Below are positions 1 to 64,000 of a stretch of DNA of 64,000 bases, piece by piece. The stretch covers positions 868,001-932,000 of the forward strand of contig NZ_JBBKTU010000001.1 in the NCBI RefSeq assembly GCF_037892605.1. The letters run 5' to 3'. Below the pieces are notes generated by a model. That model had not been told where the DNA came from. It saw nothing but the letters and a program-made list of their open reading frames with translations, and ran no database searches. The stretch comes from Lacibacter sp. H407 (GTDB lineage Bacteria > Bacteroidota > Bacteroidia > Chitinophagales > Chitinophagaceae). The translations under genes and the position numbers were made by a program. How positions within the stretch are numbered: position 1 is the first letter of the stretch; each line of letters begins with the position of its first letter.

Positions 1-786
1 TTTGCAAAAGAAACAAACACACCTGTTTTTCTGATTGGTCATATAACAAAAGACGGAACCATAGCAGGACCAAAAATCCTGGAACACATGGTGGACACGG
101 TTTTGCAGTTCGAAGGCGATCGTCATTATGCATACAGAATTTTGCGAACCATGAAGAATCGTTTTGGTTCAACATCTGAATTAGGCATTTATGAAATGAG
201 TGATACAGGTATGCGACCTGTACTAAATCCAAGTGAAATTCTGATCACACAAAAAGAAGATCAACTGAGTGGCATTGCCATTGCAGCTACCATGGAAGGT
301 ATGCGTCCGTTGTTACTCGAAGTACAGGCATTGGTAACACAAAGTGTATACGGAACACCACAACGAACTGTTACAGGTTTTGATCTGCGACGTTTGCAAT
401 TGTTATTAGCAGTGTTGGAAAAACGTGGTGGCTTCCATTTTGGAATGAAGGATGTATTTCTAAATATTGCTGGTGGAATAAAAGTTGAAGATCCATCCAT
501 TGACCTCGCTGTACTTTGTGCGTTGTTATCGAGTTATGAAGATGTACCGCTCAATCCACATATTTGTTTTGCAGGCGAAGTAGGCTTAAGTGGAGAGATC
601 CGTGCAGTGAACAGAATTGACCAACGCATTGCCGAAGCTGAAAAATTAGGCTTTGAAAAAATCATCATCAGTCGTTACAATCTTGGTCACAGAAAAGAAA
701 CAGATAAGAAGATGATGCAGAAATACAATATTGAAATTATTACGATGGGGAAAGTAGAAGAACTGTATCAATATTTATTTCAATAA
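1..786 (+). CDS. radA: DNA repair protein RadA/Sms, C-terminal part
   Basis: The frame is open from base 1, so only the last ~261 residues are seen; the ATP-binding part and start lie outside the window. RadA is a RecA-like, DnaB-type branch-migration helicase in homologous recombination. Seen: a segment ending Walker B and leading to HMVDTV (visible residue ~30), then the RadA-diagnostic KNRFGST motif (~52-58), then a Lon-protease-like domain with NIAGGIKVEDPSIDLA (~155-170). In RadA this domain is thought to be structural rather than proteolytic. The C-terminus looks complete. The ComF-like gene follows on the same strand after about 120 bases. Identification is secure from the KNRFGST and Lon-like combination. 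Confidence 0.95.
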   Translation, partial: FAKETNTPVFLIGHITKDGTIAGPKILEHMVDTVLQFEGDRHYAYRILRTMKNRFGSTSELGIYEMSDTGMRPVLNPSEILITQKEDQLSGIAIAATMEGMRPLLLEVQALVTQSVYGTPQRTVTGFDLRRLQLLLAVLEKRGGFHFGMKDVFLNIAGGIKVEDPSIDLAVLCALLSSYEDVPLNPHICFAGEVGLSGEIRAVNRIDQRIAEAEKLGFEKIIISRYNLGHRKETDKKMMQKYNIEIITMGKVEELYQYLFQ

Positions 787-909
787 CACTGCAGAAAAAA
801 CGTAACTACACTTGTTATTATAAGTAAGATGCTTGATGCATCATGTAATTGTATGGTTGATCAAAATGCAGCCATTGCATTTTTTATATTCGTTCCGTAT
901 CTTACTTTT

Positions 910-1614
910 ATGATTAACACCCGCAAATTACTCAACGATTTTGCACATCTTTTTTACCCCCATACCTGTGCCGGATGCGGCAGCGATTTGCTGGAACAGG
1001 ACCAGTCCATCTGCCTCCATTGCTACAGTATTTTGCCCGAAACGGGCTTTTTTGGCCTTCCCGGCAACCCCATCGAAAAAATATTTTATGGGCGGTTACC
1101 TGTTAAAAAGGCAGCCACCGGATACTACTTTTCGAAAAGCTCGGTGCTCCAGCGGCTCACCCATCAGCTGAAATACAGCGGAAACCGGGAAGTTGGTCGC
1201 CAACTCGGCCGTTGGATGGGGCTGCAACTGCAAAACAGCGGTCGATTTACCGATGTTGAGGCACTGGTACCTTTGCCGCTTTTTCCCGAAAAGGAAAAAA
1301 AGCGGGGGTATAACCAGGCTACCTTATTATGTGAGGGCATTGCTGACATCTGCAACCTGCCCGTATTGAACGATGCCGTTCGCCGGAAACGCTACACCGA
1401 TACCCAAACAAAAAAGGGCAGAACCGAACGCTTGAAAAATGTAGAAGGTAGTTTTGAATTAGGCGATGCTCAACTGATGAAGCAGAAACATGTGTTGCTG
1501 GTAGATGATGTTATTACAACCGGCGCCACGCTGGAAGCTTGTGGCTTCGCCATCACGCAAGCTGAAAATACAGAACTCAGCATTGCCACACTTGCCTGGT
1601 CGAGTAACGAATAA
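910..1614 (+). CDS. ComF family protein (phosphoribosyltransferase fold)
   Basis: This is a 234-residue ComF/GntX-type protein; homologues are linked to DNA uptake and handling of incoming single strands. Seen: an N-terminal zinc-finger-like pair of CxxC motifs (C20/C23 and C35/C38), then a type I phosphoribosyltransferase domain with the PRPP loop VLLVDDVITTGATLE (~195-209). An in-frame ATG 81 bases upstream exists, but its extra 27 residues are unlike the family, whose members start just before the cysteines. It lies downstream of radA on the same strand; both are recombination or transformation related, but co-transcription is inference. The biochemical activity of ComF proteins is not well defined. 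Confidence 0.9.
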   Translation: MINTRKLLNDFAHLFYPHTCAGCGSDLLEQDQSICLHCYSILPETGFFGLPGNPIEKIFYGRLPVKKAATGYYFSKSSVLQRLTHQLKYSGNREVGRQLGRWMGLQLQNSGRFTDVEALVPLPLFPEKEKKRGYNQATLLCEGIADICNLPVLNDAVRRKRYTDTQTKKGRTERLKNVEGSFELGDAQLMKQKHVLLVDDVITTGATLEACGFAITQAENTELSIATLAWSSNE

Positions 1615-1670
1615 AGTTTAACAGCTATAAAAACAAACGATTCCGATCTTCATTCCTATTTTTACAACTT

Positions 1671-3062
1671 GTGAGAACCTATTTACCCATACTGCTGATC
1701 CTTGCCCTTATGTTTGCTGGCTCCTGCCGCAAAGACAATTTACTTACCAGCAAAGAAGCCCGACTTTCAATTGATGCCGACAGTTTAAAATTTGACACGG
1801 TGTTTACCACAGCCGGATCGGTCACTCAATTCTTTCTGATTAAGAACGATAACAAACAAAAGATCAACATCAATAATCTGCAGCTGATGGGTGGCAGCAG
1901 TTCTGCCTTTAAAATAAATGTAGATGGAAGTCAGGGTACACAGTTCAACGGTATTGAAATAGCTGCCAACGACAGTATTTATGTTTTTGTTCGGGTAAAC
2001 GTAAATCCCAATGCCGATAACCAACCATTTATTCTACGAGACAGTATTAAAATTGAATGGAACGGCAATACTTCATTCAAACAACTTGAAGCGTGGGGAC
2101 AAAATGCAAACTATATCCGCAGTACAATTTTTCAGGGCAACATTAATTGGGCAAACGATAAGCCATACGTGATACTTGGTGGAATGATCGTGGATACCAA
2201 TGCTGTACTTACGATTCAACAAGGAACAAGAATTCATTTGAATGCCGATGCTCCGTTTATTGTTGATGGTACGTTGATCGTAAACGGAACAAAAACAGAC
2301 AGTGTGGTATTTAGAAGCAATCGTCTGGATATACCATATAATGAGTACCCCGGCGCATGGCCCGGTATTTATTTCCGTGGCAGCAGCATCAACAATCGAT
2401 TAACATACACATATATAAGGAACGCTTACCAGGGAATTGTTGTTGAACGTCCTGCTACCAATGCAAACCCGAAACTGATCCTCAATAATTGTGTGCTTGA
2501 TAATATTTATGATATTGGCTTGTTTGCGGTGAACACAAGTATTGTTGCCAACAACTGTCTCATCAGTAATTGCGGAAGTAATGTTGCATTAATTTATGGT
2601 GGCAATTATCAATTCAACCATTGCACCATCGTAACCGCTTCCAGTTCGTTTATTGAACATAAGAACCCCGTACTTACTGCAACCAACTTTGTAAAGCAAA
2701 ACAATCAGGTATTCACTTCGCCATTAACTGCAAGCTTTACCAATAGTATTGTTTGGGGCGATGAAGGTTTTGTAGAAAATGAAATTGTGGTACAGAAGGA
2801 AGGAAATGATGCTGCTACGCTTATATTGAACAATGTGTTGTACCGTGCCAAAACCGATCCATCCAACACAACATTTAACAACGTGATCAAAAACAACATT
2901 CCACAGTTTGATAGCGTTGATGTTGTTCGACGTATTTATAATTTCCGGCTGAAAGACGGCTCTCCTGCCATTAATAAAGGAATCGTTACTTCATTGGTTA
3001 CCGACTTTGACGGGTTGCCCCGGGTTGGACTTCCCGACCTTGGCTGTTACGAAAAGCAGTAA
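1671..3062 (+). CDS. Lipoprotein with predicted right-handed beta-helix
   Basis: A 463-residue protein starting at GTG. The N-terminus is a lipoprotein signal with lipobox AGSC (Cys19), so it is probably anchored in an envelope membrane. The middle (~150-400) has the short hydrophobic, Asn/Gly-rich rungs of a right-handed parallel beta-helix (phrases such as ILNNCVLDNIYDIGLF and LISNCGSNVALIYGGNYQF). The end carries a DGSPAINKG...DLGCYE signature common in Bacteroidota parallel-beta-helix surface proteins. No catalytic set of a polysaccharide lyase is evident. The GPx gene follows on the same strand. Function unknown; an adhesive or glycan-contacting role is only a guess. Confidence 0.75.
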   Translation: MRTYLPILLILALMFAGSCRKDNLLTSKEARLSIDADSLKFDTVFTTAGSVTQFFLIKNDNKQKININNLQLMGGSSSAFKINVDGSQGTQFNGIEIAANDSIYVFVRVNVNPNADNQPFILRDSIKIEWNGNTSFKQLEAWGQNANYIRSTIFQGNINWANDKPYVILGGMIVDTNAVLTIQQGTRIHLNADAPFIVDGTLIVNGTKTDSVVFRSNRLDIPYNEYPGAWPGIYFRGSSINNRLTYTYIRNAYQGIVVERPATNANPKLILNNCVLDNIYDIGLFAVNTSIVANNCLISNCGSNVALIYGGNYQFNHCTIVTASSSFIEHKNPVLTATNFVKQNNQVFTSPLTASFTNSIVWGDEGFVENEIVVQKEGNDAATLILNNVLYRAKTDPSNTTFNNVIKNNIPQFDSVDVVRRIYNFRLKDGSPAINKGIVTSLVTDFDGLPRVGLPDLGCYEKQ

Positions 3063-3156
3063 AAAAGGACGAACGGGCAACGTTCCTGATCAGTTTTGCA
3101 TCATCTTTGAACAGAATTACAAGTTTCCTGTTATTCATCTTAAACAACTCAATTTT

Positions 3157-3702
3157 ATGATACGTCTTATTCTTGCCCTTGTGGTTTTTGTTTCGTTTGC
3201 TTTTACCGTGAATGATAAAGCAGTTACTGCACCTCCTACTGTTTACAACTTTAAGGTTGAAGATATTGATGGTAAAACAATTGACTTTTCGAAGTACAAA
3301 GGAAAAAAGATATTGATTGTCAATACTGCTTCGAAGTGTGGTTACACCAAACAATACGAAGACCTGGAGAAATTGTACCAGCAGTACAAAAACAAATTGG
3401 TGATCATTGGCTTCCCTGCAAATAATTTCGGCGGACAAGAACCCGGCAGTAACGCTGAGATCAAAGAATTTTGTACAGGCACATTCAATGTAACATTCCC
3501 GATGGCTGCCAAGATCAGTGTAAAGGGTGATGATATGCATCCGTTGTACCAGTGGCTAACCAGTAAAGACAAAAATGGTGTGCTGGATGCAGAAGTGAAA
3601 TGGAATTTCAACAAATTTTTATTGAACGAAAAAGGTGAACTGGTTGCTTACTTTCCAAGTAAAGTGACGCCGTTGAGTGAAGAGATCACAAGTAAGTTGT
3701 AA
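3157..3702 (+). CDS. Glutathione peroxidase-like thiol peroxidase, secreted
   Basis: A 181-residue GPx-family peroxidase that reduces hydroperoxides, in bacteria often with thioredoxin. It has a hydrophobic signal-like N-terminus (~1-17), so export is likely. Seen: peroxidatic Cys61 in NTASKCGYT (Cys, not selenocysteine), Gln94 in FGGQEPG, and Trp/Asn in KWNFNKF (~148-152), completing the Cys-Gln-Trp-Asn site. Cys106 in KEFC may be the resolving cysteine. The reading frame extends 50 codons upstream, but that part overlaps the previous gene and lacks a signal, so the ATG before the hydrophobic stretch is chosen. A paralogue lies at 49727-50407. A strong terminator follows. Confidence 0.93.
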   Translation: MIRLILALVVFVSFAFTVNDKAVTAPPTVYNFKVEDIDGKTIDFSKYKGKKILIVNTASKCGYTKQYEDLEKLYQQYKNKLVIIGFPANNFGGQEPGSNAEIKEFCTGTFNVTFPMAAKISVKGDDMHPLYQWLTSKDKNGVLDAEVKWNFNKFLLNEKGELVAYFPSKVTPLSEEITSKL

Positions 3703-3722
3703 CAAATTTCAAAGTAAATAAG

Positions 3723-3753
3723 AAAAGCAGAAGTGAATTACTTCTGCTTTTTG
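3723..3753 (+). terminator. Rho-independent terminator after GPx
   Basis: A perfect 12-bp stem (AAAAGCAGAAGT with its complement), a 5-base loop GAATT, and a following T run. It lies 20 bases after the GPx stop and upstream of holB. Confidence 0.9.
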
Positions 3754-3780
3754 CTTTTCATCAAATCCTATCTTCGCCGC

Positions 3781-4956
3781 ATGCAATTCAGCCACATCAT
3801 CGGGCAGCAACATGTGATTCAGCAACTGCAGGAAATGGTCGATCATAATCGCCTCAGCCATGCATTGCTCTTCATTGGTAAGGAAGGAAGCGGTGCATTA
3901 CCACTTGCACTTGCCTTCAGCTCCTATGTGGTTTCGCAAAGCGAAAAAAACAAGCCCGTTGCTGTAACCGCAGGGTTGTTTGGCGATGAACCAGTGGCAG
4001 CACCTGTAAGTCATGGTGCAGAGTTGGCAGAACAATACATCCATCCAGATATACATTACAGTTATCCCGTTATTCCACGAAAGAGTGGCGATAAACCTGT
4101 AAGCACTGATTATATTACCGAGTGGCGGGAGTTCATCAAACAATATCCTTACGGCAATGTGTACGACTGGCTGCAGTTTATTGGTGCAGAAAACAAACAG
4201 GGAAATATCACGGCCGCCGAATGTGCTGACATTATCCGCAAACTCAGTTTAAAAAGTTTCGAAAGCGAATACAAAATTCTGTTGTTGTGGATGCCCGAAT
4301 ATCTCGGCAACGAAGGCAACAAATTATTGAAACTGATCGAAGAGCCACCGGCCAACACCTTATTTATATTAGTAGCTGAAAATGAAAGTCTGGTGTTACC
4401 TACCATTCTAAGTCGTTGCCAAACGGTTCGCATACCGCCGATTGACTTGAAAGATACGGCGACCGCATTAGTGGAACGTGCCAAACTCACCGAAGAACAG
4501 GCAATGCAAATTGCCGGTGTAAGCGAAGGCAACTACCGGGAAGCACTTCAACTGATTCAACATGCGGAGGAAGATTGGCAATCGCTGTTACGGGAATGGC
4601 TCAACGCAGTTCTAAAAAGCGGACCTATTGCACAGGTAAAATGGGTTGACACCATCAGCCAGTTGGGCCGTGAAAAGCAAAAGCAATTCCTCCGCTACTT
4701 TACGCATTTGCTGGAGCAAAGCATCCGACTGCGCACCATGGGCGAAGAACATTTACCGCTCACCGGCGCAGAAAAAGATTTCGCCATCCGCCTCAACAAA
4801 CTTTGCGATGTAAGTCAGCAACAGGCTATTACCCAGGAACTCGATCGTGCTGCCTACCATATTGAACGGAACGCCAACGCTAAGATGCTGTTTCTGGCGC
4901 TCACCATTAAACTCTACCATATTATTGCCAATCATTCGGTGATTGAGGTAGGCTAA
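3781..4956 (+). CDS. holB: DNA polymerase III delta-prime subunit
   Basis: A 391-residue clamp-loader subunit of the replicative polymerase. It opens with HIIGQQHVIQQL, followed by SHALLFIGKEGSGALPLA (~26-43), a P-loop lacking the catalytic Lys as in ATPase-inactive delta-prime. The sensor-like SRC motif occurs in ILSRCQTVRI (~216), and KLLKLIEEPP precedes it, as in HolB/DnaX proteins. The usual zinc-binding cysteines are not obvious. The start is the ATG just before QFSHIIGQQ; an upstream ATG would add 16 hydrophobic residues unlike the family. A near-consensus -7 box (TATCTTCG) ends five bases before it. holB followed by ricT is a neighbourhood shared with Firmicutes. Confidence 0.92.
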   Translation: MQFSHIIGQQHVIQQLQEMVDHNRLSHALLFIGKEGSGALPLALAFSSYVVSQSEKNKPVAVTAGLFGDEPVAAPVSHGAELAEQYIHPDIHYSYPVIPRKSGDKPVSTDYITEWREFIKQYPYGNVYDWLQFIGAENKQGNITAAECADIIRKLSLKSFESEYKILLLWMPEYLGNEGNKLLKLIEEPPANTLFILVAENESLVLPTILSRCQTVRIPPIDLKDTATALVERAKLTEEQAMQIAGVSEGNYREALQLIQHAEEDWQSLLREWLNAVLKSGPIAQVKWVDTISQLGREKQKQFLRYFTHLLEQSIRLRTMGEEHLPLTGAEKDFAIRLNKLCDVSQQQAITQELDRAAYHIERNANAKMLFLALTIKLYHIIANHSVIEVG

Positions 4957-5377
4957 TTTTTTTCATTCCTAGGTACGAGGAATCTGCCGCTCATTCGTAT
5001 TTCTTCCCGGCAGATCTCTCCTTCGTCGAGATGACAGGGAAAGCAATCAACTCCTGCACAACTGTTAGCTTTGCATATAAATCCCTATTTTTGATGAATT
5101 GACCTGTGGTAAAGGATTTGAGCGGAGAAAAGGTCAACCTGTAAAGAAGGATTTTGTGAGTAAGCTTTTGAATTACTGATCGTCTTTTGTTGCGTCGCAC
5201 TCTTGTACTACATTGCCCATATCGGCAACGTATTTCAACATATCTACTGAATTTCAGGCTTTCCCAGCTGCATAGCGAACAAAGCGTACAAGTGAGTGAC
5301 ACAACCAAAGCCCCTAGCCATTCTTCCGCTTGCCATATCCTCTTGTCTTATTTTTTAACGATTAATTTCTCATTATA
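4957..5377. other. holB-ricT spacer with a degenerate dispersed element
   Basis: About 420 bases without a convincing gene. Bases ~4968-5043 hold a degenerate inverted pair (GAATCTGCCG opposite CGGCAGATC) followed by CTCCTTCGTCGAGATGACA, which resembles a short dispersed intergenic element often seen in Bacteroidota. The rest (5044-5377) shows nothing recognisable apart from a T-rich stretch before the ricT start. Two reading frames over it have no domain features or plausible start context. Confidence 0.5.
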
Positions 5378-6790
5378 ATGAGTTGTACAAGTTGTAGTAC
5401 GGGTAAACCGGGCGGTTGTAAAAGCAACGGTGGCTGCAGCACAGGTGGCTGTAACCGGCTGAATGTGCATGACTGGCTGGCGAACCTGCCGTTTAGTGAC
5501 CCTGATAGTGATTGCCGGATTGTGGAAGTAACGTTTAATAACGGTAGCCGGAAAGAATTTTACCGCAATAATACCTTGCAGAGTTTTACCAAAGGCGACA
5601 TGGTGGCCGTGGAAGGTGTAAGTGGTTTTGATGTAGGCATGGTGAACATCAGCGGAGAGTTGGTGCGTTTGCAGATGAAGAAAAAAGGCGTGAAGGAAGA
5701 TAATCCCGACCATAAAAAGATCATGCGCCGGGCCAACGACATGGATCTGCAAAAATGGAGTGAAAGCAAGGAACGTGAAAAACCAACGCAGGTTCGTGCA
5801 AGGGCGATCATTATTCAGTTGAACCTGGATATGAAACTGATTGAAGTGGAATTCCAGGCCGATGGACGAAAAGCTACTTTTTATTATACTGCTGACGATC
5901 GTGTGGATTTTCGTGAACTGATCAAGATCTACGCCAGCGAGTTTAAGATAAAAGTGGAAATGAAGCAGATCGGTATTCGCCAGGAAGCTGCCAAGATCGG
6001 CGGCATCGGCAGTTGCGGTCGTGAGCTTTGTTGCAGCAGTTGGTTGAGCGATTTCAAAAGCGTAACCACTACTATTGCCCGTTATCAAAACCTCACCATT
6101 AATCAAACAAAACTCAGCGGACAATGTGGACGTTTGAAATGTTGTTTGAATTATGAATTGGATACATACCTCGATGCGTTGCAGCATTTCCCCAACAATG
6201 CCGAAACATTGGAGCTGAGTCGTGGTACTGCACAACTCATCAAGAAAGATATTTTCAAAAACCTGATGTGGTACATTCTGCCGGGGAGTAACCAACAATA
6301 TCCTGTTCCCATTGAAAGGGTAAAAGAAATCAGGTTGATGAATGTAAAGGGGCAACGTCCTGATGAATTAGGTGCCATTGAACTTTCACCTGCAAAAGCT
6401 GAAGAGAAAGAACATGCACATGTGGAATTGGTTGGACAGATCAGTTTGAAAACCTTGGAGCGTGACAGCCGCCGGAGAAAAGACAAAGCACAAGGGCAGC
6501 AACGTCAGCAACAGCAACGTCAAGGTGGACAGCAAGGTCAACAACAACCTCAACAAAGAAGACCGCAACAAAACAGGCCGCAGCAAGGACAAGGTGGTGG
6601 TCAACCAAATAAACAAGGAGGACAACAACGTCCGCCACAAAAGCAACAACAGCAGCGACCACCGCAGCAGCAACGTGGCCCTCAACAGCAACGTCCGCCA
6701 CAGCAGCAGAACAAGCCGCAACAACCACAACAAAACCGGCCACAGATCGAAAAGAAAAAAGATCAACCGCCACAAAATGATAATGCATAA
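5378..6790 (+). CDS. ricT: RicT/YaaT-like PSP1 domain protein with Gln/Pro/Arg-rich tail
   Basis: A 470-residue homologue of Bacillus RicT, part of the RicT-RicF-RicA Fe-S complex that affects RNase Y-dependent mRNA processing and phosphorelays. Seen: a Cys/Gly-rich head (about six Cys in the first 25 residues), a PSP1 core (~45-330) with the two RicT cysteine clusters CGRELCC (~212) and CGRLKCC (~250), and, from about residue 367, a ~100-residue tail almost entirely Q, P, R, G and N. Such a tail is expected to be disordered and may bind RNA; that is inference. It follows holB as in Firmicutes. A clear terminator follows. The head and tail are the variable parts; the core assignment is firm. 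Confidence 0.88.
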   Translation: MSCTSCSTGKPGGCKSNGGCSTGGCNRLNVHDWLANLPFSDPDSDCRIVEVTFNNGSRKEFYRNNTLQSFTKGDMVAVEGVSGFDVGMVNISGELVRLQMKKKGVKEDNPDHKKIMRRANDMDLQKWSESKEREKPTQVRARAIIIQLNLDMKLIEVEFQADGRKATFYYTADDRVDFRELIKIYASEFKIKVEMKQIGIRQEAAKIGGIGSCGRELCCSSWLSDFKSVTTTIARYQNLTINQTKLSGQCGRLKCCLNYELDTYLDALQHFPNNAETLELSRGTAQLIKKDIFKNLMWYILPGSNQQYPVPIERVKEIRLMNVKGQRPDELGAIELSPAKAEEKEHAHVELVGQISLKTLERDSRRRKDKAQGQQRQQQQRQGGQQGQQQPQQRRPQQNRPQQGQGGGQPNKQGGQQRPPQKQQQQRPPQQQRGPQQQRPPQQQNKPQQPQQNRPQIEKKKDQPPQNDNA

Positions 6791-6794
6791 AAAC

Positions 6795-6821
6795 AAAACC
6801 CCGACGAGAGTTGGGGTTTTT
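6795..6821 (+). terminator. Rho-independent terminator after ricT
   Basis: An 11-bp stem (AAAACCCCGAC with its partner, one G-T pair), loop GAGA, then a T run. It starts a few bases after the ricT stop. Confidence 0.9.
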
Positions 6822-6906
6822 CATTTGAATTTGTGCTTAACAATTTTTGCAGCTCACGTGTTTTTAACGAAGTTCAACAATCAACATTTCATAACTTACT
6901 TTGAAT

Positions 6907-7761
6907 ATGCCACGCTGGATGAAACGCTCCTTTATGATTCTCGGAATAATTTTACTGCTCTGGCTCATCATGGCACAAAGCTGTATGAAGATGCGCATCA
7001 GCGACAGTAAAGCCAAGGAACAGTTTTTACAAGCAGGTATTGAATTACAAACACCTGTAAAAATGATCAACGGGTTTCCGTTGCATTATGCAAAAACCGG
7101 AAGTGATACATTACCTACTTTATTATTTGTACATGGAACACCCGGCAGTTGGGATGCCTTTGAAAATTATCTGAAGAATAAAGATCTGCTGCAACACTTC
7201 CGCATCATTTCCATTGATCGTCCTGGATTTGGTTATAGCGATTTTGGTAATGCGATGAATCTATCTGCACAAACAGAGATCATTGCAGCATGGATGGATT
7301 CGATCAATAACAACAAACCATTTATTATTATTGGTCATAGTTTGGGTGGACCAATGACAGTTAAACTTGCTGCTGCCCGGCCTGCTTATGCAAAAGCATT
7401 GGTGATACTGGCCGGCTCGCAAGATCCAGCCGCAGAGAAACCGGAAAAGTGGCGACCTGTGTTATTCAAAACACCATTGAATTATTTAGTGCCCGGTGCC
7501 TTGCGCCCCAGCAATGAAGAGTTATGGTATTTGAAAAAAGATCTGGTTGATATGAAACCGGACTATGAAAAAGTTACTTGTCCTGTTTATATACTACACG
7601 GTACAAAAGATATGTTGGTGCCTTACAGCAATGTAGCTTACACGCAAGAAATGCTCACAAAAACAGATTCGATTTTCGTAACAACCTTCGAAAAAGAAAA
7701 TCATTTTATTGTGTGGACGAGAGAGAAAGAGATTGTGGAGTTATTGATGAAATTGAAGTGA
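6907..7761 (+). CDS. Alpha/beta hydrolase, lipoprotein-like
   Basis: A 284-residue alpha/beta-hydrolase-fold enzyme. Seen: an N-terminal membrane segment ending MAQSC (possible lipobox), the oxyanion loop HGTPGSWDAF (~75), the nucleophile elbow GHSLGG (Ser ~144), the acid Asp in HGTKDMLVP (~232) and His in ENHFIVW (~266), so the triad is complete. The substrate cannot be read from sequence; family members hydrolyse esters, epoxides or haloalkanes. The ATG at 6907 is preferred to the TTG two codons earlier. It stands alone between the ricT terminator and a convergent gene. Confidence 0.88.
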   Translation: MPRWMKRSFMILGIILLLWLIMAQSCMKMRISDSKAKEQFLQAGIELQTPVKMINGFPLHYAKTGSDTLPTLLFVHGTPGSWDAFENYLKNKDLLQHFRIISIDRPGFGYSDFGNAMNLSAQTEIIAAWMDSINNNKPFIIIGHSLGGPMTVKLAAARPAYAKALVILAGSQDPAAEKPEKWRPVLFKTPLNYLVPGALRPSNEELWYLKKDLVDMKPDYEKVTCPVYILHGTKDMLVPYSNVAYTQEMLTKTDSIFVTTFEKENHFIVWTREKEIVELLMKLK

Positions 7762-7786
7762 TAAAGAACCTCAATGCTGCTATCAA

Positions 7787-8290
7787 TTAGTTACTTAAAA
7801 TAGAGAAATATCTCTTAAACCTATCACTGATACTCTTGGAAACTCCTCTGGCAATATAAATAACAACACCATTGAAAAACACCATGAAAAATAAAAAACC
7901 TACTAACAACTCTTCACTCCAACCTTCAACAATTAAATGATACAGGTTTTTTATACCAATAAAACTTGAGGTCAGAAATAGCAAGAAAAAGATGATATTC
8001 GGTCGAACAGATACTATAAGCTTTGTTTGTTCAACTGACGACTCAGAGACTTCGCCTTTTAGATAAGACAATTCAGTTTCAAACCCTCTTATAAAACTCA
8101 ATGACCATTTAGGTGTTAACACAAACTCATTCGGGTGGTCTGTAAATCTCCCTGTAAGATTCACTCTTGTATAAAATCCTTTTGAACCTTCTATCAACGA
8201 TTGCAATTGCTCAACAAACTGTTCTTCAGAATAGGTTAATATGTACACAGACTTTGTTCCGAAAAATGTTTGTGCAAAAAAGCGAATCAT
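7787..8290 (-). CDS. Hypothetical protein with two membrane segments
   Basis: A 167-residue protein of unknown family. The first ~90 residues are soluble and mixed alpha/beta. Two adjacent hydrophobic helices follow (~97-117 and ~128-148), then a short basic tail. The soluble domain would face the cytoplasm or periplasm depending on topology. It lies 17 bases downstream of the GH3/beta-lactamase fusion on the same strand and could be its last cistron. The stretch is AT-richer than its neighbours. No motif permits a functional call. Confidence 0.6.
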   Translation of the reverse strand: MIRFFAQTFFGTKSVYILTYSEEQFVEQLQSLIEGSKGFYTRVNLTGRFTDHPNEFVLTPKWSLSFIRGFETELSYLKGEVSESSVEQTKLIVSVRPNIIFFLLFLTSSFIGIKNLYHLIVEGWSEELLVGFLFFMVFFNGVVIYIARGVSKSISDRFKRYFSILSN

Positions 8291-8307
8291 GTATTGTTAT
8301 TTGATCT

Positions 8308-11244
8308 TTACTGACTCAACAATATTTTATACAACGCATCCTGTATTTTCCCTCTTACATTCATCGTCAGCAATTTTGTATTGGTACCACCTTCTGGATG
8401 TACACGATTACTTAAGAAAATATACACGATCTTATTTTCGGGATCGGCCCACACACCGGTGCCGGTGTAACCTGTATGTCCGAATGTTGATGGCGATACA
8501 CTCACTGCCGGATAAGGATCTTTCCGTGTAAGATTATCTTTCTCCGGTTTATCAAAGCCCAATCCTCTTCTGCTGGTTTCACTTCCGTAGGCAATAAATT
8601 TTTGCACGGTTTCCGGTTTGAAGAATGTTTGATTGCCAATGGCTCCTCCGTTGTTCAACATCTGTAACAACACAGCCAGTTCATATGCCGTGCTGAACAA
8701 ACCTGCATGGCCCGCAATACCACCAAACATGGCTGCACCGGGATCGTGTACATCACCCCGTAACAATTGCCGGCGGAACATTGCCTCCCGTTCTGTTGGT
8801 ACAATCCGATTGACAGGTAAATGTTGCAATGGTAAAAATCCAGACGATTCTAAATGAAGCGGCTCGTAAAATGCTTTGCGTACATATTCATCTAAGCTCA
8901 TGCCTGTGATCTGTTCAATTACTTTCCCAAGGAAAATAAAATCATTATCGCTGTACACATATTTTCCAAACGGACCCACTTCACTTTGCAGAATGCGTTG
9001 ATACATCGTATCACGCCAGTCGTTCCGCATAAAAAAATTATCCGCTACACGTATGTTGAATTCATCGGACGGGCCTGTTGCATACAATTGTTCAAACGGT
9101 ACACCTGAATTGGTGTCCATTGTTTCCCGAAAAAAAGGAATGAATGATTTTAATCCTGCCTGGTGCAGCAGAATATCTTCAATCAACAGGTCCTGTTTAT
9201 TGGTCCCGTTTACCCAAGGGATATAATCGCCCAGCCGTTTCTTAAGATCGATCTTTCCTTCTTCGTACAGCTTCATCACCGAAATAGTCGTTGCACAAAT
9301 CTTTGTGACCGATGCCATATCAAACACCGACTCCAATGTCATTGGTTCTGTTTGCTCATAGGTGTAATAACCATATGCTTTTTCAAAAACGATCTTGCCA
9401 TCTTTAACAGCCATTACCACCATACCAGGCGCTGCCTTTTTCTCAATAGCATCGGCAGCAATCGAATCAACCACTGCAAATTTTGTTTCATCGATCAATG
9501 CACGTTGGAGATTACCGGTGTTGGGCATTACATATTCCAGTCCCGTACCATACCGTAAGTTTTCACAAACGGTAACAGGCAGTTTGCCGTTGGCCTGTTG
9601 CTTTCCTGTTAGTACATCAAAAGCTGTTGTTTGTGTATAGCTGTCGTCTTCATAACACACAATAGCATTTTTTACATCACAAAAATTCTTCAACGCATAT
9701 GGATTACCGAACAAGAGCAAAGCCGATTGTGGTAATGCTAATAACTTATTTGCTAGTTGTATGGCAGGAATACTGATACCGAAATTATTCTGCGGACGTC
9801 GACTGTAACCATGCATACCAACTACTACATGCGTATAATTATTTTTGATCAATTCTACTAAAGATAAAATCCGTCCTGCATCACTTTTATTGGAAAAGAA
9901 AAAGATATCTGCTTTCAGTTCATCGCTCATTTTTTGCGTAATCACATTCGCTGTTGTTGTACCAATGGCGATGTAAGCAATTTTATGTTCCGTTTTTTTT
10001 GCCCGATCCATAAAGGACAGCGCAGCAGCAGAAAGTGGCAATAAGGAATTATCGTTTTTAAGAAGTGTAGTTGTTTGTGCCGCTATTTTTTTACGGAATA
10101 CATCTGCTTTTTCGTTGAGATCATTTGTGAGGTTGTTCGTATCAATCGGTTGCAGCTCCGCAAGTCCGTATAAATATTTCGCCATCAGCATACGGTGTAC
10201 ACGACTGTTGAGATCGTCCCACGTGAGTTTTTTCTTCTTAATCGCTTTTTTAATTTTTGCAATCGAGGCAGGTACATCGCCCGGTAAACAAAGCAGATCG
10301 TTTCCGGCAATCAACGATTGTACACTTGCTTCACCATCCGGGAAAAATTTCTTGACGCCTTGCATTTCCAACGCATCGGTGAACGTGATGCCTTTGTACT
10401 GCAACTCTTCACGTAACAGTTTTGTGACATTATTGTACGATAAAGAAGTTGCAAGATTTTTTGTATTATCTATAGCAGGAATATATAAATGTCCGATCAT
10501 TACACTTCCAACACCTGCTTCAAATAGTTCACGGAACGGATATAATTCCAATGAATCAAGTTGTGGTTTTGTTTTATTGATGATGGGCAAATCATAATGA
10601 CTGTCTGTTTCGGTATCACCATGCCCGGGAAAATGTTTAGCACAAGCCATTACGCCCACATCCTGCATTCCTTTCATTACCTGTACACCAAACAAGGCAA
10701 CTTTGTAACGGTCTTCACCAAAAGAGCGATCGTTGATCACCGGATTGTTGGGATTATTATTTACATCCACCACCGGTGCAAAGTTTACCTGGATGCCCAT
10801 GCGCTTGCATTGCTCACCCAATATCTTTCCATATTCATAAGCCAGCGCTCCATCCGGCGCAGCGCCCAACATCAATTGGCGTGGCAACGATACAACACTA
10901 TCTAAACGCATACCCAAACCCCACTCGCCATCAATCGTGATCATTAATGGTGTTTGTGCAATGCTTTGATAGTAGTTCGTAAGATTTGCCTGGCGTACCG
11001 GACCTCCCTGAAAAAAACAAAGTCCGCCTATATTGTATTTTTGAATTTGCTCGGTTACCTGTTTCACATGTGCAGGCCCGAGGTTACTGTGTGCCCGTAC
11101 AATCATGAGCTGGGCAATTTTCTGATCGTTCGTCAATGTTTGTAACACACTATCGGCCCAGCGTTTGGCCAGTTCCTGTTTTGATTGAGCGTAGGATGAA
11201 AATGAAAAGATAAAAACGGCAAGTGTAAGGGTTAATTTCTTCAT
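8308..11244 (-). CDS. NagZ-type GH3 glycosidase fused to a serine beta-lactamase-fold domain
   Basis: A 978-residue exported protein (signal peptide ending SSYAQ). The N-terminal half (~25-360) is a glycoside hydrolase family 3 domain of the NagZ type: KHFPGHGDTETDSH supplies the Asp-His acid/base dyad (DSH) and FTDALEM the nucleophile Asp, predicting beta-N-acetylglucosaminidase action on muropeptides. A linker region (~360-590) follows. The C-terminal ~380 residues are a class C beta-lactamase-like domain with SVTK (SxxK), YSDND and HTGYTGTG. In B. subtilis the separate NagZ and AmiE (a beta-lactamase-fold amidase) act in sequence on cell-wall fragments, so this may combine both steps; that is inference. 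Confidence 0.9.
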   Translation of the reverse strand: MKKLTLTLAVFIFSFSSYAQSKQELAKRWADSVLQTLTNDQKIAQLMIVRAHSNLGPAHVKQVTEQIQKYNIGGLCFFQGGPVRQANLTNYYQSIAQTPLMITIDGEWGLGMRLDSVVSLPRQLMLGAAPDGALAYEYGKILGEQCKRMGIQVNFAPVVDVNNNPNNPVINDRSFGEDRYKVALFGVQVMKGMQDVGVMACAKHFPGHGDTETDSHYDLPIINKTKPQLDSLELYPFRELFEAGVGSVMIGHLYIPAIDNTKNLATSLSYNNVTKLLREELQYKGITFTDALEMQGVKKFFPDGEASVQSLIAGNDLLCLPGDVPASIAKIKKAIKKKKLTWDDLNSRVHRMLMAKYLYGLAELQPIDTNNLTNDLNEKADVFRKKIAAQTTTLLKNDNSLLPLSAAALSFMDRAKKTEHKIAYIAIGTTTANVITQKMSDELKADIFFFSNKSDAGRILSLVELIKNNYTHVVVGMHGYSRRPQNNFGISIPAIQLANKLLALPQSALLLFGNPYALKNFCDVKNAIVCYEDDSYTQTTAFDVLTGKQQANGKLPVTVCENLRYGTGLEYVMPNTGNLQRALIDETKFAVVDSIAADAIEKKAAPGMVVMAVKDGKIVFEKAYGYYTYEQTEPMTLESVFDMASVTKICATTISVMKLYEEGKIDLKKRLGDYIPWVNGTNKQDLLIEDILLHQAGLKSFIPFFRETMDTNSGVPFEQLYATGPSDEFNIRVADNFFMRNDWRDTMYQRILQSEVGPFGKYVYSDNDFIFLGKVIEQITGMSLDEYVRKAFYEPLHLESSGFLPLQHLPVNRIVPTEREAMFRRQLLRGDVHDPGAAMFGGIAGHAGLFSTAYELAVLLQMLNNGGAIGNQTFFKPETVQKFIAYGSETSRRGLGFDKPEKDNLTRKDPYPAVSVSPSTFGHTGYTGTGVWADPENKIVYIFLSNRVHPEGGTNTKLLTMNVRGKIQDALYKILLSQ

Positions 11245-11311
11245 GTAAGTTTCTTCAGTTCGAAAGATTTAAAGGTAATGAATTATCCTTCGACGGTTGG
11301 GTTAAGAGACG

Positions 11312-11319
11312 TATTTTTG
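11312..11319 (+). promoter_or_regulatory. -7 promoter box for mutL
   Basis: TATTTTTG matches the Bacteroidota TAnnTTTG box. It lies downstream of the first in-frame ATG (11278) and upstream of the GTG at 11344, which supports the GTG as start. No good -33 TTTG at the usual spacing was seen. Confidence 0.55.
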
Positions 11320-11330
11320 CCGTTTCTAAA

Positions 11331-11336
11331 AGGAGG
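11331..11336 (+). promoter_or_regulatory. Shine-Dalgarno AGGAGG deciding the mutL start
   Basis: A perfect AGGAGG seven bases before the GTG at 11344. Such strong sites are unusual in Bacteroidota, and it fixes the start at the residue just before PDIIQLLP. Confidence 0.7.
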
Positions 11337-11343
11337 AGAGTAC

Positions 11344-13182
11344 GTGCCGGATATCATTCAATTATTGCCCGATCATATTGCTAACCAGATTGCTGCCGGT
11401 GAGGTAATTCAACGCCCTGCCAGTGCAGTGAAGGAATTATTGGAAAATGCAGTAGATGCAGGTGCAACAGAAATTGAACTGATCATTAATGATGCGGGCA
11501 AACAATTGATCCAGGTAATTGATAATGGCGGTGGCATGAGCGAAACCGATGCACGGATGGCGTTTGAACGCCACGCTACTTCCAAGATCAGAGAAATTGA
11601 AGATCTCTTTCGTATTAAAACCATGGGCTTTCGTGGCGAAGCATTGGCTTCCATTGCTGCTGTTGCACAGGTGGAAGTAAAAACAAAACGTGCAGACGAT
11701 AGTGCGGGCACATTCATTGAAATTGAAAACAGCATTGTGAAACGACAGGAGCCTGTTGCAATGAAAAACGGCACCAGCATTGCCATGAAGAATTTATTCT
11801 TCAATGTTCCTGCACGAAGAAACTTCTTAAAAAGCAATGCAGCAGAGATGCGTCACATTGTGGATGAGTTCATTCGTGTGAGCATGGCGTATCCGGAGAT
11901 TTTCTTTTCACTTTCAGCGAATGGCCAACAGATGTTCCACCTCGATAAAGGAACATTGAAACAACGCATTGTACAATTACTCGGCAATCAATATAATTCG
12001 AAATTAGTATCGGTTGAAGAACAGACCGACTACATGAACATTTTTGGTTTTATCGGCAAACCTGAAACGGCAAAGAAAACAAGAGGCGATCAATACTTTT
12101 TTGTAAACAAGCGTTTCATTAAAAGCGCTTATCTCAATCATGCAGTAGCCGGTGCGTTTCAGGAAATGATCGCTACCGATAGTTTCCCGGCGTATGTGTT
12201 GTTTATTGACCTGGATCCTGCACAGGTGGACATCAACGTTCATCCCACCAAACAGGAAATTAAATTTGAAGATGAAAAGATCGTGTATGCATTTGTACAA
12301 TCAGCAGTGAAGCATGCATTGGCACAGTTCAGCATAACACCTACATTAGATTTTGATCTCGATCCTGCGATTCAACGCCTTGATGCGGTAAGCAAACCAT
12401 TTACCAGCGAACAAAAATCACAGGCATCCTCCTCTTCCTTGTACAATACGTTCACACAAAAACATGCGGCACATAAAATTGATCCGCAGCAGAAAAGTGA
12501 GTTGAAACACTGGAGGGATTTTTATGAACCGGTGAGCAAGTCGACAGTCGATAGTCCACAGTCCACAGTTGGTGCGACTGATTTTTCGTTACTCAACAAT
12601 CAGCAGAAGCTGGTGCCTGATCAGGAGTTTACACAGTTACATCAAACCTATATTGTTGCTTCAACAACAAAAGGTATAATGCTCATTCATCAGCAGAATG
12701 CACATGAACGTGTATTGTATGAACGCTATTTAGCTGCTGCCGATGGAAAAGCCATTGCTACACAACGCAGCTTGTTTCCATCAACATTGCAACTCTCACC
12801 ACAGGATGCAGTGTTGTTACAGGAACTCAGCGATGATCTGCAACTACTCGGCTATCACATTGAGCCGTTTGGAAAAGATACATTTGTGATACAGGGCACG
12901 CCTGCTGATGTAGATCAGGGGAATGAAAGTATGGCCATTGAATTATTGCTGGAACAATTCAAACATTACACAAGTGATCTCAAATTTTCCAAACGTGAAA
13001 AACTGATTCGCTCTTTAGCAAAACAGCACAGCATCAAAGCCGGTAAATCACTTGCGCAAAAAGAAATGAAACAGCTGGTAGAAGATCTTTTTAACTGTGC
13101 ACAACCAAATGCTACCTCCAATGGCTTTCCTGTTTATATGGAATTGAAGAAAGAAGAGTTGGAAAAAATGTTTGGAAGGTAA
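11344..13182 (+). CDS. mutL: DNA mismatch repair protein MutL
   Basis: A 613-residue GHKL ATPase that couples MutS mismatch recognition to strand removal. The ATPase domain shows IANQIAAGEVIQRPASAVKEL (N-terminal helix), ENAVDAGA, DNGGGM and GFRGEALASIAAV. A low-complexity linker (~330-430) contains the heptamer array described separately. The C-terminal dimerisation domain (~430-613) has HQQNAHERVLYE where endonuclease-active MutL has DQHA(X)2E(X)4E: both Glu remain, but the Asp is His and the His is Gln. Whether it still nicks DNA is uncertain. The start is GTG, supported by the AGGAGG and the -7 box. No mutS is in view. Confidence 0.95.
   Translation: MPDIIQLLPDHIANQIAAGEVIQRPASAVKELLENAVDAGATEIELIINDAGKQLIQVIDNGGGMSETDARMAFERHATSKIREIEDLFRIKTMGFRGEALASIAAVAQVEVKTKRADDSAGTFIEIENSIVKRQEPVAMKNGTSIAMKNLFFNVPARRNFLKSNAAEMRHIVDEFIRVSMAYPEIFFSLSANGQQMFHLDKGTLKQRIVQLLGNQYNSKLVSVEEQTDYMNIFGFIGKPETAKKTRGDQYFFVNKRFIKSAYLNHAVAGAFQEMIATDSFPAYVLFIDLDPAQVDINVHPTKQEIKFEDEKIVYAFVQSAVKHALAQFSITPTLDFDLDPAIQRLDAVSKPFTSEQKSQASSSSLYNTFTQKHAAHKIDPQQKSELKHWRDFYEPVSKSTVDSPQSTVGATDFSLLNNQQKLVPDQEFTQLHQTYIVASTTKGIMLIHQQNAHERVLYERYLAAADGKAIATQRSLFPSTLQLSPQDAVLLQELSDDLQLLGYHIEPFGKDTFVIQGTPADVDQGNESMAIELLLEQFKHYTSDLKFSKREKLIRSLAKQHSIKAGKSLAQKEMKQLVEDLFNCAQPNATSNGFPVYMELKKEELEKMFGR
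12541..12568 (+). repeat. Four 7-bp tandem units inside mutL
   Basis: Units TCGACAG, TCGATAG, TCCACAG, TCCACAG in direct succession, then a further T. They encode STVDSPQST in the linker between the ATPase and dimerisation domains. Seven is not a multiple of three, so each unit gained or lost would shift the frame. Confidence 0.85.
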
Positions 13183-13187
13183 TTCTA

Positions 13188-13332
13188 AAGCTGCGTGGCA
13201 GCTTCCCGATTATAGAAAGAATTATTATTGACATGCCGACTCCGTAGGAGTCACCCGTATTTACAGAAGGCTCCTACGGAGCCAACCTTCATTTTATTAA
13301 TATTCCTATAAACAGTACGATCCTGACGGATC
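13188..13332. repeat. Cluster of four REP-like hairpins between mutL and dacB
   Basis: Four perfect stem-loops in 145 bases: AAGCTGC-GTG-GCAGCTT (13188-13204), GACTCC-GTA-GGAGTC (13238-13252), GGCTCC-TAC-GGAGCC (13269-13283) and GATCC-TGAC-GGATC (13319-13332). The second and third are inverted relative to each other (loop GTA versus TAC) and differ by a base-pair swap that keeps the stem. It lies between convergent genes, so it could also help end transcription. Confidence 0.75.
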
Positions 13333-13352
13333 AAAATACAATCAACACCGTT

Positions 13353-14687
13353 TTAATTCTCCCTCCTCACCTGCTGTAAAAATTTCTCAACGGCTCTTCT
13401 TACAGCAACCGGCGATGTATAATGATTATTCACCAGCACCGAGAAGATCAGTAATTTGTTTTTTGGTGTGATGAGAAAACCACTCAATGCCAAATGCCCT
13501 GATAAGGAACCGGTTTTTGCAAAGATCAATCCTGTTTCATCTTTATAATAATTGCGGAGTGTACCTGTATTTCCTGTTGGAAGAATTGTTTTCAATCGTT
13601 CTAACCCAAATTCATCTTTCATTTTTCCCAGCAACCATACAAAATCTTCAGGCGTAAATAAATTGTAACGACTCAAGCCGCTGCCATCTACCCATTTTGG
13701 TTTTTGCGGAAAGCCACTCAGTTCATTTTGCAACAAATGAGCGATCAACTTTTGTTCATCCATTTCACCAAAGAGTTGGTTGCTCACCATCATCAATGTT
13801 TGTTCCGCAAAAAAATTATCACTGCGATGCATAAGTGGCTTAAACATCGAATCAACGGGCTGCGAGTACACTGTATTTAATTCTGAAATGGTGAGCGATT
13901 CAGTTGTAATGGACGTATGTAACGTATCCTTCAACAACTCCAATGCAGCCTGCAATCCATTGGTCACAAACGGCACTTCCAGTTCACGCTTCATTTCTTT
14001 TCCTTCGATGATCGTGTATTTATTTTCAGTACGGGTACGTGTCACATCAAACACATTTGCTTTACCCGGTTTAAACTGTACATCCCAGTTTACTTCTGGA
14101 TCAGTAAATATAAACGCCGATGTGTCTTGTCTTCCATCCCGTTCTTCAATCGTCCGTTGCTGGATCCACTTGATATAATTTCCGTAAACCGGCATCGGGC
14201 TCCGCTCCGTCATATAATAACTGGCATAATCATCCCAGGCCCAACCAAACCCTAGGGCTTCCGTTTTCCAGTTATGATTATTCATCACCATTGGCTTGTT
14301 CTGCTGTTTGAGAAAATCAAACACAGGATGTTGCTTGTAATCGATATGCAAAAAAGTAGGATCACCGGTTGGCTGCAGGTACAATGTATCGTTCTGTTCT
14401 TTGTATTGAATACCCGGCAACTTTTCGCCAAGATATTTCAAACCGGCATATAACGTCGGAATCTTTGTATTACTGGCCGGTACAAAATATTTATTGCTGT
14501 TGTGCTGATGAATAAATTGCTTCGTGTCTGTATCATACACAGCAATGCCAACAAACGCATTGGTCAATGCAGTATCATTGATCAGATTCTGCTGCAGTTC
14601 AGATTGACGCACTTGTTTTTGTGCTGTACACGAAAAAAAGAAAACCGATAAACAAAGAAGAAGAACCTTTTGGTTGACGAGGATCAT
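13353..14687 (-). CDS. dacB: D-Ala-D-Ala carboxypeptidase/endopeptidase (PBP4 type)
   Basis: A 444-residue peptidase S13 family protein that trims or cleaves peptidoglycan cross-links in the periplasm. It has a lipoprotein-like signal with FFSC (Cys19). Active-site motifs: SNTK (Ser71-Lys74), SGLSRYN (about residue 335) and KTGSLSG (about residue 395), with the S13 insertion between the first two. The length matches the family. It is transcribed convergently with mutL and divergently from the GreA-like gene. Together with the upstream NagZ fusion it makes this a cell-wall turnover neighbourhood. Confidence 0.93.
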   Translation of the reverse strand: MILVNQKVLLLCLSVFFFSCTAQKQVRQSELQQNLINDTALTNAFVGIAVYDTDTKQFIHQHNSNKYFVPASNTKIPTLYAGLKYLGEKLPGIQYKEQNDTLYLQPTGDPTFLHIDYKQHPVFDFLKQQNKPMVMNNHNWKTEALGFGWAWDDYASYYMTERSPMPVYGNYIKWIQQRTIEERDGRQDTSAFIFTDPEVNWDVQFKPGKANVFDVTRTRTENKYTIIEGKEMKRELEVPFVTNGLQAALELLKDTLHTSITTESLTISELNTVYSQPVDSMFKPLMHRSDNFFAEQTLMMVSNQLFGEMDEQKLIAHLLQNELSGFPQKPKWVDGSGLSRYNLFTPEDFVWLLGKMKDEFGLERLKTILPTGNTGTLRNYYKDETGLIFAKTGSLSGHLALSGFLITPKNKLLIFSVLVNNHYTSPVAVRRAVEKFLQQVRREN

Positions 14688-14785
14688 CAGCTATTATTTT
14701 GCTGATAAATATACATTCTTTCTGTTTCTGTTCACCGGTTCACGAATTCCGGTTGAATCGTTTTTCTTCTCTACATTTGAATGAC

Positions 14786-15235
14786 ATGTCCTTCAAAGAA
14801 AACGTATACCGCCAATGTGCAGCCATCATTCAAACCAAGATCAGTTTGCTGCAAAAGCAATTACATGATTTAACCGACAGTGCAGGAAACGAAACCAAAC
14901 GCACAGCAGGCGATAAACATGAAACGGCATTGGCGATGCTGCAGATTGAACAGGAGAATAACAGCCGCCAGTTGCAGGATGCATTGCAGCAAAAAGCAGT
15001 ACTTGAAAAAATTGATCCAACCCTGCAAACAGAACAAGCTGTTAGAGGCAGCATCATCACGACCAACAAAGGAATTTTCTTTCTCAGTCTTGGTTTGGGA
15101 AAAATAACGATCAACGAAAAAACAGTGATCGCACTCTCGCCCGATGCACCGTTGGGGAAATTATTGTTGATGAAGAAAGCGGGTGATGAATTTCATTTCA
15201 ATAATATTTTCTATCAGATTCTATCAATAGAATAG
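14786..15235 (+). CDS. Small GreA-like coiled-coil protein
   Basis: A 149-residue protein. The N-terminal half is a predicted antiparallel coiled coil containing ETKRTAGDKHETALAMLQ (~33-50), recalling the GreA/GreB N-terminus (AGDxxE...). The C-terminal half is beta-rich, ending FHFNNIFYQILSIE, like the GreA C-terminal fold. Close relatives in Bacteroidota are, to my recollection, often labelled 3-oxoacyl-ACP synthase, which this sequence does not support (no thiolase fold, far too short). Binding to the RNA polymerase secondary channel is a hypothesis. The ATG before SFKENVY is chosen; the 29-codon upstream extension looks non-coding. Confidence 0.7.
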   Translation: MSFKENVYRQCAAIIQTKISLLQKQLHDLTDSAGNETKRTAGDKHETALAMLQIEQENNSRQLQDALQQKAVLEKIDPTLQTEQAVRGSIITTNKGIFFLSLGLGKITINEKTVIALSPDAPLGKLLLMKKAGDEFHFNNIFYQILSIE

Positions 15236-15288
15236 CCTGATATCGATGCCTTTCGGGGACTCATTCCGTGAAAGACGTATTGCGTAAA

Positions 15289-15933
15289 TTATTCTGGAAC
15301 ATTGAACCAAAACTGGTAAATAGTTCTATCGGTATTAAATAGGTTTATCCACTTCGAAAAATAGAGATGATATAAGTTTTTATTAAACTGATCGTTTACA
15401 AGTGCAAACTGTACCTGATCATATAACAAAGAATCAGCAGCATAATAGTACTTCGCAAATAGTAGACCGAAATTATTTGAGGTCTCCTTTTTTGTACCAT
15501 ATCCATCTAAAATAAAAGATAGTTTCTCAAATGCTGCAATTGCTTTTTGCTTGCTATCAAATGTAAAAGACAAGTATAGGTCGTAAATTGATGGCGAGTA
15601 GTGCTTTGATTTCTTCATGGTTATCTCAAACGTACAATATAAATATTCTGCTTCGAAATAAGGATGTTTGGGAATAAACAGTGAATGTTTGCTGTACGTT
15701 AACGTGTCAGGCTTTGGATTTGCCTCATAAGAAACTGTCCATTGTGCGCTCGTATCGGGACTTTCTACGAGCACTGAACTATATGATTTCGCAAAATCGT
15801 AAACTACAGGATGGGCAGAATCAGTAAACAAATGGAAATACATTCTTTTGCCAAAGTCACCAAGGGTTGCAGTTTGGGCACTCGACGTAGTTGTATAAAT
15901 CAGCAAAAAAGCTATTGGTATTTTTCTAAACAT
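15289..15933 (-). CDS. Secreted hypothetical protein
   Basis: A 214-residue protein with a clear signal peptide (~1-19, ending SSAQ). The mature part is rich in Tyr, Phe, Ser and Lys and seems all-beta or mixed; no known motif was found. The frame continues 17 codons upstream, but the ATG preceding the signal sequence is the natural start. It follows the arginase-fold gene on the same strand at a gap of about 20 bases, so may be co-transcribed. Composition is AT-richer than the flanking conserved genes. Function unknown. Confidence 0.6.
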   Translation of the reverse strand: MFRKIPIAFLLIYTTTSSAQTATLGDFGKRMYFHLFTDSAHPVVYDFAKSYSSVLVESPDTSAQWTVSYEANPKPDTLTYSKHSLFIPKHPYFEAEYLYCTFEITMKKSKHYSPSIYDLYLSFTFDSKQKAIAAFEKLSFILDGYGTKKETSNNFGLLFAKYYYAADSLLYDQVQFALVNDQFNKNLYHLYFSKWINLFNTDRTIYQFWFNVPE

Positions 15934-15956
15934 AGGTATTATAATTAAAAAATTTA

Positions 15957-17093
15957 TCAATCTCTCTCCTGTGCCCGCAACCAACGTTCCGGTATTTCAC
16001 TATGAATGGCTAACTGATAGTCGGTAGCACTGCAGGCAATAAATTTTTTATTCGGCAGTTGTAACCACCAACGTCCTGTTTTTTTACTTTGTAAAAACAA
16101 CGCATCAATATCTGCAACGGTAGTATGATATTCGGTGAACTGATGCCTGTCTTCCAACGAAGCTTCTGTTTTGGCTTTGCTGGTGCCATCAATAAAATAC
16201 CAGATCATCTGTGCGATCTGGATAGCAGTCAATTCATCTTTGTCCAGCTTGGCGTTATATCCATAAATACCAAGTGTAGTTAATTGCTCACTCATGCCGG
16301 CAAAACGGGTGAGTGTACAAATATCCATTCCGTTTAATCCGTTAGGTGTTGTACGATTGGCCGGCGCATAGGCATGTGCCAAAGCCGTCATATCAATACT
16401 CAACATATTCGATCCACGGATCACCGGTTCCATTTCTTCCAGTGCATCTTTTACCACACCTACACGAAAACAATCAAACCGAAGGCGATCCATGGTTTGT
16501 AAAATTGTGGGGTGAACAAAATAACTCTGGAAACCGATGTGGTTGTAATGACGGATAAAATTGGGTTCACCCGTTAACATCTCCAGCAAAAAGTTTTCGC
16601 TGCGGATGGGTGTATCGTTATTCAGATTAATAAATGCATCCACACAACTGGCTTCAATAATTTGCTGACGCTGCACATATGCACCATACTGCGCCAATGT
16701 AAGATCATGACTGCCGCCAAGGATCAACACTTTTTTTCCGGCATCTACTAATTCCTTAATCACCGCTTTCGCAGCTGCATATGTATCTTTTACCGATGCT
16801 CCTGATTGTACATTTCCAATATCAGCAATACGAACATCTGTATGCCAGTAATACAAACGATACAGATGTTTACGGATCAACGTGGGTGCTTCACACAACG
16901 ATATACCATTCCCCGTTCCACGTTCGTCGGTAATGCCCAGCAACACAAGATCAACATTATCAAGGTCAGGAAATTGAAAGGCATAGGTCTGGATATTCCG
17001 GCCCAGTTGTGCTGCATTTAATTCATCATCGCCCAATACCGCCGATAAGTCAACGGGCTGCAAAAAATCTTCGATCATCTGTGAATCACTCAT
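15957..17093 (-). CDS. Arginase/formimidoylglutamase-fold protein with degenerate metal site
   Basis: A 378-residue ureohydrolase-superfamily protein. Catalytic members bind two Mn ions through GGDHS, DAHxD and SxDxDxxDP. Here the equivalents are GGSHDLTLAQY (~124), DAFINLNNDT (~155) and SIDMTALAHAYAP (~229): the His of the first motif and one Asp of each later motif remain, but DAHxD has lost His and Asp, and the third motif has lost two Asp. It is therefore unlikely to be a standard binuclear hydrolase. It resembles a Bacteroidota-wide group annotated as formimidoylglutamase. A TAnnTTTG box (17112-17119 on this strand) sits upstream of the ATG before SDSQMIED. Confidence 0.75.
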   Translation of the reverse strand: MSDSQMIEDFLQPVDLSAVLGDDELNAAQLGRNIQTYAFQFPDLDNVDLVLLGITDERGTGNGISLCEAPTLIRKHLYRLYYWHTDVRIADIGNVQSGASVKDTYAAAKAVIKELVDAGKKVLILGGSHDLTLAQYGAYVQRQQIIEASCVDAFINLNNDTPIRSENFLLEMLTGEPNFIRHYNHIGFQSYFVHPTILQTMDRLRFDCFRVGVVKDALEEMEPVIRGSNMLSIDMTALAHAYAPANRTTPNGLNGMDICTLTRFAGMSEQLTTLGIYGYNAKLDKDELTAIQIAQMIWYFIDGTSKAKTEASLEDRHQFTEYHTTVADIDALFLQSKKTGRWWLQLPNKKFIACSATDYQLAIHSEIPERWLRAQERD

Positions 17094-17111
17094 GTAATAT
17101 TGTTTCGGTGG

Positions 17112-17119
17112 CAAACATA
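17112..17119 (-). promoter_or_regulatory. -7 box for the arginase-fold gene
   Basis: TATGTTTG on the minus strand, 18 bases before the ATG at 17093. The expected -33 region falls in the adjacent heptamer array and has no TTTG. Confidence 0.45.
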
Positions 17120-17124
17120 AGAAA

Positions 17125-17159
17125 GATGTACGATGTATGAAGTACGATGTAGGATGTAA
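17125..17159. repeat. Heptamer tandem array, five units
   Basis: GATGTAC, GATGTAT, GAAGTAC, GATGTAG and GATGTAA in exact 7-bp register, located in the divergent spacer between the arginase-fold gene and pheS. Confidence 0.85.
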
Positions 17160-17232
17160 AAACATTCAACATCCCTGCTTCTTTTTCAATCCTCTTCATC
17201 AGCAAAATCCTCCCAAATCGTGGTTGAGACCT

Positions 17233-17240
17233 TATCTTTG
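17233..17240 (+). promoter_or_regulatory. -7 box abutting the pheS start
   Basis: TATCTTTG ends four bases before the pheS ATG, so transcription would begin at or next to the start codon (leaderless mRNA). No TTTG at -33 was seen. Confidence 0.5.
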
Positions 17241-17244
17241 CAGC

Positions 17245-18276
17245 ATGGAACAGGTGTTACAACAGATTGAAACGTTTCGGAAAGAAATTGAGGCATTGCA
17301 GATCGACAGTGCAAAAGCACTGGAAGAATACCGCATTAAATTTCTTGGTACCAAAGGTTTGGTGAAATCGCTCATGGGCGAAATGAAAAATGTGGCGAAC
17401 GAACAAAAGAAAGCGTTTGGCCAGAGCATGAACGAATTCAAACAATTCGCCGAAGCAAAATACGAAGAGTGGAAAGCATTGAATGGTGATGGACAAACAG
17501 ATACTGCCGCCGGCATCGATCTTAGTTTGCCTGGCGATGCATTACCCGTTGGAAGTCGTCACCCCATCAGTTTAATGCGTAACCGCATGGTGAATATTTT
17601 TCAGCGGTTAGGCTTCGCCGTTGCGGAAGGCCCGGAAATTGATGATGATTTTCACAACTTCACAGCACTTAATTTACCGGAAAATCATCCGGCACGTGAC
17701 ATGCAGGATACGTTTTATATCAGCACCGATCCTGCGTGGTTGCTGCGTACACATACCAGCAATGTGCAGATCCATGAAATGCAGAAAGGCAAATTACCCA
17801 TCCGCATTATTACTCCCGGCCGTGTGTATCGCAATGAAACCATCAGTGCAAGAAGTCATTGCTTCTTTCACCAGATCGAAGGATTGTATGTGGATGAGAA
17901 AGTAAGCTTTGCCGATCTCAAACAAACACTCTACTTTTTTGTACAGGAAATGTTTGGGAAAGATGTGAAAGTTCGTTTCCGTCCTTCATATTTTCCATTC
18001 ACTGAGCCAAGTGCAGAAATGGACATTAGTTGTTTATTGTGCAATGGCGAAGGTTGCAGTGTTTGTAAAAAAACCGGTTGGTTGGAAATTTTAGGTTGCG
18101 GCATGGTGCATCCGAAAGTGTTGGAGAACTGCGGCATCGACAGTAATAAATATTCAGGCTTTGCATTTGGGATGGGCATCGAACGTCCTGCGTTGCTGAA
18201 GTACGGCATCAAGGATATTCGTTTGTTCAGTGAAAATGATGTGCGGTTTTTGAAACAGTTTACGGGAGCAGTGTAA
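17245..18276 (+). CDS. pheS: Phenylalanyl-tRNA synthetase alpha subunit
   Basis: A 343-residue class II aminoacyl-tRNA synthetase subunit that charges tRNA-Phe as a PheS2-PheT2 tetramer. Seen: an N-terminal coiled coil (~1-85), then the catalytic core with GSRHPISLMRNRM, GPEIDDDFHNFTALN, HTSNVQ, RPSYFPFTEPSAEMDI and class II motif 3 GMGIERPALLKYGI near the end. A CLLCNGEGCSVC segment (~270-281) could bind a metal, as in some PheS. The length is standard. The start is the ATG before EQVLQQIE; the 36-codon upstream frame overlaps a repeat and is discarded. pheT is not in the window. Confidence 0.97.
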   Translation: MEQVLQQIETFRKEIEALQIDSAKALEEYRIKFLGTKGLVKSLMGEMKNVANEQKKAFGQSMNEFKQFAEAKYEEWKALNGDGQTDTAAGIDLSLPGDALPVGSRHPISLMRNRMVNIFQRLGFAVAEGPEIDDDFHNFTALNLPENHPARDMQDTFYISTDPAWLLRTHTSNVQIHEMQKGKLPIRIITPGRVYRNETISARSHCFFHQIEGLYVDEKVSFADLKQTLYFFVQEMFGKDVKVRFRPSYFPFTEPSAEMDISCLLCNGEGCSVCKKTGWLEILGCGMVHPKVLENCGIDSNKYSGFAFGMGIERPALLKYGIKDIRLFSENDVRFLKQFTGAV

Positions 18277-18329
18277 ACAAACCCATTCATGAATTTACTG
18301 AAAAGGCAAAAGTTTTACCTGTTGCTTTT

Positions 18330-19220
18330 TTATTGTTTTGTTTTAAACACATACTTTGTTCCAACTTCAATACTGCTATACCTGAAATCGTGGAAACCTT
18401 GCTGCAACTGCACCTGCCAGTTTAAACCTGGCTTTACAGTACCTGCTTTTATACGGCCAACTACAGGTTTATCGCCATCGTTAAGATATCCAAGATAACC
18501 CGCCACGGTTGTCTGCAGTTGGAACTTATTATGATTGTATTCAACGCCAGCTCCAAAAAGAAATGCATCATTCTGCGGTATATCATTATTCAACTGCCAA
18601 ACCAGGAAGCCGGCCATAGCCATGTATCTCCACTTATTAGTTTTTGAAAAAGAACCACCTGTTGATGCATCAAAGAAATAACCGGGTGCGTCCGTCATGC
18701 GTGCAGAAGCTACATTTGAAGAAGTAGGATAACGATAACCCACCCTCACAGCAAGCGTATTTTTATATTTAGAAGGATCGAGCAACTGTATATTAATATT
18801 CATGTGAACATCACCTATTGCTGAGCGGTTATTGTAAGCAAGGTAAAATACATGCCGCTCTTCTTTTAATGCATGACTCATTCGATACGTTTCTAACGGC
18901 ACCCACATCGCATCAACCGAAACTTTATTTTTTACAATAGAGTAATTGCCTCTTATCACTGCATTGAATGTACGGTCGCCCGGCATAAAGTGCCCGGCAG
19001 CAGCGATAGTTACAGCATGATTGCTATCTGCTATTCCGTTTGTAACAGAAGGAACAGGCAATGCATTTGGTCCAAGATGAGCAGGGCTGAATTGAATATA
19101 ATGCCGCCAGTGTGTTACTCCATTCCATCGAACGTTACGCTCCCACCACTCAGATGTTTGGGCGGTAGAAAAAATGCAGAAAAAAACTGCGGATAAAAAG
19201 CAGGTTAGTCTGAAGTACAT
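18330..19220 (-). CDS. Predicted outer-membrane beta-barrel protein
   Basis: A 296-residue exported protein with a signal peptide ending STAQ (~21). The rest consists of alternating amphipathic strands rich in aromatic residues and Gly/Asn turns (VRVGYRYPTSSN, FLFGAGVEYNHNKFQLQT), ending in a strand with aromatic/hydrophobic alternation, as expected of an outer-membrane barrel of about 12-14 strands. No family name is recognised. It is convergent with pheS, leaving only a short AT-rich gap with an imperfect hairpin. Transport or structural role unknown. Confidence 0.65.
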   Translation of the reverse strand: MYFRLTCFLSAVFFCIFSTAQTSEWWERNVRWNGVTHWRHYIQFSPAHLGPNALPVPSVTNGIADSNHAVTIAAAGHFMPGDRTFNAVIRGNYSIVKNKVSVDAMWVPLETYRMSHALKEERHVFYLAYNNRSAIGDVHMNINIQLLDPSKYKNTLAVRVGYRYPTSSNVASARMTDAPGYFFDASTGGSFSKTNKWRYMAMAGFLVWQLNNDIPQNDAFLFGAGVEYNHNKFQLQTTVAGYLGYLNDGDKPVVGRIKAGTVKPGLNWQVQLQQGFHDFRYSSIEVGTKYVFKTKQ

Positions 19221-19302
19221 GTAAATTTTGAGTCATGCAAATTAATACATTTCTAAGCGGAATTCAATTACTGAAATTATCTTTACCCCTTAATGTTTAA
19301 TC

Positions 19303-20151
19303 ATGGTTCACTCAATTTGCGTTTGCGGTGCAGGAACAATGGGCAGCGGTATTGCACAAGCTGCTGCACAAAGCGGCATTTATACACTGCTGTTTGATCT
19401 CAATAAAGAAGTGTTGCAAAAAGCAGAAATCTCCATCAATGCTAATCTGGATAGTTTAGTTTCAAAAGAAAAAATAACGGAACAACAACGCACTACTATA
19501 AAAGGCAATCTTCAATACATCAGTGATATCAACAATTGTATTGCTGATGTGATCATTGAAGCTATCATTGAAAAACCGGAAGCAAAAATTTCCTTGTTCA
19601 ATCAACTGGCAGAGATCAATCACAGTGATACAATTTTCGCCAGCAACACATCCTCTCTTTCCATTTCATTGTTACAACAATCAATACAGCAACCACAACG
19701 GGTGGCAGGTTTGCATTTCTTCAACCCCGCTACGATCATGAAATTAGTGGAAGTGGTAAAAGGCGATCAAACCAAAGAAGAAGTGATCGAACAGTTAATT
19801 GCGTTAACAAAGCAGATGAACAAAACACCTGTCATCTGCAAAGATGCACCGGGTTTTATCGTAAACCGTGTTGCCCGACCTTATTACATTGAATCATTAA
19901 AATTAGTTGAGGACGGCGTTGCCGATTTTGCAACGGTGGATGCATTGATGGAAGCCAGTGGTTTTAAAATGGGTCCGTTCAAACTCATGGATCTTATTGG
20001 TAACGATATCAACTATGCTGTAAGCTGCAGCGTATATGAACAGTTAGGTAACCCTGAACGTTTACAACCATCACCCATACAAAAAGAAAAAGTGGAATCA
20101 AATAAGCTTGGCCGCAAAACCGGCGAGGGCTATTACAAGTACAACGGATAA
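19303..20151 (+). CDS. 3-hydroxyacyl-CoA (3-hydroxybutyryl-CoA) dehydrogenase
   Basis: A 282-residue NAD-dependent dehydrogenase converting 3-hydroxyacyl-CoA to 3-ketoacyl-CoA in fatty-acid oxidation or butyrate-type metabolism. Seen: the Rossmann motif GAGTMGSGIAQAAA (~6-19), ASNTSSLSI (~115-123), the catalytic HFFNPA (His ~140), and KDAPGFIVNRV (~183-193) opening the C-terminal domain. The length and single-domain form match the stand-alone Hbd/PaaH type rather than the FadB fusion. The end GEGYYKY is family-typical. The following epimerase-like gene begins about 75 bases later. Confidence 0.93.
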   Translation: MVHSICVCGAGTMGSGIAQAAAQSGIYTLLFDLNKEVLQKAEISINANLDSLVSKEKITEQQRTTIKGNLQYISDINNCIADVIIEAIIEKPEAKISLFNQLAEINHSDTIFASNTSSLSISLLQQSIQQPQRVAGLHFFNPATIMKLVEVVKGDQTKEEVIEQLIALTKQMNKTPVICKDAPGFIVNRVARPYYIESLKLVEDGVADFATVDALMEASGFKMGPFKLMDLIGNDINYAVSCSVYEQLGNPERLQPSPIQKEKVESNKLGRKTGEGYYKYNG

Positions 20152-20178
20152 TTGTATAATTGATAGTTGATAATCGAA
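20151..20178. repeat. Heptamer tandem array, four units
   Basis: ATTGTAT, AATTGAT, AGTTGAT and AATCGAA in 7-bp register, beginning at the last base of the preceding stop codon. A weaker oppositely oriented run (TTTTACA, TTTTCCA, TTATTAA...) follows at ~20196-20226, up to the next start. Confidence 0.7.
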
Positions 20179-20226
20179 CGCAGCCCCTAATTTTACATTT
20201 TCCATTATTAAATTATCCATTCCATC

Positions 20227-21216
20227 ATGGTTTTCGTTACCGGCGGCGCAGGTTTAGTTGGCTCGGCTTTATTAAAACAGTTGTTGCAACAAAAGCAAGG
20301 GCCCATCAAAGCATTGGTACGAAACTCCATGCCACTCACACTCACGGAAGAAGAAAAGCAACAGATCGAATGGATCAAAGGTGATGTGTTAGATACGTCG
20401 GTATTGGATGAAGCTATGCAAGGTTGCAGGCAGGTGTATCATTGTGCAGCCGTAGTCTCGTATCATTCCAGTCGCCGGCAGCAGATGTACAAGATCAATA
20501 TTGAAGGCACAGCAAATATTGTCAATCTCTCTTTGGAACATAATATTGAAAAACTCATTCATGTAAGTTCGGTGGCGGCCATTGGACGTTTGCGCCAAGG
20601 CGAACAAATCACTGAAAAAACAGAATGGACCGATGAGACAAACAATTCCCATTACGGCAAAACAAAATACCTATCTGAACTGGAAGTGTGGCGTGGCATT
20701 GGTGAAGGATTAAATGCAGCTATAGTCAATCCATCGGTGATATTAGGCGAATCAAATTGGGAAACAGGATCAGTTGCTATCTTTAAAAAAATGTGGGAAC
20801 AGTTTCCGTGGTACACAACCGGCGGAACAGGTTTTGTTGATGCAAAAGATGTGGCCGAAGCTATGATCCGTTTGATGCACAGCGACATTTCAGCCGAACG
20901 ATTTTTGTTAAGCAATACACACTTAAGTTTTCAGGAACTGTTTACCAAAATTGCAACTGCATTGGGGAAACGGCCGCCGAATCGTTTTGCAAAACCATGG
21001 ATGGGTGAATTGGTGTGGCGCATGGAAGCACTCAAAGCCATGTTCAGCAACAAAGAACCATTGCTCACCAAAGAAACAGCCAGCACTGCACAAGTAAGAA
21101 CCTATTACGATTCATCGAAAGTATTAGCTGCATTACCCGATTTCAGGTTTACGCCAATTGATGAAACGATTGAGCGAACGAGTAAGTGGCTGAAAGAATT
21201 TTATCGTTTAACATAG
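20227..21216 (+). CDS. NAD-dependent epimerase/dehydratase family protein
   Basis: A 329-residue extended short-chain dehydrogenase. The N-terminal Rossmann fold has TGGAGLVGSALL (~5-16); VYHCAAVVSYH (~76) and HVSSVAAIG (~114) are typical of the dihydroflavonol reductase/3-beta-HSD-like branch, and the catalytic Tyr-Lys is in HYGKTKYLSE (~140). The C-terminal substrate domain gives no clear specificity. It lies downstream of the hydroxyacyl-CoA dehydrogenase and upstream of a small membrane protein on the same strand. The substrate may be a sugar nucleotide, steroid-like or acyl compound; not decidable here. Confidence 0.85.
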   Translation: MVFVTGGAGLVGSALLKQLLQQKQGPIKALVRNSMPLTLTEEEKQQIEWIKGDVLDTSVLDEAMQGCRQVYHCAAVVSYHSSRRQQMYKINIEGTANIVNLSLEHNIEKLIHVSSVAAIGRLRQGEQITEKTEWTDETNNSHYGKTKYLSELEVWRGIGEGLNAAIVNPSVILGESNWETGSVAIFKKMWEQFPWYTTGGTGFVDAKDVAEAMIRLMHSDISAERFLLSNTHLSFQELFTKIATALGKRPPNRFAKPWMGELVWRMEALKAMFSNKEPLLTKETASTAQVRTYYDSSKVLAALPDFRFTPIDETIERTSKWLKEFYRLT

Positions 21217-21235
21217 TTGGCGCTTTTGTATCGAT

Positions 21236-21490
21236 ATGAAAGTTTATTATTCGCCCTTATTTATTACCTCTTCGCTTTTATTATTATTCAGTTTATTCCT
21301 TGCGGTAGAAAATCTTTTCGATCCGGAATCCTGGGCATTACTTATTGCAATACCACTTTTTCTAATTGCTGTAACAGGAATGTTCGTTCATTTTGTATTC
21401 GCCCGCATTATTAAAGAAAAGCCACGGGTACAGTTTTTCATCGAATTGGCCTTGATTGGGTCAGCGTTGTTGTTGCTATTTATGAGTTAA
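21236..21490 (+). CDS. Small integral membrane protein
   Basis: An 84-residue protein with three hydrophobic helices (~7-24, ~33-53, ~65-83) and almost no soluble part. It starts 20 bases after the epimerase-like gene and is probably in its transcript. A longer frame in another phase overlaps it but has poor composition. No family recognised. Confidence 0.6.
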   Translation: MKVYYSPLFITSSLLLLFSLFLAVENLFDPESWALLIAIPLFLIAVTGMFVHFVFARIIKEKPRVQFFIELALIGSALLLLFMS

Positions 21491-21554
21491 AGAGCACAGA
21501 TTTCATGGTTGGCTCAAAAATTGTTTATTTTTAAAGCTCAATGAAAGATCACGT

Positions 21555-22643
21555 ATGAAAACAATCCTCTCCATTATCCTTGCCTGTTGTTCCTTCTGTG
21601 TTTCAGCGCAATCCTATTTTTATATCAAAGGCAAAGTGATCGACGACAGTACACGTCTTCCAATGGAAAACGCATCGGTGCTTTGTCAAAATACCACCAA
21701 GGGAACTATTACCAATAAAGAAGGTGAGTTCCGGTTAGAAGTTCCTGCAGGTGGGCATAATCTCGTAATATCTTACACAGGTTTTGAAAGTGAAAGTGTG
21801 CGTATCAGTTCATCGCAGGATAACAGCAATGAACTCACCATTGTTTTAAAAAAGAAAGAAAACAAACTGGAAGAAGTAGTAATACAGGCCAGCAGCGAAG
21901 TAAAAGATGGCTGGACAAAATACGGATCTCATTTTTCGAATTACTTTATCGGCAGCACGCCATTTGCCAAACAATGCAGCATTGAAAATCCGCAGGCATT
22001 AAAATTTTACTTCTCCCGTAAACGCAATGTATTAAAAGTAAAAGCAGAAGAACCAGTAGTAGTACTGAATTATGCGTTGGGCTATAAAATTCAATACCAG
22101 CTCGATTCATTTATTTATGATTACGGTACAAAATTCAGCGCCTATGTTGGTGTAGCATTTTATACAGAGATGGATTCAACAGCCGAACAAAAAGCGATCT
22201 GGGTGCAAAACAGAGAAAAGGCTTACCTCGGTTCACGCATGCATTTTATGCGTTGTTATTACGACAGTACACTTGCTGAAAACGGATTCGTAATTGAAGA
22301 AGTTTATACCGACAGCATGACCAACAAACCCAAGATCAGTACACTTGAAAATCCTTACGATACTGCGGTATATGTGCTGATCAATAGTGTTGACAGAGAG
22401 ATTAACCTTTTTGGGAAATACCGAATCGTGTACACCTTATCGCCCATGGAAAAAGAATATCTGGTTGCCAACAAATATCCTCCTTCGGCAAAAGAACAAC
22501 TTTCAACACTTGAATTCCTAAACGGATTTGTAATTACCGAAAACGGTTTTTTCTATGAACAAACGGAAGTGATCAATAGTGGTTACTGGGCCTGGAAAAA
22601 TTTAGCCGATCAGTTGCCGTATGATTATTGGCCGGAAGAATAG
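21555..22643 (+). CDS. CarboxypepD_reg-like domain surface protein
   Basis: A 362-residue exported protein (signal peptide ending VSAQ at ~19). Residues ~24-105 form a carboxypeptidase-regulatory-like/CNA-B-type beta-sandwich (KGKVIDDSTRLPMENASVLC, NKEGEFRL, SYTGFESESVRI), the module that also heads SusC-type TonB receptors. The remaining ~250 residues lack plug or barrel features, so it is not a TonB-dependent receptor. The protein is probably periplasmic or outer-membrane associated. It is convergent with lpxD. Specific role unknown. Confidence 0.75.
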   Translation: MKTILSIILACCSFCVSAQSYFYIKGKVIDDSTRLPMENASVLCQNTTKGTITNKEGEFRLEVPAGGHNLVISYTGFESESVRISSSQDNSNELTIVLKKKENKLEEVVIQASSEVKDGWTKYGSHFSNYFIGSTPFAKQCSIENPQALKFYFSRKRNVLKVKAEEPVVVLNYALGYKIQYQLDSFIYDYGTKFSAYVGVAFYTEMDSTAEQKAIWVQNREKAYLGSRMHFMRCYYDSTLAENGFVIEEVYTDSMTNKPKISTLENPYDTAVYVLINSVDREINLFGKYRIVYTLSPMEKEYLVANKYPPSAKEQLSTLEFLNGFVITENGFFYEQTEVINSGYWAWKNLADQLPYDYWPEE

Positions 22644-22649
22644 GGAAAA

Positions 22650-22677
22650 AGCTGCGATCGTTTAGCTGTGAGCTAAC
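22650..22677. repeat. Heptamer tandem array, four degenerate units
   Basis: AGCTGCG, ATCGTTT, AGCTGTG and AGCTAAC in 7-bp register, starting a few bases after the preceding stop codon. Confidence 0.6.
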
Positions 22678-22716
22678 ACAAAAACCAATGTATGTTTTAG
22701 ATTTTAAAAGTGGATT

Positions 22717-23670
22717 CTATTTCGATTCCAACTTTAGTAATCGTTCCCATATTTCGGGAATACGTTTTACCCACACCAACTCTTTGCGCTTTTGCAATGC
22801 ATCGTCAACCGGTGTACCGAAGTACGATTTATTTCCTTCCAATGATGATGGCACACCACTTTGTGCAAACACCACGGCATTTTCTCCAATGGTCAACGTT
22901 TTGCTTACACCTGCCTGTCCCCACAATACTACACCATCTTCAATTACAACAGCCCCGGCCACGCCTACCTGTGCCGCAAACAAACAGTTTTTGCCGATCA
23001 CACTGTCGTGACCAATATGCACCTGGTTATCGAATTTAGTACCACGTCCAATCACCGTATCATGCGTTACACCTTTATCAATCGTACAGCACGATCCCAT
23101 TTCCACATCGTCTTCAATTACAACCCGTCCGCAGCTTTCCATTTTTTTATACCATACATCACGATTCTTTTTGGTGTTGAAATAAAATGCATCGCTGCCA
23201 ATAACAGTACCTGCATGCAGAATCACATTGTTACCGATAACTGTATGATCGTAAATAGAAACGTTGGGATGTATAACGCAATTGCTACCAATGGTTACAT
23301 GATTACCAACAAAGGCACCGGGCATTACAACGGTACCTTCACCAATTACAGCTGTATCGCTGATGAGAGTTGCAGATGGAACAAACGGACGAAAGTGCCG
23401 AACGATCTTGAGATATGCTTCAAACGGTTGCTCACATACCAGCAATGCTTTTCCTTCAGGTACATCCGTTTCTTTATTGATGATTATAAAACTTGCAGCT
23501 GAGTGAATACACTTATCGTAGTACTTGGGATGATCTACAAATACCAGATCACCGGTTTCAACTTTATGTATTTCGTTGATTCCTGTTGCAAGCCCATTTG
23601 TATTTCCAGTAACTGTTGCGTTGATTAATTCTGCAATCCATTGTACCGGAACCGGTGAAGGAAACTTCAT
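22717..23670 (-). CDS. lpxD: LpxD-like UDP-3-O-acyl-glucosamine N-acyltransferase
   Basis: A 317-residue left-handed beta-helix acyltransferase of the lipid A pathway; LpxD adds the second 3-hydroxyacyl chain to UDP-acyl-glucosamine. The N-terminal uridine-binding domain (~1-105) is followed by about ten hexapeptide rungs (VIGEGTVVMPGAFVGNHVTIG, GRGTKFDNQVHIGHDSVIG). The catalytic His is probably the one in NQVHIGHDS. It ends with a short helical tail. Bacteroidota genomes often hold two LpxD-type proteins; this one stands alone, away from lpxC/fabZ/lpxA, so it may be the paralogue acting on a different acceptor. Confidence 0.82.
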   Translation of the reverse strand: MKFPSPVPVQWIAELINATVTGNTNGLATGINEIHKVETGDLVFVDHPKYYDKCIHSAASFIIINKETDVPEGKALLVCEQPFEAYLKIVRHFRPFVPSATLISDTAVIGEGTVVMPGAFVGNHVTIGSNCVIHPNVSIYDHTVIGNNVILHAGTVIGSDAFYFNTKKNRDVWYKKMESCGRVVIEDDVEMGSCCTIDKGVTHDTVIGRGTKFDNQVHIGHDSVIGKNCLFAAQVGVAGAVVIEDGVVLWGQAGVSKTLTIGENAVVFAQSGVPSSLEGNKSYFGTPVDDALQKRKELVWVKRIPEIWERLLKLESK

Positions 23671-23684
23671 AAACTGATTTTCAC

Positions 23685-23692
23685 CAAAGGTA
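23685..23692 (-). promoter_or_regulatory. -7 box for lpxD
   Basis: TACCTTTG on the minus strand, 14 bases before the ATG at 23670, implying a very short leader. No matching -33 TTTG was found. Confidence 0.5.
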
Positions 23693-24166
23693 ATATGGTT
23701 TGTGTTTGCCCGAGTATTACGTTCAAATGAATCCGTTTTGGGTTTTTTCGGGGTAAAAACAAGGTTCTGGATAAAAATTTTTAAACTTTTTTTTGAGCCT
23801 TTTTTTGGTTGCTGATCGTAAAAAAACAGCTGGCTCTTTCTGCTTTTTCAAATCAAAAAAACAGGTACGTTACTTTTTAAAACAAACAGCACAACAAAAA
23901 CAACAACGCTGAAACTATTGCCAACACTATGTTACAGCGAAACAATAAAAACTATAAAAATCAATTTCCTGTTTTACTGTTTACTTGTTTTCAAAAAAAA
24001 CGAAACACATCAACCGCAAAAGATGCTAAAATTCCATAACCCTTTTCCACAGACAAAATTAAAATGTGCATAAAATATTTTTGAAAAATTTTTTATATCG
24101 GAGAAATTATTTTTAATATTGTGAAGGGAAAGAAATTTCCTGGTACTTACTAACCCATCCATCATA

Positions 24167-24192
24167 AAAGCTCGGTGTCTTCCGGGCTTTTT
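24167..24192 (+). terminator. Rho-independent terminator in the lpxD-yicC spacer
   Basis: A 9-bp stem AAAGCTCGG with CCGGGCTTT (one G-T pair), a 6-base loop and a short T run. No protein gene on this strand precedes it within 1.5 kb, so it must end either an RNA gene or a leader of yicC. Confidence 0.75.
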
Positions 24193-24380
24193 AGTTTTAT
24201 ACAATTCCGCTTTTGCAGAAGCGATCTTCTTCCACAGTTTTACGCATCACAACAACAACTCTCCTGTTTTCGATCCAGTTCATTTTATAAAAATCAGTTT
24301 CTGCAAAATGCCTGTTTTTACGATTCTTAATAAAATCAGTTGGAACAACTGAAATTCTTTACATTGCTGAAAAATAAGCT

Positions 24381-25259
24381 ATGCTTAAATCAATGACCGG
24401 TTTTGGAAGAACCGAAGAAGCTGCCGGCGATAAGACCTTCCTGGTTGAAATAAAATCTCTCAACGGAAAACAGTTTGAACTCAATTTAAAAATTACTCCC
24501 TTATTAAAACCATACGAGTTTGCCATCCGCACCATGTTGTCGGAACAACTAATGCGTGGTACGATCGATTGCAATATTTTATTAAAGCAAAATGGAGGCA
24601 ATGGCGCTATCACCATCAATAAAGAAATGGCGAAAGCTTATTTTCAACCATTGAAAGAAGTGGCCGATGATTTAAATATCGGGTTGAGTGAATATGTATT
24701 GGCTGCCATGTTACGTTTACCGGATGTGGTGGTACCCAACACTGATATTTTAAGTGAAGAGCAATACGGGCAGTTTAAGCAAACGCTTCAAAATGCGATC
24801 AATGCTATTAACAAGCATCGCCTGCTGGAAGGTGCGGCTTTAGAAAAAGATCTCATCGAACGTATTAATAATATACTCGCCTACCAGGAAAAAATTTCTG
24901 AACTGGAACCGTTGCGTCAGCATAAAATGAAAGAAGAGCTGCGTCGCAAAATGGAAGAACAATTGGGCAAAGAGAACTACGATGCCAACAGACTCGAACA
25001 GGAAATGATCTACTATATTGAAAAGATCGACATCAGCGAAGAGCAGGTGCGCCTCCGCAATCACTGCGATTATTTCCTCAACATCCTCAAAGAAAACGAC
25101 GATTCAAAAGGTAAAAAGCTGGGCTTTGTATTGCAGGAAATTGGACGTGAAATAAATACAACCGGTGCCAAGGCCTACGATTCAGGTATTCAAAAGCTGG
25201 TGGTATTAATGAAAGATGAACTGGAAAAAGCAAAAGAACAGGTGTTGAATATTCTTTAA
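24381..25259 (+). CDS. yicC: YicC-type endoribonuclease
   Basis: A 292-residue YicC/YloC family protein; E. coli YicC is an endoribonuclease that promotes decay of the small RNA RyhB. Seen: the N-terminal hallmark MLKSMTGFGR, the central SLNGKQFELNLKI (~29-41), and the conserved C-terminal domain with EEQVRLRNHCDYF (~215), KGKKLGFVLQEIGREINT (~238) and GAKAYDS. The length equals that of the family. In many genomes gmk (guanylate kinase) follows; here it does not, and the next gene is gldH. The upstream spacer carries a terminator and a possible small RNA. Confidence 0.95.
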   Translation: MLKSMTGFGRTEEAAGDKTFLVEIKSLNGKQFELNLKITPLLKPYEFAIRTMLSEQLMRGTIDCNILLKQNGGNGAITINKEMAKAYFQPLKEVADDLNIGLSEYVLAAMLRLPDVVVPNTDILSEEQYGQFKQTLQNAINAINKHRLLEGAALEKDLIERINNILAYQEKISELEPLRQHKMKEELRRKMEEQLGKENYDANRLEQEMIYYIEKIDISEEQVRLRNHCDYFLNILKENDDSKGKKLGFVLQEIGREINTTGAKAYDSGIQKLVVLMKDELEKAKEQVLNIL

Positions 25260-25300
25260 TTCAAGAGACCCGGTTTGACAGGGTACTATTCCTGTAGCAG

Positions 25301-25377
25301 GAGTTAAGATTTGGGAATTAGGAGCTGGGATTTGTGAGTTGTAGCTTACACCTTGTACCTTATGCCTTTTACCTTGT
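25301..25377. repeat. Opposed heptamer arrays, eleven units
   Basis: Six units of the form GANNTNN (GAGTTAA, GATTTGG, GAATTAG, GAGCTGG, GATTTGT, GAGTTGT) are followed in the same 7-bp register by five units AGCTTAC, ACCTTGT, ACCTTAT, GCCTTTT and ACCTTGT. The second half reads like the first class on the other strand. It lies just upstream of the gldH promoter. Confidence 0.85.
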
Positions 25378-25399
25378 CTCTTTTTCCTTTCATGTTTTC

Positions 25400-25432
25400 T
25401 TTGGATTTTGTTTGCTCAGGTATTTACATTTG
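25400..25432 (+). promoter_or_regulatory. Two-box Bacteroidota promoter for gldH
   Basis: -33 TTTG (25400-25403), a 21-base spacer and -7 TACATTTG (25425-25432): a full match to TTTG-N19-21-TAnnTTTG. The predicted start site is near 25438, downstream of the ATGs at 25353 and 25392. Confidence 0.7.
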
Positions 25433-25463
25433 TAAAAATATTCGCTTGAAACCTTTCCCCGTA

Positions 25464-25946
25464 TTGAAGACCCTTACACAAAGTATTTTTCTCAGTTGTT
25501 TACTGGCAGTGATCTTGCTTGCCGGTTGCAGCACCATGGATACATTTGAAAAAAATGCGGAGATCCCGAAACACGAATGGAGCTACAGCCTGCAACCCGA
25601 GATCAATTTTACAATTACCGATACCGTTACGCCCTACAATGTATTTGTAACGTTGCGACATACCGATGCGTATGCATATAAAAATATCTGGCTCTATATT
25701 TCTACCCGCCAACCCGGCGACAGTACGTTTCAGAAAGAACGCTTTGAACTAACCCTTCAAAATCAAAACGGCGAATGGATCGGTACCGGGATGAGCGATA
25801 TCTGGGAAGTGCGTTATCCATTGTTCAACGATCTCCGTTTTACAAAACAGGGCAACTATACCATCCGGCTGCAGCAAACAATGCGTGATAATCCGTTGTT
25901 ACATGTAATGAATGCCGGTGTGCGTATTGAAAAAGCAAAACAGTAA
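25464..25946 (+). CDS. gldH: Gliding motility lipoprotein GldH
   Basis: A ~160-residue lipoprotein of the Bacteroidota gliding/type IX secretion gene set. Lipobox LLAGC ends a ~21-residue signal. The mature part shows GldH features: SYSLQPEINFTITDT, NVFVTLRHTDAYAYKNIWLY and RYPLFNDLRFTKQGNYTI, followed by the family-typical end NPLLHVMNAGVRIEKA. The frame is open from 25353, but the strong promoter at 25400-25432 lies inside that extension, so the start is one of two TTG codons, 25464 (chosen) or 25446. Its last base overlaps the histidine kinase ATG (TAATG), so the two are translationally coupled. Confidence 0.85.
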   Translation: MKTLTQSIFLSCLLAVILLAGCSTMDTFEKNAEIPKHEWSYSLQPEINFTITDTVTPYNVFVTLRHTDAYAYKNIWLYISTRQPGDSTFQKERFELTLQNQNGEWIGTGMSDIWEVRYPLFNDLRFTKQGNYTIRLQQTMRDNPLLHVMNAGVRIEKAKQ

Positions 25947-26917
25947 TGGCTTATACCAACAAAGTATATAGTTTCCGCAATTTCTCCTTCTGGTTCTGGA
26001 TCCTTCTCATTTATGTAGTGGCTGCCTTGGTGTGGTGGTTTATCTCTTTGGAACGACAAAGCGCTGATATGACTGCTTTGAAACTGGCCCAATTGAAATT
26101 GGACGATCCGCAGTACGATCTGCTACGCAATGAAGCACTGCAATTCCAGAAAAGACAATCAGCAAAATTTATAGGTGAAGGTGTTGCTTTTCTTGCATTG
26201 ATCCTCGCAGGTGCCGTGTTTGTGTATCGCTCCATCCGTAAACAAATTGAAGTATCGGCCCTGCAGCAGAATTTTATGATGGCCATTACGCATGAACTAA
26301 AAACCCCCATCGCCACTACACGTCTCAGCATTGAAACGGTATTACGTCGTAAACTGGATGAAGTACAACAACAGAAACTATTGTTGAGTGCTTTGAGCGA
26401 AACCAACCGGTTAAATATTCTCACCAATAATATTCTCCTTGCTTCACAAATGGAAGAAAAGAATTTTCAACGGGAGCATGAAGAAGTAAATCTGGCCGAT
26501 GTGGTGGAAACCGTAGTGAGCGATTATAAGAACCGCTATCCGGGCCGGCGTATTGAAGCCAGTGCCGATAAAGATCTGTACATTGAAGGCGATGAATTGC
26601 TGATCCAGATCGCTCTGAGCAATCTCATTGATAATGCGTTGAAGTATGCTCCCAAGGAAAGCCCGGTGTATATTGATCTGATGGATGATAACGATACAAC
26701 ACAGATCAAAGTAAGTGACGAGGGAATGGGCGTGCCCGACGAAGAGAAACAGAAGATATTTGAAAAATTCTACCGCAGCGGTAACGAAAACACACGCAAA
26801 GCAAAAGGTACCGGGCTTGGCTTGTACCTTACCCGCAAGATCATTACCGATCACAATGGTGACATATTTGTGATGAACAATACCCCACGTGGAAGTATTT
26901 TTGTAATTCAGTTTTAA
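25946..26917 (+). CDS. Sensor histidine kinase
   Basis: A 323-residue membrane histidine kinase. There are two hydrophobic helices (~15-34 and ~77-94) enclosing a short extracytoplasmic loop of about 40 residues, too small for a classical sensor domain. The HisKA helix has HELKTPIATTRL (phospho-acceptor His116). The ATPase domain has NLIDNALKYA (N box), DEGMGVP (G1), FEKFYRSGNE (F box) and GTGLGLYL (G2). It overlaps gldH by one base and is followed after 11 bases by its response regulator. The short loop suggests it senses the membrane or a partner protein, possibly GldH; that is inference. Confidence 0.93.
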   Translation: MAYTNKVYSFRNFSFWFWILLIYVVAALVWWFISLERQSADMTALKLAQLKLDDPQYDLLRNEALQFQKRQSAKFIGEGVAFLALILAGAVFVYRSIRKQIEVSALQQNFMMAITHELKTPIATTRLSIETVLRRKLDEVQQQKLLLSALSETNRLNILTNNILLASQMEEKNFQREHEEVNLADVVETVVSDYKNRYPGRRIEASADKDLYIEGDELLIQIALSNLIDNALKYAPKESPVYIDLMDDNDTTQIKVSDEGMGVPDEEKQKIFEKFYRSGNENTRKAKGTGLGLYLTRKIITDHNGDIFVMNNTPRGSIFVIQF

Positions 26918-26928
26918 ACACTACACAT

Positions 26929-27645
26929 ATGTCGGCCACAAACAAAGCATCAATTTTAATCGTGGAAGATGAAGAGCATTTACTCGATGCTTTGAAATTA
27001 AATCTTGAACTGGAAGGTTATGAAGTAACGACGGCCGGTGATGGTGTGGCTGCTCTTAAAGCTGTGGAGAATGAATATTTCGATCTCATTATTATGGATG
27101 TGATGATGCCCGAGATGGATGGTATCAGTGCAACCGAAAGTATCCGCATACGTAAGAACGATGTGCCCATTTTGATGTTGAGTGCCAAGAATACCTCACA
27201 CGACCGGGTGCTGGGTTTAAAGAAAGGTGCCGATGATTACCTCACCAAACCTTTTAATCTCGAAGAGTTGTTGTTGCGTGTTGAAAAGCTGATCGAGAAA
27301 AACAAAAAGATACAGGATAAAGATACCATTGGCGAAAGCTACGGCTTCGGCAATAACCATATTGATTTTAAAGCGCAAGAGGCCGTCAACTTTAAAGGCG
27401 AAACAATTCAGCTGAGCAAAAAAGAAAACATGCTCCTGCAACTGCTCATTGAAAACAAGAACGAAGTGGTGACCCGTGAAAAAATTCTGCAGGTTGTTTG
27501 GGGTTACAACGTTTATCCTACAACACGTACCATCGACAATTTCATCCTCAACTTCCGTAAGTATTTTGAAGAAGACAGCCGTAACCCGGTTTATTTCCAT
27601 TCGGCAAGAGGCGTTGGGTATCGGTTTGTGGAGGGGGAAAATTAA
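26929..27645 (+). CDS. OmpR-family response regulator
   Basis: A 238-residue regulator. The receiver domain (~8-122) has acidic pair EDE (~13-15), phospho-acceptor Asp57 in IIMDVMMPEMDG, and the KPF lysine in DDYLTKPFNLEEL (~107). The winged-helix output domain (~140-236) ends with RTIDNFILNFRKYFE and SARGVGYRF, the recognition-helix and wing signature of OmpR/PhoB proteins. It is encoded 11 bases after the histidine kinase and is evidently its partner. The targets cannot be read from sequence. Confidence 0.95.
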   Translation: MSATNKASILIVEDEEHLLDALKLNLELEGYEVTTAGDGVAALKAVENEYFDLIIMDVMMPEMDGISATESIRIRKNDVPILMLSAKNTSHDRVLGLKKGADDYLTKPFNLEELLLRVEKLIEKNKKIQDKDTIGESYGFGNNHIDFKAQEAVNFKGETIQLSKKENMLLQLLIENKNEVVTREKILQVVWGYNVYPTTRTIDNFILNFRKYFEEDSRNPVYFHSARGVGYRFVEGEN

Positions 27646-27752
27646 ATTCGCTCTTGTATAAATAAGCATTGGCTATCAGAAAGAATTTTACAAGGAGGTG
27701 CATATATTTAAGAGTTACCTGCCATTTTCGACGACCACCATTACAAACTGAA

Positions 27753-28358
27753 ATGAAATTTAATTTATTCAACAGACATAAAACAAACGACAAGACAAAT
27801 TCTATTGAAGTTGTCACTGATAGTTCGGACTATTCAACGAATGACAATGATTATAGATTAGTTTTCAACGAAACGATAAGTGCTGACATAGATTGCCAAG
27901 TAATTTCTTTTGGCGACTTGACAAAATCAAAGTTGTTGGACAGGTTGACAATTTATAAAACAGAAAATCCATTAGCTATACTTGACCTTCGATATTCCTA
28001 CTCTTGTTCTTACAAAAAAGAAGCAATAAAATTTTACAGATTTGTTGCGGTTGGACTAAGTGGCTTTTTATATTTGTATGACTTATCAACAAAAAGTGTT
28101 GTACTTTTTATAGACTTCAATGGTTACTTTGACGGATTTACGATTTCAGACGAGCATTTATTAGTTGCTTATAATTCAGGCATTTATTGTTTGACAAAGT
28201 ACGGACAAATAAAATGGCATAACAACAACATTGGACTTGATGGAATAATTATCAATAAAGTTGAGAATGGAAAAATATATGGAAGTGAACAAATAGACCC
28301 ACCAGATGGTTGGACAGACTTTATTCTTGATATTGACACAGGTAACAGCACGAAGTAA
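27753..28358 (+). CDS. Hypothetical protein, accessory
   Basis: A 201-residue AT-rich gene of unknown family. The middle and C-terminal parts have repeated beta-hairpin-like phrases (FLYLYDLSTKSVVLFIDF, LLVAYNSGIYCLTKYGQIKW, DPPDGWTDFILDIDTG) reminiscent of beta-propeller blades or of immunity-type proteins. It has no signal peptide. The frame extends 28 codons upstream to a non-standard start; the ATG before KFNLFNRH is preferred. Composition (about one-third GC by eye) differs from the response regulator next door and suggests acquisition. No partner toxin is visible. Confidence 0.55.
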   Translation: MKFNLFNRHKTNDKTNSIEVVTDSSDYSTNDNDYRLVFNETISADIDCQVISFGDLTKSKLLDRLTIYKTENPLAILDLRYSYSCSYKKEAIKFYRFVAVGLSGFLYLYDLSTKSVVLFIDFNGYFDGFTISDEHLLVAYNSGIYCLTKYGQIKWHNNNIGLDGIIINKVENGKIYGSEQIDPPDGWTDFILDIDTGNSTK

Positions 28359-28576
28359 AACGGCAGGCAACATTGGGTTTTATGCAAGTTGGGCTTGACT
28401 TTGTAACATCAGCTCATTGCAAATCTCAGCTTCAGTTCCAGCCGACGAATTACTATCAGCTTTTGTACTTAACTTCATCAACATATTTTCAATCAGCAGC
28501 GGTTGTGGGCAGACGGAATACTAATTCCCAACCTGTAAAAGCCCTGATCGGTAGGAGTAAATAAACAGTCTTTCCT

Positions 28577-29131
28577 ATGCAAAAAGATCACTTGAAATTT
28601 CTCGTCACTATTGCTATTTCTACACTTATTCATTCTTCGTTATCTGCGCAATTAAGAATTGGAGTTGACAAGCCAGATCCGATTGACACAGTCAATTTGA
28701 GTGTGACAAAAAATGTCACTTCTTTTCTGGAACAGCAAAAAGTACACAAGGCAATCGCTTACTTTACGTTCATATCAGAGACTGACCGTAAAGCTAAAAC
28801 CAAGCAGCTTGAAAAGCTTTCAAAGGATATAAAGAAAATAAAAGTGAAAACAAAAGTTCTATTTCAGACCTCTTACAAAAATTATAAAGACAGTTTCAAT
28901 ATTGACCAAGTAATTTATTACAACGAAGACGGACGCTTTTATCTTTTTGAGCTATTCTTTTTGAAAGGCGACGTTTCCTCAAAGATTGTGGATATTTTTA
29001 TTAAAGACCCAACCGCTTTAGAGAAAAAACGAAAAGAAATAAATCAGTTTAGAAAGAAGAACCCAAATATTCCGCAACCGCCCCAAAACCTGCCACCGGG
29101 AGTTTACATTAAAGAAAGAAACTCAGAGTAA
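28577..29131 (+). CDS. Secreted hypothetical protein
   Basis: A 184-residue protein with a signal peptide (~1-24, ending LSAQ). The mature part is Lys-rich and largely helical (~45-100), followed by a beta segment (VIYYNEDGRFYLFELFFLKG) and a Pro-rich C-terminus. No family recognised. The gene is AT-rich like its neighbours and is preceded by a ~218-base spacer with no clear feature. It belongs to a run of small unrelated genes separated by repeat-bearing spacers. Confidence 0.55.
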   Translation: MQKDHLKFLVTIAISTLIHSSLSAQLRIGVDKPDPIDTVNLSVTKNVTSFLEQQKVHKAIAYFTFISETDRKAKTKQLEKLSKDIKKIKVKTKVLFQTSYKNYKDSFNIDQVIYYNEDGRFYLFELFFLKGDVSSKIVDIFIKDPTALEKKRKEINQFRKKNPNIPQPPQNLPPGVYIKERNSE

Positions 29132-29177
29132 TGCTGCTAACAGCGGTTTTTTCGCCGTTTTTGTACCTGTTGGTATT

Positions 29178-29305
29178 TCATAGAAAAACACGCCGAGGTT
29201 GTGTCTCCCGACCAACCGCATAAGTTTTCACAAATCAAACCCGGCTATATGCATGTGTCTTTGGTGATAACACCCAACGACGGCGGGCTTCATACATTTC
29301 ATTAA
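29178..29305. repeat. Long spacer repeat, copy A, with two inverted REP-like hairpins
   Basis: About 130 bases alignable, roughly 80% by eye, with 30324-30450. The left hairpin element (29190-29218) begins ACGCCGAGGTTG and ends CCAACCG; the right one (29257-29288) is GTCTTTGGTG-ATAA-CACCCAACGAC followed by GGCGGGC, in inverted orientation. The arms relate to the REPs flanking the transposase at 41.4-42.0 kb. Confidence 0.7.
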
Positions 29306-29348
29306 CTTCAAACCAGTTTTGAGCAACTGAACACAAGAAAAGTAAAGA

Positions 29349-29852
29349 GTGAAAACTGAATTACATACAGACAAAGTAAAATTAAGAGCTCCTGAAAAAT
29401 CAGATGCTGCAAAGCTTTATTACTTACGCACCCATCCCATTGTAAACAAGTTTATTGAAAGAGACTTACCCAAAAATTTATCAGATGTCGAAAAATTTAT
29501 AGAGCTAAGAAATGCTGACCCAAACCCGTTTTATTTTATCATTGAAAGTCTCCCAACTAATGAAGTTGCAGGCACTATCTGCCTATGGAATATCAATAAA
29601 GAAAAAAAATATGCGGAAGTTGGCTATGAACTTTTACCCGAGTTTCAAGGCAAAGGCATCATGACAAGTGCTCTGCATGAAATCATAAACGTTGCTTTTA
29701 CAGAATTAAATATAGAAACCGTAGAGGCCTTTACTCATTCAGAAAATCTTTCTTCAAGAAAGTTATTAGAGAAATTTTGTTTTAAACTCATGCCGGGCAA
29801 AACAGATCCTGATAATTCAAATAACATTATTTATTGTTTAAAAAAAGCCTAA
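29349..29852 (+). CDS. GNAT family N-acetyltransferase (RimJ/RimL-like)
   Basis: A 167-residue acetyl-CoA-dependent acetyltransferase, GTG start. Seen: the RimJ/L-type opening TDKVKLRAPEKSDAAKLY, the strand EVAGTICLWNIN (~74), the acetyl-CoA loop ELLPEFQGKGIMTSAL (~97-112) and SENLSSRKLLEKFCF (~135-149). The family acetylates protein N-termini or small molecules; the substrate is unknown. It lies in the accessory run, directly after repeat copy A, with the DUF1801 gene 12 bases downstream. Confidence 0.85.
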   Translation: MKTELHTDKVKLRAPEKSDAAKLYYLRTHPIVNKFIERDLPKNLSDVEKFIELRNADPNPFYFIIESLPTNEVAGTICLWNINKEKKYAEVGYELLPEFQGKGIMTSALHEIINVAFTELNIETVEAFTHSENLSSRKLLEKFCFKLMPGKTDPDNSNNIIYCLKKA

Positions 29853-29864
29853 CAAACTCATCCC

Positions 29865-30287
29865 ATGGCAAAATACCAGGTAAAAACAAAAGAAACAACA
29901 AGCGATGTTTTTAAGTTTATTGCTGCTGTTCCCGATCAGCAAAAACAAAAAGATGCATTGGCACTTGTTGAGTTGATGCAGAAAGAATCAGGATTTGAGC
30001 CAAAAATGTGGGGGCCATCCATTATCGGTTTTGGCAGCTATCATTATGTTTATGAAAGCGGTCATGAAGGAGATGCACCCTTAATTGGTTTTTCGCCACG
30101 CAAGGCTGAGTTCTCACTCTATCTTTCCTCCGGGTTTGATCAACGGGAAGAATTGTTGCAACAATTCGGAAAACATAAAGTAGCAAAGGCCTGTATCTAT
30201 TTTAAACGACTTGAAGATGTTGATACAAGTATTTTAAAAAAGATGATCAAAAATTCTCTTAAGTATATGAAAGAAAAGTATCCTTGA
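29865..30287 (+). CDS. DUF1801 domain protein
   Basis: A 140-residue protein of the DUF1801/YdhG-like family. Recognisable parts are DVFKFIAAVPDQQKQKDAL (~15-33), PKMWGPSIIGFGSYHYVYESG (~47-67; Trp/Gly/Phe-Gly pattern), and the end with CIYFKRLEDVDTSILKKMI. The family has a beta-sheet core with unknown ligand; members occur as stand-alone stress- or metal-related proteins. It is encoded 12 bases after the acetyltransferase and is probably co-transcribed. Function unknown. Confidence 0.8.
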   Translation: MAKYQVKTKETTSDVFKFIAAVPDQQKQKDALALVELMQKESGFEPKMWGPSIIGFGSYHYVYESGHEGDAPLIGFSPRKAEFSLYLSSGFDQREELLQQFGKHKVAKACIYFKRLEDVDTSILKKMIKNSLKYMKEKYP

Positions 30288-30323
30288 ACATTCAGCTTTC
30301 CGTAGCATGATGTGTTGGAATAT

Positions 30324-30450
30324 TTTCGAGAAAATACGCCAAGATTGCGTCTCCTGACCAACCGTATCAATTATAACAAATCAAAGCCATCTATATACAT
30401 GTGTCGTTGGTGATAACACACAACGACAGCGGGCTATTTACATTTCCTAT
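30324..30450. repeat. Long spacer repeat, copy B
   Basis: Second copy of the 29178-29305 element, same orientation. The left hairpin element (30336-30364) is decayed. The right one (30403-30434) is well preserved: TGTCGTTG-GTG-ATAA-CAC-A-CAACGACA. A decayed third copy may lie at ~32440-32500. Confidence 0.7.
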
Positions 30451-30501
30451 CTTTAGAATCACTATGAACACAAGCAATAATAAAAATATTTAATCGTATT
30501 G

Positions 30502-31236
30502 ATGAGCTCTCAACTACAGAATGCAATTGAAAAGCTTTACGAGGTTTTTGCCAAATATCCCGGCAACTCTGCCATGCAAGGAAGTTCAAATTACGATAAC
30601 CTCGAAATGTGGAACCGGGAACTGCTGTCTAATCAATTGAAAGAACTCTCTGCATCTGACCTGTCACGTTTTGCAGGGAAAGCAATGACAACCTGGGGAG
30701 ATGTTAACGATTATAAGCACTTCTTACCAAGGATACTTGAGTTAACTGCAGAATTTAATACACCGTACGAAATCTGGATAGTTTTTGATAAACTCGAATA
30801 CGGACACTGGAACAGCTGGAATGAATCAGAAATAAAAGCAATTCATCAATACATGCTCCAGTTGTGGGCCTGTTTAATAAAAGAAGACCCTGACAAAACA
30901 GACTTCTTTTTTATGGACTATTTTTCCTCCATTGCTCATTTCTATCCAAGCTTCAGCGATCTTTTAGAGGAGTGGCAAAACAATAACGATAAAAACGCTA
31001 CGCTACACCTGGCAAAATTCATTTTTAATGAAAGAGCAAATATTTTTGATAAAGGTGTAATTCCCGGCTTTCATAATAAAAGTGATCATATTCTTGAACT
31101 TAGAAGCTGGCTATTATCAGATAAAACAATAACAAGACTTGAAGAAGCTTTTTATAAATATGAAAAGGAAAGCTTTGCAGAAACACTATCGTGGGCAGAG
31201 AAGATATTGAATGACGAGAAAAAAAATTCTATGTAA
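30502..31236 (+). CDS. Hypothetical protein (TTWGDVNDYKHFLPRIL family)
   Basis: A 244-residue soluble, mostly helical, acidic protein. The motif MTTWGDVNDYKHFLPRILEL (~67-86) is one I recall from a family of uncharacterised, patchily distributed proteins often found near polymorphic-toxin immunity genes. No catalytic motif is seen. The ATG is chosen over a TTG one codon upstream. It stands alone behind repeat copy B, in the same way the acetyltransferase stands behind copy A. An immunity-type role is a guess. Confidence 0.6.
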   Translation: MSSQLQNAIEKLYEVFAKYPGNSAMQGSSNYDNLEMWNRELLSNQLKELSASDLSRFAGKAMTTWGDVNDYKHFLPRILELTAEFNTPYEIWIVFDKLEYGHWNSWNESEIKAIHQYMLQLWACLIKEDPDKTDFFFMDYFSSIAHFYPSFSDLLEEWQNNNDKNATLHLAKFIFNERANIFDKGVIPGFHNKSDHILELRSWLLSDKTITRLEEAFYKYEKESFAETLSWAEKILNDEKKNSM

Positions 31237-31257
31237 GCACAAGCGAGACGCTTGCGC
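31237..31257. repeat. Hairpin element CAAGC-GAGAC-GCTTG
   Basis: A stem-loop right after the preceding stop. A related but decayed copy, CAAAC-GAGAC-ACTTG, lies at 32851-32865, also just after a gene end. Both are followed by GCG and a CTATCTT/TATC-like stretch. Confidence 0.55.
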
Positions 31258-31323
31258 TATCGAAACCGGAACCCACAGAAATCCCTACCCACATTTTTCC
31301 TATCTTCCAATAAACTTGCCGGC

Positions 31324-32400
31324 ATGAACAAGGTTTTCATTTTCCTTTTCACTATTCTTCTTTACAGTTGTACTGAACAAACAAAAGAACCAACAACCAA
31401 CAGTTGGGCCATGCTCAACTTTGTAAAAGTGGATAGCCTCAACCCTATACTGCAGCCCGATTCAACACAACAATTCAATTGCCCCGTGAGCAAACAAACC
31501 GTCAACTGGGAAGAACGGAATGTGCTCAATCCATCAGCTGTTGTAAGAGATGGAAAAGTGTATCTGCTCTATCGTGCACAGGACAGGCATATGACTTCAC
31601 GTCTTGGTCTTGCTGTAAGTGATGATGGTTTGCATTTCACAAAACTGCCGCAGCCGGTTTTCTTTCCCGATAACGACAGCATGAAGATCTATGAATGGAA
31701 AGGTGGTGTGGAAGATCCACGGGTGGTGGAAAGCGAAGACGGCACCTACATACTTACTTACACTTCGTACGACGGTAAAACAGCCAGGCTTTGTTTGGCT
31801 ACATCAAAAGATCTGCGCAGCTGGACCAAACATGGTTTGGTATTGAATAATGAGAAGTACAAAGATGTGTGGTCGAAATCGGGAGCTATTGTTGCCAAGC
31901 AAAACGGAGAGAAGATCGTAGCTACAAAGATCAATGGAAAGTACTGGATGTATTTCGGCGATACAGATTTGTTCATGGCATCGTCTGATGATTTGATTCA
32001 CTGGACCGTTGCAGAAAATGAAGAAAGCAAAAAGATGATCACAGTGTTACATCCACGTATGGGTTATTTCGACAGCAGGTTGGTAGAACCCGGGCCGCAT
32101 CCATTGCTGCAAAACGATGGCATTCTTTTAATTTACAACGGAAGTAATGCTGCTAACTTCAGTGACAGTAGTATGCCGAAGTTTACCTACGCTGCCGGAC
32201 AAGCATTGTTTGATAAAGAGGAGCCGTGGAAGCTCATCAGCCGTACTGATTCCAATTTTATTCGTCCTGATAAAGACTACGAACGTGTGGGCGAAGTAAA
32301 CGAAGTGTGTTTTGTAGAAGGATTAGTTTATTTTAAGAACAAATGGTTTTTGTATTATGGAACGGCTGATTCGAAAATTGCGGTAGCGGTGAGAGAATGA
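31324..32400 (+). CDS. GH130-type glycoside phosphorylase/hydrolase, lipoprotein
   Basis: A 358-residue five-bladed beta-propeller enzyme; GH130 members phosphorolyse or hydrolyse beta-mannosides. It has a lipoprotein signal with LYSC (Cys ~17). Seen: NWEERNVLNPSAVVRDGKVY (blade 1), LLYRAQDR, the GH130 hallmark GGVEDPRVVESEDGTYILTYT (~120-140), HPRMGYFDSRLVEPGPHP (~240) and VCFVEGLVYFKNKWFLYYG at the end. Export as a lipoprotein favours a hydrolase over a phosphorylase, which normally works in the cytoplasm. The longer frame upstream lacks a signal and is rejected. Confidence 0.87.
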   Translation: MNKVFIFLFTILLYSCTEQTKEPTTNSWAMLNFVKVDSLNPILQPDSTQQFNCPVSKQTVNWEERNVLNPSAVVRDGKVYLLYRAQDRHMTSRLGLAVSDDGLHFTKLPQPVFFPDNDSMKIYEWKGGVEDPRVVESEDGTYILTYTSYDGKTARLCLATSKDLRSWTKHGLVLNNEKYKDVWSKSGAIVAKQNGEKIVATKINGKYWMYFGDTDLFMASSDDLIHWTVAENEESKKMITVLHPRMGYFDSRLVEPGPHPLLQNDGILLIYNGSNAANFSDSSMPKFTYAAGQALFDKEEPWKLISRTDSNFIRPDKDYERVGEVNEVCFVEGLVYFKNKWFLYYGTADSKIAVAVRE

Positions 32401-32543
32401 GTTTGCTTTGTCGTAAAATAACCGCTAAAAAAAATATTCTCGGACAGCCTCATAGCACCAAACGATGGCAGCTTATTTACATTTCTTATCTTTAAATAAA
32501 TTAAGAACACACATAAGGGCAAAGAGTCTTGCAGTTTAAATCA

Positions 32544-32837
32544 ATGAAAAACTATACTTCTACGCTTATTGCATTCATCCTATTATTCCATTCCTGTATT
32601 GGCAGTGGCTTTACAGAATATGTTCCTACCTGTTTTAGCGGCAGCAGCTTTTTAAAATGCCCATACTCTCTTACTGAAAAACATCAAGAAAATATAGAGA
32701 AAGTGTTTTCGTACTATAACATTAGCTTTAAAAAAGAAAATAACCGTATATTTTATAAAGGAAACATCGACGATGAAACACTCTGGAATTATACAACAAA
32801 AGCAAACGATACAATGTGGTTGAACTCTCATTTTTGA
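32544..32837 (+). CDS. Small lipoprotein, hypothetical
   Basis: A 97-residue protein with a lipoprotein signal ending HSC (Cys ~17). The mature part contains CFSGSSFLKCPYSL and an acidic/aromatic C-terminus; two further Cys could pair. The ATG before KNYTSTL is chosen over a TTG five codons earlier. Preceded by a decayed third copy of the spacer repeat and followed by hairpin elements. No family recognised. Confidence 0.55.
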   Translation: MKNYTSTLIAFILLFHSCIGSGFTEYVPTCFSGSSFLKCPYSLTEKHQENIEKVFSYYNISFKKENNRIFYKGNIDDETLWNYTTKANDTMWLNSHF

Positions 32838-32879
32838 GCGCAGCTTAACGCAAACGAGACACTTGCGATTTCTATCTTA

Positions 32880-32907
32880 CGGTTGGTGAGGACACCAACC
32901 TCGGCGT
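32880..32907. repeat. Solo REP related to the RAYT at 41.4-42.0 kb
   Basis: Hairpin GGTTGGTG-AGGA-CACCAACC followed by TCGGCGT. It has the same architecture and orientation as the right-hand REP of the 41.4-kb transposase, but with C-G pairs changed to T-A on both arms. Confidence 0.75.
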
Positions 32908-32925
32908 GATTTTACAAGTAGCACA

Positions 32926-34635
32926 CTACTTCATCTCCCCCGCAAACTTCCAACCCGTTACATGATTTTCTTTTAATGGTTGATTGATGAGCACAGCACG
33001 TACCATTTCAATCGGCATACTGTTCTCTTGTAATATCCGGTCGTGAAAAACTTTGTTCGTCATTTTACCACTGCCCACCAATTCTTTGTGCAATGCTTTA
33101 AACTGCAAGCCGCCCAGCATATAACTTACCTGGTACAACGGTCCGTAAGTGCTTGCAAAGGAACGGCGCACTTCTGCTTCTGCATTAGCAGGTTCGTGCC
33201 CAACACGATCCACTAAAAAATCAATACACTGTTTCGGCGTCCATTTATTTGTGTGATAGTTAATTGAAAAAATAATGCGTGCACAACGGTGCATGCGCCA
33301 GAACAACATGCCGATCTTATCTTCAGGTGTGCTGGCAAAATTATTATCCCACAACAGCATCTCCCACCAAAGCGCCCAACCTTCGCCCCAGAAAGAGGTG
33401 CGGAACGGGTTACGGTAAGGTTTGTATCGGCTGTTCATATAATACTGCAGGTTATGACCGGGAATTAATTCATGATGCACCACCGCTCTTGAGAAATGAC
33501 GGTTGTTGCCACGCATCGTCATCATCCGATCCGCTTCATTCATATCTTCTGTTGGGTAAGCAATTAATATCTGTGCACCACCTAAAAAGAACGGTGCAAA
33601 TTTTTGTTCAGCAGGCGTAAGCATCCGCATACTCCATCCTTCTTTCGCCATTTCAGGAATAGTTACCAGTTGTCGTTGTTCAATAAACTGAATGGCTTCA
33701 TCAGCCAGAAATTTCGCCAGCTCCGGTTGCTTACCGATCTCTACATAGTTTGTTTTTACTTTTTCCAATGCCGCCTTCCAGTTGGTTCCAAAACCCATCT
33801 GCTGCGATGCTTTCAACATTTCTTTATCACACCAGGCAAATTCCTGCATGGCAATGGCCTGTATCTGTTCGGGTGTGTACGGGATCATTTCATATTGCAG
33901 ATCACGAATGAGTGCTTCTCTGCCAATGGGATTGCCAATGATGCCGCTGCCATCATCTTTCTGTTGCACCGCTTTTGCTTTTTTCTTTAACCACGCAATG
34001 TAGGTACCAAGTGTTGTGTCTGCTTCGAGATAAGATGGCTTTGCATTGCTGGTAAACTGCGGATCATATCCATCATAAAATTTAAACGCTTCGTTGAACG
34101 CCCTGCGCAGATCGCTTACTGTTACAGAAGCCAGTTGAAATTGTTGAGCTGATAAGTCAGTACCTGTTTCGAGCTGCTTCATGTTTTGCAGCACTTCCTC
34201 TTTCAACTGTATAAAAGATTGCGCCACTTCTTTACCGGGTTGTTGTTGCCCTACTCTGCGTTTTTCTTCAAACGAAGTGATGTGTTTGGCAAATGGAATA
34301 ACCGGCAGCAGCGATGTGTATTGCTGTTCATCGGCTAACAATTGCGATTGATCTTTTTGAATATTTCGTTTCAACAATAAATAATCGACCTTATCACTAG
34401 TTGTATAAGTAGAAAAGGGTTGTTTCTTTAAACGCTCCAGCCAATCAGTATAAAAACCTTTCATACGGTTGAAATATTCCGGCGAATGTTTGATCACATA
34501 TTTCCGTTGCAGCATTTGCGCATCGGCATTGTATTGATTGATGAAACCATATACTTTGCCTGCATCGCCACTTTGTGCAGAAAGCGAACCGGCAGCAATA
34601 AGAATCAAGAGGAAAAGTGTACAACGACGGGGCAT
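32926..34635 (-). CDS. DUF885 family putative zinc peptidase
   Basis: A 569-residue exported protein (signal peptide ending LSAQ at ~21). DUF885 proteins are predicted M32/M3-like helical metallopeptidases. Seen: the zinc motif HHELIPGHNLQYYM (HExxxGH, ~388), downstream GWALWWEMLLWD (~425) giving the third Glu ligand, and HRCARIIFSINYHTNKWTPKQ, all family-typical. The length is normal for the family. The frame extends 37 codons upstream of the signal; these are ignored. It stands alone, with nothing in the neighbourhood pointing to a substrate. Confidence 0.88.
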   Translation of the reverse strand: MPRRCTLFLLILIAAGSLSAQSGDAGKVYGFINQYNADAQMLQRKYVIKHSPEYFNRMKGFYTDWLERLKKQPFSTYTTSDKVDYLLLKRNIQKDQSQLLADEQQYTSLLPVIPFAKHITSFEEKRRVGQQQPGKEVAQSFIQLKEEVLQNMKQLETGTDLSAQQFQLASVTVSDLRRAFNEAFKFYDGYDPQFTSNAKPSYLEADTTLGTYIAWLKKKAKAVQQKDDGSGIIGNPIGREALIRDLQYEMIPYTPEQIQAIAMQEFAWCDKEMLKASQQMGFGTNWKAALEKVKTNYVEIGKQPELAKFLADEAIQFIEQRQLVTIPEMAKEGWSMRMLTPAEQKFAPFFLGGAQILIAYPTEDMNEADRMMTMRGNNRHFSRAVVHHELIPGHNLQYYMNSRYKPYRNPFRTSFWGEGWALWWEMLLWDNNFASTPEDKIGMLFWRMHRCARIIFSINYHTNKWTPKQCIDFLVDRVGHEPANAEAEVRRSFASTYGPLYQVSYMLGGLQFKALHKELVGSGKMTNKVFHDRILQENSMPIEMVRAVLINQPLKENHVTGWKFAGEMK

Positions 34636-34798
34636 AGAACTGATTTTTGGGATGAACGTTCCTGCAATGTAATAAACCGTTTCGTTGTTTTTTGATGAAA
34701 TTAACCGATGCTGGTATTCATCAGCCCACATCACGATCAAGGTCATAGTAATCCGGGAGTATATTGCTTATTTTGTTCCAACTATTTATATTCAAGCT

Positions 34799-35896
34799 AT
34801 GAACCTGAAAAATATTCAAACCGAAATAGATGCTGCTTTTCTTTATCAAAAGCTGGCAACACATGAAGACGATCCGGTTATCGCCAACGTGTTCAGGCAA
34901 ATGAGTGAAATTGAAAACAGCCATGCCGTTGCGTTTGCTGCCAAAGAAAAGATCGATGCATCATTTCTTCCTAAACCGTCTTGGCGGGCAAAAACCTTAA
35001 ATCTGATCGGTAAAGTATTTGGTTACGATTACGTATTGGGTGCAGTGATGGATACAGAGAAAAGTATTTCCAACGCAATCGTTCAAACCAAAAAGAAAAA
35101 CAAAGAAGCTATTACCGGAAGCGAAACAACGCATGTAAAAATCCTCCGCTCCATTTTAGAAAAAGAAGTTGAAGTATCCGGCAAACAAATTTCACGGTTT
35201 GAAAAACGACATCGTTCTGTTGGCGGCAATGCCATTCGTGCAGCGGTGTTAGGAGGTAATGATGGGTTGGTTTCCAACTTCAGTCTGGTAATGGGTATTG
35301 CTGGTGCTACACATGGTCAGGAGGGCGTTTTACTGGCAGGTCTTGCAGGATTATTGGCCGGAGCGTTATCGATGGCATTGGGCGAATGGATCTCTGTAAA
35401 AAGTTCGCAGGAGTTGTATGAAAACCAGATGCAACTGGAAATGGAAGAGCTGGAAACAAATCCCGAAGGAGAGAAAAAAGAAATTGCCTTGATCTATATG
35501 GCAAAAGGAATTGATGAACAACAGGCTTACATACTGGCAGATGAACTGATGAAAGATAAAACAAAGGCACACGATCTGTTAGTGAAAGAAGAATTAGGCA
35601 TTGATGCTGAAGAATTAAAAGGATCAGCAGTTGAAGCAGCTGTTTATTCATTCATCTTATTTGCCATTGGCGCCATCATACCTGTTGCGCCGTTTATGTT
35701 TACCACAGGCACTGCTGCTATTGGCATCAGTGTTGCAGTGAGTGCATTGGGTTTATTCCTGATCGGCGCTGCTATTACATTATTCACCGGACGAAATGTT
35801 TGGTTCTCCGGTTTCCGGCAGGTGTTGTTTGGTTTAATTGCTGCAGCTATCACCTTCGGCATAGGTAAGTTGATCGGTATATCAATTGCAGGGTAA
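34799..35896 (+). CDS. Ferritin-like domain fused to a VIT1/CCC1 transporter (MbfA-like)
   Basis: A 365-residue fusion. Residues ~1-140 are a rubrerythrin/ferritin-like four-helix unit with di-iron ligands in EIDAAFLY, EIENSH (ExxH), MDTEKS and ETTH (ExxH). From ~150 a VIT1/CCC1 membrane domain follows: VLGGNDGLVSNFSLVMGIAGA, GALSMALGEWISVKS, a charged Glu-rich metal-binding insert (~215-235) and three more hydrophobic helices to the end. MbfA of rhizobia, with the same build, exports iron and protects against peroxide. An iron/manganese efflux role is a good family-based inference. The ATG before NLKNIQTE removes 38 non-conserved codons. Confidence 0.9.
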   Translation: MNLKNIQTEIDAAFLYQKLATHEDDPVIANVFRQMSEIENSHAVAFAAKEKIDASFLPKPSWRAKTLNLIGKVFGYDYVLGAVMDTEKSISNAIVQTKKKNKEAITGSETTHVKILRSILEKEVEVSGKQISRFEKRHRSVGGNAIRAAVLGGNDGLVSNFSLVMGIAGATHGQEGVLLAGLAGLLAGALSMALGEWISVKSSQELYENQMQLEMEELETNPEGEKKEIALIYMAKGIDEQQAYILADELMKDKTKAHDLLVKEELGIDAEELKGSAVEAAVYSFILFAIGAIIPVAPFMFTTGTAAIGISVAVSALGLFLIGAAITLFTGRNVWFSGFRQVLFGLIAAAITFGIGKLIGISIAG

Positions 35897-36016
35897 CTTA
35901 AACATATGCGGTTGCATTGGAATTGCTTCGTTTAATTGTATACAGCTGATAGACTCATTTCTGTTCCTGACATAGATGACTCAACAACAGTACAGAATCG
36001 CTGGTAAAATAACTGC

Positions 36017-36051
36017 TAACTTGTAACTGATAGGTTGTACCTTATATGTTG
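36017..36051. repeat. Heptamer tandem array, five units
   Basis: TAACTTG, TAACTGA, TAGGTTG, TACCTTA and TATGTTG in 7-bp register, in the spacer before the TPR lipoprotein. The rest of that 215-base spacer shows nothing clear. Confidence 0.7.
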
Positions 36052-36111
36052 CTTGAGAATTTTATCAGCAATATCACAGAAGCTATATAGTAGTTTTAAA
36101 CTCCGATAGTA

Positions 36112-37827
36112 ATGAACAGTTTATTTCAAGGTATTCCGAAAATTAGCTTTGGGCTATTGTTGTTATTGTTTGCGGCATGTAAAGAAAGAAGTACTTCTCC
36201 ATCAAAAGAAGAAATCAACGAGATAAATCTCAAACGTGGCAATGTTGTTTTGTGCGGCCCTGCTGATGAACAATTCGGTACTGTTCAGTTTATTACTTCC
36301 TGTTCGCCGAAAACCAAAGAAGACTTTGATCTTGCAATTGCGCTGTTACATTCATTTGAATATGATGAAGCAGAAAAAGTGTTTGCAAAAGTGATTGAAC
36401 AAGAACCAACCTGTGCCATGGCATATTGGGGAGTGGCTATGAGCAATTATCACCAGGTGTGGCCTTCGCCACCAACTCAAGCCGAGTTGCAGAAAGGAAC
36501 AAAAGCGATCCTGATTGCACAAGCGTTAAAGAATAAATCAAAAAAAGAAACAGATTATATTAATGCCATTGCCACTTTTTACAAAGACTGGAATACAATC
36601 GATCATCGTACACGCACACTCAGTTTTGAACAGGCAATGGAGAAAGTTTATGCTACTTACCCAACCGATAAAGAAGTTGCAGCATTTTATGCATTAGCTC
36701 TTGTAGGTGCAGCAGATCCTGCTGATAAAACATATATCAAACAACGGAAAGCCGGCGAAATATTAACCGCATTATTTCCCGGCGAACCAAATCATCCCGG
36801 CATTGTACATTACATTATTCACACCTACGATTATCCTGAGCTTGCATCATTGGCATTACCGGCAGCAAGGAAATATGCAGCCATCGCTCCTTCTTCGGCA
36901 CATGCACAACATATGCCTTCGCATATTTTTACAAGACTCGGGCTTTGGAATGAATGTATTCAATCAAATCTTGTTTCAACATCTTCTGCAAAATGCTATG
37001 CTGAAACAGCCGGCATTAAAGGTCATTGGGATGAAGAACTGCATGGCATGGATTATATTGTTTATGCTTACCTGCAGCGGGGCGAAACGGGTTTAGCCAA
37101 ACAGCAATTCGATTACCTTAACACCATTAAAGAAGTGTACCCGGTAAATTTTAAAGATGCTTATGCCTTTGCGGCTATTCCTGCACGTTACTATCTCGAA
37201 AATAAATTATGGAAAGAAGCAGCTGACATGAAGATGCATCCAATTGATTTTCCCTGGCAAAAATTTCCCTGGCAAAAAGCGATCATTCATTTTACACGGT
37301 TGATGGGCGCTGTTCATACAAACAAACTTGATGCAGCAAAAACTGAATTGAAAATTCTTGACAGTATGCGTCACTTATTGATCGCTGAAAAAGATGTGTA
37401 CAAAGCAAACCAGGTGTTGATACAACAAAAAACAGGCGAAGCGTGGATACTTTTTAAAGAAGGAAAAACAAATGAAGCCTTAATTCAAATAACAACTGCT
37501 GTTGAGCTGGAAGATAAAACAGGAAAAAGTCCCGTTACGCCCGGTGAAATTATACCTGCAAAAGAATCAATGGCGGATATGTTACTGCTGATGAATAAAC
37601 CGAAGGAAGCTTTGGCAGCTTATGAAGCAAATTTAAAAACGCACCCTAACCGCTTCAATGCATTGTATGGTGCAGGATTGGCAAGCGAGTTATCTGGCGA
37701 TGCCGGAAAAGCAAACTACTATTACAAGCAATTGCTTACAGTAGCCAGCTCTCCCAATGCCGGCAGAACTGAATTGGAAAAGGCGAGAGTATTTTTAAAA
37801 AATGATGTAATTGCTGTTGTAAAATAA
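36112..37827 (+). CDS. TPR-repeat lipoprotein
   Basis: A 571-residue protein with a lipoprotein signal ending FAAC (Cys ~23). Behind it are tetratricopeptide-like helix pairs: DLAIALLHSFEYDEAEKVFAKVIEQEPTCAMAYWGVAMS split as a canonical TPR (~73-110), and others near the C-terminus (PKEALAAYEANLKTHPNRFNALYGAGLA). The motif AHAQHMPSHIFTRLGLW (~263) is typical of a Bacteroidota/Proteobacteria TPR family of unknown role. It probably works as an envelope scaffold. It is convergent with batD, with only 8 bases between them. Confidence 0.82.
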   Translation: MNSLFQGIPKISFGLLLLLFAACKERSTSPSKEEINEINLKRGNVVLCGPADEQFGTVQFITSCSPKTKEDFDLAIALLHSFEYDEAEKVFAKVIEQEPTCAMAYWGVAMSNYHQVWPSPPTQAELQKGTKAILIAQALKNKSKKETDYINAIATFYKDWNTIDHRTRTLSFEQAMEKVYATYPTDKEVAAFYALALVGAADPADKTYIKQRKAGEILTALFPGEPNHPGIVHYIIHTYDYPELASLALPAARKYAAIAPSSAHAQHMPSHIFTRLGLWNECIQSNLVSTSSAKCYAETAGIKGHWDEELHGMDYIVYAYLQRGETGLAKQQFDYLNTIKEVYPVNFKDAYAFAAIPARYYLENKLWKEAADMKMHPIDFPWQKFPWQKAIIHFTRLMGAVHTNKLDAAKTELKILDSMRHLLIAEKDVYKANQVLIQQKTGEAWILFKEGKTNEALIQITTAVELEDKTGKSPVTPGEIIPAKESMADMLLLMNKPKEALAAYEANLKTHPNRFNALYGAGLASELSGDAGKANYYYKQLLTVASSPNAGRTELEKARVFLKNDVIAVVK

Positions 37828-37835
37828 TTGCTGCG

Positions 37836-39635
37836 TTATATTCTTCTGTCAACTTCCTGCATTAGTTCTTTTGATTGCTCCATCAGTTGTTCCCTGTTAT
37901 CTGTTACTTCCATCGGACTAAACAAAGCCAACTCACATAACTGGAAAATTTGACTGAACGCTGTTGCAAGGTCGGGCCAGTTTTTTTGTTGCAATGCATG
38001 CACTAATTGTACATTACTGATGTTTTTTGCCGTCAAATCCAATCGTTCCATTAAAAAATCCTGAAGGCCTTGTAACAGCAACGAATAAAACTGCTTGGGT
38101 TGAAGACCTTGCTGCACATAAGCCGCCGGTTGCAAATACGCTTCGATTGTTTTTTGTGGCTGCATATCTTCCTGCACTTCTTCAACAATTGCTTGTGCTG
38201 CAACTTTCGTTTCCTTTTTGTGTTGCATGAAAAAGATGCCACCGATCAATACGAGCAATCCACTTCCAACACCAGCAACCCACACCCAACGTGGCGTTCC
38301 ATCTTCAACGATCGGCACGTCCTGAAACACCGGCGTTTTACGCTTAACCGCTGCCGTTACATTTAATTGCAAACTGTCGCTTGAAATGGTGTGATAGGTT
38401 TTCGTTTGTTCATCGAAATACGAAAACCGGATGGATGGAATATTGAACAATCCTGTTTTGGAAACAGAGAACGGAATATCAAATGTTTTGCTTCCGCTGA
38501 TGGGCGATGAATGTTTATCGATCTGCTCTGTTAGTTTTGCATCAAATGAATCGACACCCGAGGGCCAGCTGATCGTTGGCACTGTGATCATGGGCAAATT
38601 GCCTTTGCCTTTAATGGTAATACGTAAGGTGGCATTATCGTTGGCGGCAATGGATGTATTTAGCAATGTTGCATCCATCTTAAACTGACCAACAGCGCCA
38701 TTAAAGTTTTCAGGTTTGCTTTTTTCAGGCAGTTCCAGCACATTCACCTGCAATGAATCGCTTCGTAACACAATACGCTCTTCAACAATATCACCATTTT
38801 CCAATTCAGCCTCTTTCATTTTTTCCATCACCGCATCTAACCAACTGCCGGTTTCTTTTGTACTGCGTGTTCGTGCCCTGATCATCCGCACCAGGTTTTC
38901 TACTTCAACCGGCTCAATGGTTATCTGTCCGGCTTGTAACGGATACAACTGCACTTTACGGATGAGATAACAGTTGTAGAGTTTCCCATTGTACATTTCT
39001 TTTGAAAAAATACCCGTCTCCGGCCGTTCCATGTCTACTACCGAAAATCCATTGAGCGATGGACGTTTTACAATTTTCGATTCGCTGTCGAGCCGTGTAA
39101 ATAATTTGAAGGTTGCCAACACGGGTTCTCCAACATAGCAGGTTCGTTTATCGATCGTGGCTTTAATAAATAAATTCTTTTCAATTTTCTCTTTTGCATT
39201 TTCACCGGGTCGCAAATAATAATCTGGCTTCTCTTCTTCCAATACTCTTGCATCTGCTACCACAATCATAAACGGAGAAGATGTATAAACCCGTCCTTTT
39301 ACTTTTACCACAGCCGATGCAACAGGTAGTTTGCCTTTTATTTTTGGGCGAAGTAATATGCTGTAGGTAACGTATTCTGTTAATGCACCATTGATCCATG
39401 TCCATCCATTTGTTTGATCGAGCCCGGTCACTTGTTCAAAGTTGCGGAACGAAGGTGCCGTAAATTCATCGATCTGGCTGGCGCCTTCCACTACAAACTG
39501 CAATTGGATGGTTTCATTCAACTGTACCACTGTTTTACTGGGTATCACAGAGAATTTTACCTGCGCCGATACAACTGTAACCTGCAACAGCAGAAACACT
39601 GTTAATACAAAACCATATGACCGTTGCTGTAACAT
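37836..39635 (-). CDS. batD: BatD-like oxygen-tolerance membrane protein
   Basis: A 599-residue exported protein. The signal peptide ends VSAQ (~24), followed by several Ig-like beta domains (FSVIPSKTVVQLNETIQLQF at the start of the first), a transmembrane helix at ~445-465 (VWVAGVGSGLLVLIGGIFFM), and a cytoplasmic helical tail (~470-599). This is the standard BatD layout. BatD normally sits with batA/B/C and a MoxR ATPase; none of them is adjacent, so this is an isolated copy. The Bacteroides Bat proteins were linked to aerotolerance, though the direct function is unsettled. Confidence 0.88.
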   Translation of the reverse strand: MLQQRSYGFVLTVFLLLQVTVVSAQVKFSVIPSKTVVQLNETIQLQFVVEGASQIDEFTAPSFRNFEQVTGLDQTNGWTWINGALTEYVTYSILLRPKIKGKLPVASAVVKVKGRVYTSSPFMIVVADARVLEEEKPDYYLRPGENAKEKIEKNLFIKATIDKRTCYVGEPVLATFKLFTRLDSESKIVKRPSLNGFSVVDMERPETGIFSKEMYNGKLYNCYLIRKVQLYPLQAGQITIEPVEVENLVRMIRARTRSTKETGSWLDAVMEKMKEAELENGDIVEERIVLRSDSLQVNVLELPEKSKPENFNGAVGQFKMDATLLNTSIAANDNATLRITIKGKGNLPMITVPTISWPSGVDSFDAKLTEQIDKHSSPISGSKTFDIPFSVSKTGLFNIPSIRFSYFDEQTKTYHTISSDSLQLNVTAAVKRKTPVFQDVPIVEDGTPRWVWVAGVGSGLLVLIGGIFFMQHKKETKVAAQAIVEEVQEDMQPQKTIEAYLQPAAYVQQGLQPKQFYSLLLQGLQDFLMERLDLTAKNISNVQLVHALQQKNWPDLATAFSQIFQLCELALFSPMEVTDNREQLMEQSKELMQEVDRRI

Positions 39636-39743
39636 GCGTGTACAAAATTAGCGGAAGAGTGGCGTTGAGCAGATGCCGTTGATGTAAGTTGATGTTAAAA
39701 CGACCGTTGATTTAATTGATTGATTGATATGAATGATGTGTTC

Positions 39744-39831
39744 AACAGGCAATTGGCAATAAGCAACAGGCAAATCTGTATTTATTTGCGTCCATCTGTG
39801 GCCAATCATCAAATCATCATCTCATCAGCGG
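39744..39831. repeat. Two heptamer arrays between batD and the SDR gene
   Basis: First array, 39744-39771: AACAGGC, AATTGGC, AATAAGC, AACAGGC. Second, weaker array, 39804-39831: AATCATC, AAATCAT, CATCTCA, TCAGCGG, abutting the stop codon of the SDR gene. Confidence 0.7.
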
Positions 39832-40548
39832 TCAAAGATCCCCCAACTGCGGCCGGATGGTGATTTCTTCCACACAGGCCTGTGGCGAAAGTTGTGAACT
39901 GGCGTATACCAATTTGGCAATATCGTCTGCTTCCATGATCCGTTTGGTAGAATTATCATAATCGCCCCATGAATCAGTCAATACGGCACCCGGGAAAACA
40001 GAAGTTACTTTGATCAGATGCGGTTTCATTTCTTCCCGCAGATTTTTACTGAACCCATGCATGGCATATTTGCTGATGCTGTAGGCACCGCCGTTGTTAT
40101 AGGCATGCAACGAAGCAATGGAACACATGTTGAAAATGTGGCCACGTGAACCACTTACAGGACTTTGTTTCATCATCTGCGGCAATAACTTTCGGGTAAG
40201 GTGATAGGCGCTGTACAAATTGGTAGCGATCATTTCTTCCAGAAAACCGTCTTCTTCGTTATGTACGCTCCCAAGTAAAAAATTACCGGCGTTATTTACC
40301 AACACATCAATGTTGAAACTATTGTCGAGCACCCATTTTCCGAAATTATCAACTTCCTCCCGTTTGCTGAGATCTCTTGCTTTGGCTTTGATCTTTATGC
40401 CGGGATATTTATCCTGCAACTCGGCCATGGTTTTGTAGATCGCTACTTCACTTTTCGAACTGAGATACAATGCATGCCCGTTCGCCGCAAAAATTTCGGC
40501 GATGGCTTTACCAATTCCTCTTGATGCACCGGTTATTACAACGTTCAT
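39832..40548 (-). CDS. Short-chain dehydrogenase/reductase
   Basis: A 238-residue classical SDR. Seen: the NAD(P)-binding TGASRGIGKAIAE (~6-18), NNAGNFLLG (~90), catalytic Ser in NMCSIAS (~141), and Tyr/Lys in YSISKYAMHGF (Tyr ~155, Lys ~159), then FPGAVLTDSW. The set is complete. The substrate is unknown; FabG-like ketoacyl reductases and sugar or sterol dehydrogenases share this pattern. It is divergent from yjjG, the 80-base spacer between them being filled with heptamer arrays. Confidence 0.9.
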   Translation of the reverse strand: MNVVITGASRGIGKAIAEIFAANGHALYLSSKSEVAIYKTMAELQDKYPGIKIKAKARDLSKREEVDNFGKWVLDNSFNIDVLVNNAGNFLLGSVHNEEDGFLEEMIATNLYSAYHLTRKLLPQMMKQSPVSGSRGHIFNMCSIASLHAYNNGGAYSISKYAMHGFSKNLREEMKPHLIKVTSVFPGAVLTDSWGDYDNSTKRIMEADDIAKLVYASSQLSPQACVEEITIRPQLGDL

Positions 40549-40559
40549 AAAAAAAGTTT

Positions 40560-40620
40560 GAGGTACGAAGTACGAACTTTTTTTGCTCTAAACCGTACCT
40601 CTACCTTTGTACTTCGTATT
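40560..40620. repeat. Opposed heptamer arrays in the SDR-yjjG divergent spacer
   Basis: Left half (40560-40580): GAGGTAC, GAAGTAC, GAACTTT. The right half, read on the minus strand from 40619, gives TACGAAG, TACAAAG, GTAGAGG, TACGG. The two halves carry the same GAAGTAC-like unit in opposite directions. Confidence 0.75.
40602..40609 (+). promoter_or_regulatory. -7 box for yjjG inside the heptamer array
   Basis: TACCTTTG, a full TAnnTTTG match, 19 bases before the yjjG ATG. A TTTG at 40582-40585 is 16 bases upstream, shorter than the usual 19-21. Confidence 0.5.
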
Positions 40621-40628
40621 TTGCAATT

Positions 40629-41327
40629 ATGAACTATCGTCACTTGTTTTTCGACCTCGACCATACCCTTTGGGATTTTGATGCCAATGCTATGGAAACG
40701 TTGGCGGATGTATATAAGGATCTCGATCTGCAAACAGCCGGCATCAATGACTTTGATCTGTTTTGCAAACACTACCTGCACCACAATGCTGTACTATGGG
40801 ATCGCTATCATCACGGATACATTACAGCCGAGGAACTGAAGTGGAAACGGATGTGGCGCACCTTACTTGAATTTAAAAATGGCAGCGAAGAACTGGCTCG
40901 TAAAATGAGCGGCTATTTCCTTGAGGTATTACCCACAAAACAAAACCTGTTTCCATATACCCATGAAATTCTGCAACATTTAAAAGAGAAGGAATACAAG
41001 CTTCACCTCATTACCAATGGTTTTGAAAAAACACAATGGCGAAAATTAGACAACAGCAAACTGGGACAATATTTTGAAGAAGTGATCACCAGCGAAACCA
41101 GCAACAGTGTAAAACCAAACAAAGAAATTTTTGAATACGCCCTTCGTATTACCGGTGCTGAGTTAAAACAAAGCATTATGATCGGTGATAATTTAGATGC
41201 CGATATTAAAGGCGCCATTAACGCAGGAATGGATTCGATTTTTGTGAATCATATCAATGCAGAGTTGAAAGGAATAAAGCCAACGTATGTGATTACGCAT
41301 TTGAGGGAATTGGAGGAGATATTTTAG
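40629..41327 (+). CDS. yjjG: YjjG-type noncanonical pyrimidine nucleotidase (HAD family)
   Basis: A 232-residue HAD-superfamily phosphatase; YjjG removes phosphate from modified pyrimidine nucleotides, keeping them out of DNA. Seen: motif I FFDLDHTLWDFD (nucleophile Asp ~9), a helical cap with LFCKHYLHHNAVLWDRYHHG, motif II LHLITNGFEKTQ (~122), motif III Lys in SVKPNKEIF (~158), and motif IV MIGDNLDADIKGA (~180). This matches the YjjG/YfnB subfamily common in Bacteroidota. Substrate by family only. Confidence 0.9.
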   Translation: MNYRHLFFDLDHTLWDFDANAMETLADVYKDLDLQTAGINDFDLFCKHYLHHNAVLWDRYHHGYITAEELKWKRMWRTLLEFKNGSEELARKMSGYFLEVLPTKQNLFPYTHEILQHLKEKEYKLHLITNGFEKTQWRKLDNSKLGQYFEEVITSETSNSVKPNKEIFEYALRITGAELKQSIMIGDNLDADIKGAINAGMDSIFVNHINAELKGIKPTYVITHLRELEEIF

Positions 41328-41370
41328 TGAGTGGTGAAGCGAGTGGGTCTCCGATAGTGAACTAATCTAC

Positions 41371-41398
41371 ACGCCGAGGTCGGTGTCCCCACCGACCG
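41371..41398 (+). repeat. Left REP of RAYT element 1
   Basis: Starts ACGCCGA, then hairpin arms GGTCGGTG and CACCGACC around TCCC. Its reverse complement is identical to 41975-42002. Confidence 0.9.
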
Positions 41399-41405
41399 AA
41401 CTCAA

Positions 41406-41966
41406 TCAAAATGCATCCATATAATGCGTAAGAATTTCAAATTCATCAAACCCTGATTCATAAAATCTTGCTGATGAAAATCGATAGTCTTCTGGTAATC
41501 GACATAAGTTCCAATGATCTTGCAAAGGGTTGTAATGTAAATAATTCAACTTTTGCTCTGCGACATCTTTGCTGAAAATATGCACAGCCAGTGGATCTCG
41601 TTGCCAAAAATTATACTTTCGATCTGATGCTGAAACAGAAAATTGAAGTAGCTTCTCTGGATTTTCTGCTACCAGCTTTTTTTGAAATTGATGAGAAGTG
41701 AATTTTTCAAAGCTATTCTTGGGAAACTCTTTTCCATTCATGGCAAATTGTTGCCACAGAAGATGGATATGATTCGGCATTATCACATACCCATAAATTT
41801 CAACCAATTTTTTATCGCATAGCCATTTAAAACTGGAGATAATTATTTCTTTGTATGCGTCTTCTTTTAAAAGATGTGCCCAATTCCTGATTGTGATTGT
41901 CCAGAAATAAACAGCACTTAACTCTGTATAGGAATTTCGGTGTCCTTTATAGTTAGTATCAGACAT
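41406..41966 (-). CDS. REP-associated tyrosine transposase (HUH/Y1 family)
   Basis: A 186-residue IS200/RAYT-like protein that in this family binds and cuts single-stranded REP hairpins. Seen: GYVIMPNHIHLLW (~58-70, HUH motif HIH), SFEKFTSHQFQKKL (~85-98), the region where Y1 enzymes carry the catalytic Tyr but here Phe appears, WQRDPLAVHIFS (~125) and YLHYNPLQDHWNL with EDYRFSSARFYE near the end, all typical of the Bacteroidota branch. Start at the ATG before SDTNYKG; the eight codons upstream fall in the REP. It is intact, with no frameshift. Confidence 0.88.
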   Translation of the reverse strand: MSDTNYKGHRNSYTELSAVYFWTITIRNWAHLLKEDAYKEIIISSFKWLCDKKLVEIYGYVIMPNHIHLLWQQFAMNGKEFPKNSFEKFTSHQFQKKLVAENPEKLLQFSVSASDRKYNFWQRDPLAVHIFSKDVAEQKLNYLHYNPLQDHWNLCRLPEDYRFSSARFYESGFDEFEILTHYMDAF

Positions 41967-41974
41967 TTTGATTG

Positions 41975-42002
41975 CGGTCGGTGGGGACACCGACCTCGGC
42001 GT
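41975..42002 (-). repeat. Right REP of RAYT element 1
   Basis: An exact inverted copy of 41371-41398, just upstream of the transposase start, so it may also influence transposase expression. Confidence 0.9.
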
Positions 42003-42045
42003 AGCGGTTCATACTTCTTTCAGGAATAATAGAACCGAAACACTG

Positions 42046-42080
42046 ACCATTCAATACTCACCCCTCACCATCAATATTCA
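42046..42080. repeat. Heptamer tandem array overlapping the 3' end of psd
   Basis: ACCATTC, AATACTC, ACCCCTC, ACCATCA and ATATTCA in 7-bp register. The last units include the psd stop codon and final codons. Confidence 0.7.
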
Positions 42081-42727
42081 GCCAGCACCGTAACGCCTGC
42101 CTGCACTTTCTCATTCAACTTTACATTGATCTTTGTACCGGGAGGCAACAACAGATCTACACGTGAACCGAATTTGATAAAACCAAGTTCACCGCCCTGC
42201 TCTACTTTTTGTCCGGGTTGGAGATAGTTTACGATGCGTTTGGCAACAGCTCCTGCAATTTGTTTTACAAGGATCACAATACGATCGTTACTCAACACCA
42301 CACTATGACGTTCATTTTCGGTGGATGATTTCGGATTCCAGGCAACGAGGTATTTACCTTTGTGGTATTGCGAATAATTCACTTCACCTGCAATAGGATT
42401 TACATTCACATGTACATTCGCCGGGCTCATAAACACACTTAACTGAATGCGTTTGTCTTTGAAATATTCAACATCGGTTATTTCTTCGATCACTACCACT
42501 TTGCCATCGCAGGGACTGTAGATCGCATGTTCGTTGGGTGGTGTACTACGCTTCGGAATACGAAAGAAGGAAACAATAAACAGGAAGAAAAATAAGGTTA
42601 CTGCAAAAATGAGCCAGGATAATATGGGCAACCCCGGGCTTACAAAATTGAACACCAGCAGGTTGATAACGATAAATAAAACGGCTGCAATGGAAATACT
42701 TTTGAATCCTTCTCTGTGAATGGTCAT
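42071..42727 (-). CDS. psd: Phosphatidylserine decarboxylase family protein
   Basis: A 218-residue proenzyme making phosphatidylethanolamine from phosphatidylserine. There is a membrane hairpin (~10-55), then SPCDGKVVVIEEI (~72), FMSPANVHVNVNPIAG (~101-116), ERHSVVLSN, and the self-cleavage site IKFGSRVDLLLP, where Gly-Ser (Ser ~188) is split to form the pyruvoyl group. Size and motif fit the short (archaeal/Bacteroidota-type) class. The start is the ATG before TIHREGF. It is the last gene of a minus-strand run with a lipoprotein, cdsA and a CPBP protease; pssA is not in the window. Confidence 0.93.
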   Translation of the reverse strand: MTIHREGFKSISIAAVLFIVINLLVFNFVSPGLPILSWLIFAVTLFFFLFIVSFFRIPKRSTPPNEHAIYSPCDGKVVVIEEITDVEYFKDKRIQLSVFMSPANVHVNVNPIAGEVNYSQYHKGKYLVAWNPKSSTENERHSVVLSNDRIVILVKQIAGAVAKRIVNYLQPGQKVEQGGELGFIKFGSRVDLLLPPGTKINVKLNEKVQAGVTVLAEY

Positions 42728-42764
42728 GTAACTGATTTGAGCTGCGAAAGTACAAAGAATCGGG

Positions 42765-43427
42765 CTACTGGTATTGTTGCTGGCCAAACTTCTTCCAATG
42801 CTCCACTGCAAATGAAAGAAATGCTTTCGGCGCATCGCTGAAGGCGGTATCGGCTTTCCAGCTTCCGCCAATAGTATCGTTCTGCAGAATCATTAATTCC
42901 TCACCACGGATCGCATATTTTTTTCCTGCTTCATACATGATGAGCTTTTTTTCATTCGGACTCACATCGCCCTTGCAACTCAACGCATACACCATTGTTA
43001 TTTCAGCAATACCATTGCTGTCGAGATCGGTGATCGACAAATGATCATCATAAAATGTACAGGTAATGTCCAGTCCACAATTCGTGATATTGTCCTTCAT
43101 CTTCCACTTCGTCACAAACCCACTATCTGTTTTTTGATACAGCACAGCTGATAGTTTTGCCGACGCATCCGTTTGTCCTTTTTCAATGTATGCTCCCGTT
43201 TCATACAACACCAGCCAGTTTTCACCGGATACATCGTGCCATTTTTTTGCACGTTTCAACTGATACGAACTGGGCAACGGCAACAATGCACTAACAGCAG
43301 CTGTTACTTCTTCTACTTCTGATACATTTTTTTGTTCCTGCACAACAGGTGTTGCAGCACCCTCCTGCTTTTTATTTTTACAAGAGAGTAGCAGCCCCAA
43401 AACCAGTATCACACAAATACGTATCAT
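42765..43427 (-). CDS. Lipoprotein of unknown function in the cdsA-psd operon
   Basis: A 220-residue lipoprotein (lipobox LLSC, Cys ~16). The C-terminal part contains ITDLDSNGIAEITMVYALSC (~131-150), an EF-hand-like or FG-GAP-like DxDxNG loop, then DVSPNEKKLIMYEAGKKYAIRGEE. I associate this pattern loosely with the M949_RS01915-type family, but without certainty. The ATG overlaps the cdsA stop (ATGA), so translation is coupled. The gene's place between cdsA and psd is its only functional hint. Confidence 0.65.
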   Translation of the reverse strand: MIRICVILVLGLLLSCKNKKQEGAATPVVQEQKNVSEVEEVTAAVSALLPLPSSYQLKRAKKWHDVSGENWLVLYETGAYIEKGQTDASAKLSAVLYQKTDSGFVTKWKMKDNITNCGLDITCTFYDDHLSITDLDSNGIAEITMVYALSCKGDVSPNEKKLIMYEAGKKYAIRGEELMILQNDTIGGSWKADTAFSDAPKAFLSFAVEHWKKFGQQQYQ

Positions 43428-44344
43428 CAGTTTATCAGTTTTAAGAGGATCCATACAAAAGGTGTTGCCAGTAATAAAGAATCAAAGCGATCGAGAAAAC
43501 CACCATGACCCGGCATAAAACTACCACTATCTTTTACGGCAGCCAATCGTTTCAATTTACTTTCCAGCAAATCGCCAAAGGTTCCGGCTATGGCTGCCAC
43601 TGCTGCTATAGCGGCCCATAAACCTGCGGAGTATGGCTGCATCAAATGACCAATTATACCCATCACTATAACTGCAAGAATGAATCCGCCAATTGTTCCT
43701 TCCCATGTTTTTTTAGGAGAAATGGAACTTAATGGTGTTTTGCCAATCAATGAACCAACAATGTATGCCATGGTATCATTTACCCAAATTGAACCGATTA
43801 TGATTAATGGAACTACAAAGCCTGTTATTTCTGCTAATGAAAATGAGATTATCGAAAATGCATCAGCATTACAATCGTCACCATTTTGCGGCATCCACAT
43901 TGCACCACTTCGAAGACTGAGCAACAATGCCCAACTAAATGAAATATAGATCAGTCCGAATACTGAATGGGCGATGTATTTAAAATTAAAATGTTTGGAA
44001 AACAACAACTCACTTAAAGGGATGATCAACAAGCCGATCAACGCTAATACCCAACCAATCGAATGAAGCGATACTTTGTCCGTAACAAACCAATCGTTGG
44101 TAAAGAATAACAGCAGTCCATAACCGCCCAGCATTACACCATACTTATGAAATGGATTGATGGTTTGATATCCTTTGTCGATCAGACCCACCAGTTTCTG
44201 GTATTCGAACCAGCAACCAAAATGAATGATGCTGAACAACAGCAGAAAACTCCATTTATTCCACAACAAGCCAACAAGCATAATTGCAACAAACAGCAAA
44301 GCTGTAAGTGCACGTGTGCGGAATGTTTGCCAGTTAAACGCCAT
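43427..44344 (-). CDS. cdsA: Phosphatidate cytidylyltransferase
   Basis: A 305-residue integral membrane enzyme forming CDP-diacylglycerol from phosphatidate and CTP, the branch point of phospholipid synthesis. About eight hydrophobic helices. The CDS signature near the C-terminus is clear: SPKKTWEGTIGG (~205), GTFGDLLESKLKRLAAVKDSG (~255) and PGHGGFLDRFDS (~278). The N-terminus TFRTRALTALLFVA is family-like. The gene follows the CPBP protease by 11 bases and overlaps the following lipoprotein gene. Confidence 0.95.
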   Translation of the reverse strand: MAFNWQTFRTRALTALLFVAIMLVGLLWNKWSFLLLFSIIHFGCWFEYQKLVGLIDKGYQTINPFHKYGVMLGGYGLLLFFTNDWFVTDKVSLHSIGWVLALIGLLIIPLSELLFSKHFNFKYIAHSVFGLIYISFSWALLLSLRSGAMWMPQNGDDCNADAFSIISFSLAEITGFVVPLIIIGSIWVNDTMAYIVGSLIGKTPLSSISPKKTWEGTIGGFILAVIVMGIIGHLMQPYSAGLWAAIAAVAAIAGTFGDLLESKLKRLAAVKDSGSFMPGHGGFLDRFDSLLLATPFVWILLKLIN

Positions 44345-44355
44345 GAATGAATTTG

Positions 44356-45312
44356 TTATTTAAGATATTGGTTGGGCGATGAGTTGTTTTGTACAGCAGC
44401 AATACTGTCGGGATATACTTTTGTTGCCGTCAGTTTTTTTAATAAAATAAACAGGCCCACCAATATCGCCGCACTGATGACTCCTGCCCACCAAGGCGCA
44501 CTATCACCCACTTCCATATCGATCTTTTTATCTTTTGTGTATTGCCAATACAGAATTGTTACCATCAACGCATTATTAAAAAAGTGTGCAATGATGCTGT
44601 ACCATAAATTACCGGTGTAATAAAAAATATAACCGAGTACCATTCCCAAAGCAACACGTGGTATAAATCCATACCAGGAAAAGTGGATGGCGCTGAAAAT
44701 AAATCCGGTTATAAAGATCACCAGCCAGGGAATTTTAAACCAACGCATAAAAATGCTTTGCATGGCACCTCTGAAAAACACCTCTTCCACAATCGCAGGC
44801 ATCAGGGCAATAATGAATAATGCAATTACATAATCAGCAGGAGTTTTAAATGTCGCCATCAGCTTTACCTGTTCTGCATATTGCGATTCCATGCCATCAA
44901 ACATTTTTTTCATAGATGCAGTAATGGGAATGGCTTTGTTCAACTCTGCTAAAAAACCAACAAAGGGCAACGCACATAACATGATCAGTATCGCAGTAAC
45001 TGCCCGGTTAATATGCAATCCTTTTTTAAACCCTAACCGTTCAAATGGTTGCTTGCTGGCAATACGTGCCGTTACAAAAGCAGGAATAAAAAAAATGATG
45101 ATGGTCGAAACTACCTGCATCACCTTTACGGCATCCACGTTTGCAGGATTGAACATTTCTTTTTGCATGTCAAACAACGACTTGCCCGTCATACCGATCC
45201 AGATAGGAATGGCCGCTGCACTGCCGATCACAAAACATCCTACCCAGATACCGATGAGGATCAAAAACTCGATTGGTGGTTCTAACTTGCGCTGATATTG
45301 ATTTTCGTACAT
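44356..45312 (-). CDS. CPBP family intramembrane protease
   Basis: A 318-residue polytopic membrane protein of the CAAX-protease/bacteriocin-processing (Rce1-like, glutamic) family. About seven hydrophobic helices. The catalytic motifs are ALMPAIVEEVFFRGAMQ (EExxxR, ~175) and SAIHFSWYGFIPRVALG (FxxxH/HxxxB type, ~212). A helix anchor and Pro-rich tail follow. Substrate unknown. First gene of the minus-strand phospholipid run; divergent from dusB, with ~45 bases between. Confidence 0.9.
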   Translation of the reverse strand: MYENQYQRKLEPPIEFLILIGIWVGCFVIGSAAAIPIWIGMTGKSLFDMQKEMFNPANVDAVKVMQVVSTIIIFFIPAFVTARIASKQPFERLGFKKGLHINRAVTAILIMLCALPFVGFLAELNKAIPITASMKKMFDGMESQYAEQVKLMATFKTPADYVIALFIIALMPAIVEEVFFRGAMQSIFMRWFKIPWLVIFITGFIFSAIHFSWYGFIPRVALGMVLGYIFYYTGNLWYSIIAHFFNNALMVTILYWQYTKDKKIDMEVGDSAPWWAGVISAAILVGLFILLKKLTATKVYPDSIAAVQNNSSPNQYLK

Positions 45313-45332
45313 AATAACTGGTGAAAACTGAC

Positions 45333-45340
45333 TAAATTTG
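45333..45340 (+). promoter_or_regulatory. -7 box for dusB
   Basis: TAAATTTG, matching TAnnTTTG, 17 bases before the GTG start. No -33 TTTG was seen at normal spacing. Confidence 0.5.
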
Positions 45341-45357
45341 CAGCTTGTTTTTATAAA

Positions 45358-46398
45358 GTGGTAAAGATAGGTAACATATCGCTTCCTGAGTTTCCGCTCC
45401 TCCTTGCTCCGATGGAGGATGTGAGTGATCCTCCATTCCGTGCTGTTTGCAAGGATAATGGTGCCGATATGATGTTCAGTGAATTCATCAGTAGTGAAGG
45501 ATTGATTCGTGATGCCATCAAGAGCCGCCAGAAACTCGATTTTGAAGAAGAGGAACGTCCATTCGGTATTCAGATTTTTGGTGGTGATGAAGAAGCGCTC
45601 GGCATGAGTGCACGTATTTGCGAAACCGTAAATCCTGATCTGGTTGACATCAACTTCGGTTGCCCCGTAAAGAAAGTGGCGATGAAGGGTGCGGGTGCCG
45701 GTGTGTTGAAAGATGTTGACCTGATGGTGCGGTTAACCGCCTCCGTTGTTAACTCCACTTCGTTGCCTGTTACTGTAAAAACAAGATTGGGCTGGGACGA
45801 CAATACCAAGAACATTGAAGAAGTGGCTGAACGTTTGCAGGATGTTGGTATTAAAGCCTTGAGTATTCACGGACGTACACGTAGCCAGATGTATAAAGGT
45901 GAAGCCGATTGGACACTCATCGCTAAAGTGAAAAACAATCCACGTATTCATATCCCGATTTTTGGCAATGGTGATATCGACAGTGCTGAAAAAGCAGTGG
46001 AGTACAAAAACCGTTATGGCGTTGATGGCGTGATGATCGGTCGTGCAGCCATTGGTTACCCATGGATCTTTAACGAGATCAAACATTTTGTAAAAACAGG
46101 AGAGCATCTTCCACCACCAACAATTGAGCAACGGGTTGAAGTTTGTCGCAAACACTTGCATAAATCTTTCGAATGGAAAGGACCGAAAGTGGGCATCTTC
46201 GAAATGCGTCGTCATTACGCCAATTATCTGAAAGGCCTTCCTAACATTAAAGAATATCGTGGCAAATTAGTTACGCTGAACACGGTTGAAGAAATAGATG
46301 CGGTGTTAGATGAGATCGTTGTAAAGTTCAGCGGTTTTGAATTTGCTCCTTCGAAAATTGAATTGATCAACTACCACGAGAAGTGCCCGGTGAATTAA
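45358..46398 (+). CDS. dusB: tRNA-dihydrouridine synthase
   Basis: A 346-residue FMN enzyme reducing uridine in the tRNA D-loop. GTG start. Seen: LLAPMEDVSDPPFRAV (FMN-binding first strand, ~15-30), IQIFGGDEEALG (~71), DINFGCPVKKVAMKGAGAGVL (~97-117) with the catalytic Cys102, TVKTRLGWDD (~140), HGRTRSQMYKGEADW (~172) and GNGDID/GVMIGRAAIG (~205-230). The helical C-terminal tRNA-binding domain is present. The stop codon directly abuts the left REP of the RAYT element 2. Confidence 0.95.
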   Translation: MVKIGNISLPEFPLLLAPMEDVSDPPFRAVCKDNGADMMFSEFISSEGLIRDAIKSRQKLDFEEEERPFGIQIFGGDEEALGMSARICETVNPDLVDINFGCPVKKVAMKGAGAGVLKDVDLMVRLTASVVNSTSLPVTVKTRLGWDDNTKNIEEVAERLQDVGIKALSIHGRTRSQMYKGEADWTLIAKVKNNPRIHIPIFGNGDIDSAEKAVEYKNRYGVDGVMIGRAAIGYPWIFNEIKHFVKTGEHLPPPTIEQRVEVCRKHLHKSFEWKGPKVGIFEMRRHYANYLKGLPNIKEYRGKLVTLNTVEEIDAVLDEIVVKFSGFEFAPSKIELINYHEKCPVN

Positions 46399-46464
46399 GG
46401 GTCGGGGCGCTCAAAGCGACCTGAACCGTTGTCTGAGTCGGGACGCTCAAAGCGGCCTGAATTC
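46399..46464 (+). repeat. Left REP of RAYT element 2, in two tandem copies
   Basis: The first copy (46399-46427) has the core CGCTCAAAGCG. The second (46435-46464) differs at a few bases (GGGACGCTCAAAGCGGCC). Both point the same way. The first begins immediately after the dusB stop codon. Confidence 0.88.
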
Positions 46465-46515
46465 TTCCATTATTTTTTTTGTTTCATTTTTGTATCTTAA
46501 CAGAAACACGTTTGA

Positions 46516-47118
46516 ATGCATCTGGAAGAAGGTGAATTTTATCACATCTATAACCGAGGGAATAACAAGCAATCTATTTTCTTTAATGATGACAACTATG
46601 TTTTCTTTATTAAAAAGATCCGGGAGCAACTACTGCCTGTTGCCGATATTCTTGCATACTGTCTGATGCCAAATCACTTTCATATTTTGATAAAGGCCAA
46701 CGAACAAAGTGTAAAAGAACGTAATTCATTTGGAGGAAAGCCAATGCAGGAGTTTGCTTACAAAATTGGAATGCTGCTCAGCAGTTACACGCAAGCTGTT
46801 AACAAGGCAAATAAAACCAGTGGTTCGCTTTTTCAACAAAAGACAAAGGCCAAGTTATTGGCGGAAGAAATAAACAATCACAAAGTCAGTTATCTTGAGC
46901 ACTGCTTCTTTTACATACATCAGAATCCCCTGGCAGCAGATTTGGTTAAAGATCTGAACGATTGGAAATATTCATCACATCTTGATTACTGTGATAAAAG
47001 AAACGGAACTTTGTGTAATAAAGAATTATTTTTTTCATTCACGGGACTAACGGTTTCGGACATCATTCACCATTCAGAAACTGCAATTGATCCTGAAATT
47101 AGTTTCAAATTAGAATAA
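46516..47118 (+). CDS. REP-associated tyrosine transposase, second type
   Basis: A 200-residue HUH/Y1 transposase. Seen: GEFYHIYNRGNNKQSIFF (~6-23; the RAYT opening), YCLMPNHFHILIKA (~51-64; HUH = HFH), and LLSSYTQAVNKANKTSGSLF (~94-113) carrying the expected catalytic Tyr. QNPLAADLVKDLNDWKYSSH (~144-163) is family-typical. The gene is intact. It differs from the 41.4-kb transposase in length, motifs and REP partner, so the two are independent families rather than a duplication. Confidence 0.9.
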   Translation: MHLEEGEFYHIYNRGNNKQSIFFNDDNYVFFIKKIREQLLPVADILAYCLMPNHFHILIKANEQSVKERNSFGGKPMQEFAYKIGMLLSSYTQAVNKANKTSGSLFQQKTKAKLLAEEINNHKVSYLEHCFFYIHQNPLAADLVKDLNDWKYSSHLDYCDKRNGTLCNKELFFSFTGLTVSDIIHHSETAIDPEISFKLE

Positions 47119-47119
47119 G

Positions 47120-47148
47120 GGTTCAGGTCGCTTTGAGCGCCCCGACCC
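47120..47148 (-). repeat. Right REP of RAYT element 2
   Basis: An exact inverted copy of 46399-46427, beginning two bases after the transposase stop and ending 13 bases before the SMR gene start. Confidence 0.9.
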
Positions 47149-47161
47149 ACACATCACCATC

Positions 47162-47491
47162 ATGAACTGGTTCCTCCTCATCATTGCAGGTTTATTTGAA
47201 GTTGGTTTTGCTACCTGTCTTGGGAAAGCAAGAGCAACAAGCGGCAATACATCTTTGTACTGGATGGTTGGCTTTTTTGTTTGCCTCAGCATCAGCATGT
47301 TTTTATTGTATAAAGCCACGCAAACATTACCGATTGGTACAGCCTATGCAGTTTGGACAGGCATTGGTGCAGTTGGAACAGTCATTATGGGAATAATTTT
47401 CTTTAAAGAGCCCGCCGATTTCTGGCGACTGTTTTTTATTACAACATTGATCGCTTCCATTATTGGATTGAAAGCAGTCTCATCGCATTAA
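47162..47491 (+). CDS. gdx: SMR transporter, guanidinium exporter type (Gdx/SugE)
   Basis: A 109-residue four-helix small multidrug resistance protein working as a dual-topology dimer. Glu13 in LLIIAGLFEVGFA is the proton/substrate-coupling residue. The phrase GTAYAVWTGIGAVGTV (~59-74) is the Gdx/SugE signature, distinguishing it from EmrE-like pumps. A guanidine riboswitch often precedes such genes, but only 13 bases separate the start from the RAYT REP, so none can be present; expression may depend on read-through. It overlaps the convergent next gene by four bases. Confidence 0.88.
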   Translation: MNWFLLIIAGLFEVGFATCLGKARATSGNTSLYWMVGFFVCLSISMFLLYKATQTLPIGTAYAVWTGIGAVGTVIMGIIFFKEPADFWRLFFITTLIASIIGLKAVSSH

Positions 47492-48006
47492 GTTTGTTTA
47501 CGCACGAAACTTTCAAGTCCTTTTGTGTAAACAGCTGCTCTTCGTTCAGCAGCAATATCCAAAACCAATGCAGCAACAGCCATGATAAAAAGCCCGGCAC
47601 CAACTCCACTCCACAATTGTTGTGCAGCATTTGTTCGGAAGTAGAAGAAGAGAGAAATTCCAACGAGTAACAACACAACTTCAGCGATCAGAATAACACG
47701 GAAACTCTTCATTACTTTCTCCATACGAGGATATTCCTTTTGTTTCAAATCGCCGGGATTCAAATCGTAAGCATATACATTCCGGATTCGATCATCATCA
47801 CTTCGTTTATAAATGGTAAAGCCAATGCTGCCGGCAACAACACCCACAACGATCATCGGAATGGCAGCACCTTTAAAGAAAGGCGTTTTCAGCACAAAAA
47901 ATAAAATGATAGCAGCAATAACTGCCACTATACCAACTGCTATAAAAAACAGGCTGCCTTGTTTCTCTGCGGAAAAGTATTGTTCAATATCGGTTTTGCT
48001 GAACAT
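47488..48006 (-). CDS. Hypothetical four-helix membrane protein
   Basis: A 172-residue membrane protein. There are two hydrophobic hairpins, ~20-40/45-64 and ~103-124/132-150, separated by a charged loop (KRSDDDRIRNVYAYDLNPGDLKQ as two parts, ~67-90), with short cytoplasmic ends. No family is recognised. It is the last of four minus-strand genes starting at the GPx gene, about 24 bases after the MBL hydrolase. Confidence 0.65.
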   Translation of the reverse strand: MFSKTDIEQYFSAEKQGSLFFIAVGIVAVIAAIILFFVLKTPFFKGAAIPMIVVGVVAGSIGFTIYKRSDDDRIRNVYAYDLNPGDLKQKEYPRMEKVMKSFRVILIAEVVLLLVGISLFFYFRTNAAQQLWSGVGAGLFIMAVAALVLDIAAERRAAVYTKGLESFVRKQT

Positions 48007-48029
48007 GATGAATTGTTTGCAGTAAGATA

Positions 48030-49019
48030 CTACAACTGTAATTTGTTTCCGATAGAAAGATGATTGACTGCAGCAACGCCCAATTGCTCCTGCAACAAGA
48101 GCAACTCCTGCTTCGGATAAAAGATGGGCTCATCGCTCAAATCAAATGTAGCATGATGCATGGGAATCAATTGTTTTGCCTGCAATTGTTCAAAAGCAAC
48201 CAATGCATCTGCCGGACTTGTATGTGCCGTATGCATAAACCATTCAGGTTTGTATGCGCCGATGCCCAGCAAGGCCACATCAATATTGGGAAAGAGCTGG
48301 GCAATTTCGCTGAAGTGAATGCCCAAACCACTGTCGGCACCAAAATAGATCTTTCGCTGATTGCCTTCCAGCATAAAACTTCCCCACAACATATTATTCA
48401 TATCATTGAGTCCACGTCTGTTCCAATGTTTGGCAGGTAAGTAGGTAACCGCAACATCTGTTTCTAACTGATAGCGTTGATACCAACCAGCTTCAACAAT
48501 AGGGTTGGTAATTTCCCAGCTACGTAATAAAGGCGCAATATTTAAACCTGTAAGAATAATGGCGGATGGATTTAATGTACACAACTGTTGCATACTTTTC
48601 TGATCGCAATGATCACGATGATTATGCGACAGCAAAATATAATCGATGTGCTTGAGATCTGCAACATCACATGGCAATGGCGTTAATCGTTTTACCGGAC
48701 CAACATTGTACAATACCGGATCAGTAATAAAATGTTTACCGCTGACTGTGAACAGAAAACTTGCATGCCCCAACCATACAATCCCATCTTCCCGATTGCT
48801 TGTAAGCGTTGGATTGATTATCACCTCTACATTCGGCTGTTGTTTTTTCTTCAACGGCTTTAGTGGATTCGCTTCCACCTGCCATTTGAATAATTCACTT
48901 ACACTTCGTTCTGATGGTCCATCCAGATTGATGTACTGTTGTTTTTCATTCAACAGATTACCATGCCAACCATCTTTAATAAACGGTAGATCGGGATTAT
49001 GTGTTGGAAGTTGTTTCAT
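48030..49019 (-). CDS. MBL-fold metallo-hydrolase (NAPE-PLD/UlaG-like)
   Basis: A 329-residue beta-lactamase-fold metal hydrolase. Seen: VWLGHASFLF (~80-89; the WLGHAT-type motif of the UlaG/RomA/NAPE-PLD branch), LLSHNHRDHCD (HxHxDH, ~133-143), AKHWNRRG (~200) and FGADSGLG (~231; Asp ligand). An HHATFDL His completes the site near the end. This pattern suggests a phosphodiesterase on a lipid-like substrate; which one is unknown. The ATG before KQLPTHNPD is chosen over an extension of 22 codons. Follows the PAQR gene on the same strand. Confidence 0.87.
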   Translation of the reverse strand: MKQLPTHNPDLPFIKDGWHGNLLNEKQQYINLDGPSERSVSELFKWQVEANPLKPLKKKQQPNVEVIINPTLTSNREDGIVWLGHASFLFTVSGKHFITDPVLYNVGPVKRLTPLPCDVADLKHIDYILLSHNHRDHCDQKSMQQLCTLNPSAIILTGLNIAPLLRSWEITNPIVEAGWYQRYQLETDVAVTYLPAKHWNRRGLNDMNNMLWGSFMLEGNQRKIYFGADSGLGIHFSEIAQLFPNIDVALLGIGAYKPEWFMHTAHTSPADALVAFEQLQAKQLIPMHHATFDLSDEPIFYPKQELLLLQEQLGVAAVNHLSIGNKLQL

Positions 49020-49089
49020 TGTTATTCTAATGATGAACGGAGCGTCGCCAATGGCGGTGAATGATAGTTGAACGATGACAACCAAAAAT

Positions 49090-49722
49090 TTATACCATCA
49101 ACAATACAGCTACATAATGACAGATAGCAGCCGCCAGTACAAACAAATGCCAGATAACATGATGATAGTGCAGCTTTTCCCAGAGATAAAAAATAACACC
49201 GATGCTGTACAGTAAACCGCCAATAATGATCATAGTTAAAACGGGGCCTGGAATAGCTGCAAAAAACTGCCGGCCGCTGAACAATAAGATCCAACCCATA
49301 CCGAGATAAATGACTGTTGAGATGTAATTGAACCTGCCTGTAAAAAATATTTTAAAGGAGATGCCGATCAATGTGAGTCCCCACAATACACTCAGCATTA
49401 CAATGCCGGTTGTGTTTAACATGTAGTTCAACAGAAAAGGAGTGTATGTTCCTGCAATTAGAAAATATATACTGATGTGATCGAATACATGCAGCACAGC
49501 TTTCACTTTTGGATTCTGAAATGCATGGTACAGCGTTGAGAATGTAAACAGAAGTATAAACGAGAATCCATAAATGGCTGCGCCAACAACAGCAACGGTA
49601 TGATCTTTATTCGCAGCAATTGCACTCAATACCGGCAGCGCAGCAATACCAAAAATAATTCCGATACCGTGTGTAATACTATTGGCAATTTCAAGCCGGA
49701 GGTTACTGTGCTGCTCTGTCAT
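49090..49722 (-). CDS. PAQR/hemolysin III family membrane protein
   Basis: A 210-residue seven-helix membrane protein of the hemolysin III (YqfA/PAQR) family. The family signatures are present: EIANSITHGIGIIFGIAALPVL split around the first helix (His ~18), STLYHAFQNPKVKAVLHVFDHISIYFLIAGTYTPF in pieces (~61-95; Ser, His, Asp ligands), and the C-terminal KLHYHHVIWHLFVLAAAICHY with His pairs. The conserved Ser/Asp/His set suggests a membrane metal-hydrolase of the CREST superfamily. True haemolytic activity is not implied. It follows the GPx gene by four bases. Confidence 0.9.
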   Translation of the reverse strand: MTEQHSNLRLEIANSITHGIGIIFGIAALPVLSAIAANKDHTVAVVGAAIYGFSFILLFTFSTLYHAFQNPKVKAVLHVFDHISIYFLIAGTYTPFLLNYMLNTTGIVMLSVLWGLTLIGISFKIFFTGRFNYISTVIYLGMGWILLFSGRQFFAAIPGPVLTMIIIGGLLYSIGVIFYLWEKLHYHHVIWHLFVLAAAICHYVAVLLMV

Positions 49723-49726
49723 GTAG

Positions 49727-50407
49727 CTATTGTTCGATTTCTTTCAACATCTGTTCACTGGTTGGAGAAACAGAAGGATCAAAATAATGCGTAAGAATTC
49801 CTTCTTCGTTTACGAGGTACTTCGAAAAATTCCAGCTTGGCTGTTTCCCATTCCATCCATTCTTGGTTGAATCGGTAAGCCATTTGAATACTTCGTTCTG
49901 CGTTTCACTTTTTACAACCGAACTTTTTTTCATCAACGGAAATGTAACGCCAAAGTTGACTTTGCAAAATTGTGCGATCTCTTCATCACTTCCTTTTTCC
50001 TGTTCTTTAAAATCATTGGCAGGGAAACCGAGGATCACCAGTTTATTCTCAAATTTTTTCTGGAGCTGTTGCAGCTCATCATACTGCCCGGTGTAACCAC
50101 AATTGCTGGCGGTATTTACCAACAACACTTTCTTTCCTTTCAAGGATGAAAAGTCGTACGTAGTCCCATTGTTCAAAATACCCTTGAGTGAATGGAACGG
50201 AACGGCCGGCTTCTGGTGTTCATTTGCCAACGCATCGGTGTTTTTACCAATCAGTTTTGTAAAAAATATCCATGCCGGGTAAACTGCTTTTAATACTTTT
50301 TGTCTTGTTGTCATACCTGCACTGTTTCGGTTTACATAAAAAAAATAACTCATCGCCACTATAGCGATCATCAATAAAACAACGGTAACACGTTTAAGTT
50401 TACGCAT
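49727..50407 (-). CDS. Membrane-anchored glutathione peroxidase-like protein
   Basis: A 226-residue GPx-family thiol peroxidase with an added N-terminus: a membrane helix (~6-24) and a ~45-residue linker before the catalytic domain. Cys103 in NTASNCGYT is peroxidatic; FPANDFKEQEKG gives the Gln, and PSWNFSKYL the Trp-Asn. QFC supplies a possible resolving Cys. It is about half identical by eye to the secreted GPx at 3.2-3.7 kb, so the genome has two envelope peroxidases with different anchoring. First seven bases after the aldehyde dehydrogenase gene; probably the same transcript. Confidence 0.9.
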   Translation of the reverse strand: MRKLKRVTVVLLMIAIVAMSYFFYVNRNSAGMTTRQKVLKAVYPAWIFFTKLIGKNTDALANEHQKPAVPFHSLKGILNNGTTYDFSSLKGKKVLLVNTASNCGYTGQYDELQQLQKKFENKLVILGFPANDFKEQEKGSDEEIAQFCKVNFGVTFPLMKKSSVVKSETQNEVFKWLTDSTKNGWNGKQPSWNFSKYLVNEEGILTHYFDPSVSPTSEQMLKEIEQ

Positions 50408-50413
50408 GCTGTA

Positions 50414-51799
50414 TTATTTTCTTCCCAATGCCAAACGCCATAATCGAAGTTTGGATCTGTTAAACGGCGGATACCTGAAAAATGGTTCAAACCAATTGGC
50501 TTTTTTTACAACACCTTTGTAATGTGTAAATGTATCGAATGAGAATTTACCCAAATGTCCGCCATGGCCGCTTGTACCAATTCCTCCAAATGGTATACTA
50601 TGGTTTCCCAATTGATAGATGGTTTCGTTGATACAACCTGCTCCGAAACTGATATTCTCAATAAAGAAGCGCTGGTTTGTTTTGGAGGTGCTGAATACAT
50701 ATACCGCCAACGGATTTGGATTCAAAGCGATCAATTGCAACACTTCACTGTTTTCTTTATAAGAAAACACCGGCAATACCGGACCGAATATTTCTTCTTT
50801 CATTACTGTTGCATCTGGTTTCACTTCATCCATGATGGTTGGACCAATATGTCTGCTTGCTTCATTTACATCACCTCCATATACGATCTTTCCTTCTTTC
50901 AAATATTTTACAATGGACTGGAACCGTTTTGCATTGATAATACATCCATAATTATCATTTGCTGCACGGTCTGTACCATACGATTGTTCAATTGTTCCAA
51001 TAATGCTGTGGATCAGTTTATCTTTTACACTTTCATGCACCACCAAATAATCCGGAGCCACACAGCTTTGCCCGCAGTTGAGCAACTTCCCCCATACAAT
51101 TCGTTTCGCTGCCATTTTCAGATCGGCACTTGCATCTACAATGCACGGGCTTTTTCCGCCCAACTCCAACGATACCGGTGATAAATGTTTTGCCGCCATC
51201 GCCATGATCTTTTTTCCAATCTCTGTACCTCCTGTAAAAAACACATGCCCAAAATGAAACTGATCAAGCAATGCTGTAACAACCACTGCACCTTCGCCTG
51301 CAACTGCATGTATAAATTCCGTTTCAAAATTTTCATTGATGAGTTGCTCCAGTACGGCAGATGTATGTGCACTTAATTCCGAATGCTTAATGAGCACTGT
51401 ATTACCCGCAGCAATAGCACCTGCCACTGCCCGGTAGGTGAGCAACACAGGATAATTCCAGGGTGATATCACCAATACATTCCCAACAGGTTCAGGATAC
51501 ATTTTTGTAACTGAGGGAAGTAGATACAATGGCGTATCAACCAATTGTGGCTGCATCCACTGCCGAACGCCCCGCAACTGCACACGGATCTCTTCATACA
51601 CAGGACCAAGCTCTGTCATATAAACTTCCTGTGCATGCTTACCCAGATCTTTCAACAATGCTTCTTCGATCTTTTTTTCATTGTTGCGTAAAACGGCTTC
51701 CAGTTTTTTTAACTGTTGCCTGCGAAAGGCAAGCGAACGGGTTGCACCTGATTTGTAGAAAGCAACCTGTGCATCGTATATGGATTGATATGAATTCAT
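50414..51799 (-). CDS. Aldehyde dehydrogenase, class 3 type
   Basis: A 461-residue NAD(P)-dependent aldehyde dehydrogenase. Catalytic Cys246 is in NCGQSCVAPDY and general-base Glu212 in LELGGKSP. The NAD-binding region has ISPWNYPVLL (~111-120), FTGGTEIGK (~188) and EEIFGPVLPV (~340). The short length and C-terminal FGGIGTSGHGGHLGKFSFDTFTH in pieces put it with class 3 (ALDH3, fatty-aldehyde) enzymes. It leads the minus-strand run with GPx, PAQR and MBL genes, suggesting a lipid-peroxide/aldehyde detoxification unit (inference). Confidence 0.93.
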   Translation of the reverse strand: MNSYQSIYDAQVAFYKSGATRSLAFRRQQLKKLEAVLRNNEKKIEEALLKDLGKHAQEVYMTELGPVYEEIRVQLRGVRQWMQPQLVDTPLYLLPSVTKMYPEPVGNVLVISPWNYPVLLTYRAVAGAIAAGNTVLIKHSELSAHTSAVLEQLINENFETEFIHAVAGEGAVVVTALLDQFHFGHVFFTGGTEIGKKIMAMAAKHLSPVSLELGGKSPCIVDASADLKMAAKRIVWGKLLNCGQSCVAPDYLVVHESVKDKLIHSIIGTIEQSYGTDRAANDNYGCIINAKRFQSIVKYLKEGKIVYGGDVNEASRHIGPTIMDEVKPDATVMKEEIFGPVLPVFSYKENSEVLQLIALNPNPLAVYVFSTSKTNQRFFIENISFGAGCINETIYQLGNHSIPFGGIGTSGHGGHLGKFSFDTFTHYKGVVKKANWFEPFFRYPPFNRSKLRLWRLALGRK

Positions 51800-51917
51800 G
51801 AATGGCCTTCCGGTTTTGATAATTTTAAAGCAATCGATGAAGGATGGTCCCCTTTCTACAAATGTACCAAAGCTTCCTGTTCTTTCTGTTACGTAAATGA
51901 ATAGCTACCTTCGCTGT

Positions 51918-52355
51918 ATGACGGACGAATATTTCATGCAACAGGCACTTAAAGAAGCAGTGATCGCTTATGAAGAAGGCGAAGTACCGGTGGGTGCCGT
52001 AGTGGTAATGGAAGGAAAAATTATTGCACGTGGTCATAACATGACGGAGAAACTCAATGACCCCACAGCACATGCGGAGATGATTGCGTTAACATCAGCC
52101 TTCAGTCATATCGGTGCAAAATATTTACCAGGTGCAACATTGTATGTAACGGTTGAACCTTGTTTGATGTGTGCAGGTGCGTTATACTGGAGCAAACTGA
52201 CCCGCATTGTATGGGGAGCTGACGATGAAAAGAACGGACACAAACGCATTACGAAAGATGAATCTCCATTTCATCAAAAGGCAGAAATAAACACCGGAAT
52301 TTTAAAAGACGAGTGCGCCCGTTTAATGAAAGATTTCTTTGCAGCAAAACGATAG
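51918..52355 (+). CDS. tadA: tRNA adenosine(34) deaminase
   Basis: A 145-residue zinc deaminase converting A34 to inosine in tRNA-Arg(ACG). Zn ligands and proton shuttle: His52-x-Glu54 in TAHAEMIAL and Cys82/Cys85 in EPCLMCAGAL. The N-terminal helix YFMQQALKEAVIAYEEGEVPVGAV fits TadA rather than cytosine or guanine deaminases. A TACCTTCG box ends four bases before the ATG, so the mRNA may be leaderless. A second gene starts two bases after the stop. Confidence 0.93.
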   Translation: MTDEYFMQQALKEAVIAYEEGEVPVGAVVVMEGKIIARGHNMTEKLNDPTAHAEMIALTSAFSHIGAKYLPGATLYVTVEPCLMCAGALYWSKLTRIVWGADDEKNGHKRITKDESPFHQKAEINTGILKDECARLMKDFFAAKR

Positions 52356-52357
52356 CC

Positions 52358-52660
52358 ATGGCAAAAGCAGTTGCTAAAACAATCACAGTTACACATCCTG
52401 TAACAGGAACAGAACGGAAATTTGATGCCGCTATTTACGAACCGTTCAAAGCGGCCATTCTGCAAAGTCTCAAAGGCAGTAAGGGTAAAACGTTTTCTGA
52501 ATTAACGGATGACGTGGTAAAGATCATCCGCAAACAAATGCCGGGCTTTACCAAATCGATTCCCTGGTACACCATCTCCATCCGTCTCGATCTTGAAACA
52601 AGAGGGCTTGTAGAAACCTTTGTTGAGAAAGGGAAAAAGCTCAACCGTCTTGCAAAATAA
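52358..52660 (+). CDS. Small DUF6958-like protein
   Basis: A 100-residue basic protein. Its C-terminal half, with KGKTFSELTDDVVKIIRKQM, IPWYTISIRLDLETRGLVE, looks like a winged-helix-type fold and resembles proteins I recall as DUF6958. The ATG two bases after tadA is chosen over an upstream frame start that overlaps tadA. No catalytic residues; nucleic-acid binding is possible but unproven. Co-transcription with tadA is likely. Confidence 0.65.
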   Translation: MAKAVAKTITVTHPVTGTERKFDAAIYEPFKAAILQSLKGSKGKTFSELTDDVVKIIRKQMPGFTKSIPWYTISIRLDLETRGLVETFVEKGKKLNRLAK

Positions 52661-52777
52661 ACTTCAGCATTTCGGCAATAGCTTTCTTTAACAAAACCTT
52701 TTTACCTCCTCTTACAACTTCCGGTTTTTGCAGCCATCTATATGGTTGTAGCTGTAAAGCAACGGCTGCATAAGCAT

Positions 52778-53140
52778 ATGAAAAAAAGCATTGGTTTTGT
52801 TATCCTGAGCATGTTGTTGCTTACGGCTTGTCGCAAAGCTGATCTGCCAACAGCACCCATTGACGAATCAGTATGGTTACAAAAGGAACGGGGTGTGGTT
52901 GTGTTTGCTGATTTCGATTGTAACTACTTTGTAATTGAAACACGTAACGGGTACACCGTTGCTGAAAACTGGTCGTTCCGTCCCTACACCGGTGATGTTT
53001 TGTATGGTGACCTCAGTTTCTACGGACTTAAAAATGTATATAACCGGAGCCGTGGTGCATTAATGGCCATTGATGTGGAAGATTACTGGCTAAGCTATTT
53101 TGCCGCACAGGACCGTATCAGCTGGTACTGTTCTCAATAA
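52778..53140 (+). CDS. Small lipoprotein, hypothetical
   Basis: A 120-residue protein with a standard lipoprotein signal (lipobox LTAC, Cys ~18). The mature part (~100 residues) is beta-rich and contains VVVFADFDCNYFVIETRNGY and a Cys near the C-terminus that could pair with it. The ATG before KKSIGFV is chosen; 12 upstream codons lack a signal. No family recognised. Confidence 0.6.
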   Translation: MKKSIGFVILSMLLLTACRKADLPTAPIDESVWLQKERGVVVFADFDCNYFVIETRNGYTVAENWSFRPYTGDVLYGDLSFYGLKNVYNRSRGALMAIDVEDYWLSYFAAQDRISWYCSQ

Positions 53141-53300
53141 ACCCAAGTGTCCTCTATGGAGAAAGGGAATGCAGCAGTGCGTTCCTTTCTTTTTTGTATG
53201 GGTTGCCAATCTTTCATGAGTTGCACCACTTAATTACAAATTGCAAGGTTGGCAACCCTAAAAAACTTGTCGGCATGCTAATTGCCATCTACTTAATCCA

Positions 53301-53332
53301 TCTGCATTTTAAATTATCTGTTTGTACCTTTG
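53301..53332 (+). promoter_or_regulatory. Promoter for the superoxide dismutase gene
   Basis: -7 box TACCTTTG (53325-53332), full match, with TCTG (53301-53304) at 20 bases upstream as an imperfect -33. The leader to the ATG is about 37 bases. Confidence 0.6.
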
Positions 53333-53374
53333 CCTTCCAATTAACAATTTCGTAAATTTTAAAACTTACAGAAC

Positions 53375-53974
53375 ATGGCATTTACATTAGCACCTCTTCC
53401 GTATGCGCATGATGCATTGGAACCCCATATCGACACAACCACTATGCAAATACATCATGGTAAACACCACCAGGCTTATGTTGATAATCTCAACAAAGCA
53501 GTGGCAGGTACTGAGCACGAAAGCAAATCGCTGGAAGAACTGGTAGCAGTAGCCGGCAGTATTTCTCCTGCTGTACGTAACAATGGTGGTGGTCACTGGA
53601 ATCACACATTTTTCTGGGAATCATTGGCACCGAATGCAGGCGGCACACCAACAGGTGCTTTGGCTGATGCAATTACTGCTGCTTTTGGATCGTTCGATGC
53701 ATTCAAAGAAAAATTTGCAGCAGCAGGTATGACACGTTTCGGAAGTGGCTGGGCCTGGTTGATCGTGAAAGATGGCAAATTGGAAGTTTCATCAACTCCT
53801 AATCAGGATAATCCATTGATGGATGTGGCCGAAGTAAAAGGCACACCGATCCTTGGAGCTGATGTGTGGGAGCATGCTTACTACTTAAAGTATCAGAACC
53901 GCCGTGCTGATTACTTGGCTGCATTCTGGAACGTAGTAAACTGGAGTAAAGTAGCAGAACGCTTCGGTAAATAA
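53375..53974 (+). CDS. sodA: Fe/Mn superoxide dismutase
   Basis: A 199-residue cytoplasmic superoxide dismutase. Metal ligands: His27 ([14 protein letters not shown]), His ~78 ([11 protein letters not shown]), and Asp and His in [19 protein letters not shown] (~160). Gly in [10 protein letters not shown] (~120) and the Gln/Gly patterns used to tell Fe from Mn enzymes do not allow a firm metal call by eye; cambialistic enzymes occur in this phylum. No signal peptide. It is a single-gene unit with its own promoter and a strong terminator. Confidence 0.96.
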
Positions 53975-53998
53975 GAAAGAATATACTTTGTAATAATT

Positions 53999-54028
53999 AA
54001 AAGGCTCGCCATAATTGGCGAGCCTTTT
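53999..54028. terminator. Bidirectional terminator between sodA and tag
   Basis: A perfect 12-bp stem AAAAGGCTCGCC with its complement, loop ATAATT, A run on one side and T run on the other. It serves the convergent sodA and tag genes. Confidence 0.93.
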
Positions 54029-54036
54029 AATTATCA

Positions 54037-54071
54037 ATCAGATCATTTGCATCATTTCATCCCATCATCTG
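54037..54071. repeat. Weak heptamer array at the 3' end of tag
   Basis: AATCAGA, TCATTTG, CATCATT, TCATCCC and ATCATCT in approximate 7-bp register, reaching into the tag stop codon. Similar in sequence to 39804-39831. Confidence 0.45.
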
Positions 54072-54634
54072 CGGTTCTTCTTCCAGCAATTATTTGCATG
54101 ATCATTCACCATGCCACTCGCCTGCATAAATGCATAGCAAATCGTTGAGCCAACAAACTTAAACCCACGTTTCAATAGATCTTTGCTCATGGTATCGGAG
54201 AGTTCTGTTTTTGCAGGCACATCACCCATCGTCTTCACGTTATTTACAATTGGTTTGCCGCCAACAAACTGCCAGATGTAGTTGTCAAAGCTGCCAAACT
54301 CTTTTTGTATGGCGAGATATGTTTTTGCATTTTGTACAAAAGCATTCACTTTTAAACGGTTGCGTACAATACCTGCATCCTGCAACAACGCTTCTATTTT
54401 TTTATCGCTGTACTTCGCCATTTTCTTTGCATTAAATCCATCAAACGCTTTGCGGTAGTTTTCACGCTTGTTCAAAATGGTGTACCAACTAAGTCCAGCC
54501 TGTGCCCCTTCAAGGCAAAGCAGTTCAAAAAGTTGTTGATCATCGTGAAGCGGCGTTCCCCATTCTTCATCATGATAATTCTTATACAAGTCATCTTTCA
54601 AACACCAACTGCAGCGTACTTTTTCTTTTGCCAT
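54065..54634 (-). CDS. tag: DNA-3-methyladenine glycosylase I
   Basis: A 189-residue base-excision glycosylase removing 3-methyladenine. Family features: RCSWCLKDDLYKNYHDEEWG (Cys/His zinc ligands and the DEEWG motif), LFELLCLEGAQAGLSWYTIL (~40-59; substrate-pocket Glu and Trp), and HANNC near the C-terminus, completing the zinc site. Start is the ATG before AKEKVRCS; the reading frame continues 92 codons upstream over the divergent acetyltransferase and is ignored there. The length matches E. coli Tag. Confidence 0.94.
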   Translation of the reverse strand: MAKEKVRCSWCLKDDLYKNYHDEEWGTPLHDDQQLFELLCLEGAQAGLSWYTILNKRENYRKAFDGFNAKKMAKYSDKKIEALLQDAGIVRNRLKVNAFVQNAKTYLAIQKEFGSFDNYIWQFVGGKPIVNNVKTMGDVPAKTELSDTMSKDLLKRGFKFVGSTICYAFMQASGMVNDHANNCWKKNRR

Positions 54635-54691
54635 GATTTTTGCTTTATACACTTGCAAAGTAATTAATTTCACAATTCGTAACAGTGTAAA

Positions 54692-55171
54692 ATGATACGC
54701 AAAGCAACCGGTAACGATTTTAATTTTCTGTATTATCTGTATATGCATCCGCAGGTAAATCCGTACCTGTTGTATGAATACATGCAGCAGGATGATTTCC
54801 ATTCTGTATTCAATGAGTTGCTGCACAAAAACGTGCTGTACATTTTTGAAGTAAATGGGGTCGATGTTGGTATGTTTAAACTGATGCCACAACACCATCG
54901 CAATGCACACATTGCGTACTTAGGCGGTGTGGCCATTGATCCCGAGCATGCAGGCAAAGGACATGGTTTGCAAATGATGAAAGAGATCATTGACTATGCA
55001 AAGCAACAAGGCTTTATTCGATTAGAGTTAACCGTTTCTACTTCCAATGAAAAAGCAATTCAACTTTATCTAAAAGCAGGCTTTCACCACGAAGGTGTGT
55101 TGAAAAAATACACGTATTTAAAAAGTAAAGATCAGTATGTAGATGAAGCAGTGATGGCGTATTTATTTTAA
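54692..55171 (+). CDS. GNAT family N-acetyltransferase
   Basis: A 159-residue acetyltransferase. The acetyl-CoA-binding motif A is [21 protein letters not shown] (~84-103), and motif B is [23 protein letters not shown] (~115-137). The N-terminus [19 protein letters not shown] fits the substrate domain. The substrate is unknown (protein N-terminus or small amine). Divergent from tag, with 57 bases between; it overlaps the convergent yidD by 4 bases. Confidence 0.87.
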
Positions 55172-55434
55172 GGAACAGGGTCGTAACCACTTCCTCCCCA
55201 TGGATGACATCGGCCGATGCGTTTCATTGTTAACCACAAGCCTTTTATAGGTCCATGTTTTTTCAATGCTTCAATTCCATATTGGCTGCAGGTAGGTGTA
55301 TATCTGCACTTTGGACCAATGGCCGGACTGATAACATACTGATAAAAACGGATCAATAAAATAAACGGAAAACTCAGGATCGTTTTGATCCTGCCTGAAG
55401 TAGAGGTGGCTGTATTATGATGTTGACTGCACAC
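55168..55434 (-). CDS. yidD: Membrane protein insertion efficiency factor YidD
   Basis: An 88-residue YidD (haemolytic domain family DUF37), helping YidC-dependent insertion. Seen: [28 protein letters not shown] in two parts (~26-53), with the Cys pair, and [20 protein letters not shown] (~61-80). The GTG start overlaps the 3' end of rnpA by 20 bases; no later start is available before the conserved region. The classical rpmH-rnpA-yidD order is kept, though yidC does not follow. Confidence 0.92.
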
Positions 55435-55822
55435 TCAGTTGTTCAAGTTTTTGTAACGCTATTATTGTTTTCTCTGCAATCAATTTATAATCGGGCACTT
55501 CTTTTCCTGTGAAAATAAAAAACACATGCAGTTGACTGTTCTCTTCTTTCAATTGTTGCTTCAGCTTATTTTTTTGTAACCGCCATGCTTCACGGATCAA
55601 TCGCTTCACACGGTTACGGTCAACTGCTTTTTTAAAATGTTTGGTCCCAACAGCTACACCAAACTGCAAGGAACAATCGTCAATAGGCAACGGGCAGGAA
55701 GTATAATATACACGTAACGGCGGAACGGAAAATGATTTCCCTTCTTTGAACAAGTGCTCAATTTGCTTGCGGCTTTTGAGGCGCTCCTCTTTACCGAGTG
55801 TATATCGTATTGTTTTTTCCAA
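55415..55822 (-). CDS. rnpA: Ribonuclease P protein component
   Basis: A 135-residue basic protein binding the RNase P RNA for 5' maturation of tRNA. Signature: [15 protein letters not shown] (~68-82; the RNR motif). The N-terminus [26 protein letters not shown] split over ~6-31 is typical. Preceded by a consensus -7 box (55835-55842) and separated from rpmH by a hairpin terminator, so it appears to be transcribed at least partly on its own. Confidence 0.94.
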
Positions 55823-55834
55823 CTGTTACAGAAG

Positions 55835-55842
55835 CAAAAATA
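55835..55842 (-). promoter_or_regulatory. -7 box for rnpA
   Basis: TATTTTTG on the minus strand, 12 bases before the rnpA ATG. No -33 TTTG at usual spacing. Confidence 0.5.
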
Positions 55843-55867
55843 ACTCCCCTTTATGGCATGGGATTAA

Positions 55868-55898
55868 ATAAAAAAGTCTCCCGCATTAACGGGAGACT
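55868..55898 (-). terminator. Terminator between rpmH and rnpA
   Basis: A 9-bp stem AGTCTCCCG/CGGGAGACT with a 6-base loop, followed on the minus strand by a T run (A run at 55870-55874 on +). Confidence 0.85.
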
Positions 55899-55926
55899 CA
55901 AAATATCTTCTTCAAATGAATAGTGC

Positions 55927-56094
55927 TTATTTCTTAGCGCCACGCTCATCAGAAATCGTGAGCTTATGACGGCCCTTTGCACGACGGCTTGCTAACACCT
56001 TGCGGCCGTTAGCATCCTGCATACGTCTGCGGAAACCATGTGTGGTCTTTCTGCGACGCTTTGAAGGCTGGTATGTACGTTTTTTTCCTGGCAT
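55927..56094 (-). CDS. rpmH: 50S ribosomal protein L34
   Basis: A 55-residue, highly basic ribosomal protein. The translation begins [20 protein letters not shown] and continues with [20 protein letters not shown] and [15 protein letters not shown], matching L34 throughout. It lies upstream of rnpA in the usual order, but a terminator separates them. A -7 box lies about 100 bases upstream. Confidence 0.96.
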
Positions 56095-56191
56095 TGTTTG
56101 CTGTTTTACTTCTTTAAAAATACCGGGGAGAAACCGGAAATTTCAGATCACGCAGTGAGAACACCACTTCCCGCTGTTTGTGAAAGGACGG

Positions 56192-56199
56192 CAAAGGTA
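56192..56199 (-). promoter_or_regulatory. -7 box for rpmH
   Basis: TACCTTTG on the minus strand, giving a leader of roughly 90 bases before the rpmH ATG. A -33 TTTG is not evident. Confidence 0.5.
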
Positions 56200-56261
56200 G
56201 GGGAAACTGCCCGAAAACACAGGGTTTGAGGCAAGAAAAATCTAATATGGTGAGTCCCAAG

Positions 56262-56284
56262 CCTGTCCTGAGCCTGTCGAAGGA
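56262..56284. repeat. Short dispersed palindromic motif
   Basis: Contains TCCTGAGCCTGTCGAAGGA, a near-palindromic sequence that recurs between genes in many bacteria. It lies in the rpmH-murI spacer, which otherwise shows nothing further. Confidence 0.55.
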
Positions 56285-56354
56285 TAGAGTGGCTCATCCT
56301 CAACATCAATTGCTGCAATCCCTTGATAGTAACCTGATGCCCCGGAGAGGATGA

Positions 56355-57182
56355 TCAGCTTGAAAGCTCAATATGCTTCGCTTGAACATCCGTTCCATAA
56401 AACAGCTTGGCATGTTTGTCAAAATCAGTAGCTGAGTCAGTGGTGAAAAACTGCCTTTTGCCGTGCTTCGTCAACCGCTCCTCCATCTCAGGATGTCGTT
56501 GCAGGTAGTCGGCCAAGCTGGTTGCCACAATCTTTCCCTGCGAAAGCAAGTTGACCTCCGCAGGCAAATACTGTTTAATTTTTTTACTGAGCAAGGGATA
56601 ATGTGTGCAACCCAGCAACACTGTATCAATGGAAACGGATTGCTGCATTAATTCATTCAAATATTCTTTTACAAAATAATCAGCCCCTTCACTTTCATGT
56701 TCATTGTTCTCAATAAGCGGCACCCACATAGGACAAGCCTGTTGAACAACATGGATCGCCGGATAAAACTTATTGATCTCAATTTCGTACGATTCCGATT
56801 GCACGGTGCCGGCTGTTGCAAGTACCCCAACACTTCCGGTTTTACTGAACTGTCCGATCACTTCGGCAGTTGGGCGTATTACACCCAACACCCGGTTGTT
56901 TGGATTCAGATGCGGCAGATCATTTTGCTGAATGGTACGCAATGCTTTTGCAGAAGCAGTATTACATGCCAGTATCACCAATGGACATCCTTGTTTAAAA
57001 AACCATTCCACACATTCCAATGTGTAGCGATACACCGTTTCAAAACTTCGTGTACCATAAGGTGCACGTGCATTATCACCAAGATACAAATAGTCGTATT
57101 GCGGTAACTGTTCCACAATTTCCTTCATCACGGTTAAACCGCCGTAACCCGAATCAAATATGCCGATAGGTCCTGTGTGCAT
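56355..57182 (-). CDS. murI: Glutamate racemase
   Basis: A 275-residue racemase supplying D-glutamate for peptidoglycan. Two-base mechanism residues: Cys in LACNTASAKAL (~74) and Cys in LLGCTHYPLL (~190). Asp10-Ser11 in GIFDSGYGGLT is the opening signature; LGDNARAPYG (~36) is also typical. The C-terminus ends TKHGKRQFFTTDS...FYG, as in the family. Last gene of the minus-strand envelope block; a terminator separates it from ompH, so it may have its own promoter. Confidence 0.95.
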   Translation of the reverse strand: MHTGPIGIFDSGYGGLTVMKEIVEQLPQYDYLYLGDNARAPYGTRSFETVYRYTLECVEWFFKQGCPLVILACNTASAKALRTIQQNDLPHLNPNNRVLGVIRPTAEVIGQFSKTGSVGVLATAGTVQSESYEIEINKFYPAIHVVQQACPMWVPLIENNEHESEGADYFVKEYLNELMQQSVSIDTVLLGCTHYPLLSKKIKQYLPAEVNLLSQGKIVATSLADYLQRHPEMEERLTKHGKRQFFTTDSATDFDKHAKLFYGTDVQAKHIELSS

Positions 57183-57199
57183 GCCGCTAATGTAAGCAC

Positions 57200-57228
57200 A
57201 AAAAAAATCCCCCGATAAATCGAGGGAT
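57200..57228 (-). terminator. Terminator after the OmpH pair
   Basis: ATCCC and CGAT pair with ATCG and GGGAT around loop AA, with one C-A mismatch, followed by a T run on the minus strand. Lies between ompH and murI. Confidence 0.8.
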
Positions 57229-57253
57229 CAATATTGTAAATGAAAGCGATTAA

Positions 57254-57766
57254 TTACTTCGCCGGTGTTTCAGGTATTTTCAAAAACTTCTTTACCAATG
57301 GAAGAAGATCGTCTGTAGTTGGAACAACCAATAACGCTTCTCTCGAAACAACATAGGCATAGTTGTTTGCTTTTGCTACTGTCTGGATTGCTTCCAATGC
57401 AAGTTTTTGTACGGGAGCAAAAATTTCCTGCTCTTTTGCCTGCAAATATTGTTGTGCTGTAGTTGAGTATTGTTGTACACCATCAGCCAGATCCTGGAAT
57501 TCTTTGAAACGAATTTGTTTGATAGCTGGGGTCCATTTAATTGAATCAACACGGATAATGCTGTCTTTTTCCTGGTACTCTTTAATGAGTTCACCATACA
57601 CTACATTCAGCGAATCCTGAACGCCTTTCAATTTATCCTGTGCCTTTTTGGTTTCAGGCATCGCCATCAGTAAATCATTGGTATTGATATGACCAATTTT
57701 TTGTGCATTCACTGCTACAGTAGTTCCCATAATTGCCACCACTGCCAGAACAATAACTTTTTTCAT
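57254..57766 (-). CDS. OmpH/Skp family periplasmic chaperone (second copy)
   Basis: A 170-residue Skp-like holdase for unfolded outer-membrane proteins. The signal peptide ends VNAQ (~22). KIGHINTNDLLMAMPETKKAQDKLK opens the mature part (GxINTNxLL...MPE is the OmpH pattern). The long coiled coil (~40-120) forms the tentacles. The C-terminal strand has YAYVVSREALLVV and DDLLPLVKKFL. The start is the ATG before KKVIVLAV; 27 upstream codons overlap the spacer. It follows its paralogue by ~65 bases. Confidence 0.9.
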   Translation of the reverse strand: MKKVIVLAVVAIMGTTVAVNAQKIGHINTNDLLMAMPETKKAQDKLKGVQDSLNVVYGELIKEYQEKDSIIRVDSIKWTPAIKQIRFKEFQDLADGVQQYSTTAQQYLQAKEQEIFAPVQKLALEAIQTVAKANNYAYVVSREALLVVPTTDDLLPLVKKFLKIPETPAK

Positions 57767-57833
57767 TTGCTTGTTTGTTTTTAAATAAAGTGTACTTACG
57801 ATCCCTTTTGGTTGTGTCAGTGTGTGGTTTTGA

Positions 57834-58349
57834 TTAAAGTTTAACACCCAGAATCTTCAGCACATCATCACTTTTGTCCAGTTTAGGGTCGGCAAATATA
57901 ACGGTAATTCCTTCACTTTTGTCCAAAATAAAATCGTATAATCTTTCAGTTGCCAATCGTTGAACGGCGTTGTAAACCTTATCCTGTATGGGTTTCACCA
58001 ATTCCTGCTTTTTGCGGAAGTAGTCGCCTTCAAATCCAAAACGACGGCGTTGCAGATCACGCACTGTCTTTTCTTTATTGAAAATTTCATCCTCTCTTTT
58101 TTTAAGCAACTCAGGAGTAAGCATCACCTTTTCTGTTTCCAGTTGGCGATACATTTTATCCAGATCGGCCTGCATCAGGTCAATTTCTTTTTGCCAGGCA
58201 TCAGCCATCTCTTCCAGTTTTGTATTAGCACCTCTGTACTCCGGAATTTTATCCAGGATATACTTGGTATCAATAATAGCATAACGCTGTGCGTTGGCTG
58301 TAAAAGCCGTGAGCATAAAGCTGAAGGCGGCAAGAAGGAATGTTTTCAT
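57834..58349 (-). CDS. OmpH/Skp family periplasmic chaperone (first copy)
   Basis: A 171-residue Skp-like chaperone directly downstream of bamA. The signal peptide ends ANAQ (~21). RYAIIDTKYILDKIPEYRGA begins the mature part, followed by a coiled coil (~35-120) rich in Lys/Glu and a C-terminal strand (YDFILDKSEGITVIFADPKLD). The tandem arrangement with a second OmpH gene next to bamA is typical of Bacteroidota. The start before KTFLLAAF excludes 12 codons without signal character. Confidence 0.9.
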   Translation of the reverse strand: MKTFLLAAFSFMLTAFTANAQRYAIIDTKYILDKIPEYRGANTKLEEMADAWQKEIDLMQADLDKMYRQLETEKVMLTPELLKKREDEIFNKEKTVRDLQRRRFGFEGDYFRKKQELVKPIQDKVYNAVQRLATERLYDFILDKSEGITVIFADPKLDKSDDVLKILGVKL

Positions 58350-58393
58350 ATACTTGTTTTTATACATGATGTGTTCTGGTGGCAAAACGTTGT

Positions 58394-61129
58394 TTATTCC
58401 GGTTCAAACCCAAGCATGAAGGTAAAGCGGGTAATATCCCTGAATCTTGCACCGGGTGATGTTCTGTCTAAACCAACCCCATAATCAAATCCAAGCAAAC
58501 CAAACATTGGCAGAAAGAAACGCATACCCAAACCGGCACTGCGGCGCAATTTGAATGGGTTGTAATCCTTCACATCATACCATCCATTGGCTGCTTCAAA
58601 AAAGGCCAATGCAAAAATGGTACTGCTTGGGTTTGTACTCAATGGATAACGAAGCTCCATGCTGTACTTGTTAAAGATGGTAAAGAACTGGCTCGCCGAT
58701 GTTTGATTCGGATTGTTGATCCGTGGATCAGAATTATCGTACACAGGGTAACCTCTATGTGCAATGATATCGAAACCAATAATACCAAAGTTGTTTTGCA
58801 AACCTGCATCACCCACCTGGAAACGTTCGAATGGAGAGATCGGCAGATCTCTGTTATATCTTCCTAAGAAACCGAATTTCGCTGCAGCTTTTAGTACAAA
58901 CTGGCGGTTCTTTTCTGCACCTGCCGGTTTACCGATCGGAATAAACCATTCATAGTTCATCCGCCATTTATGATATTCCACCAAACGGTATCTCTCCGCC
59001 GGATCGCTATACTTACTTGCATCACGGAACAAACTCCATGGCGGCGTAAATGTAGCCGTTAAAGAAAACGTTGAACCCGAACGTGGAAAGGTTGGTTGAT
59101 CTACACTTGAACGAATGATTTGAAAACGAACATTGACGTTGTTGGAAGTACCGCTATCTAATTCAGGGAAGATGGGATAATCCTTCAACTTATATTGTGT
59201 GTAGTTAACCGATGTGATCAGGTTGAAATAATCATCGGGCCATTTCAATTGTTTACCTAACGAAACACTGGCGCCAAATGTTTGCAAAAACTGGTTATTG
59301 GCCCGTTGGCGTGTTGGCAATCCCGTAAGCGGATCAAATGCATTCGACAATTTTGTGCGGAATAAACTTACTGTAAGATTGTTACGTTTTTTACCGCCTA
59401 ACCAAGGTTCAGTAAACGAAAAGTTTTGTGAACTGAACGATGGGCCATTCGACTGAATACGTAATGATAAACGTTGTCCATCACCGCTTGGCAATGGTTG
59501 CCATGCTGATTTTTTGAACAGGTTTTTGGTAGAAAAGTTGTTGAAGGTAACACCCAATGTTCCGGTTAAACCAATCAATCCACCCCAGCCGGCACTTAAC
59601 TCCAGCTGATCACTTGATTTTTCTTCCAGTGAATAATTGATATCTACCGTTCCATCGTCAGGATTAGGAACAGGGTTGGGATTAATTTTCTCAGGATTGA
59701 AATAGTTGAGTGCCGATAATTCACGGATCGAACGGATCATATCACTACGGCTGAATTTTTCACCCGGCACAGTACGCAATTCACGACGAATTACATACTC
59801 TTTGGTTTTATCATTGCCTGTAATATTCACGGAACGGATCGTTGCCTGTGGGCCTTCTGAAATACGTACTTCGTAATCGATGGTATCGTTGTACACTTTT
59901 GTTTCAACCGGTTCTACACGGAAAAAGAGATAACCATCATCCATATATAAACCACTGATATCGCCACCTTCCGCAGATAACTGTTTTCCGAGTTTTGAAT
60001 TCAGTGTTTCGAGGTTATAGATATCACCACGTTGAATGCCAAGGATCGTATTTAATGTTGAGTCGTTATACTTTGTGTTTCCTCTCCATGTAATGTTTCC
60101 GAAATAGTATTGGCGTCCTTCATCCACTTTCAATTCTGCAATGAGGTTTCCTTTACTGTTATAATAGGTGGTATCTTTTTCAATTACCGCATCACGGTAA
60201 CCCAGCTTATTATAATAGGCCAGCAGCTTTTCCTGGTCTTCAACATACTTGGTTTGATTGAACTTGGCGGCCGAAAACTTGATACGGAACCATGGATCTA
60301 CAAAATCCCTCACTTTGGAAAGCGAAAGAAACCCACGGTCTTTCATGAATTGTTTGAAGGTCACAGAATCTTTCGGTCCGTAAAGTGGTTTTTGATCGAC
60401 GGGGTGTAAGGTAAACCGCATCCGCTCTTTCGTTCCTTTCAATTGTTTCTTCAACTGCAGATCCGACACTACTTCGTTACCACTGATAAAAACCTGTTCG
60501 ATTTTTACTTTGTTCCCTTTACTTACATTGAAGGTAAGATCAATGAAATTAGGATTCACTGCGTTCTTCGTATCAGTGATCGTTACATCAACCTGGCGAA
60601 ATCCTTTTTCTGTATAGAATTTCTCAATGCGTTCAATACTGGTGCGTCTGAGGTTCTCCGTTATTACTTTGTTGGGTGTTAGTCCAACTTTTTCTTTCAG
60701 TTCATCCTGCTCTCCTTTTTTAATACCATTGAAAAAGAAGTTCCCTAATCTTGCACGCTCTGTAACAGAGATCTCGATATAAATATCTTTTCCATCAACA
60801 CGTGTAATAAAAATGGAGGCGTCATCAAAATATTGTTGGCGCCAGATCGAAGCAATGGCTTTACTGAACAGGTCGCCACCCGGCAGATACACTCTGTCGC
60901 CAACGCCCATACCGGTAATGGAAACCAATAATGCTGAGTCAAATGTTTTGGAACCACTCACTGTTATGCCCGCAATAATATATTCTTTCGGCACTTTGGA
61001 GTTCATGATCGCTTCCAGTTCCGGGTCAATCGAAACAGGCTTTATGGTGTCGGTCTGCTGTGCCAATAATTGAAAATGAAAGCCGGAGCAAATCAGAAGC
61101 AGCAGTAGTAATTTTCTATTCAAACGCAT
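58394..61129 (-). CDS. bamA: Outer-membrane protein assembly factor BamA
   Basis: A 911-residue Omp85 protein inserting beta-barrels in the outer membrane. The signal peptide (~1-24) is followed by five POTRA domains (~55-455), recognisable from their ends (VKIEQVFISGNEVVSD; YYFGNITWRGNTKYND; IRSVNITGNDKTKEYVIRRELRT, quoted in parts), then a 16-strand barrel with FSFTEPWLGGKKRNNLTVS in strand/loop pieces, the L6-type GNAGLQNN/GDAGLQNNFGIIG region, and a C-terminal strand ending FTFMLGFEPE. The start is the ATG after a TTG codon. It lies between uppS and the ompH pair, one minus-strand block. Confidence 0.95.
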   Translation of the reverse strand: MRLNRKLLLLLLICSGFHFQLLAQQTDTIKPVSIDPELEAIMNSKVPKEYIIAGITVSGSKTFDSALLVSITGMGVGDRVYLPGGDLFSKAIASIWRQQYFDDASIFITRVDGKDIYIEISVTERARLGNFFFNGIKKGEQDELKEKVGLTPNKVITENLRRTSIERIEKFYTEKGFRQVDVTITDTKNAVNPNFIDLTFNVSKGNKVKIEQVFISGNEVVSDLQLKKQLKGTKERMRFTLHPVDQKPLYGPKDSVTFKQFMKDRGFLSLSKVRDFVDPWFRIKFSAAKFNQTKYVEDQEKLLAYYNKLGYRDAVIEKDTTYYNSKGNLIAELKVDEGRQYYFGNITWRGNTKYNDSTLNTILGIQRGDIYNLETLNSKLGKQLSAEGGDISGLYMDDGYLFFRVEPVETKVYNDTIDYEVRISEGPQATIRSVNITGNDKTKEYVIRRELRTVPGEKFSRSDMIRSIRELSALNYFNPEKINPNPVPNPDDGTVDINYSLEEKSSDQLELSAGWGGLIGLTGTLGVTFNNFSTKNLFKKSAWQPLPSGDGQRLSLRIQSNGPSFSSQNFSFTEPWLGGKKRNNLTVSLFRTKLSNAFDPLTGLPTRQRANNQFLQTFGASVSLGKQLKWPDDYFNLITSVNYTQYKLKDYPIFPELDSGTSNNVNVRFQIIRSSVDQPTFPRSGSTFSLTATFTPPWSLFRDASKYSDPAERYRLVEYHKWRMNYEWFIPIGKPAGAEKNRQFVLKAAAKFGFLGRYNRDLPISPFERFQVGDAGLQNNFGIIGFDIIAHRGYPVYDNSDPRINNPNQTSASQFFTIFNKYSMELRYPLSTNPSSTIFALAFFEAANGWYDVKDYNPFKLRRSAGLGMRFFLPMFGLLGFDYGVGLDRTSPGARFRDITRFTFMLGFEPE

Positions 61130-61303
61130 CAAAATTCAGTTACGGTTATATTGTAAGTCGTGTTATAAAAAATGCCGCTCAAGCCTGTTACAGTTCTTTG
61201 TTGCAACACAAAAGGAGCTGTTGCTGGTAACGTGTTCGACCGAGGGGCAAAATAAATGGTTTTGCTGAAACTCTTTGTTAAAATGCCTGTTGTCACGGGT
61301 ATC

Positions 61304-62071
61304 TTATGATTGTGTTAGCTGTTCGTTTGGTTGTACCTGCTCACCTGTTTTGCCAAACCTGCGTTCCCTTCCCTGGAAATCAAGAATGGCTTCATACAGA
61401 TTTTCTTTTCTGAAATCGGGCCAGCGTACATTGGTAAAATACAATTCTGCATAGGCCAGTTGATACAAAAGGAAATTACTGATCCGGTACTCACCGCTGG
61501 TGCGGATCATCAACTCGGGATCAGGAAACTCACGTGTGGTCAAATAATCCTTGATCGTGTCCTGGTCTATTTCAAACGGTTCCAGTTTGCCTGCTTTCAC
61601 ATCGGCCGCAATGTTCTTGATGGCGTTCACAATTTCCCATCGGCTGCTGTAACTGAGTGCCATGATCAGGTTCATGCCTGTGTTATCTTTCAACTCATCC
61701 ACACTTTCCTGTAATTCCTTTCTTGCATAATCGGGCAGCATATTGGTATCACCAATTACATGCAGCTTGATCTTGTTCTTATTGAGCGTGGCCGTTTCCT
61801 TACGAATGGTGTCAACCAGTAATTCCATCAAACCCGTTACTTCTTCAATGGGCCTGTCCCAATTTTCGGTACTGAACGCATAAAGGGTAAGATATTTCAC
61901 ACCCAGCTCTGCACAACCTTCCACAATATCCCTTACGCTTTCCACGCCGTGGAAATGGCCAAAGAGCCGGTCTTGTCCCTGCTCTTTTGCCCAACGACCG
62001 TTGCCATCCATAATGATGGCAATATGCTGCGGCAGGCGACCCATATCCAATTGTTCACGCAAGGAACTCAT
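61304..62071 (-). CDS. uppS: Isoprenyl transferase (undecaprenyl diphosphate synthase)
   Basis: A 255-residue cis-prenyltransferase making the C55 lipid carrier for peptidoglycan. Seen: HIAIIMDGNGRWAKEQGQ (~16-33, catalytic Asp22), RLFGHFHGVESV, YLTLYAFSTENWDRP (~69-83), ALSYSSRWEIVNA and the C-terminal LMIRTSGEYRISNFLLYQ plus AYAELYFTNVRWPDF, a full set of family regions. The ATG before SSLREQLDM is chosen. A -7-like box TACCTTCG lies on the minus strand at 62092-62099. Confidence 0.96.
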   Translation of the reverse strand: MSSLREQLDMGRLPQHIAIIMDGNGRWAKEQGQDRLFGHFHGVESVRDIVEGCAELGVKYLTLYAFSTENWDRPIEEVTGLMELLVDTIRKETATLNKNKIKLHVIGDTNMLPDYARKELQESVDELKDNTGMNLIMALSYSSRWEIVNAIKNIAADVKAGKLEPFEIDQDTIKDYLTTREFPDPELMIRTSGEYRISNFLLYQLAYAELYFTNVRWPDFRKENLYEAILDFQGRERRFGKTGEQVQPNEQLTQS

Positions 62072-62091
62072 AGCCTTGAAAATTAAGGGCA

Positions 62092-62099
62092 CGAAGGTA
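62092..62099 (-). promoter_or_regulatory. -7-like box for uppS
   Basis: TACCTTCG on the minus strand, one mismatch from TAnnTTTG, 20 bases before the uppS ATG. It would start the uppS-bamA-ompH transcript. Confidence 0.4.
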
Positions 62100-62145
62100 A
62101 TGAAAATAAGGGCTGTGGCTGATTTTGATTCGGGGAATTCAAAGA

Positions 62146-62177
62146 AAAAGCCGACTCAATGGTTGAGTCGGCTTTTG
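62146..62177 (-). terminator. Terminator after the SusE/F-like genes
   Basis: A perfect 14-bp stem AAAAGCCGACTCAA with its complement, loop TGG; the A run on + becomes a T run on the minus strand. Lies between the SusE/F gene and uppS. Confidence 0.93.
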
Positions 62178-62196
62178 AATGATATAGAAACAACAG

Positions 62197-63333
62197 TTAT
62201 AATTTAACAACCGTGTACTTCCCTGTAATAAAATTCACAGTGATTTTGTACGATCCGGCAGCAGCAGGTGTTGGAACCGCATCGGGGTCTCCGCCACCTC
62301 CATAGTTTCCGCCAAGATTACCTCCGGTTGCTGATGAACCACCAAATTGTGGCTGCCAGTTACCCGGGCTGGAAAGGAATTTATAATATTTTCCTGGTGC
62401 AAGATCAATTGTAAGTTCAAACAAACCACTCGATAAATGTGTAAAGCGCTGTGCTGTATTTGAAGTAGGATCATTGGTCCAGCTGGTAGTAGTAGCATCG
62501 CCGGTGATCCAAAGCTGTGTTGGCACAGCATTGTCAACCTTGGTTACCGTATACGTTCCCTTTTGGAAATCCATGATCATTTTGTGAGCACCGGCACCAG
62601 GTGAGCTCCATCCCGGATCGGCATTCCGCTTTTCAAATGTGCCTGCAAACGCATCCCCACTGAAATAACGGAACTGGGTATCCCAATTACCCCAGGTCTC
62701 CCATATTTTATAGCTGCCGCTGGCTGAGTAATTAAAGATAGCTCCCCAGGTTGTTTCATCAAGTCGTGTAAATGCACGAACCGGGTTGTTTGCATTTGCA
62801 TCACTCCAGCCATGCTCAGTACCATCACCAACAATAAACAAACGTAGTGTGGTTGGTAATGCCACTTTCGGTGGAATTTTATAAGGTGTAGCTCTGATCT
62901 TTAGAATATTCGAATATTTCACTTCGTTATTATTGCCATAAGAGGAAGTTACACGCACATCCAGATCGTATGCTTTATTAAATTCAAAGCCCCAGCCAAG
63001 CATGGCGGCATTCAATTCTTTTGCAACAATTGAATCGGTAAGTTTTCCGATTACTGTTCTTTTGTATGCTCTTGTAAAATTCTTTGTAGTAGAGTCGATC
63101 TCAATTACAAACTTGTACAACTTTGGGTCTTGTGCATATTTTGGATCGGTCCAGTTAAGTATTAAGGAATACTTATTTGAATCAGCAGGTATGGGTGCTA
63201 CAGTTGTGGATGCAGCTGACAAAGTGGTAGCAACCCCCTCGCCGTAGAATGGAAGCTTGTCGGCCTTTTCACATGCTGCAAAAACTGTGGCCAACAACAG
63301 CAAACTGAAAATTGATTGATTGAATAATTTCAT
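62197..63333 (-). CDS. SusE/SusF-like outer-membrane lipoprotein
   Basis: A 378-residue surface lipoprotein of a glycan-uptake (Sus-type) locus. Lipobox FAAC (Cys ~20). Layout: an N-terminal SusE-type Ig/FN3-like domain (~30-150; LILNWTDPKYAQDPKLYKF, KAYDLDVRVTSSYG), then two starch-binding-like modules (~160-265 and ~270-378), each with the pattern LxIxGDxTxxxW...FTxL...GxYKIW, TWGNWDTQF or APGKYYKFLSSPGNWQPQF and an ending KITVNFITGKYTVVKL. Aromatic residues in each module could stack on sugars. The target glycan is unknown. It follows the related gene at 63345 by 11 bases. Confidence 0.88.
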   Translation of the reverse strand: MKLFNQSIFSLLLLATVFAACEKADKLPFYGEGVATTLSAASTTVAPIPADSNKYSLILNWTDPKYAQDPKLYKFVIEIDSTTKNFTRAYKRTVIGKLTDSIVAKELNAAMLGWGFEFNKAYDLDVRVTSSYGNNNEVKYSNILKIRATPYKIPPKVALPTTLRLFIVGDGTEHGWSDANANNPVRAFTRLDETTWGAIFNYSASGSYKIWETWGNWDTQFRYFSGDAFAGTFEKRNADPGWSSPGAGAHKMIMDFQKGTYTVTKVDNAVPTQLWITGDATTTSWTNDPTSNTAQRFTHLSSGLFELTIDLAPGKYYKFLSSPGNWQPQFGGSSATGGNLGGNYGGGGDPDAVPTPAAAGSYKITVNFITGKYTVVKL

Positions 63334-63344
63334 TTGATTACGTT

Positions 63345-64000
63345 TTACTGTTTAACAACATTGAAAAGACCTAGCTGAAAGTCTACCGTTATTTTATACG
63401 TGCCTGCAGTTGGCGGGCCGGGGAATCCGGGATCAGCATCCCGTTGTTCAAACTCACCGCCTTGCCATGAACCACCTGTAAGCATATGATATTGTGAACC
63501 CCAATCGCCTTGGGTTTGTATCAATTTGTAGTTACCACCGCCGGGCATACTCACGGTAAGCTCATATAGTGTCCTTGAAATTCTTGTAAATTTTTGACTT
63601 ACATCAAACGGTCCGGGCAATGGATTTTGCCAGGAAGAAGTAAAGGCATCACCTGTAGCCCACAAATTATTTGCTGCGGGAACAGCAACCTTTGGAGGCG
63701 GAGGGAAAGGGCTTGCCGTAAACGTGATAACATTTGATTGAAGAGGAACAGCATCAGTGCCAATTCCGAGGCTGGAGGTAATTCTTGCCTGGAAGGTATA
63801 CGATTTGCGTGGATCGAGGGGGATGCGTAAACTGTTTCCAAAAATGCCGTTCAATTCACCAACGGTGAAAGTCTTCGACAACTCTTTGGAATAAACAGTT
63901 ACATATTTGTTTCCACTCCCGAAGTTTGCACCCAATGTATCGATCTCTAACGTGTACTTCACATCCTGTGAACTGATACCGGTTGAAAAGCTATAGGCAG
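63345..64000 (-). CDS. SusE-like lipoprotein, 5' part missing
   Basis: The frame is open to the window edge; 218 residues are visible, the signal and start lie outside. Visible are the end of a SusE-type N-terminal domain (VKYTLEIDTLG, SYTFQARITSSLGIGTD) and a single starch-binding-like module (~110-205; NLWATGDAFTSSWQNP, MPGGGNYKLIQTQGDWGSQY), ending YKITVDFQLGLFNVVKQ. It has one module fewer than the downstream paralogue. SusC/SusD genes are expected upstream, outside the window. Confidence 0.85.
   Translation of the reverse strand, partial: AYSFSTGISSQDVKYTLEIDTLGANFGSGNKYVTVYSKELSKTFTVGELNGIFGNSLRIPLDPRKSYTFQARITSSLGIGTDAVPLQSNVITFTASPFPPPPKVAVPAANNLWATGDAFTSSWQNPLPGPFDVSQKFTRISRTLYELTVSMPGGGNYKLIQTQGDWGSQYHMLTGGSWQGGEFEQRDADPGFPGPPTAGTYKITVDFQLGLFNVVKQ

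Follow-up and report, generated by a model that had tools for sequence, protein, structure and literature searches.

Degenerate heptamer arrays in the spacers of Lacibacter sp. H407 and tandem families of 8, 9 and 11 bp in its relatives

Degenerate tandem arrays, mostly with a unit of 7 bp, are dispersed through the spacers of Lacibacter sp. H407. Here we describe these arrays, starting from a window of 64,000 bp (the whole stretch of DNA analysed; contig NZ_JBBKTU010000001.1, positions 868,001 to 932,000), and propose, with a probability of about 0.5, that they fall into a small number of families specific to the genome, which have units of 7-11 bp, grow by duplicating locally and spread between spacers by copying, mostly without a conserved function. 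Directly observed are the period, the position at gene ends, the recurrence of units, the decay of similarity within arrays, fast turnover and, between sister species, a single clean difference of three units.

The first-pass annotation had listed a class of heptamer arrays at about ten loci of the window. Each stretch, including 60 bp on either side, was compared with 1000 dinucleotide shuffles, and arrays whose score was reached by none of them were graded as strong. Eight of the 11 stretches named hold (four strong, four moderate; Table 1), and those at 22650, 39804 and 54037 are not supported, the last with P 0.76 for period 7 over 1000 shuffles. AGCT-type arrays occupy the spacer of the 22650 stretch in the sister genomes G001 and G002, so a worn array may have been noticed there. 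As had been described, the period-7 class is mostly intergenic, and the one case within a gene lies in the linker of mutL. An Rfam scan of the window returned no structured-RNA family at gathering score.

Table 1. Arrays and related features of the window, with their context and the outcome of the shuffle test.
Feature	Positions	Strand	Context	Test result	Grade
mutL	11278-13182	+	MutL domains by Pfam		
AGTCGAC AGTCGAT AGTCCAC AGTCCAC AGT array	12539-12569	+	in gene, mutL linker	lag-7 score 18.6, 0/1000 shuffles	strong
GATGTAC/GAAGTAC array	17113-17158	+	divergent spacer; left, minus-strand arginase-family gene (start 17093 by G001/G002 comparison); right, pheS (start 17245); genes by Pfam	lag-7 score 19.2, 0/1000 shuffles	strong
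GATAATT/GATAGTT array	20147-20177	+	continues from stop codon 20149-20151 of 3-hydroxyacyl-CoA dehydrogenase gene (Pfam)	P 0.006 for tract 20156-20177; TRF period 7	moderate
Worn AGCTGCG/AGCTGTG-type array	22650-22677	+	behind stop codon, gene end 22643	P 0.48, alone not significant	not supported
Longest array of the window	25299-25410	+	G-bearing units (AGGAGTT, GGGATTT) behind yicC, then C-bearing units (GTACCTT) toward gldH (YicC, GldH by Pfam)	lag-7 score 29.4, lag-14 score 32.8, 0/1000 shuffles	strong
TAACTGC/TAACTTG/TAACTGA array	36010-36051	+		lag-7 P 0.004 for tract 36010-36050; lag-14 score 17.2; TRF period 14; period 14 stronger than 7	moderate
CAACAGG/CAATTGG array	39743-39773	+		score 13.2, 0/1000 shuffles	strong
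AATCATCA tract	39804-39827	+		TRF period 8; score 12.8 at lag 8, 3.6 at lag 7; lag-7 P 0.62	not supported
Head-to-head pair	40554-40637	.	divergent spacer; left arm GAGGTAC GAAGTAC GAAC; right arm GTACCTC..GTACTTC GTATTTT	P 0.010; best tract 40605-40637	moderate
Weak ACCATTC/ACTCACC array	42039-42089	+	adjoins end of phosphatidylserine decarboxylase gene (Pfam)	P 0.022 at lag 7 for tract 42039-42069; TRF period 20	moderate

Judged by eye, the unit count of the mutL array, where the reading frame restricts change, is unaltered in G001 and G002, in keeping with the reading preferred below; G005 has a different sequence. In the pheS spacer, a GAAGTAC/GAGGTAA variant of the array occurs in both G001 and G002 and is identical between them, the remaining spacer having diverged. 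Among 12 relatives, the yicC-gldH spacer holds arrays in four (G003, G011, G009 and G010), and none were seen in the other eight (by eye). The 40554 locus has units of the ATTTCAG type in five relatives, at both of its ends in two (G001, G002) and at one in three (G003, G011, G005), and GAAGTAC units in G009 (by eye). As to the array at 39743, G003 and G011 have arrays of the CAATAGG type in different spacers.

The overall period signal was determined in 464 kb of the genome (the window and 400 kb sampled elsewhere), which comprised 37,090 bp of intergenic DNA. Genes were called with a simple script as the longest non-overlapping ORFs of at least 80 or at least 90 aa with ATG starts; GTG and TTG starts were also allowed for the autocorrelation and tract counts in the 464 kb. 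Local intergenic tracts with a score of at least 15 numbered 20 at lag 7 and 8 at lag 14, against 0-3 at each lag from 3 to 13 except 7 and a shuffle mean of 0.1 at lag 7; the excess over lags 5, 6, 8 and 9 that the first-pass annotation had called for is thus clear in local tracts. These discriminate lag 7 better than the overall intergenic autocorrelation, in which lags 7 (z=5.1), 14 (z=6.3) and 21 (z=3.5) stand above lags 5 (z=1.5), 8 (z=1.0), 9 (z=2.6) and 10 (z=-0.7) and less clearly above lag 6 (z=3.9), while lags 3 (11.3) and 4 (6.4) exceed lag 7. The shuffles and the other lags rule out a chance origin of the signal, with a reservation for the raised autocorrelation at lags 3, 4 and 6. 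By their intergenic excess of period 7 over other lags the arrays are dispersed tandem heptamer repeats, like the STRR sequences of cyanobacteria. Runs of exact copies beyond chance, which characterize long simple sequence repeats (SSRs), are not found in them: three exact copies occur in 2 of 51 array pieces and two in 12 of 51.

A constant period with changing units had been taken to suggest slippage or a 7-bp-stepping activity rather than copying. In its general form, this explanation has the polymerase slip by a generic step of 7 nt, so that any sequence can give rise to heptamers and the units differ with their seeds; the passages of MacGregor (2015) and Rehm (2015) drawn on here credit the idea of 7-nt slippage to Mrazek (2007). 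Lag 7 does dominate in the own genome and in the 80 relatives' loci, where 87 arrays had their best lag at 7 and 29 at 8, and no further period between 5 and 13 had more than nine. Identical units, however, recur at unlinked loci of the own genome above shuffled expectation (12 of 1108 unit pairs more than 1 kb apart, against a shuffled mean of 2.0 and a maximum of 6 in 50 shuffles), so the argument against copying is not supported. Moreover, sampled relatives possess families of period 8, 9 and 11 with their own units, twice beside 7-bp families: the G409 sample contained only 11-bp arrays (8 tracts in three places), that of G408 tracts of 9 bp (15), 7 bp (11) and 8 bp (8), and that of G410 tracts of 7 bp (52) and 8 bp (22). 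G408, G409 and G410 were picked for the 9-, 11- and 8-bp arrays, respectively, in their initial 20-kb loci, and the stretches of G408 partly around three known TTTAAAGGG matches. Identical pairs, including those inside one spacer, amounted to 57 of 231 among the 8-mers of G410 (1.4 expected) and to 10 of 91 among the 9-mers of G408 (0.03 expected). The period goes with the unit family, and seven is therefore not a universal step. Slippage alone predicts neither recurring units nor the outward-G polarity described below, and we regard a generic 7-nt step as rather unlikely.

The part of the slippage reading that stands is local duplication. In the arrays of the own genome and the genus, unit similarity falls over unit distances 1-5 (0.66, 0.60, 0.53, 0.44, 0.37), and in the family arrays from 0.69 to 0.43, which is the pattern expected if each unit is copied from its neighbour; the lag-7 search itself raises the value at distance 1, long arrays were split into halves or units, and similarity in the family set climbs again past distance 10, a range to which few, very long arrays contribute.

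Arrays also change faster than other spacer DNA. Between the sister species G003 and G011 (one genome per species), conservation was 0.708 in array spacers (n=18) and 0.831 in other spacers (n=154; p=0.0015), and 0.675 for the bases of the G003 arrays against 0.786 for the remainder of the same spacers; at least two of the rows compared (649099 and 309833) resemble terminator or T-rich tracts rather than arrays. More than 95% identity was retained by 2 of 18 array spacers (142876, where the whole 72-bp spacer is identical, and 325635, with 96%) and by 19 of 154 controls. In the spacer at 494668, G011 equals G003 plus three units (21 bp) and is otherwise alignable (by eye). Gap lengths between the two species show no peak at 7 bp: the 14 array spacers have 2 such gaps among 69, and the 108 others 8 among 297. 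Where just one of the two species has an array, spacer length differed by a multiple of 7 in 5 of 8 cases, a count that is partly post hoc since three of the five prompted the test (later rows, 2 of 4, p 0.10); the same was true of 0 of 8 spacers with arrays in both species and of 7 of 45 controls. Copy-number change in sevens was rejected as the main difference between the sister species, given the absence of a gap-length peak and a multiples-of-7 test that is suggestive at best.

Under the reading that we prefer, the arrays would be copies from a small number of tandem-unit families specific to the genome, mostly of 7 bp in the own genome. Mismatch repair corrects units above about 4 bp poorly, and its blindness to such units would let arrays change. 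They would grow and shrink by slippage-like duplication or loss of local units during DNA synthesis, decay by point mutation, and be tolerated in spacers only; as the genome is compact, arrays would be tolerated as far as the stop or start codon itself. Further loci would be seeded by copying of unit sequence from existing arrays through a recombination or repair route, and most arrays would be neutral, without a conserved function. More tentatively, and with less confidence than in the above, the arrays may be seen as self-spreading non-coding DNA without a known transposase, in which the few families of each genome, with their own unit and period (7, 8, 9 or 11 bp), would seed new arrays exactly where genes end, frequently in inverted orientation as pairs, and would later give way to another family at the same site; the heptamers known from cyanobacteria, Xanthomonas and Beggiatoaceae would then form one branch.

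The arrays lie close to genes: 32 of 50 testable arrays are within 10 bp of a gene end (16.4 expected, z=5.3), and 21 of 41 arrays at 3' ends overlap the stop codon. This position, a few nearly unchanged arrays and the head-to-head pairs would suit selected elements, such as iterated binding sites or mRNA hairpins for termination, stability or translation. Stop codons (41) and start codons (40) are, however, served alike, the flanking genes are unrelated, and the fast turnover of the arrays also argues against selection. Folding is stronger in the array spacers of the family set (z -2.38, n=48) than in controls drawn from it (-1.28, n=150; p=0.008) but not in the own genome (-1.27, n=24, against -1.60, n=150 drawn; p=0.59), where a hairpin function was accordingly rejected. 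Likewise, the two ends of a spacer share inverted-sense 5-mers in the family set (7.06 against 4.37 +- 0.29 between spacers), whereas the own genome remains within noise (4.98 against 4.42 +- 0.39) and array-free spacers share them as well (5.68 against 4.41 in the family); a unit common to both arms is thus clear in the family set only. Altogether, we give selection little weight as the general explanation.

The strand leading away from the gene is the G-rich one in 36 arrays against 6, with two ties, in 864 kb of the own genome, and in 52 against 25 in the 80 relatives' loci; these counts exclude tracts lying more than 60% within called ORFs (15 of 52 in the own genome, including the intergenic array at 17113). 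In the first 10 bp behind stop codons, the G skew is 0.62 in arrays and 0.00 in controls, whereas a comparable outward excess of G also marks array-free spacers at 5' ends. The polarity is therefore array-specific at 3' ends and largely background at 5' ends, and was rejected as a pure array property. It brings to mind telomerase-like addition of repeats to the 3' ends of broken spacers followed by rejoining, which would leave G-rich arrays pointing out of both genes. The genome-specific unit and period, the head-to-head arrays of one unit among the relatives (e.g. TTTAAAGGG..CCCTTTAAA) and the switches within long arrays agree with this, G to C prevailing over C to G in the own genome (6 to 1, other 15) and in G408 (7 to 0, other 12). 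The reverse holds for G410 (C to G 5, G to C 2, of 21), similarity decays with distance, unlike in copies off one template, and the background at 5' ends weakens the polarity itself. RVT_1 matches were found in 6 of 14 genus genomes, and two in G409, but the array-bearing G000, G011, G408 and G410 have none, and a role of reverse transcriptase was rejected on this ground; we consider the route very improbable. Still less can be said for REP/REPIN-like elements mobilised by RAYT (Y1) transposases, which the inverted array pairs resemble and to which a RAYT-like gene with flanking inverted repeats (41406-41990) beside the weak 42039 array would point: those repeats are palindromic rather than heptameric (by eye), a Y1_Tnp match is absent in G011 and G409, and a match to the protein of this gene is absent in 4 of 14 genus genomes (G002, G003, G007 and G011), of which G002, G003 and G011 bear arrays, so RAYT was rejected.

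Arrays of this kind are already known from other bacteria; their position rules in this genome and the 8-, 9- and 11-bp families of relatives can serve to test the origin of such DNA. In the long SSRs of prokaryotes the units measure 5-11 nt, 7 being the most frequent length in most genomes, for which an interaction of 7 nt with the polymerase was proposed (Mrazek 2007, as cited in passages of PMC4679880 and PMC4692102). The arrays of the own genome share the tandem units and the preference for 7 with these SSRs but are degenerate, so surveys of exact copies would overlook nearly all of them. That heptamers are the most frequent of the long bacterial tandem repeats has been suggested, in the papers cited, to reflect a 7-nt stretch contacting the polymerase. 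The sampled relatives with 11-bp-only, 9/7/8-bp and 7/8-bp families separate the period from that step, and their comparison can test the idea.

The first-pass annotation knew of no heptamer arrays in Bacteroidota, but TAACTGA direct repeats are reported for Beggiatoaceae, Cyanobacteria and five Bacteroidetes, some beside other heptamer arrays (MacGregor 2015, PMC4679880, in part). The arrays of the own genome resemble them in the 7-bp unit and mostly intergenic position, and differ in their many unit families and in lying at stop codons as often as at starts; a single window array (36010-36051) is of this type, with one exact TAACTGA copy, and G410 has an 8-bp cousin, AACTGAAT. Among the matches listed in a literature search covering few subscription journals, neither period differences between families nor gene-end polarity was reported for Bacteroidota.

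Passages of PMC4692102 describe heptamers of Xanthomonas and Nostoc (GGGAATC and GGGGA(C/T)T) that are oriented with the G-rich strand running outward from the closest gene, in Xanthomonas 28 nt from the 5' ORF and 160 nt from the next, with inverted pairs in Xanthomonas and only few in Nostoc; length and sequence vary between sister species, no function was found there, and three heptanucleotides are cited for Calothrix. The outward G-rich strand, inverted pairs and change between sister species recur in our arrays. Few consensus units contain a GGG tract on either strand (own genome 3 of 51, genus 1 of 48, family 3 of 110), which makes G-quadruplex formation an unlikely common cause; that the layout is shared with Xanthomonas despite units mostly incapable of quadruplexes argues against these structures as a general cause.

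Array DNA overlaps stop codons and sits within over-long ORF calls, which matters for annotation; the array at 17113-17158 is intergenic although long ORF calls cover it.

Degenerate tandem arrays, mostly of 7-bp units, occupy gene spacers in the 4.87-Mb genome of Lacibacter sp. H407. In a 464-kb sample, 20 local tracts with a score of at least 15 were found at lag 7, where shuffles averaged 0.1, against 0–3 at each other lag in the range 3–13, which bears out the excess of lag 7 over lags 5, 6, 8 and 9 implied by the first-pass annotation. Autocorrelation of the 37,090 bp of intergenic DNA in this sample gave raised identity at lags 7, 14 and 21 (z = 5.1, 6.3 and 3.5), a smaller rise at lags 6, 9, 12 and 15 (z = 2.4 to 3.9), values of at most 1.5 at lags 5, 8, 10, 11 and 13, and values above that of lag 7 at lags 3 and 4 (z = 11.3 and 6.4). 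Shuffling tests backed eight of the 11 heptamer stretches originally listed in the window and left three without such backing. At a score of at least 13, 52 tracts were counted in 864 kb, 15 of them largely within called ORFs.

Tandem Repeats Finder (TRF) rows and head-to-head array pairs, with positions in the window (start or range) or sampled loci
Position	Feature	Period (bp)	Source
12539	tandem repeat	7 or 14	TRF
17125	tandem repeat	7 or 14	TRF
20147	tandem repeat	7 or 14	TRF
25339	tandem repeat	7 or 14	TRF
25350	tandem repeat	7 or 14	TRF
31388	tandem repeat	7 or 14	TRF
36010	tandem repeat	7 or 14	TRF
39176	tandem repeat	7 or 14	TRF
39743	tandem repeat	7 or 14	TRF
39804	tandem repeat	8	TRF
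42046	tandem repeat	20	TRF
54042	tandem repeat	9	TRF
25299-25410	head-to-head pair		by eye
40554-40637	head-to-head pair		by eye
L002, L003, L008, L011	head-to-head pairs		by eye

The arrays adjoin gene ends. In this genome and six sister genomes, 32 of 50 testable arrays lay no more than 10 bp from a gene boundary, where random placing would give 16.4 (z = 5.3); among 81 arrays, 21 of the 41 at 3' ends overran the stop codon and 7 of the 40 at 5' ends overran the called start. TGAGTGG TGAAGCG AGTGGGT-like text at 41325-41350 of the window, from the end of a HAD hydrolase gene whose stop lies at 41327, resembles by eye a further worn gene-end array.

On the outward strand, leading out of the gene, G exceeded C in 36 near-boundary array pieces from 864 kb of our genome and fell below it in six, with two ties; the corresponding counts were 52, 25 and three at 80 loci of named relatives (1.35 Mb), which were picked as YicC relatives. 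The best named YicC relative was a Bacteroidetes MAG (70%), followed by Agriterribacter humi (66%), in a search from which records of the genome itself may be absent; the others were mainly Chitinophagaceae or Chitinophagales. We assign our genome to Chitinophagaceae or its vicinity. Skew in the first 10 bp past stop codons was 0.62 with arrays and 0.00 without. Upstream of start codons, successive 10-bp steps gave 0.12, 0.45 and 0.33 in array spacers and 0.25, 0.23 and 0.13 in array-free spacers. Because array-free spacers lack the skew at 3' ends and share it at 5' ends, the polarity is array-specific at the former and mostly background at the latter. The last 20 coding bases were also G-richer beside arrays (0.52 and 0.50 vs 0.15 and 0.31), and the 3' polarity may partly derive from seeds in the coding end. 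Several spacers hold head-to-head pairs by eye, in which G-bearing units stand to the left of C-bearing ones; long arrays of our genome switched from G to C in 6 of 22 cases and from C to G in one.

For both Xanthomonas and Nostoc, PMC4692102 describes G-rich heptamers whose length and sequence differ between sister species. In Xanthomonas their mean distance is 28 nt to the 5' neighbouring ORF and 160 nt to the following one, and two strains have 70 and 75 inverted pairs. Such a layout is thus not new, having been described with G4-forming units; GGG tracts occurred in 3 of 51 consensus units here. PMC4679880 reports TAACTGA heptamers, in some genomes alongside other heptamers, from Beggiatoaceae, from Cyanobacteria and from five Bacteroidetes, and relays a polymerase idea of Mrazek 2007. 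PMC4060949 surveyed exact repeats and set a three-copy requirement for 7-mers, under which 2 of 51 array pieces of our genome qualify.

Units recur between arrays. Among 1108 array-piece pairs of our genome more than 1 kb apart, 12 shared a unit (rotation allowed) vs 2.0 after shuffling. Across genomes, 79 of 19,897 pairs matched in outward orientation, orthologous arrays within the genus included, against 26 shuffled and 26 with one unit reversed, the commonest consensus units being AAGTACG, AGATTTC, AGTGGTG and AAGGCAC; between this genome and the family-level set of genomes alone, 10 of 4608 matched (3.6 expected). Three consecutive GANGTAC units occurred in 7 of 395 Bacteroidota genomes, ours included, representing seven genera (reversed control, 1 of 395).

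The period goes with the unit family. From the constant period with changing units, the first-pass annotation had suggested polymerase slippage or a 7-bp-stepping activity; families at 8, 9 and 11 bp with units of their own form the chief evidence against such a step being universal. Best lags at the 80 loci were 7 (87 arrays), 8 (29), 11 (nine), 12 (eight), 9 (seven), 13 and 6 (four each), 10 (three) and 5 (two); at least 34 loci had no counted lag-7 tract, and arrays are therefore far from universal. In 800 kb of our genome, 25 tracts had period 7, seven period 8, four period 14 and seven others. Three further genomes were picked since their first loci showed such arrays, with stretches of Sphingobacteriales 46-32 lying partly around known 9-bp matches, so that these samples show that other periods exist and not their frequency. 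Sphingobacteriales 46-32 (221 kb) had 15 tracts at 9 bp, 11 at 7, eight at 8 and two at 14; its 9-bp unit, TTTAAAGGG/TATAAAGGG, stands twice in a row at 15 genome places, and 10 of 91 pairs of 9-bp arrays, same-spacer pairs included, were identical (0.03 expected). Chitinophaga filiformis (121 kb) had eight 11-bp tracts at three places and no 7-bp tract in the sample. Pinibacter aurantiacus (121 kb) had 52 at 7, 22 at 8, two at 14 and one each at 9 and 11, and AACTGAAT and AAAATTTG were each common to eight of the 22 8-bp arrays.

Exact or near-exact 8-bp arrays of CATCAGCA (six copies, L090:1001-1049) and CACATCAG (about 14 copies, L090 from 1059) in Sphingobacteriales 46-32 are a possible VNTR marker. 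Near-exact ACTCTCA/TCTCAAC heptamers of at least 11 copies in Pinibacter aurantiacus (L254:2780 and L255:3837) contrast with the worn arrays of our genome and suggest recent activity.

Unit similarity dropped steadily across the first five unit distances, a decay that fits copying of units from their neighbours rather than from a fixed template; in the family-level set it climbed again past distance 10, a range to which few, very long arrays contribute. RVT_1 had no match in our genome, in the sister genome G011, or in Sphingobacteriales 46-32 and Pinibacter aurantiacus, and a RAYT-like protein had none in G002, G003 and G011, all array-bearing sister genomes. Array spacers folded no better than controls in our genome and better than controls in the family-level set. 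On these grounds, we favour a model in which arrays would grow by local duplication, new ones would be seeded from existing arrays elsewhere in the genome, and most would be neutral.

The window itself encodes a RAYT-like protein (41406-41990, minus strand; NCBIfam REP_Tyr_transpos, E = 1e-18; Pfam Y1_Tnp, E = 0.0009; both below cut-off), 82% identical to a copy in the sister genome G010. Its gene is flanked on both sides by GGTCGGTGGGGACACCGACC-type inverted palindromic repeats (about 41370-41399 and 41974-42003), the whole looking like a REPtron.

Within the genus (comparison set of 14 genomes), the window's spacers hold related arrays, different arrays or none. By eye, the yicC-gldH spacer bears arrays in the window and in 4 of 12 relatives (G003, G011, G009 and G010), with differing units or copy numbers, and no array was seen in the other eight. 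The spacer at 40548-40629 has GAAGTAC units in the window and, by eye, in G009, and ATTTCAG-type units in G003, G011, G001, G002 and G005. Of 277 spacers examined in both G003 and G011 (670 and 672 kb; median protein identity 93.9%), eight had an array in a single species, 15 in both and 238 in neither, and 16 were intermediate. Array spacers were less conserved than others (0.708, n = 18, vs 0.831, n = 154; p = 0.0015), as were G003 array bases relative to their surroundings (0.675 vs 0.786); identity exceeded 95% in 2 of 18 array spacers and 19 of 154 controls. One pair differed by a clean 21 bp, or three units (position 494668). Gap lengths did not peak at 7 bp, a length found for 2 of the 69 gaps in array spacers and 8 of the 297 in other spacers. 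The length difference between the two species was a multiple of 7 in 5 of 8 spacers carrying an array in a single species, but three of these five had prompted the test and the rows examined later gave 2 of 4 (p = 0.10); it was so in 0 of 8 spacers carrying arrays in both and in 7 of 45 controls. In the divergent spacer at 142876, with AAATCT-type heptamers, 72 bp are identical between both species, which makes it a candidate functional array. The mutL linker (12539-12569 of the window) varies across species, with a heptamer array in the window, G001 and G002 and a CCCCCAACCCCTGAAGGGG-type palindromic stretch at the same place in G005.
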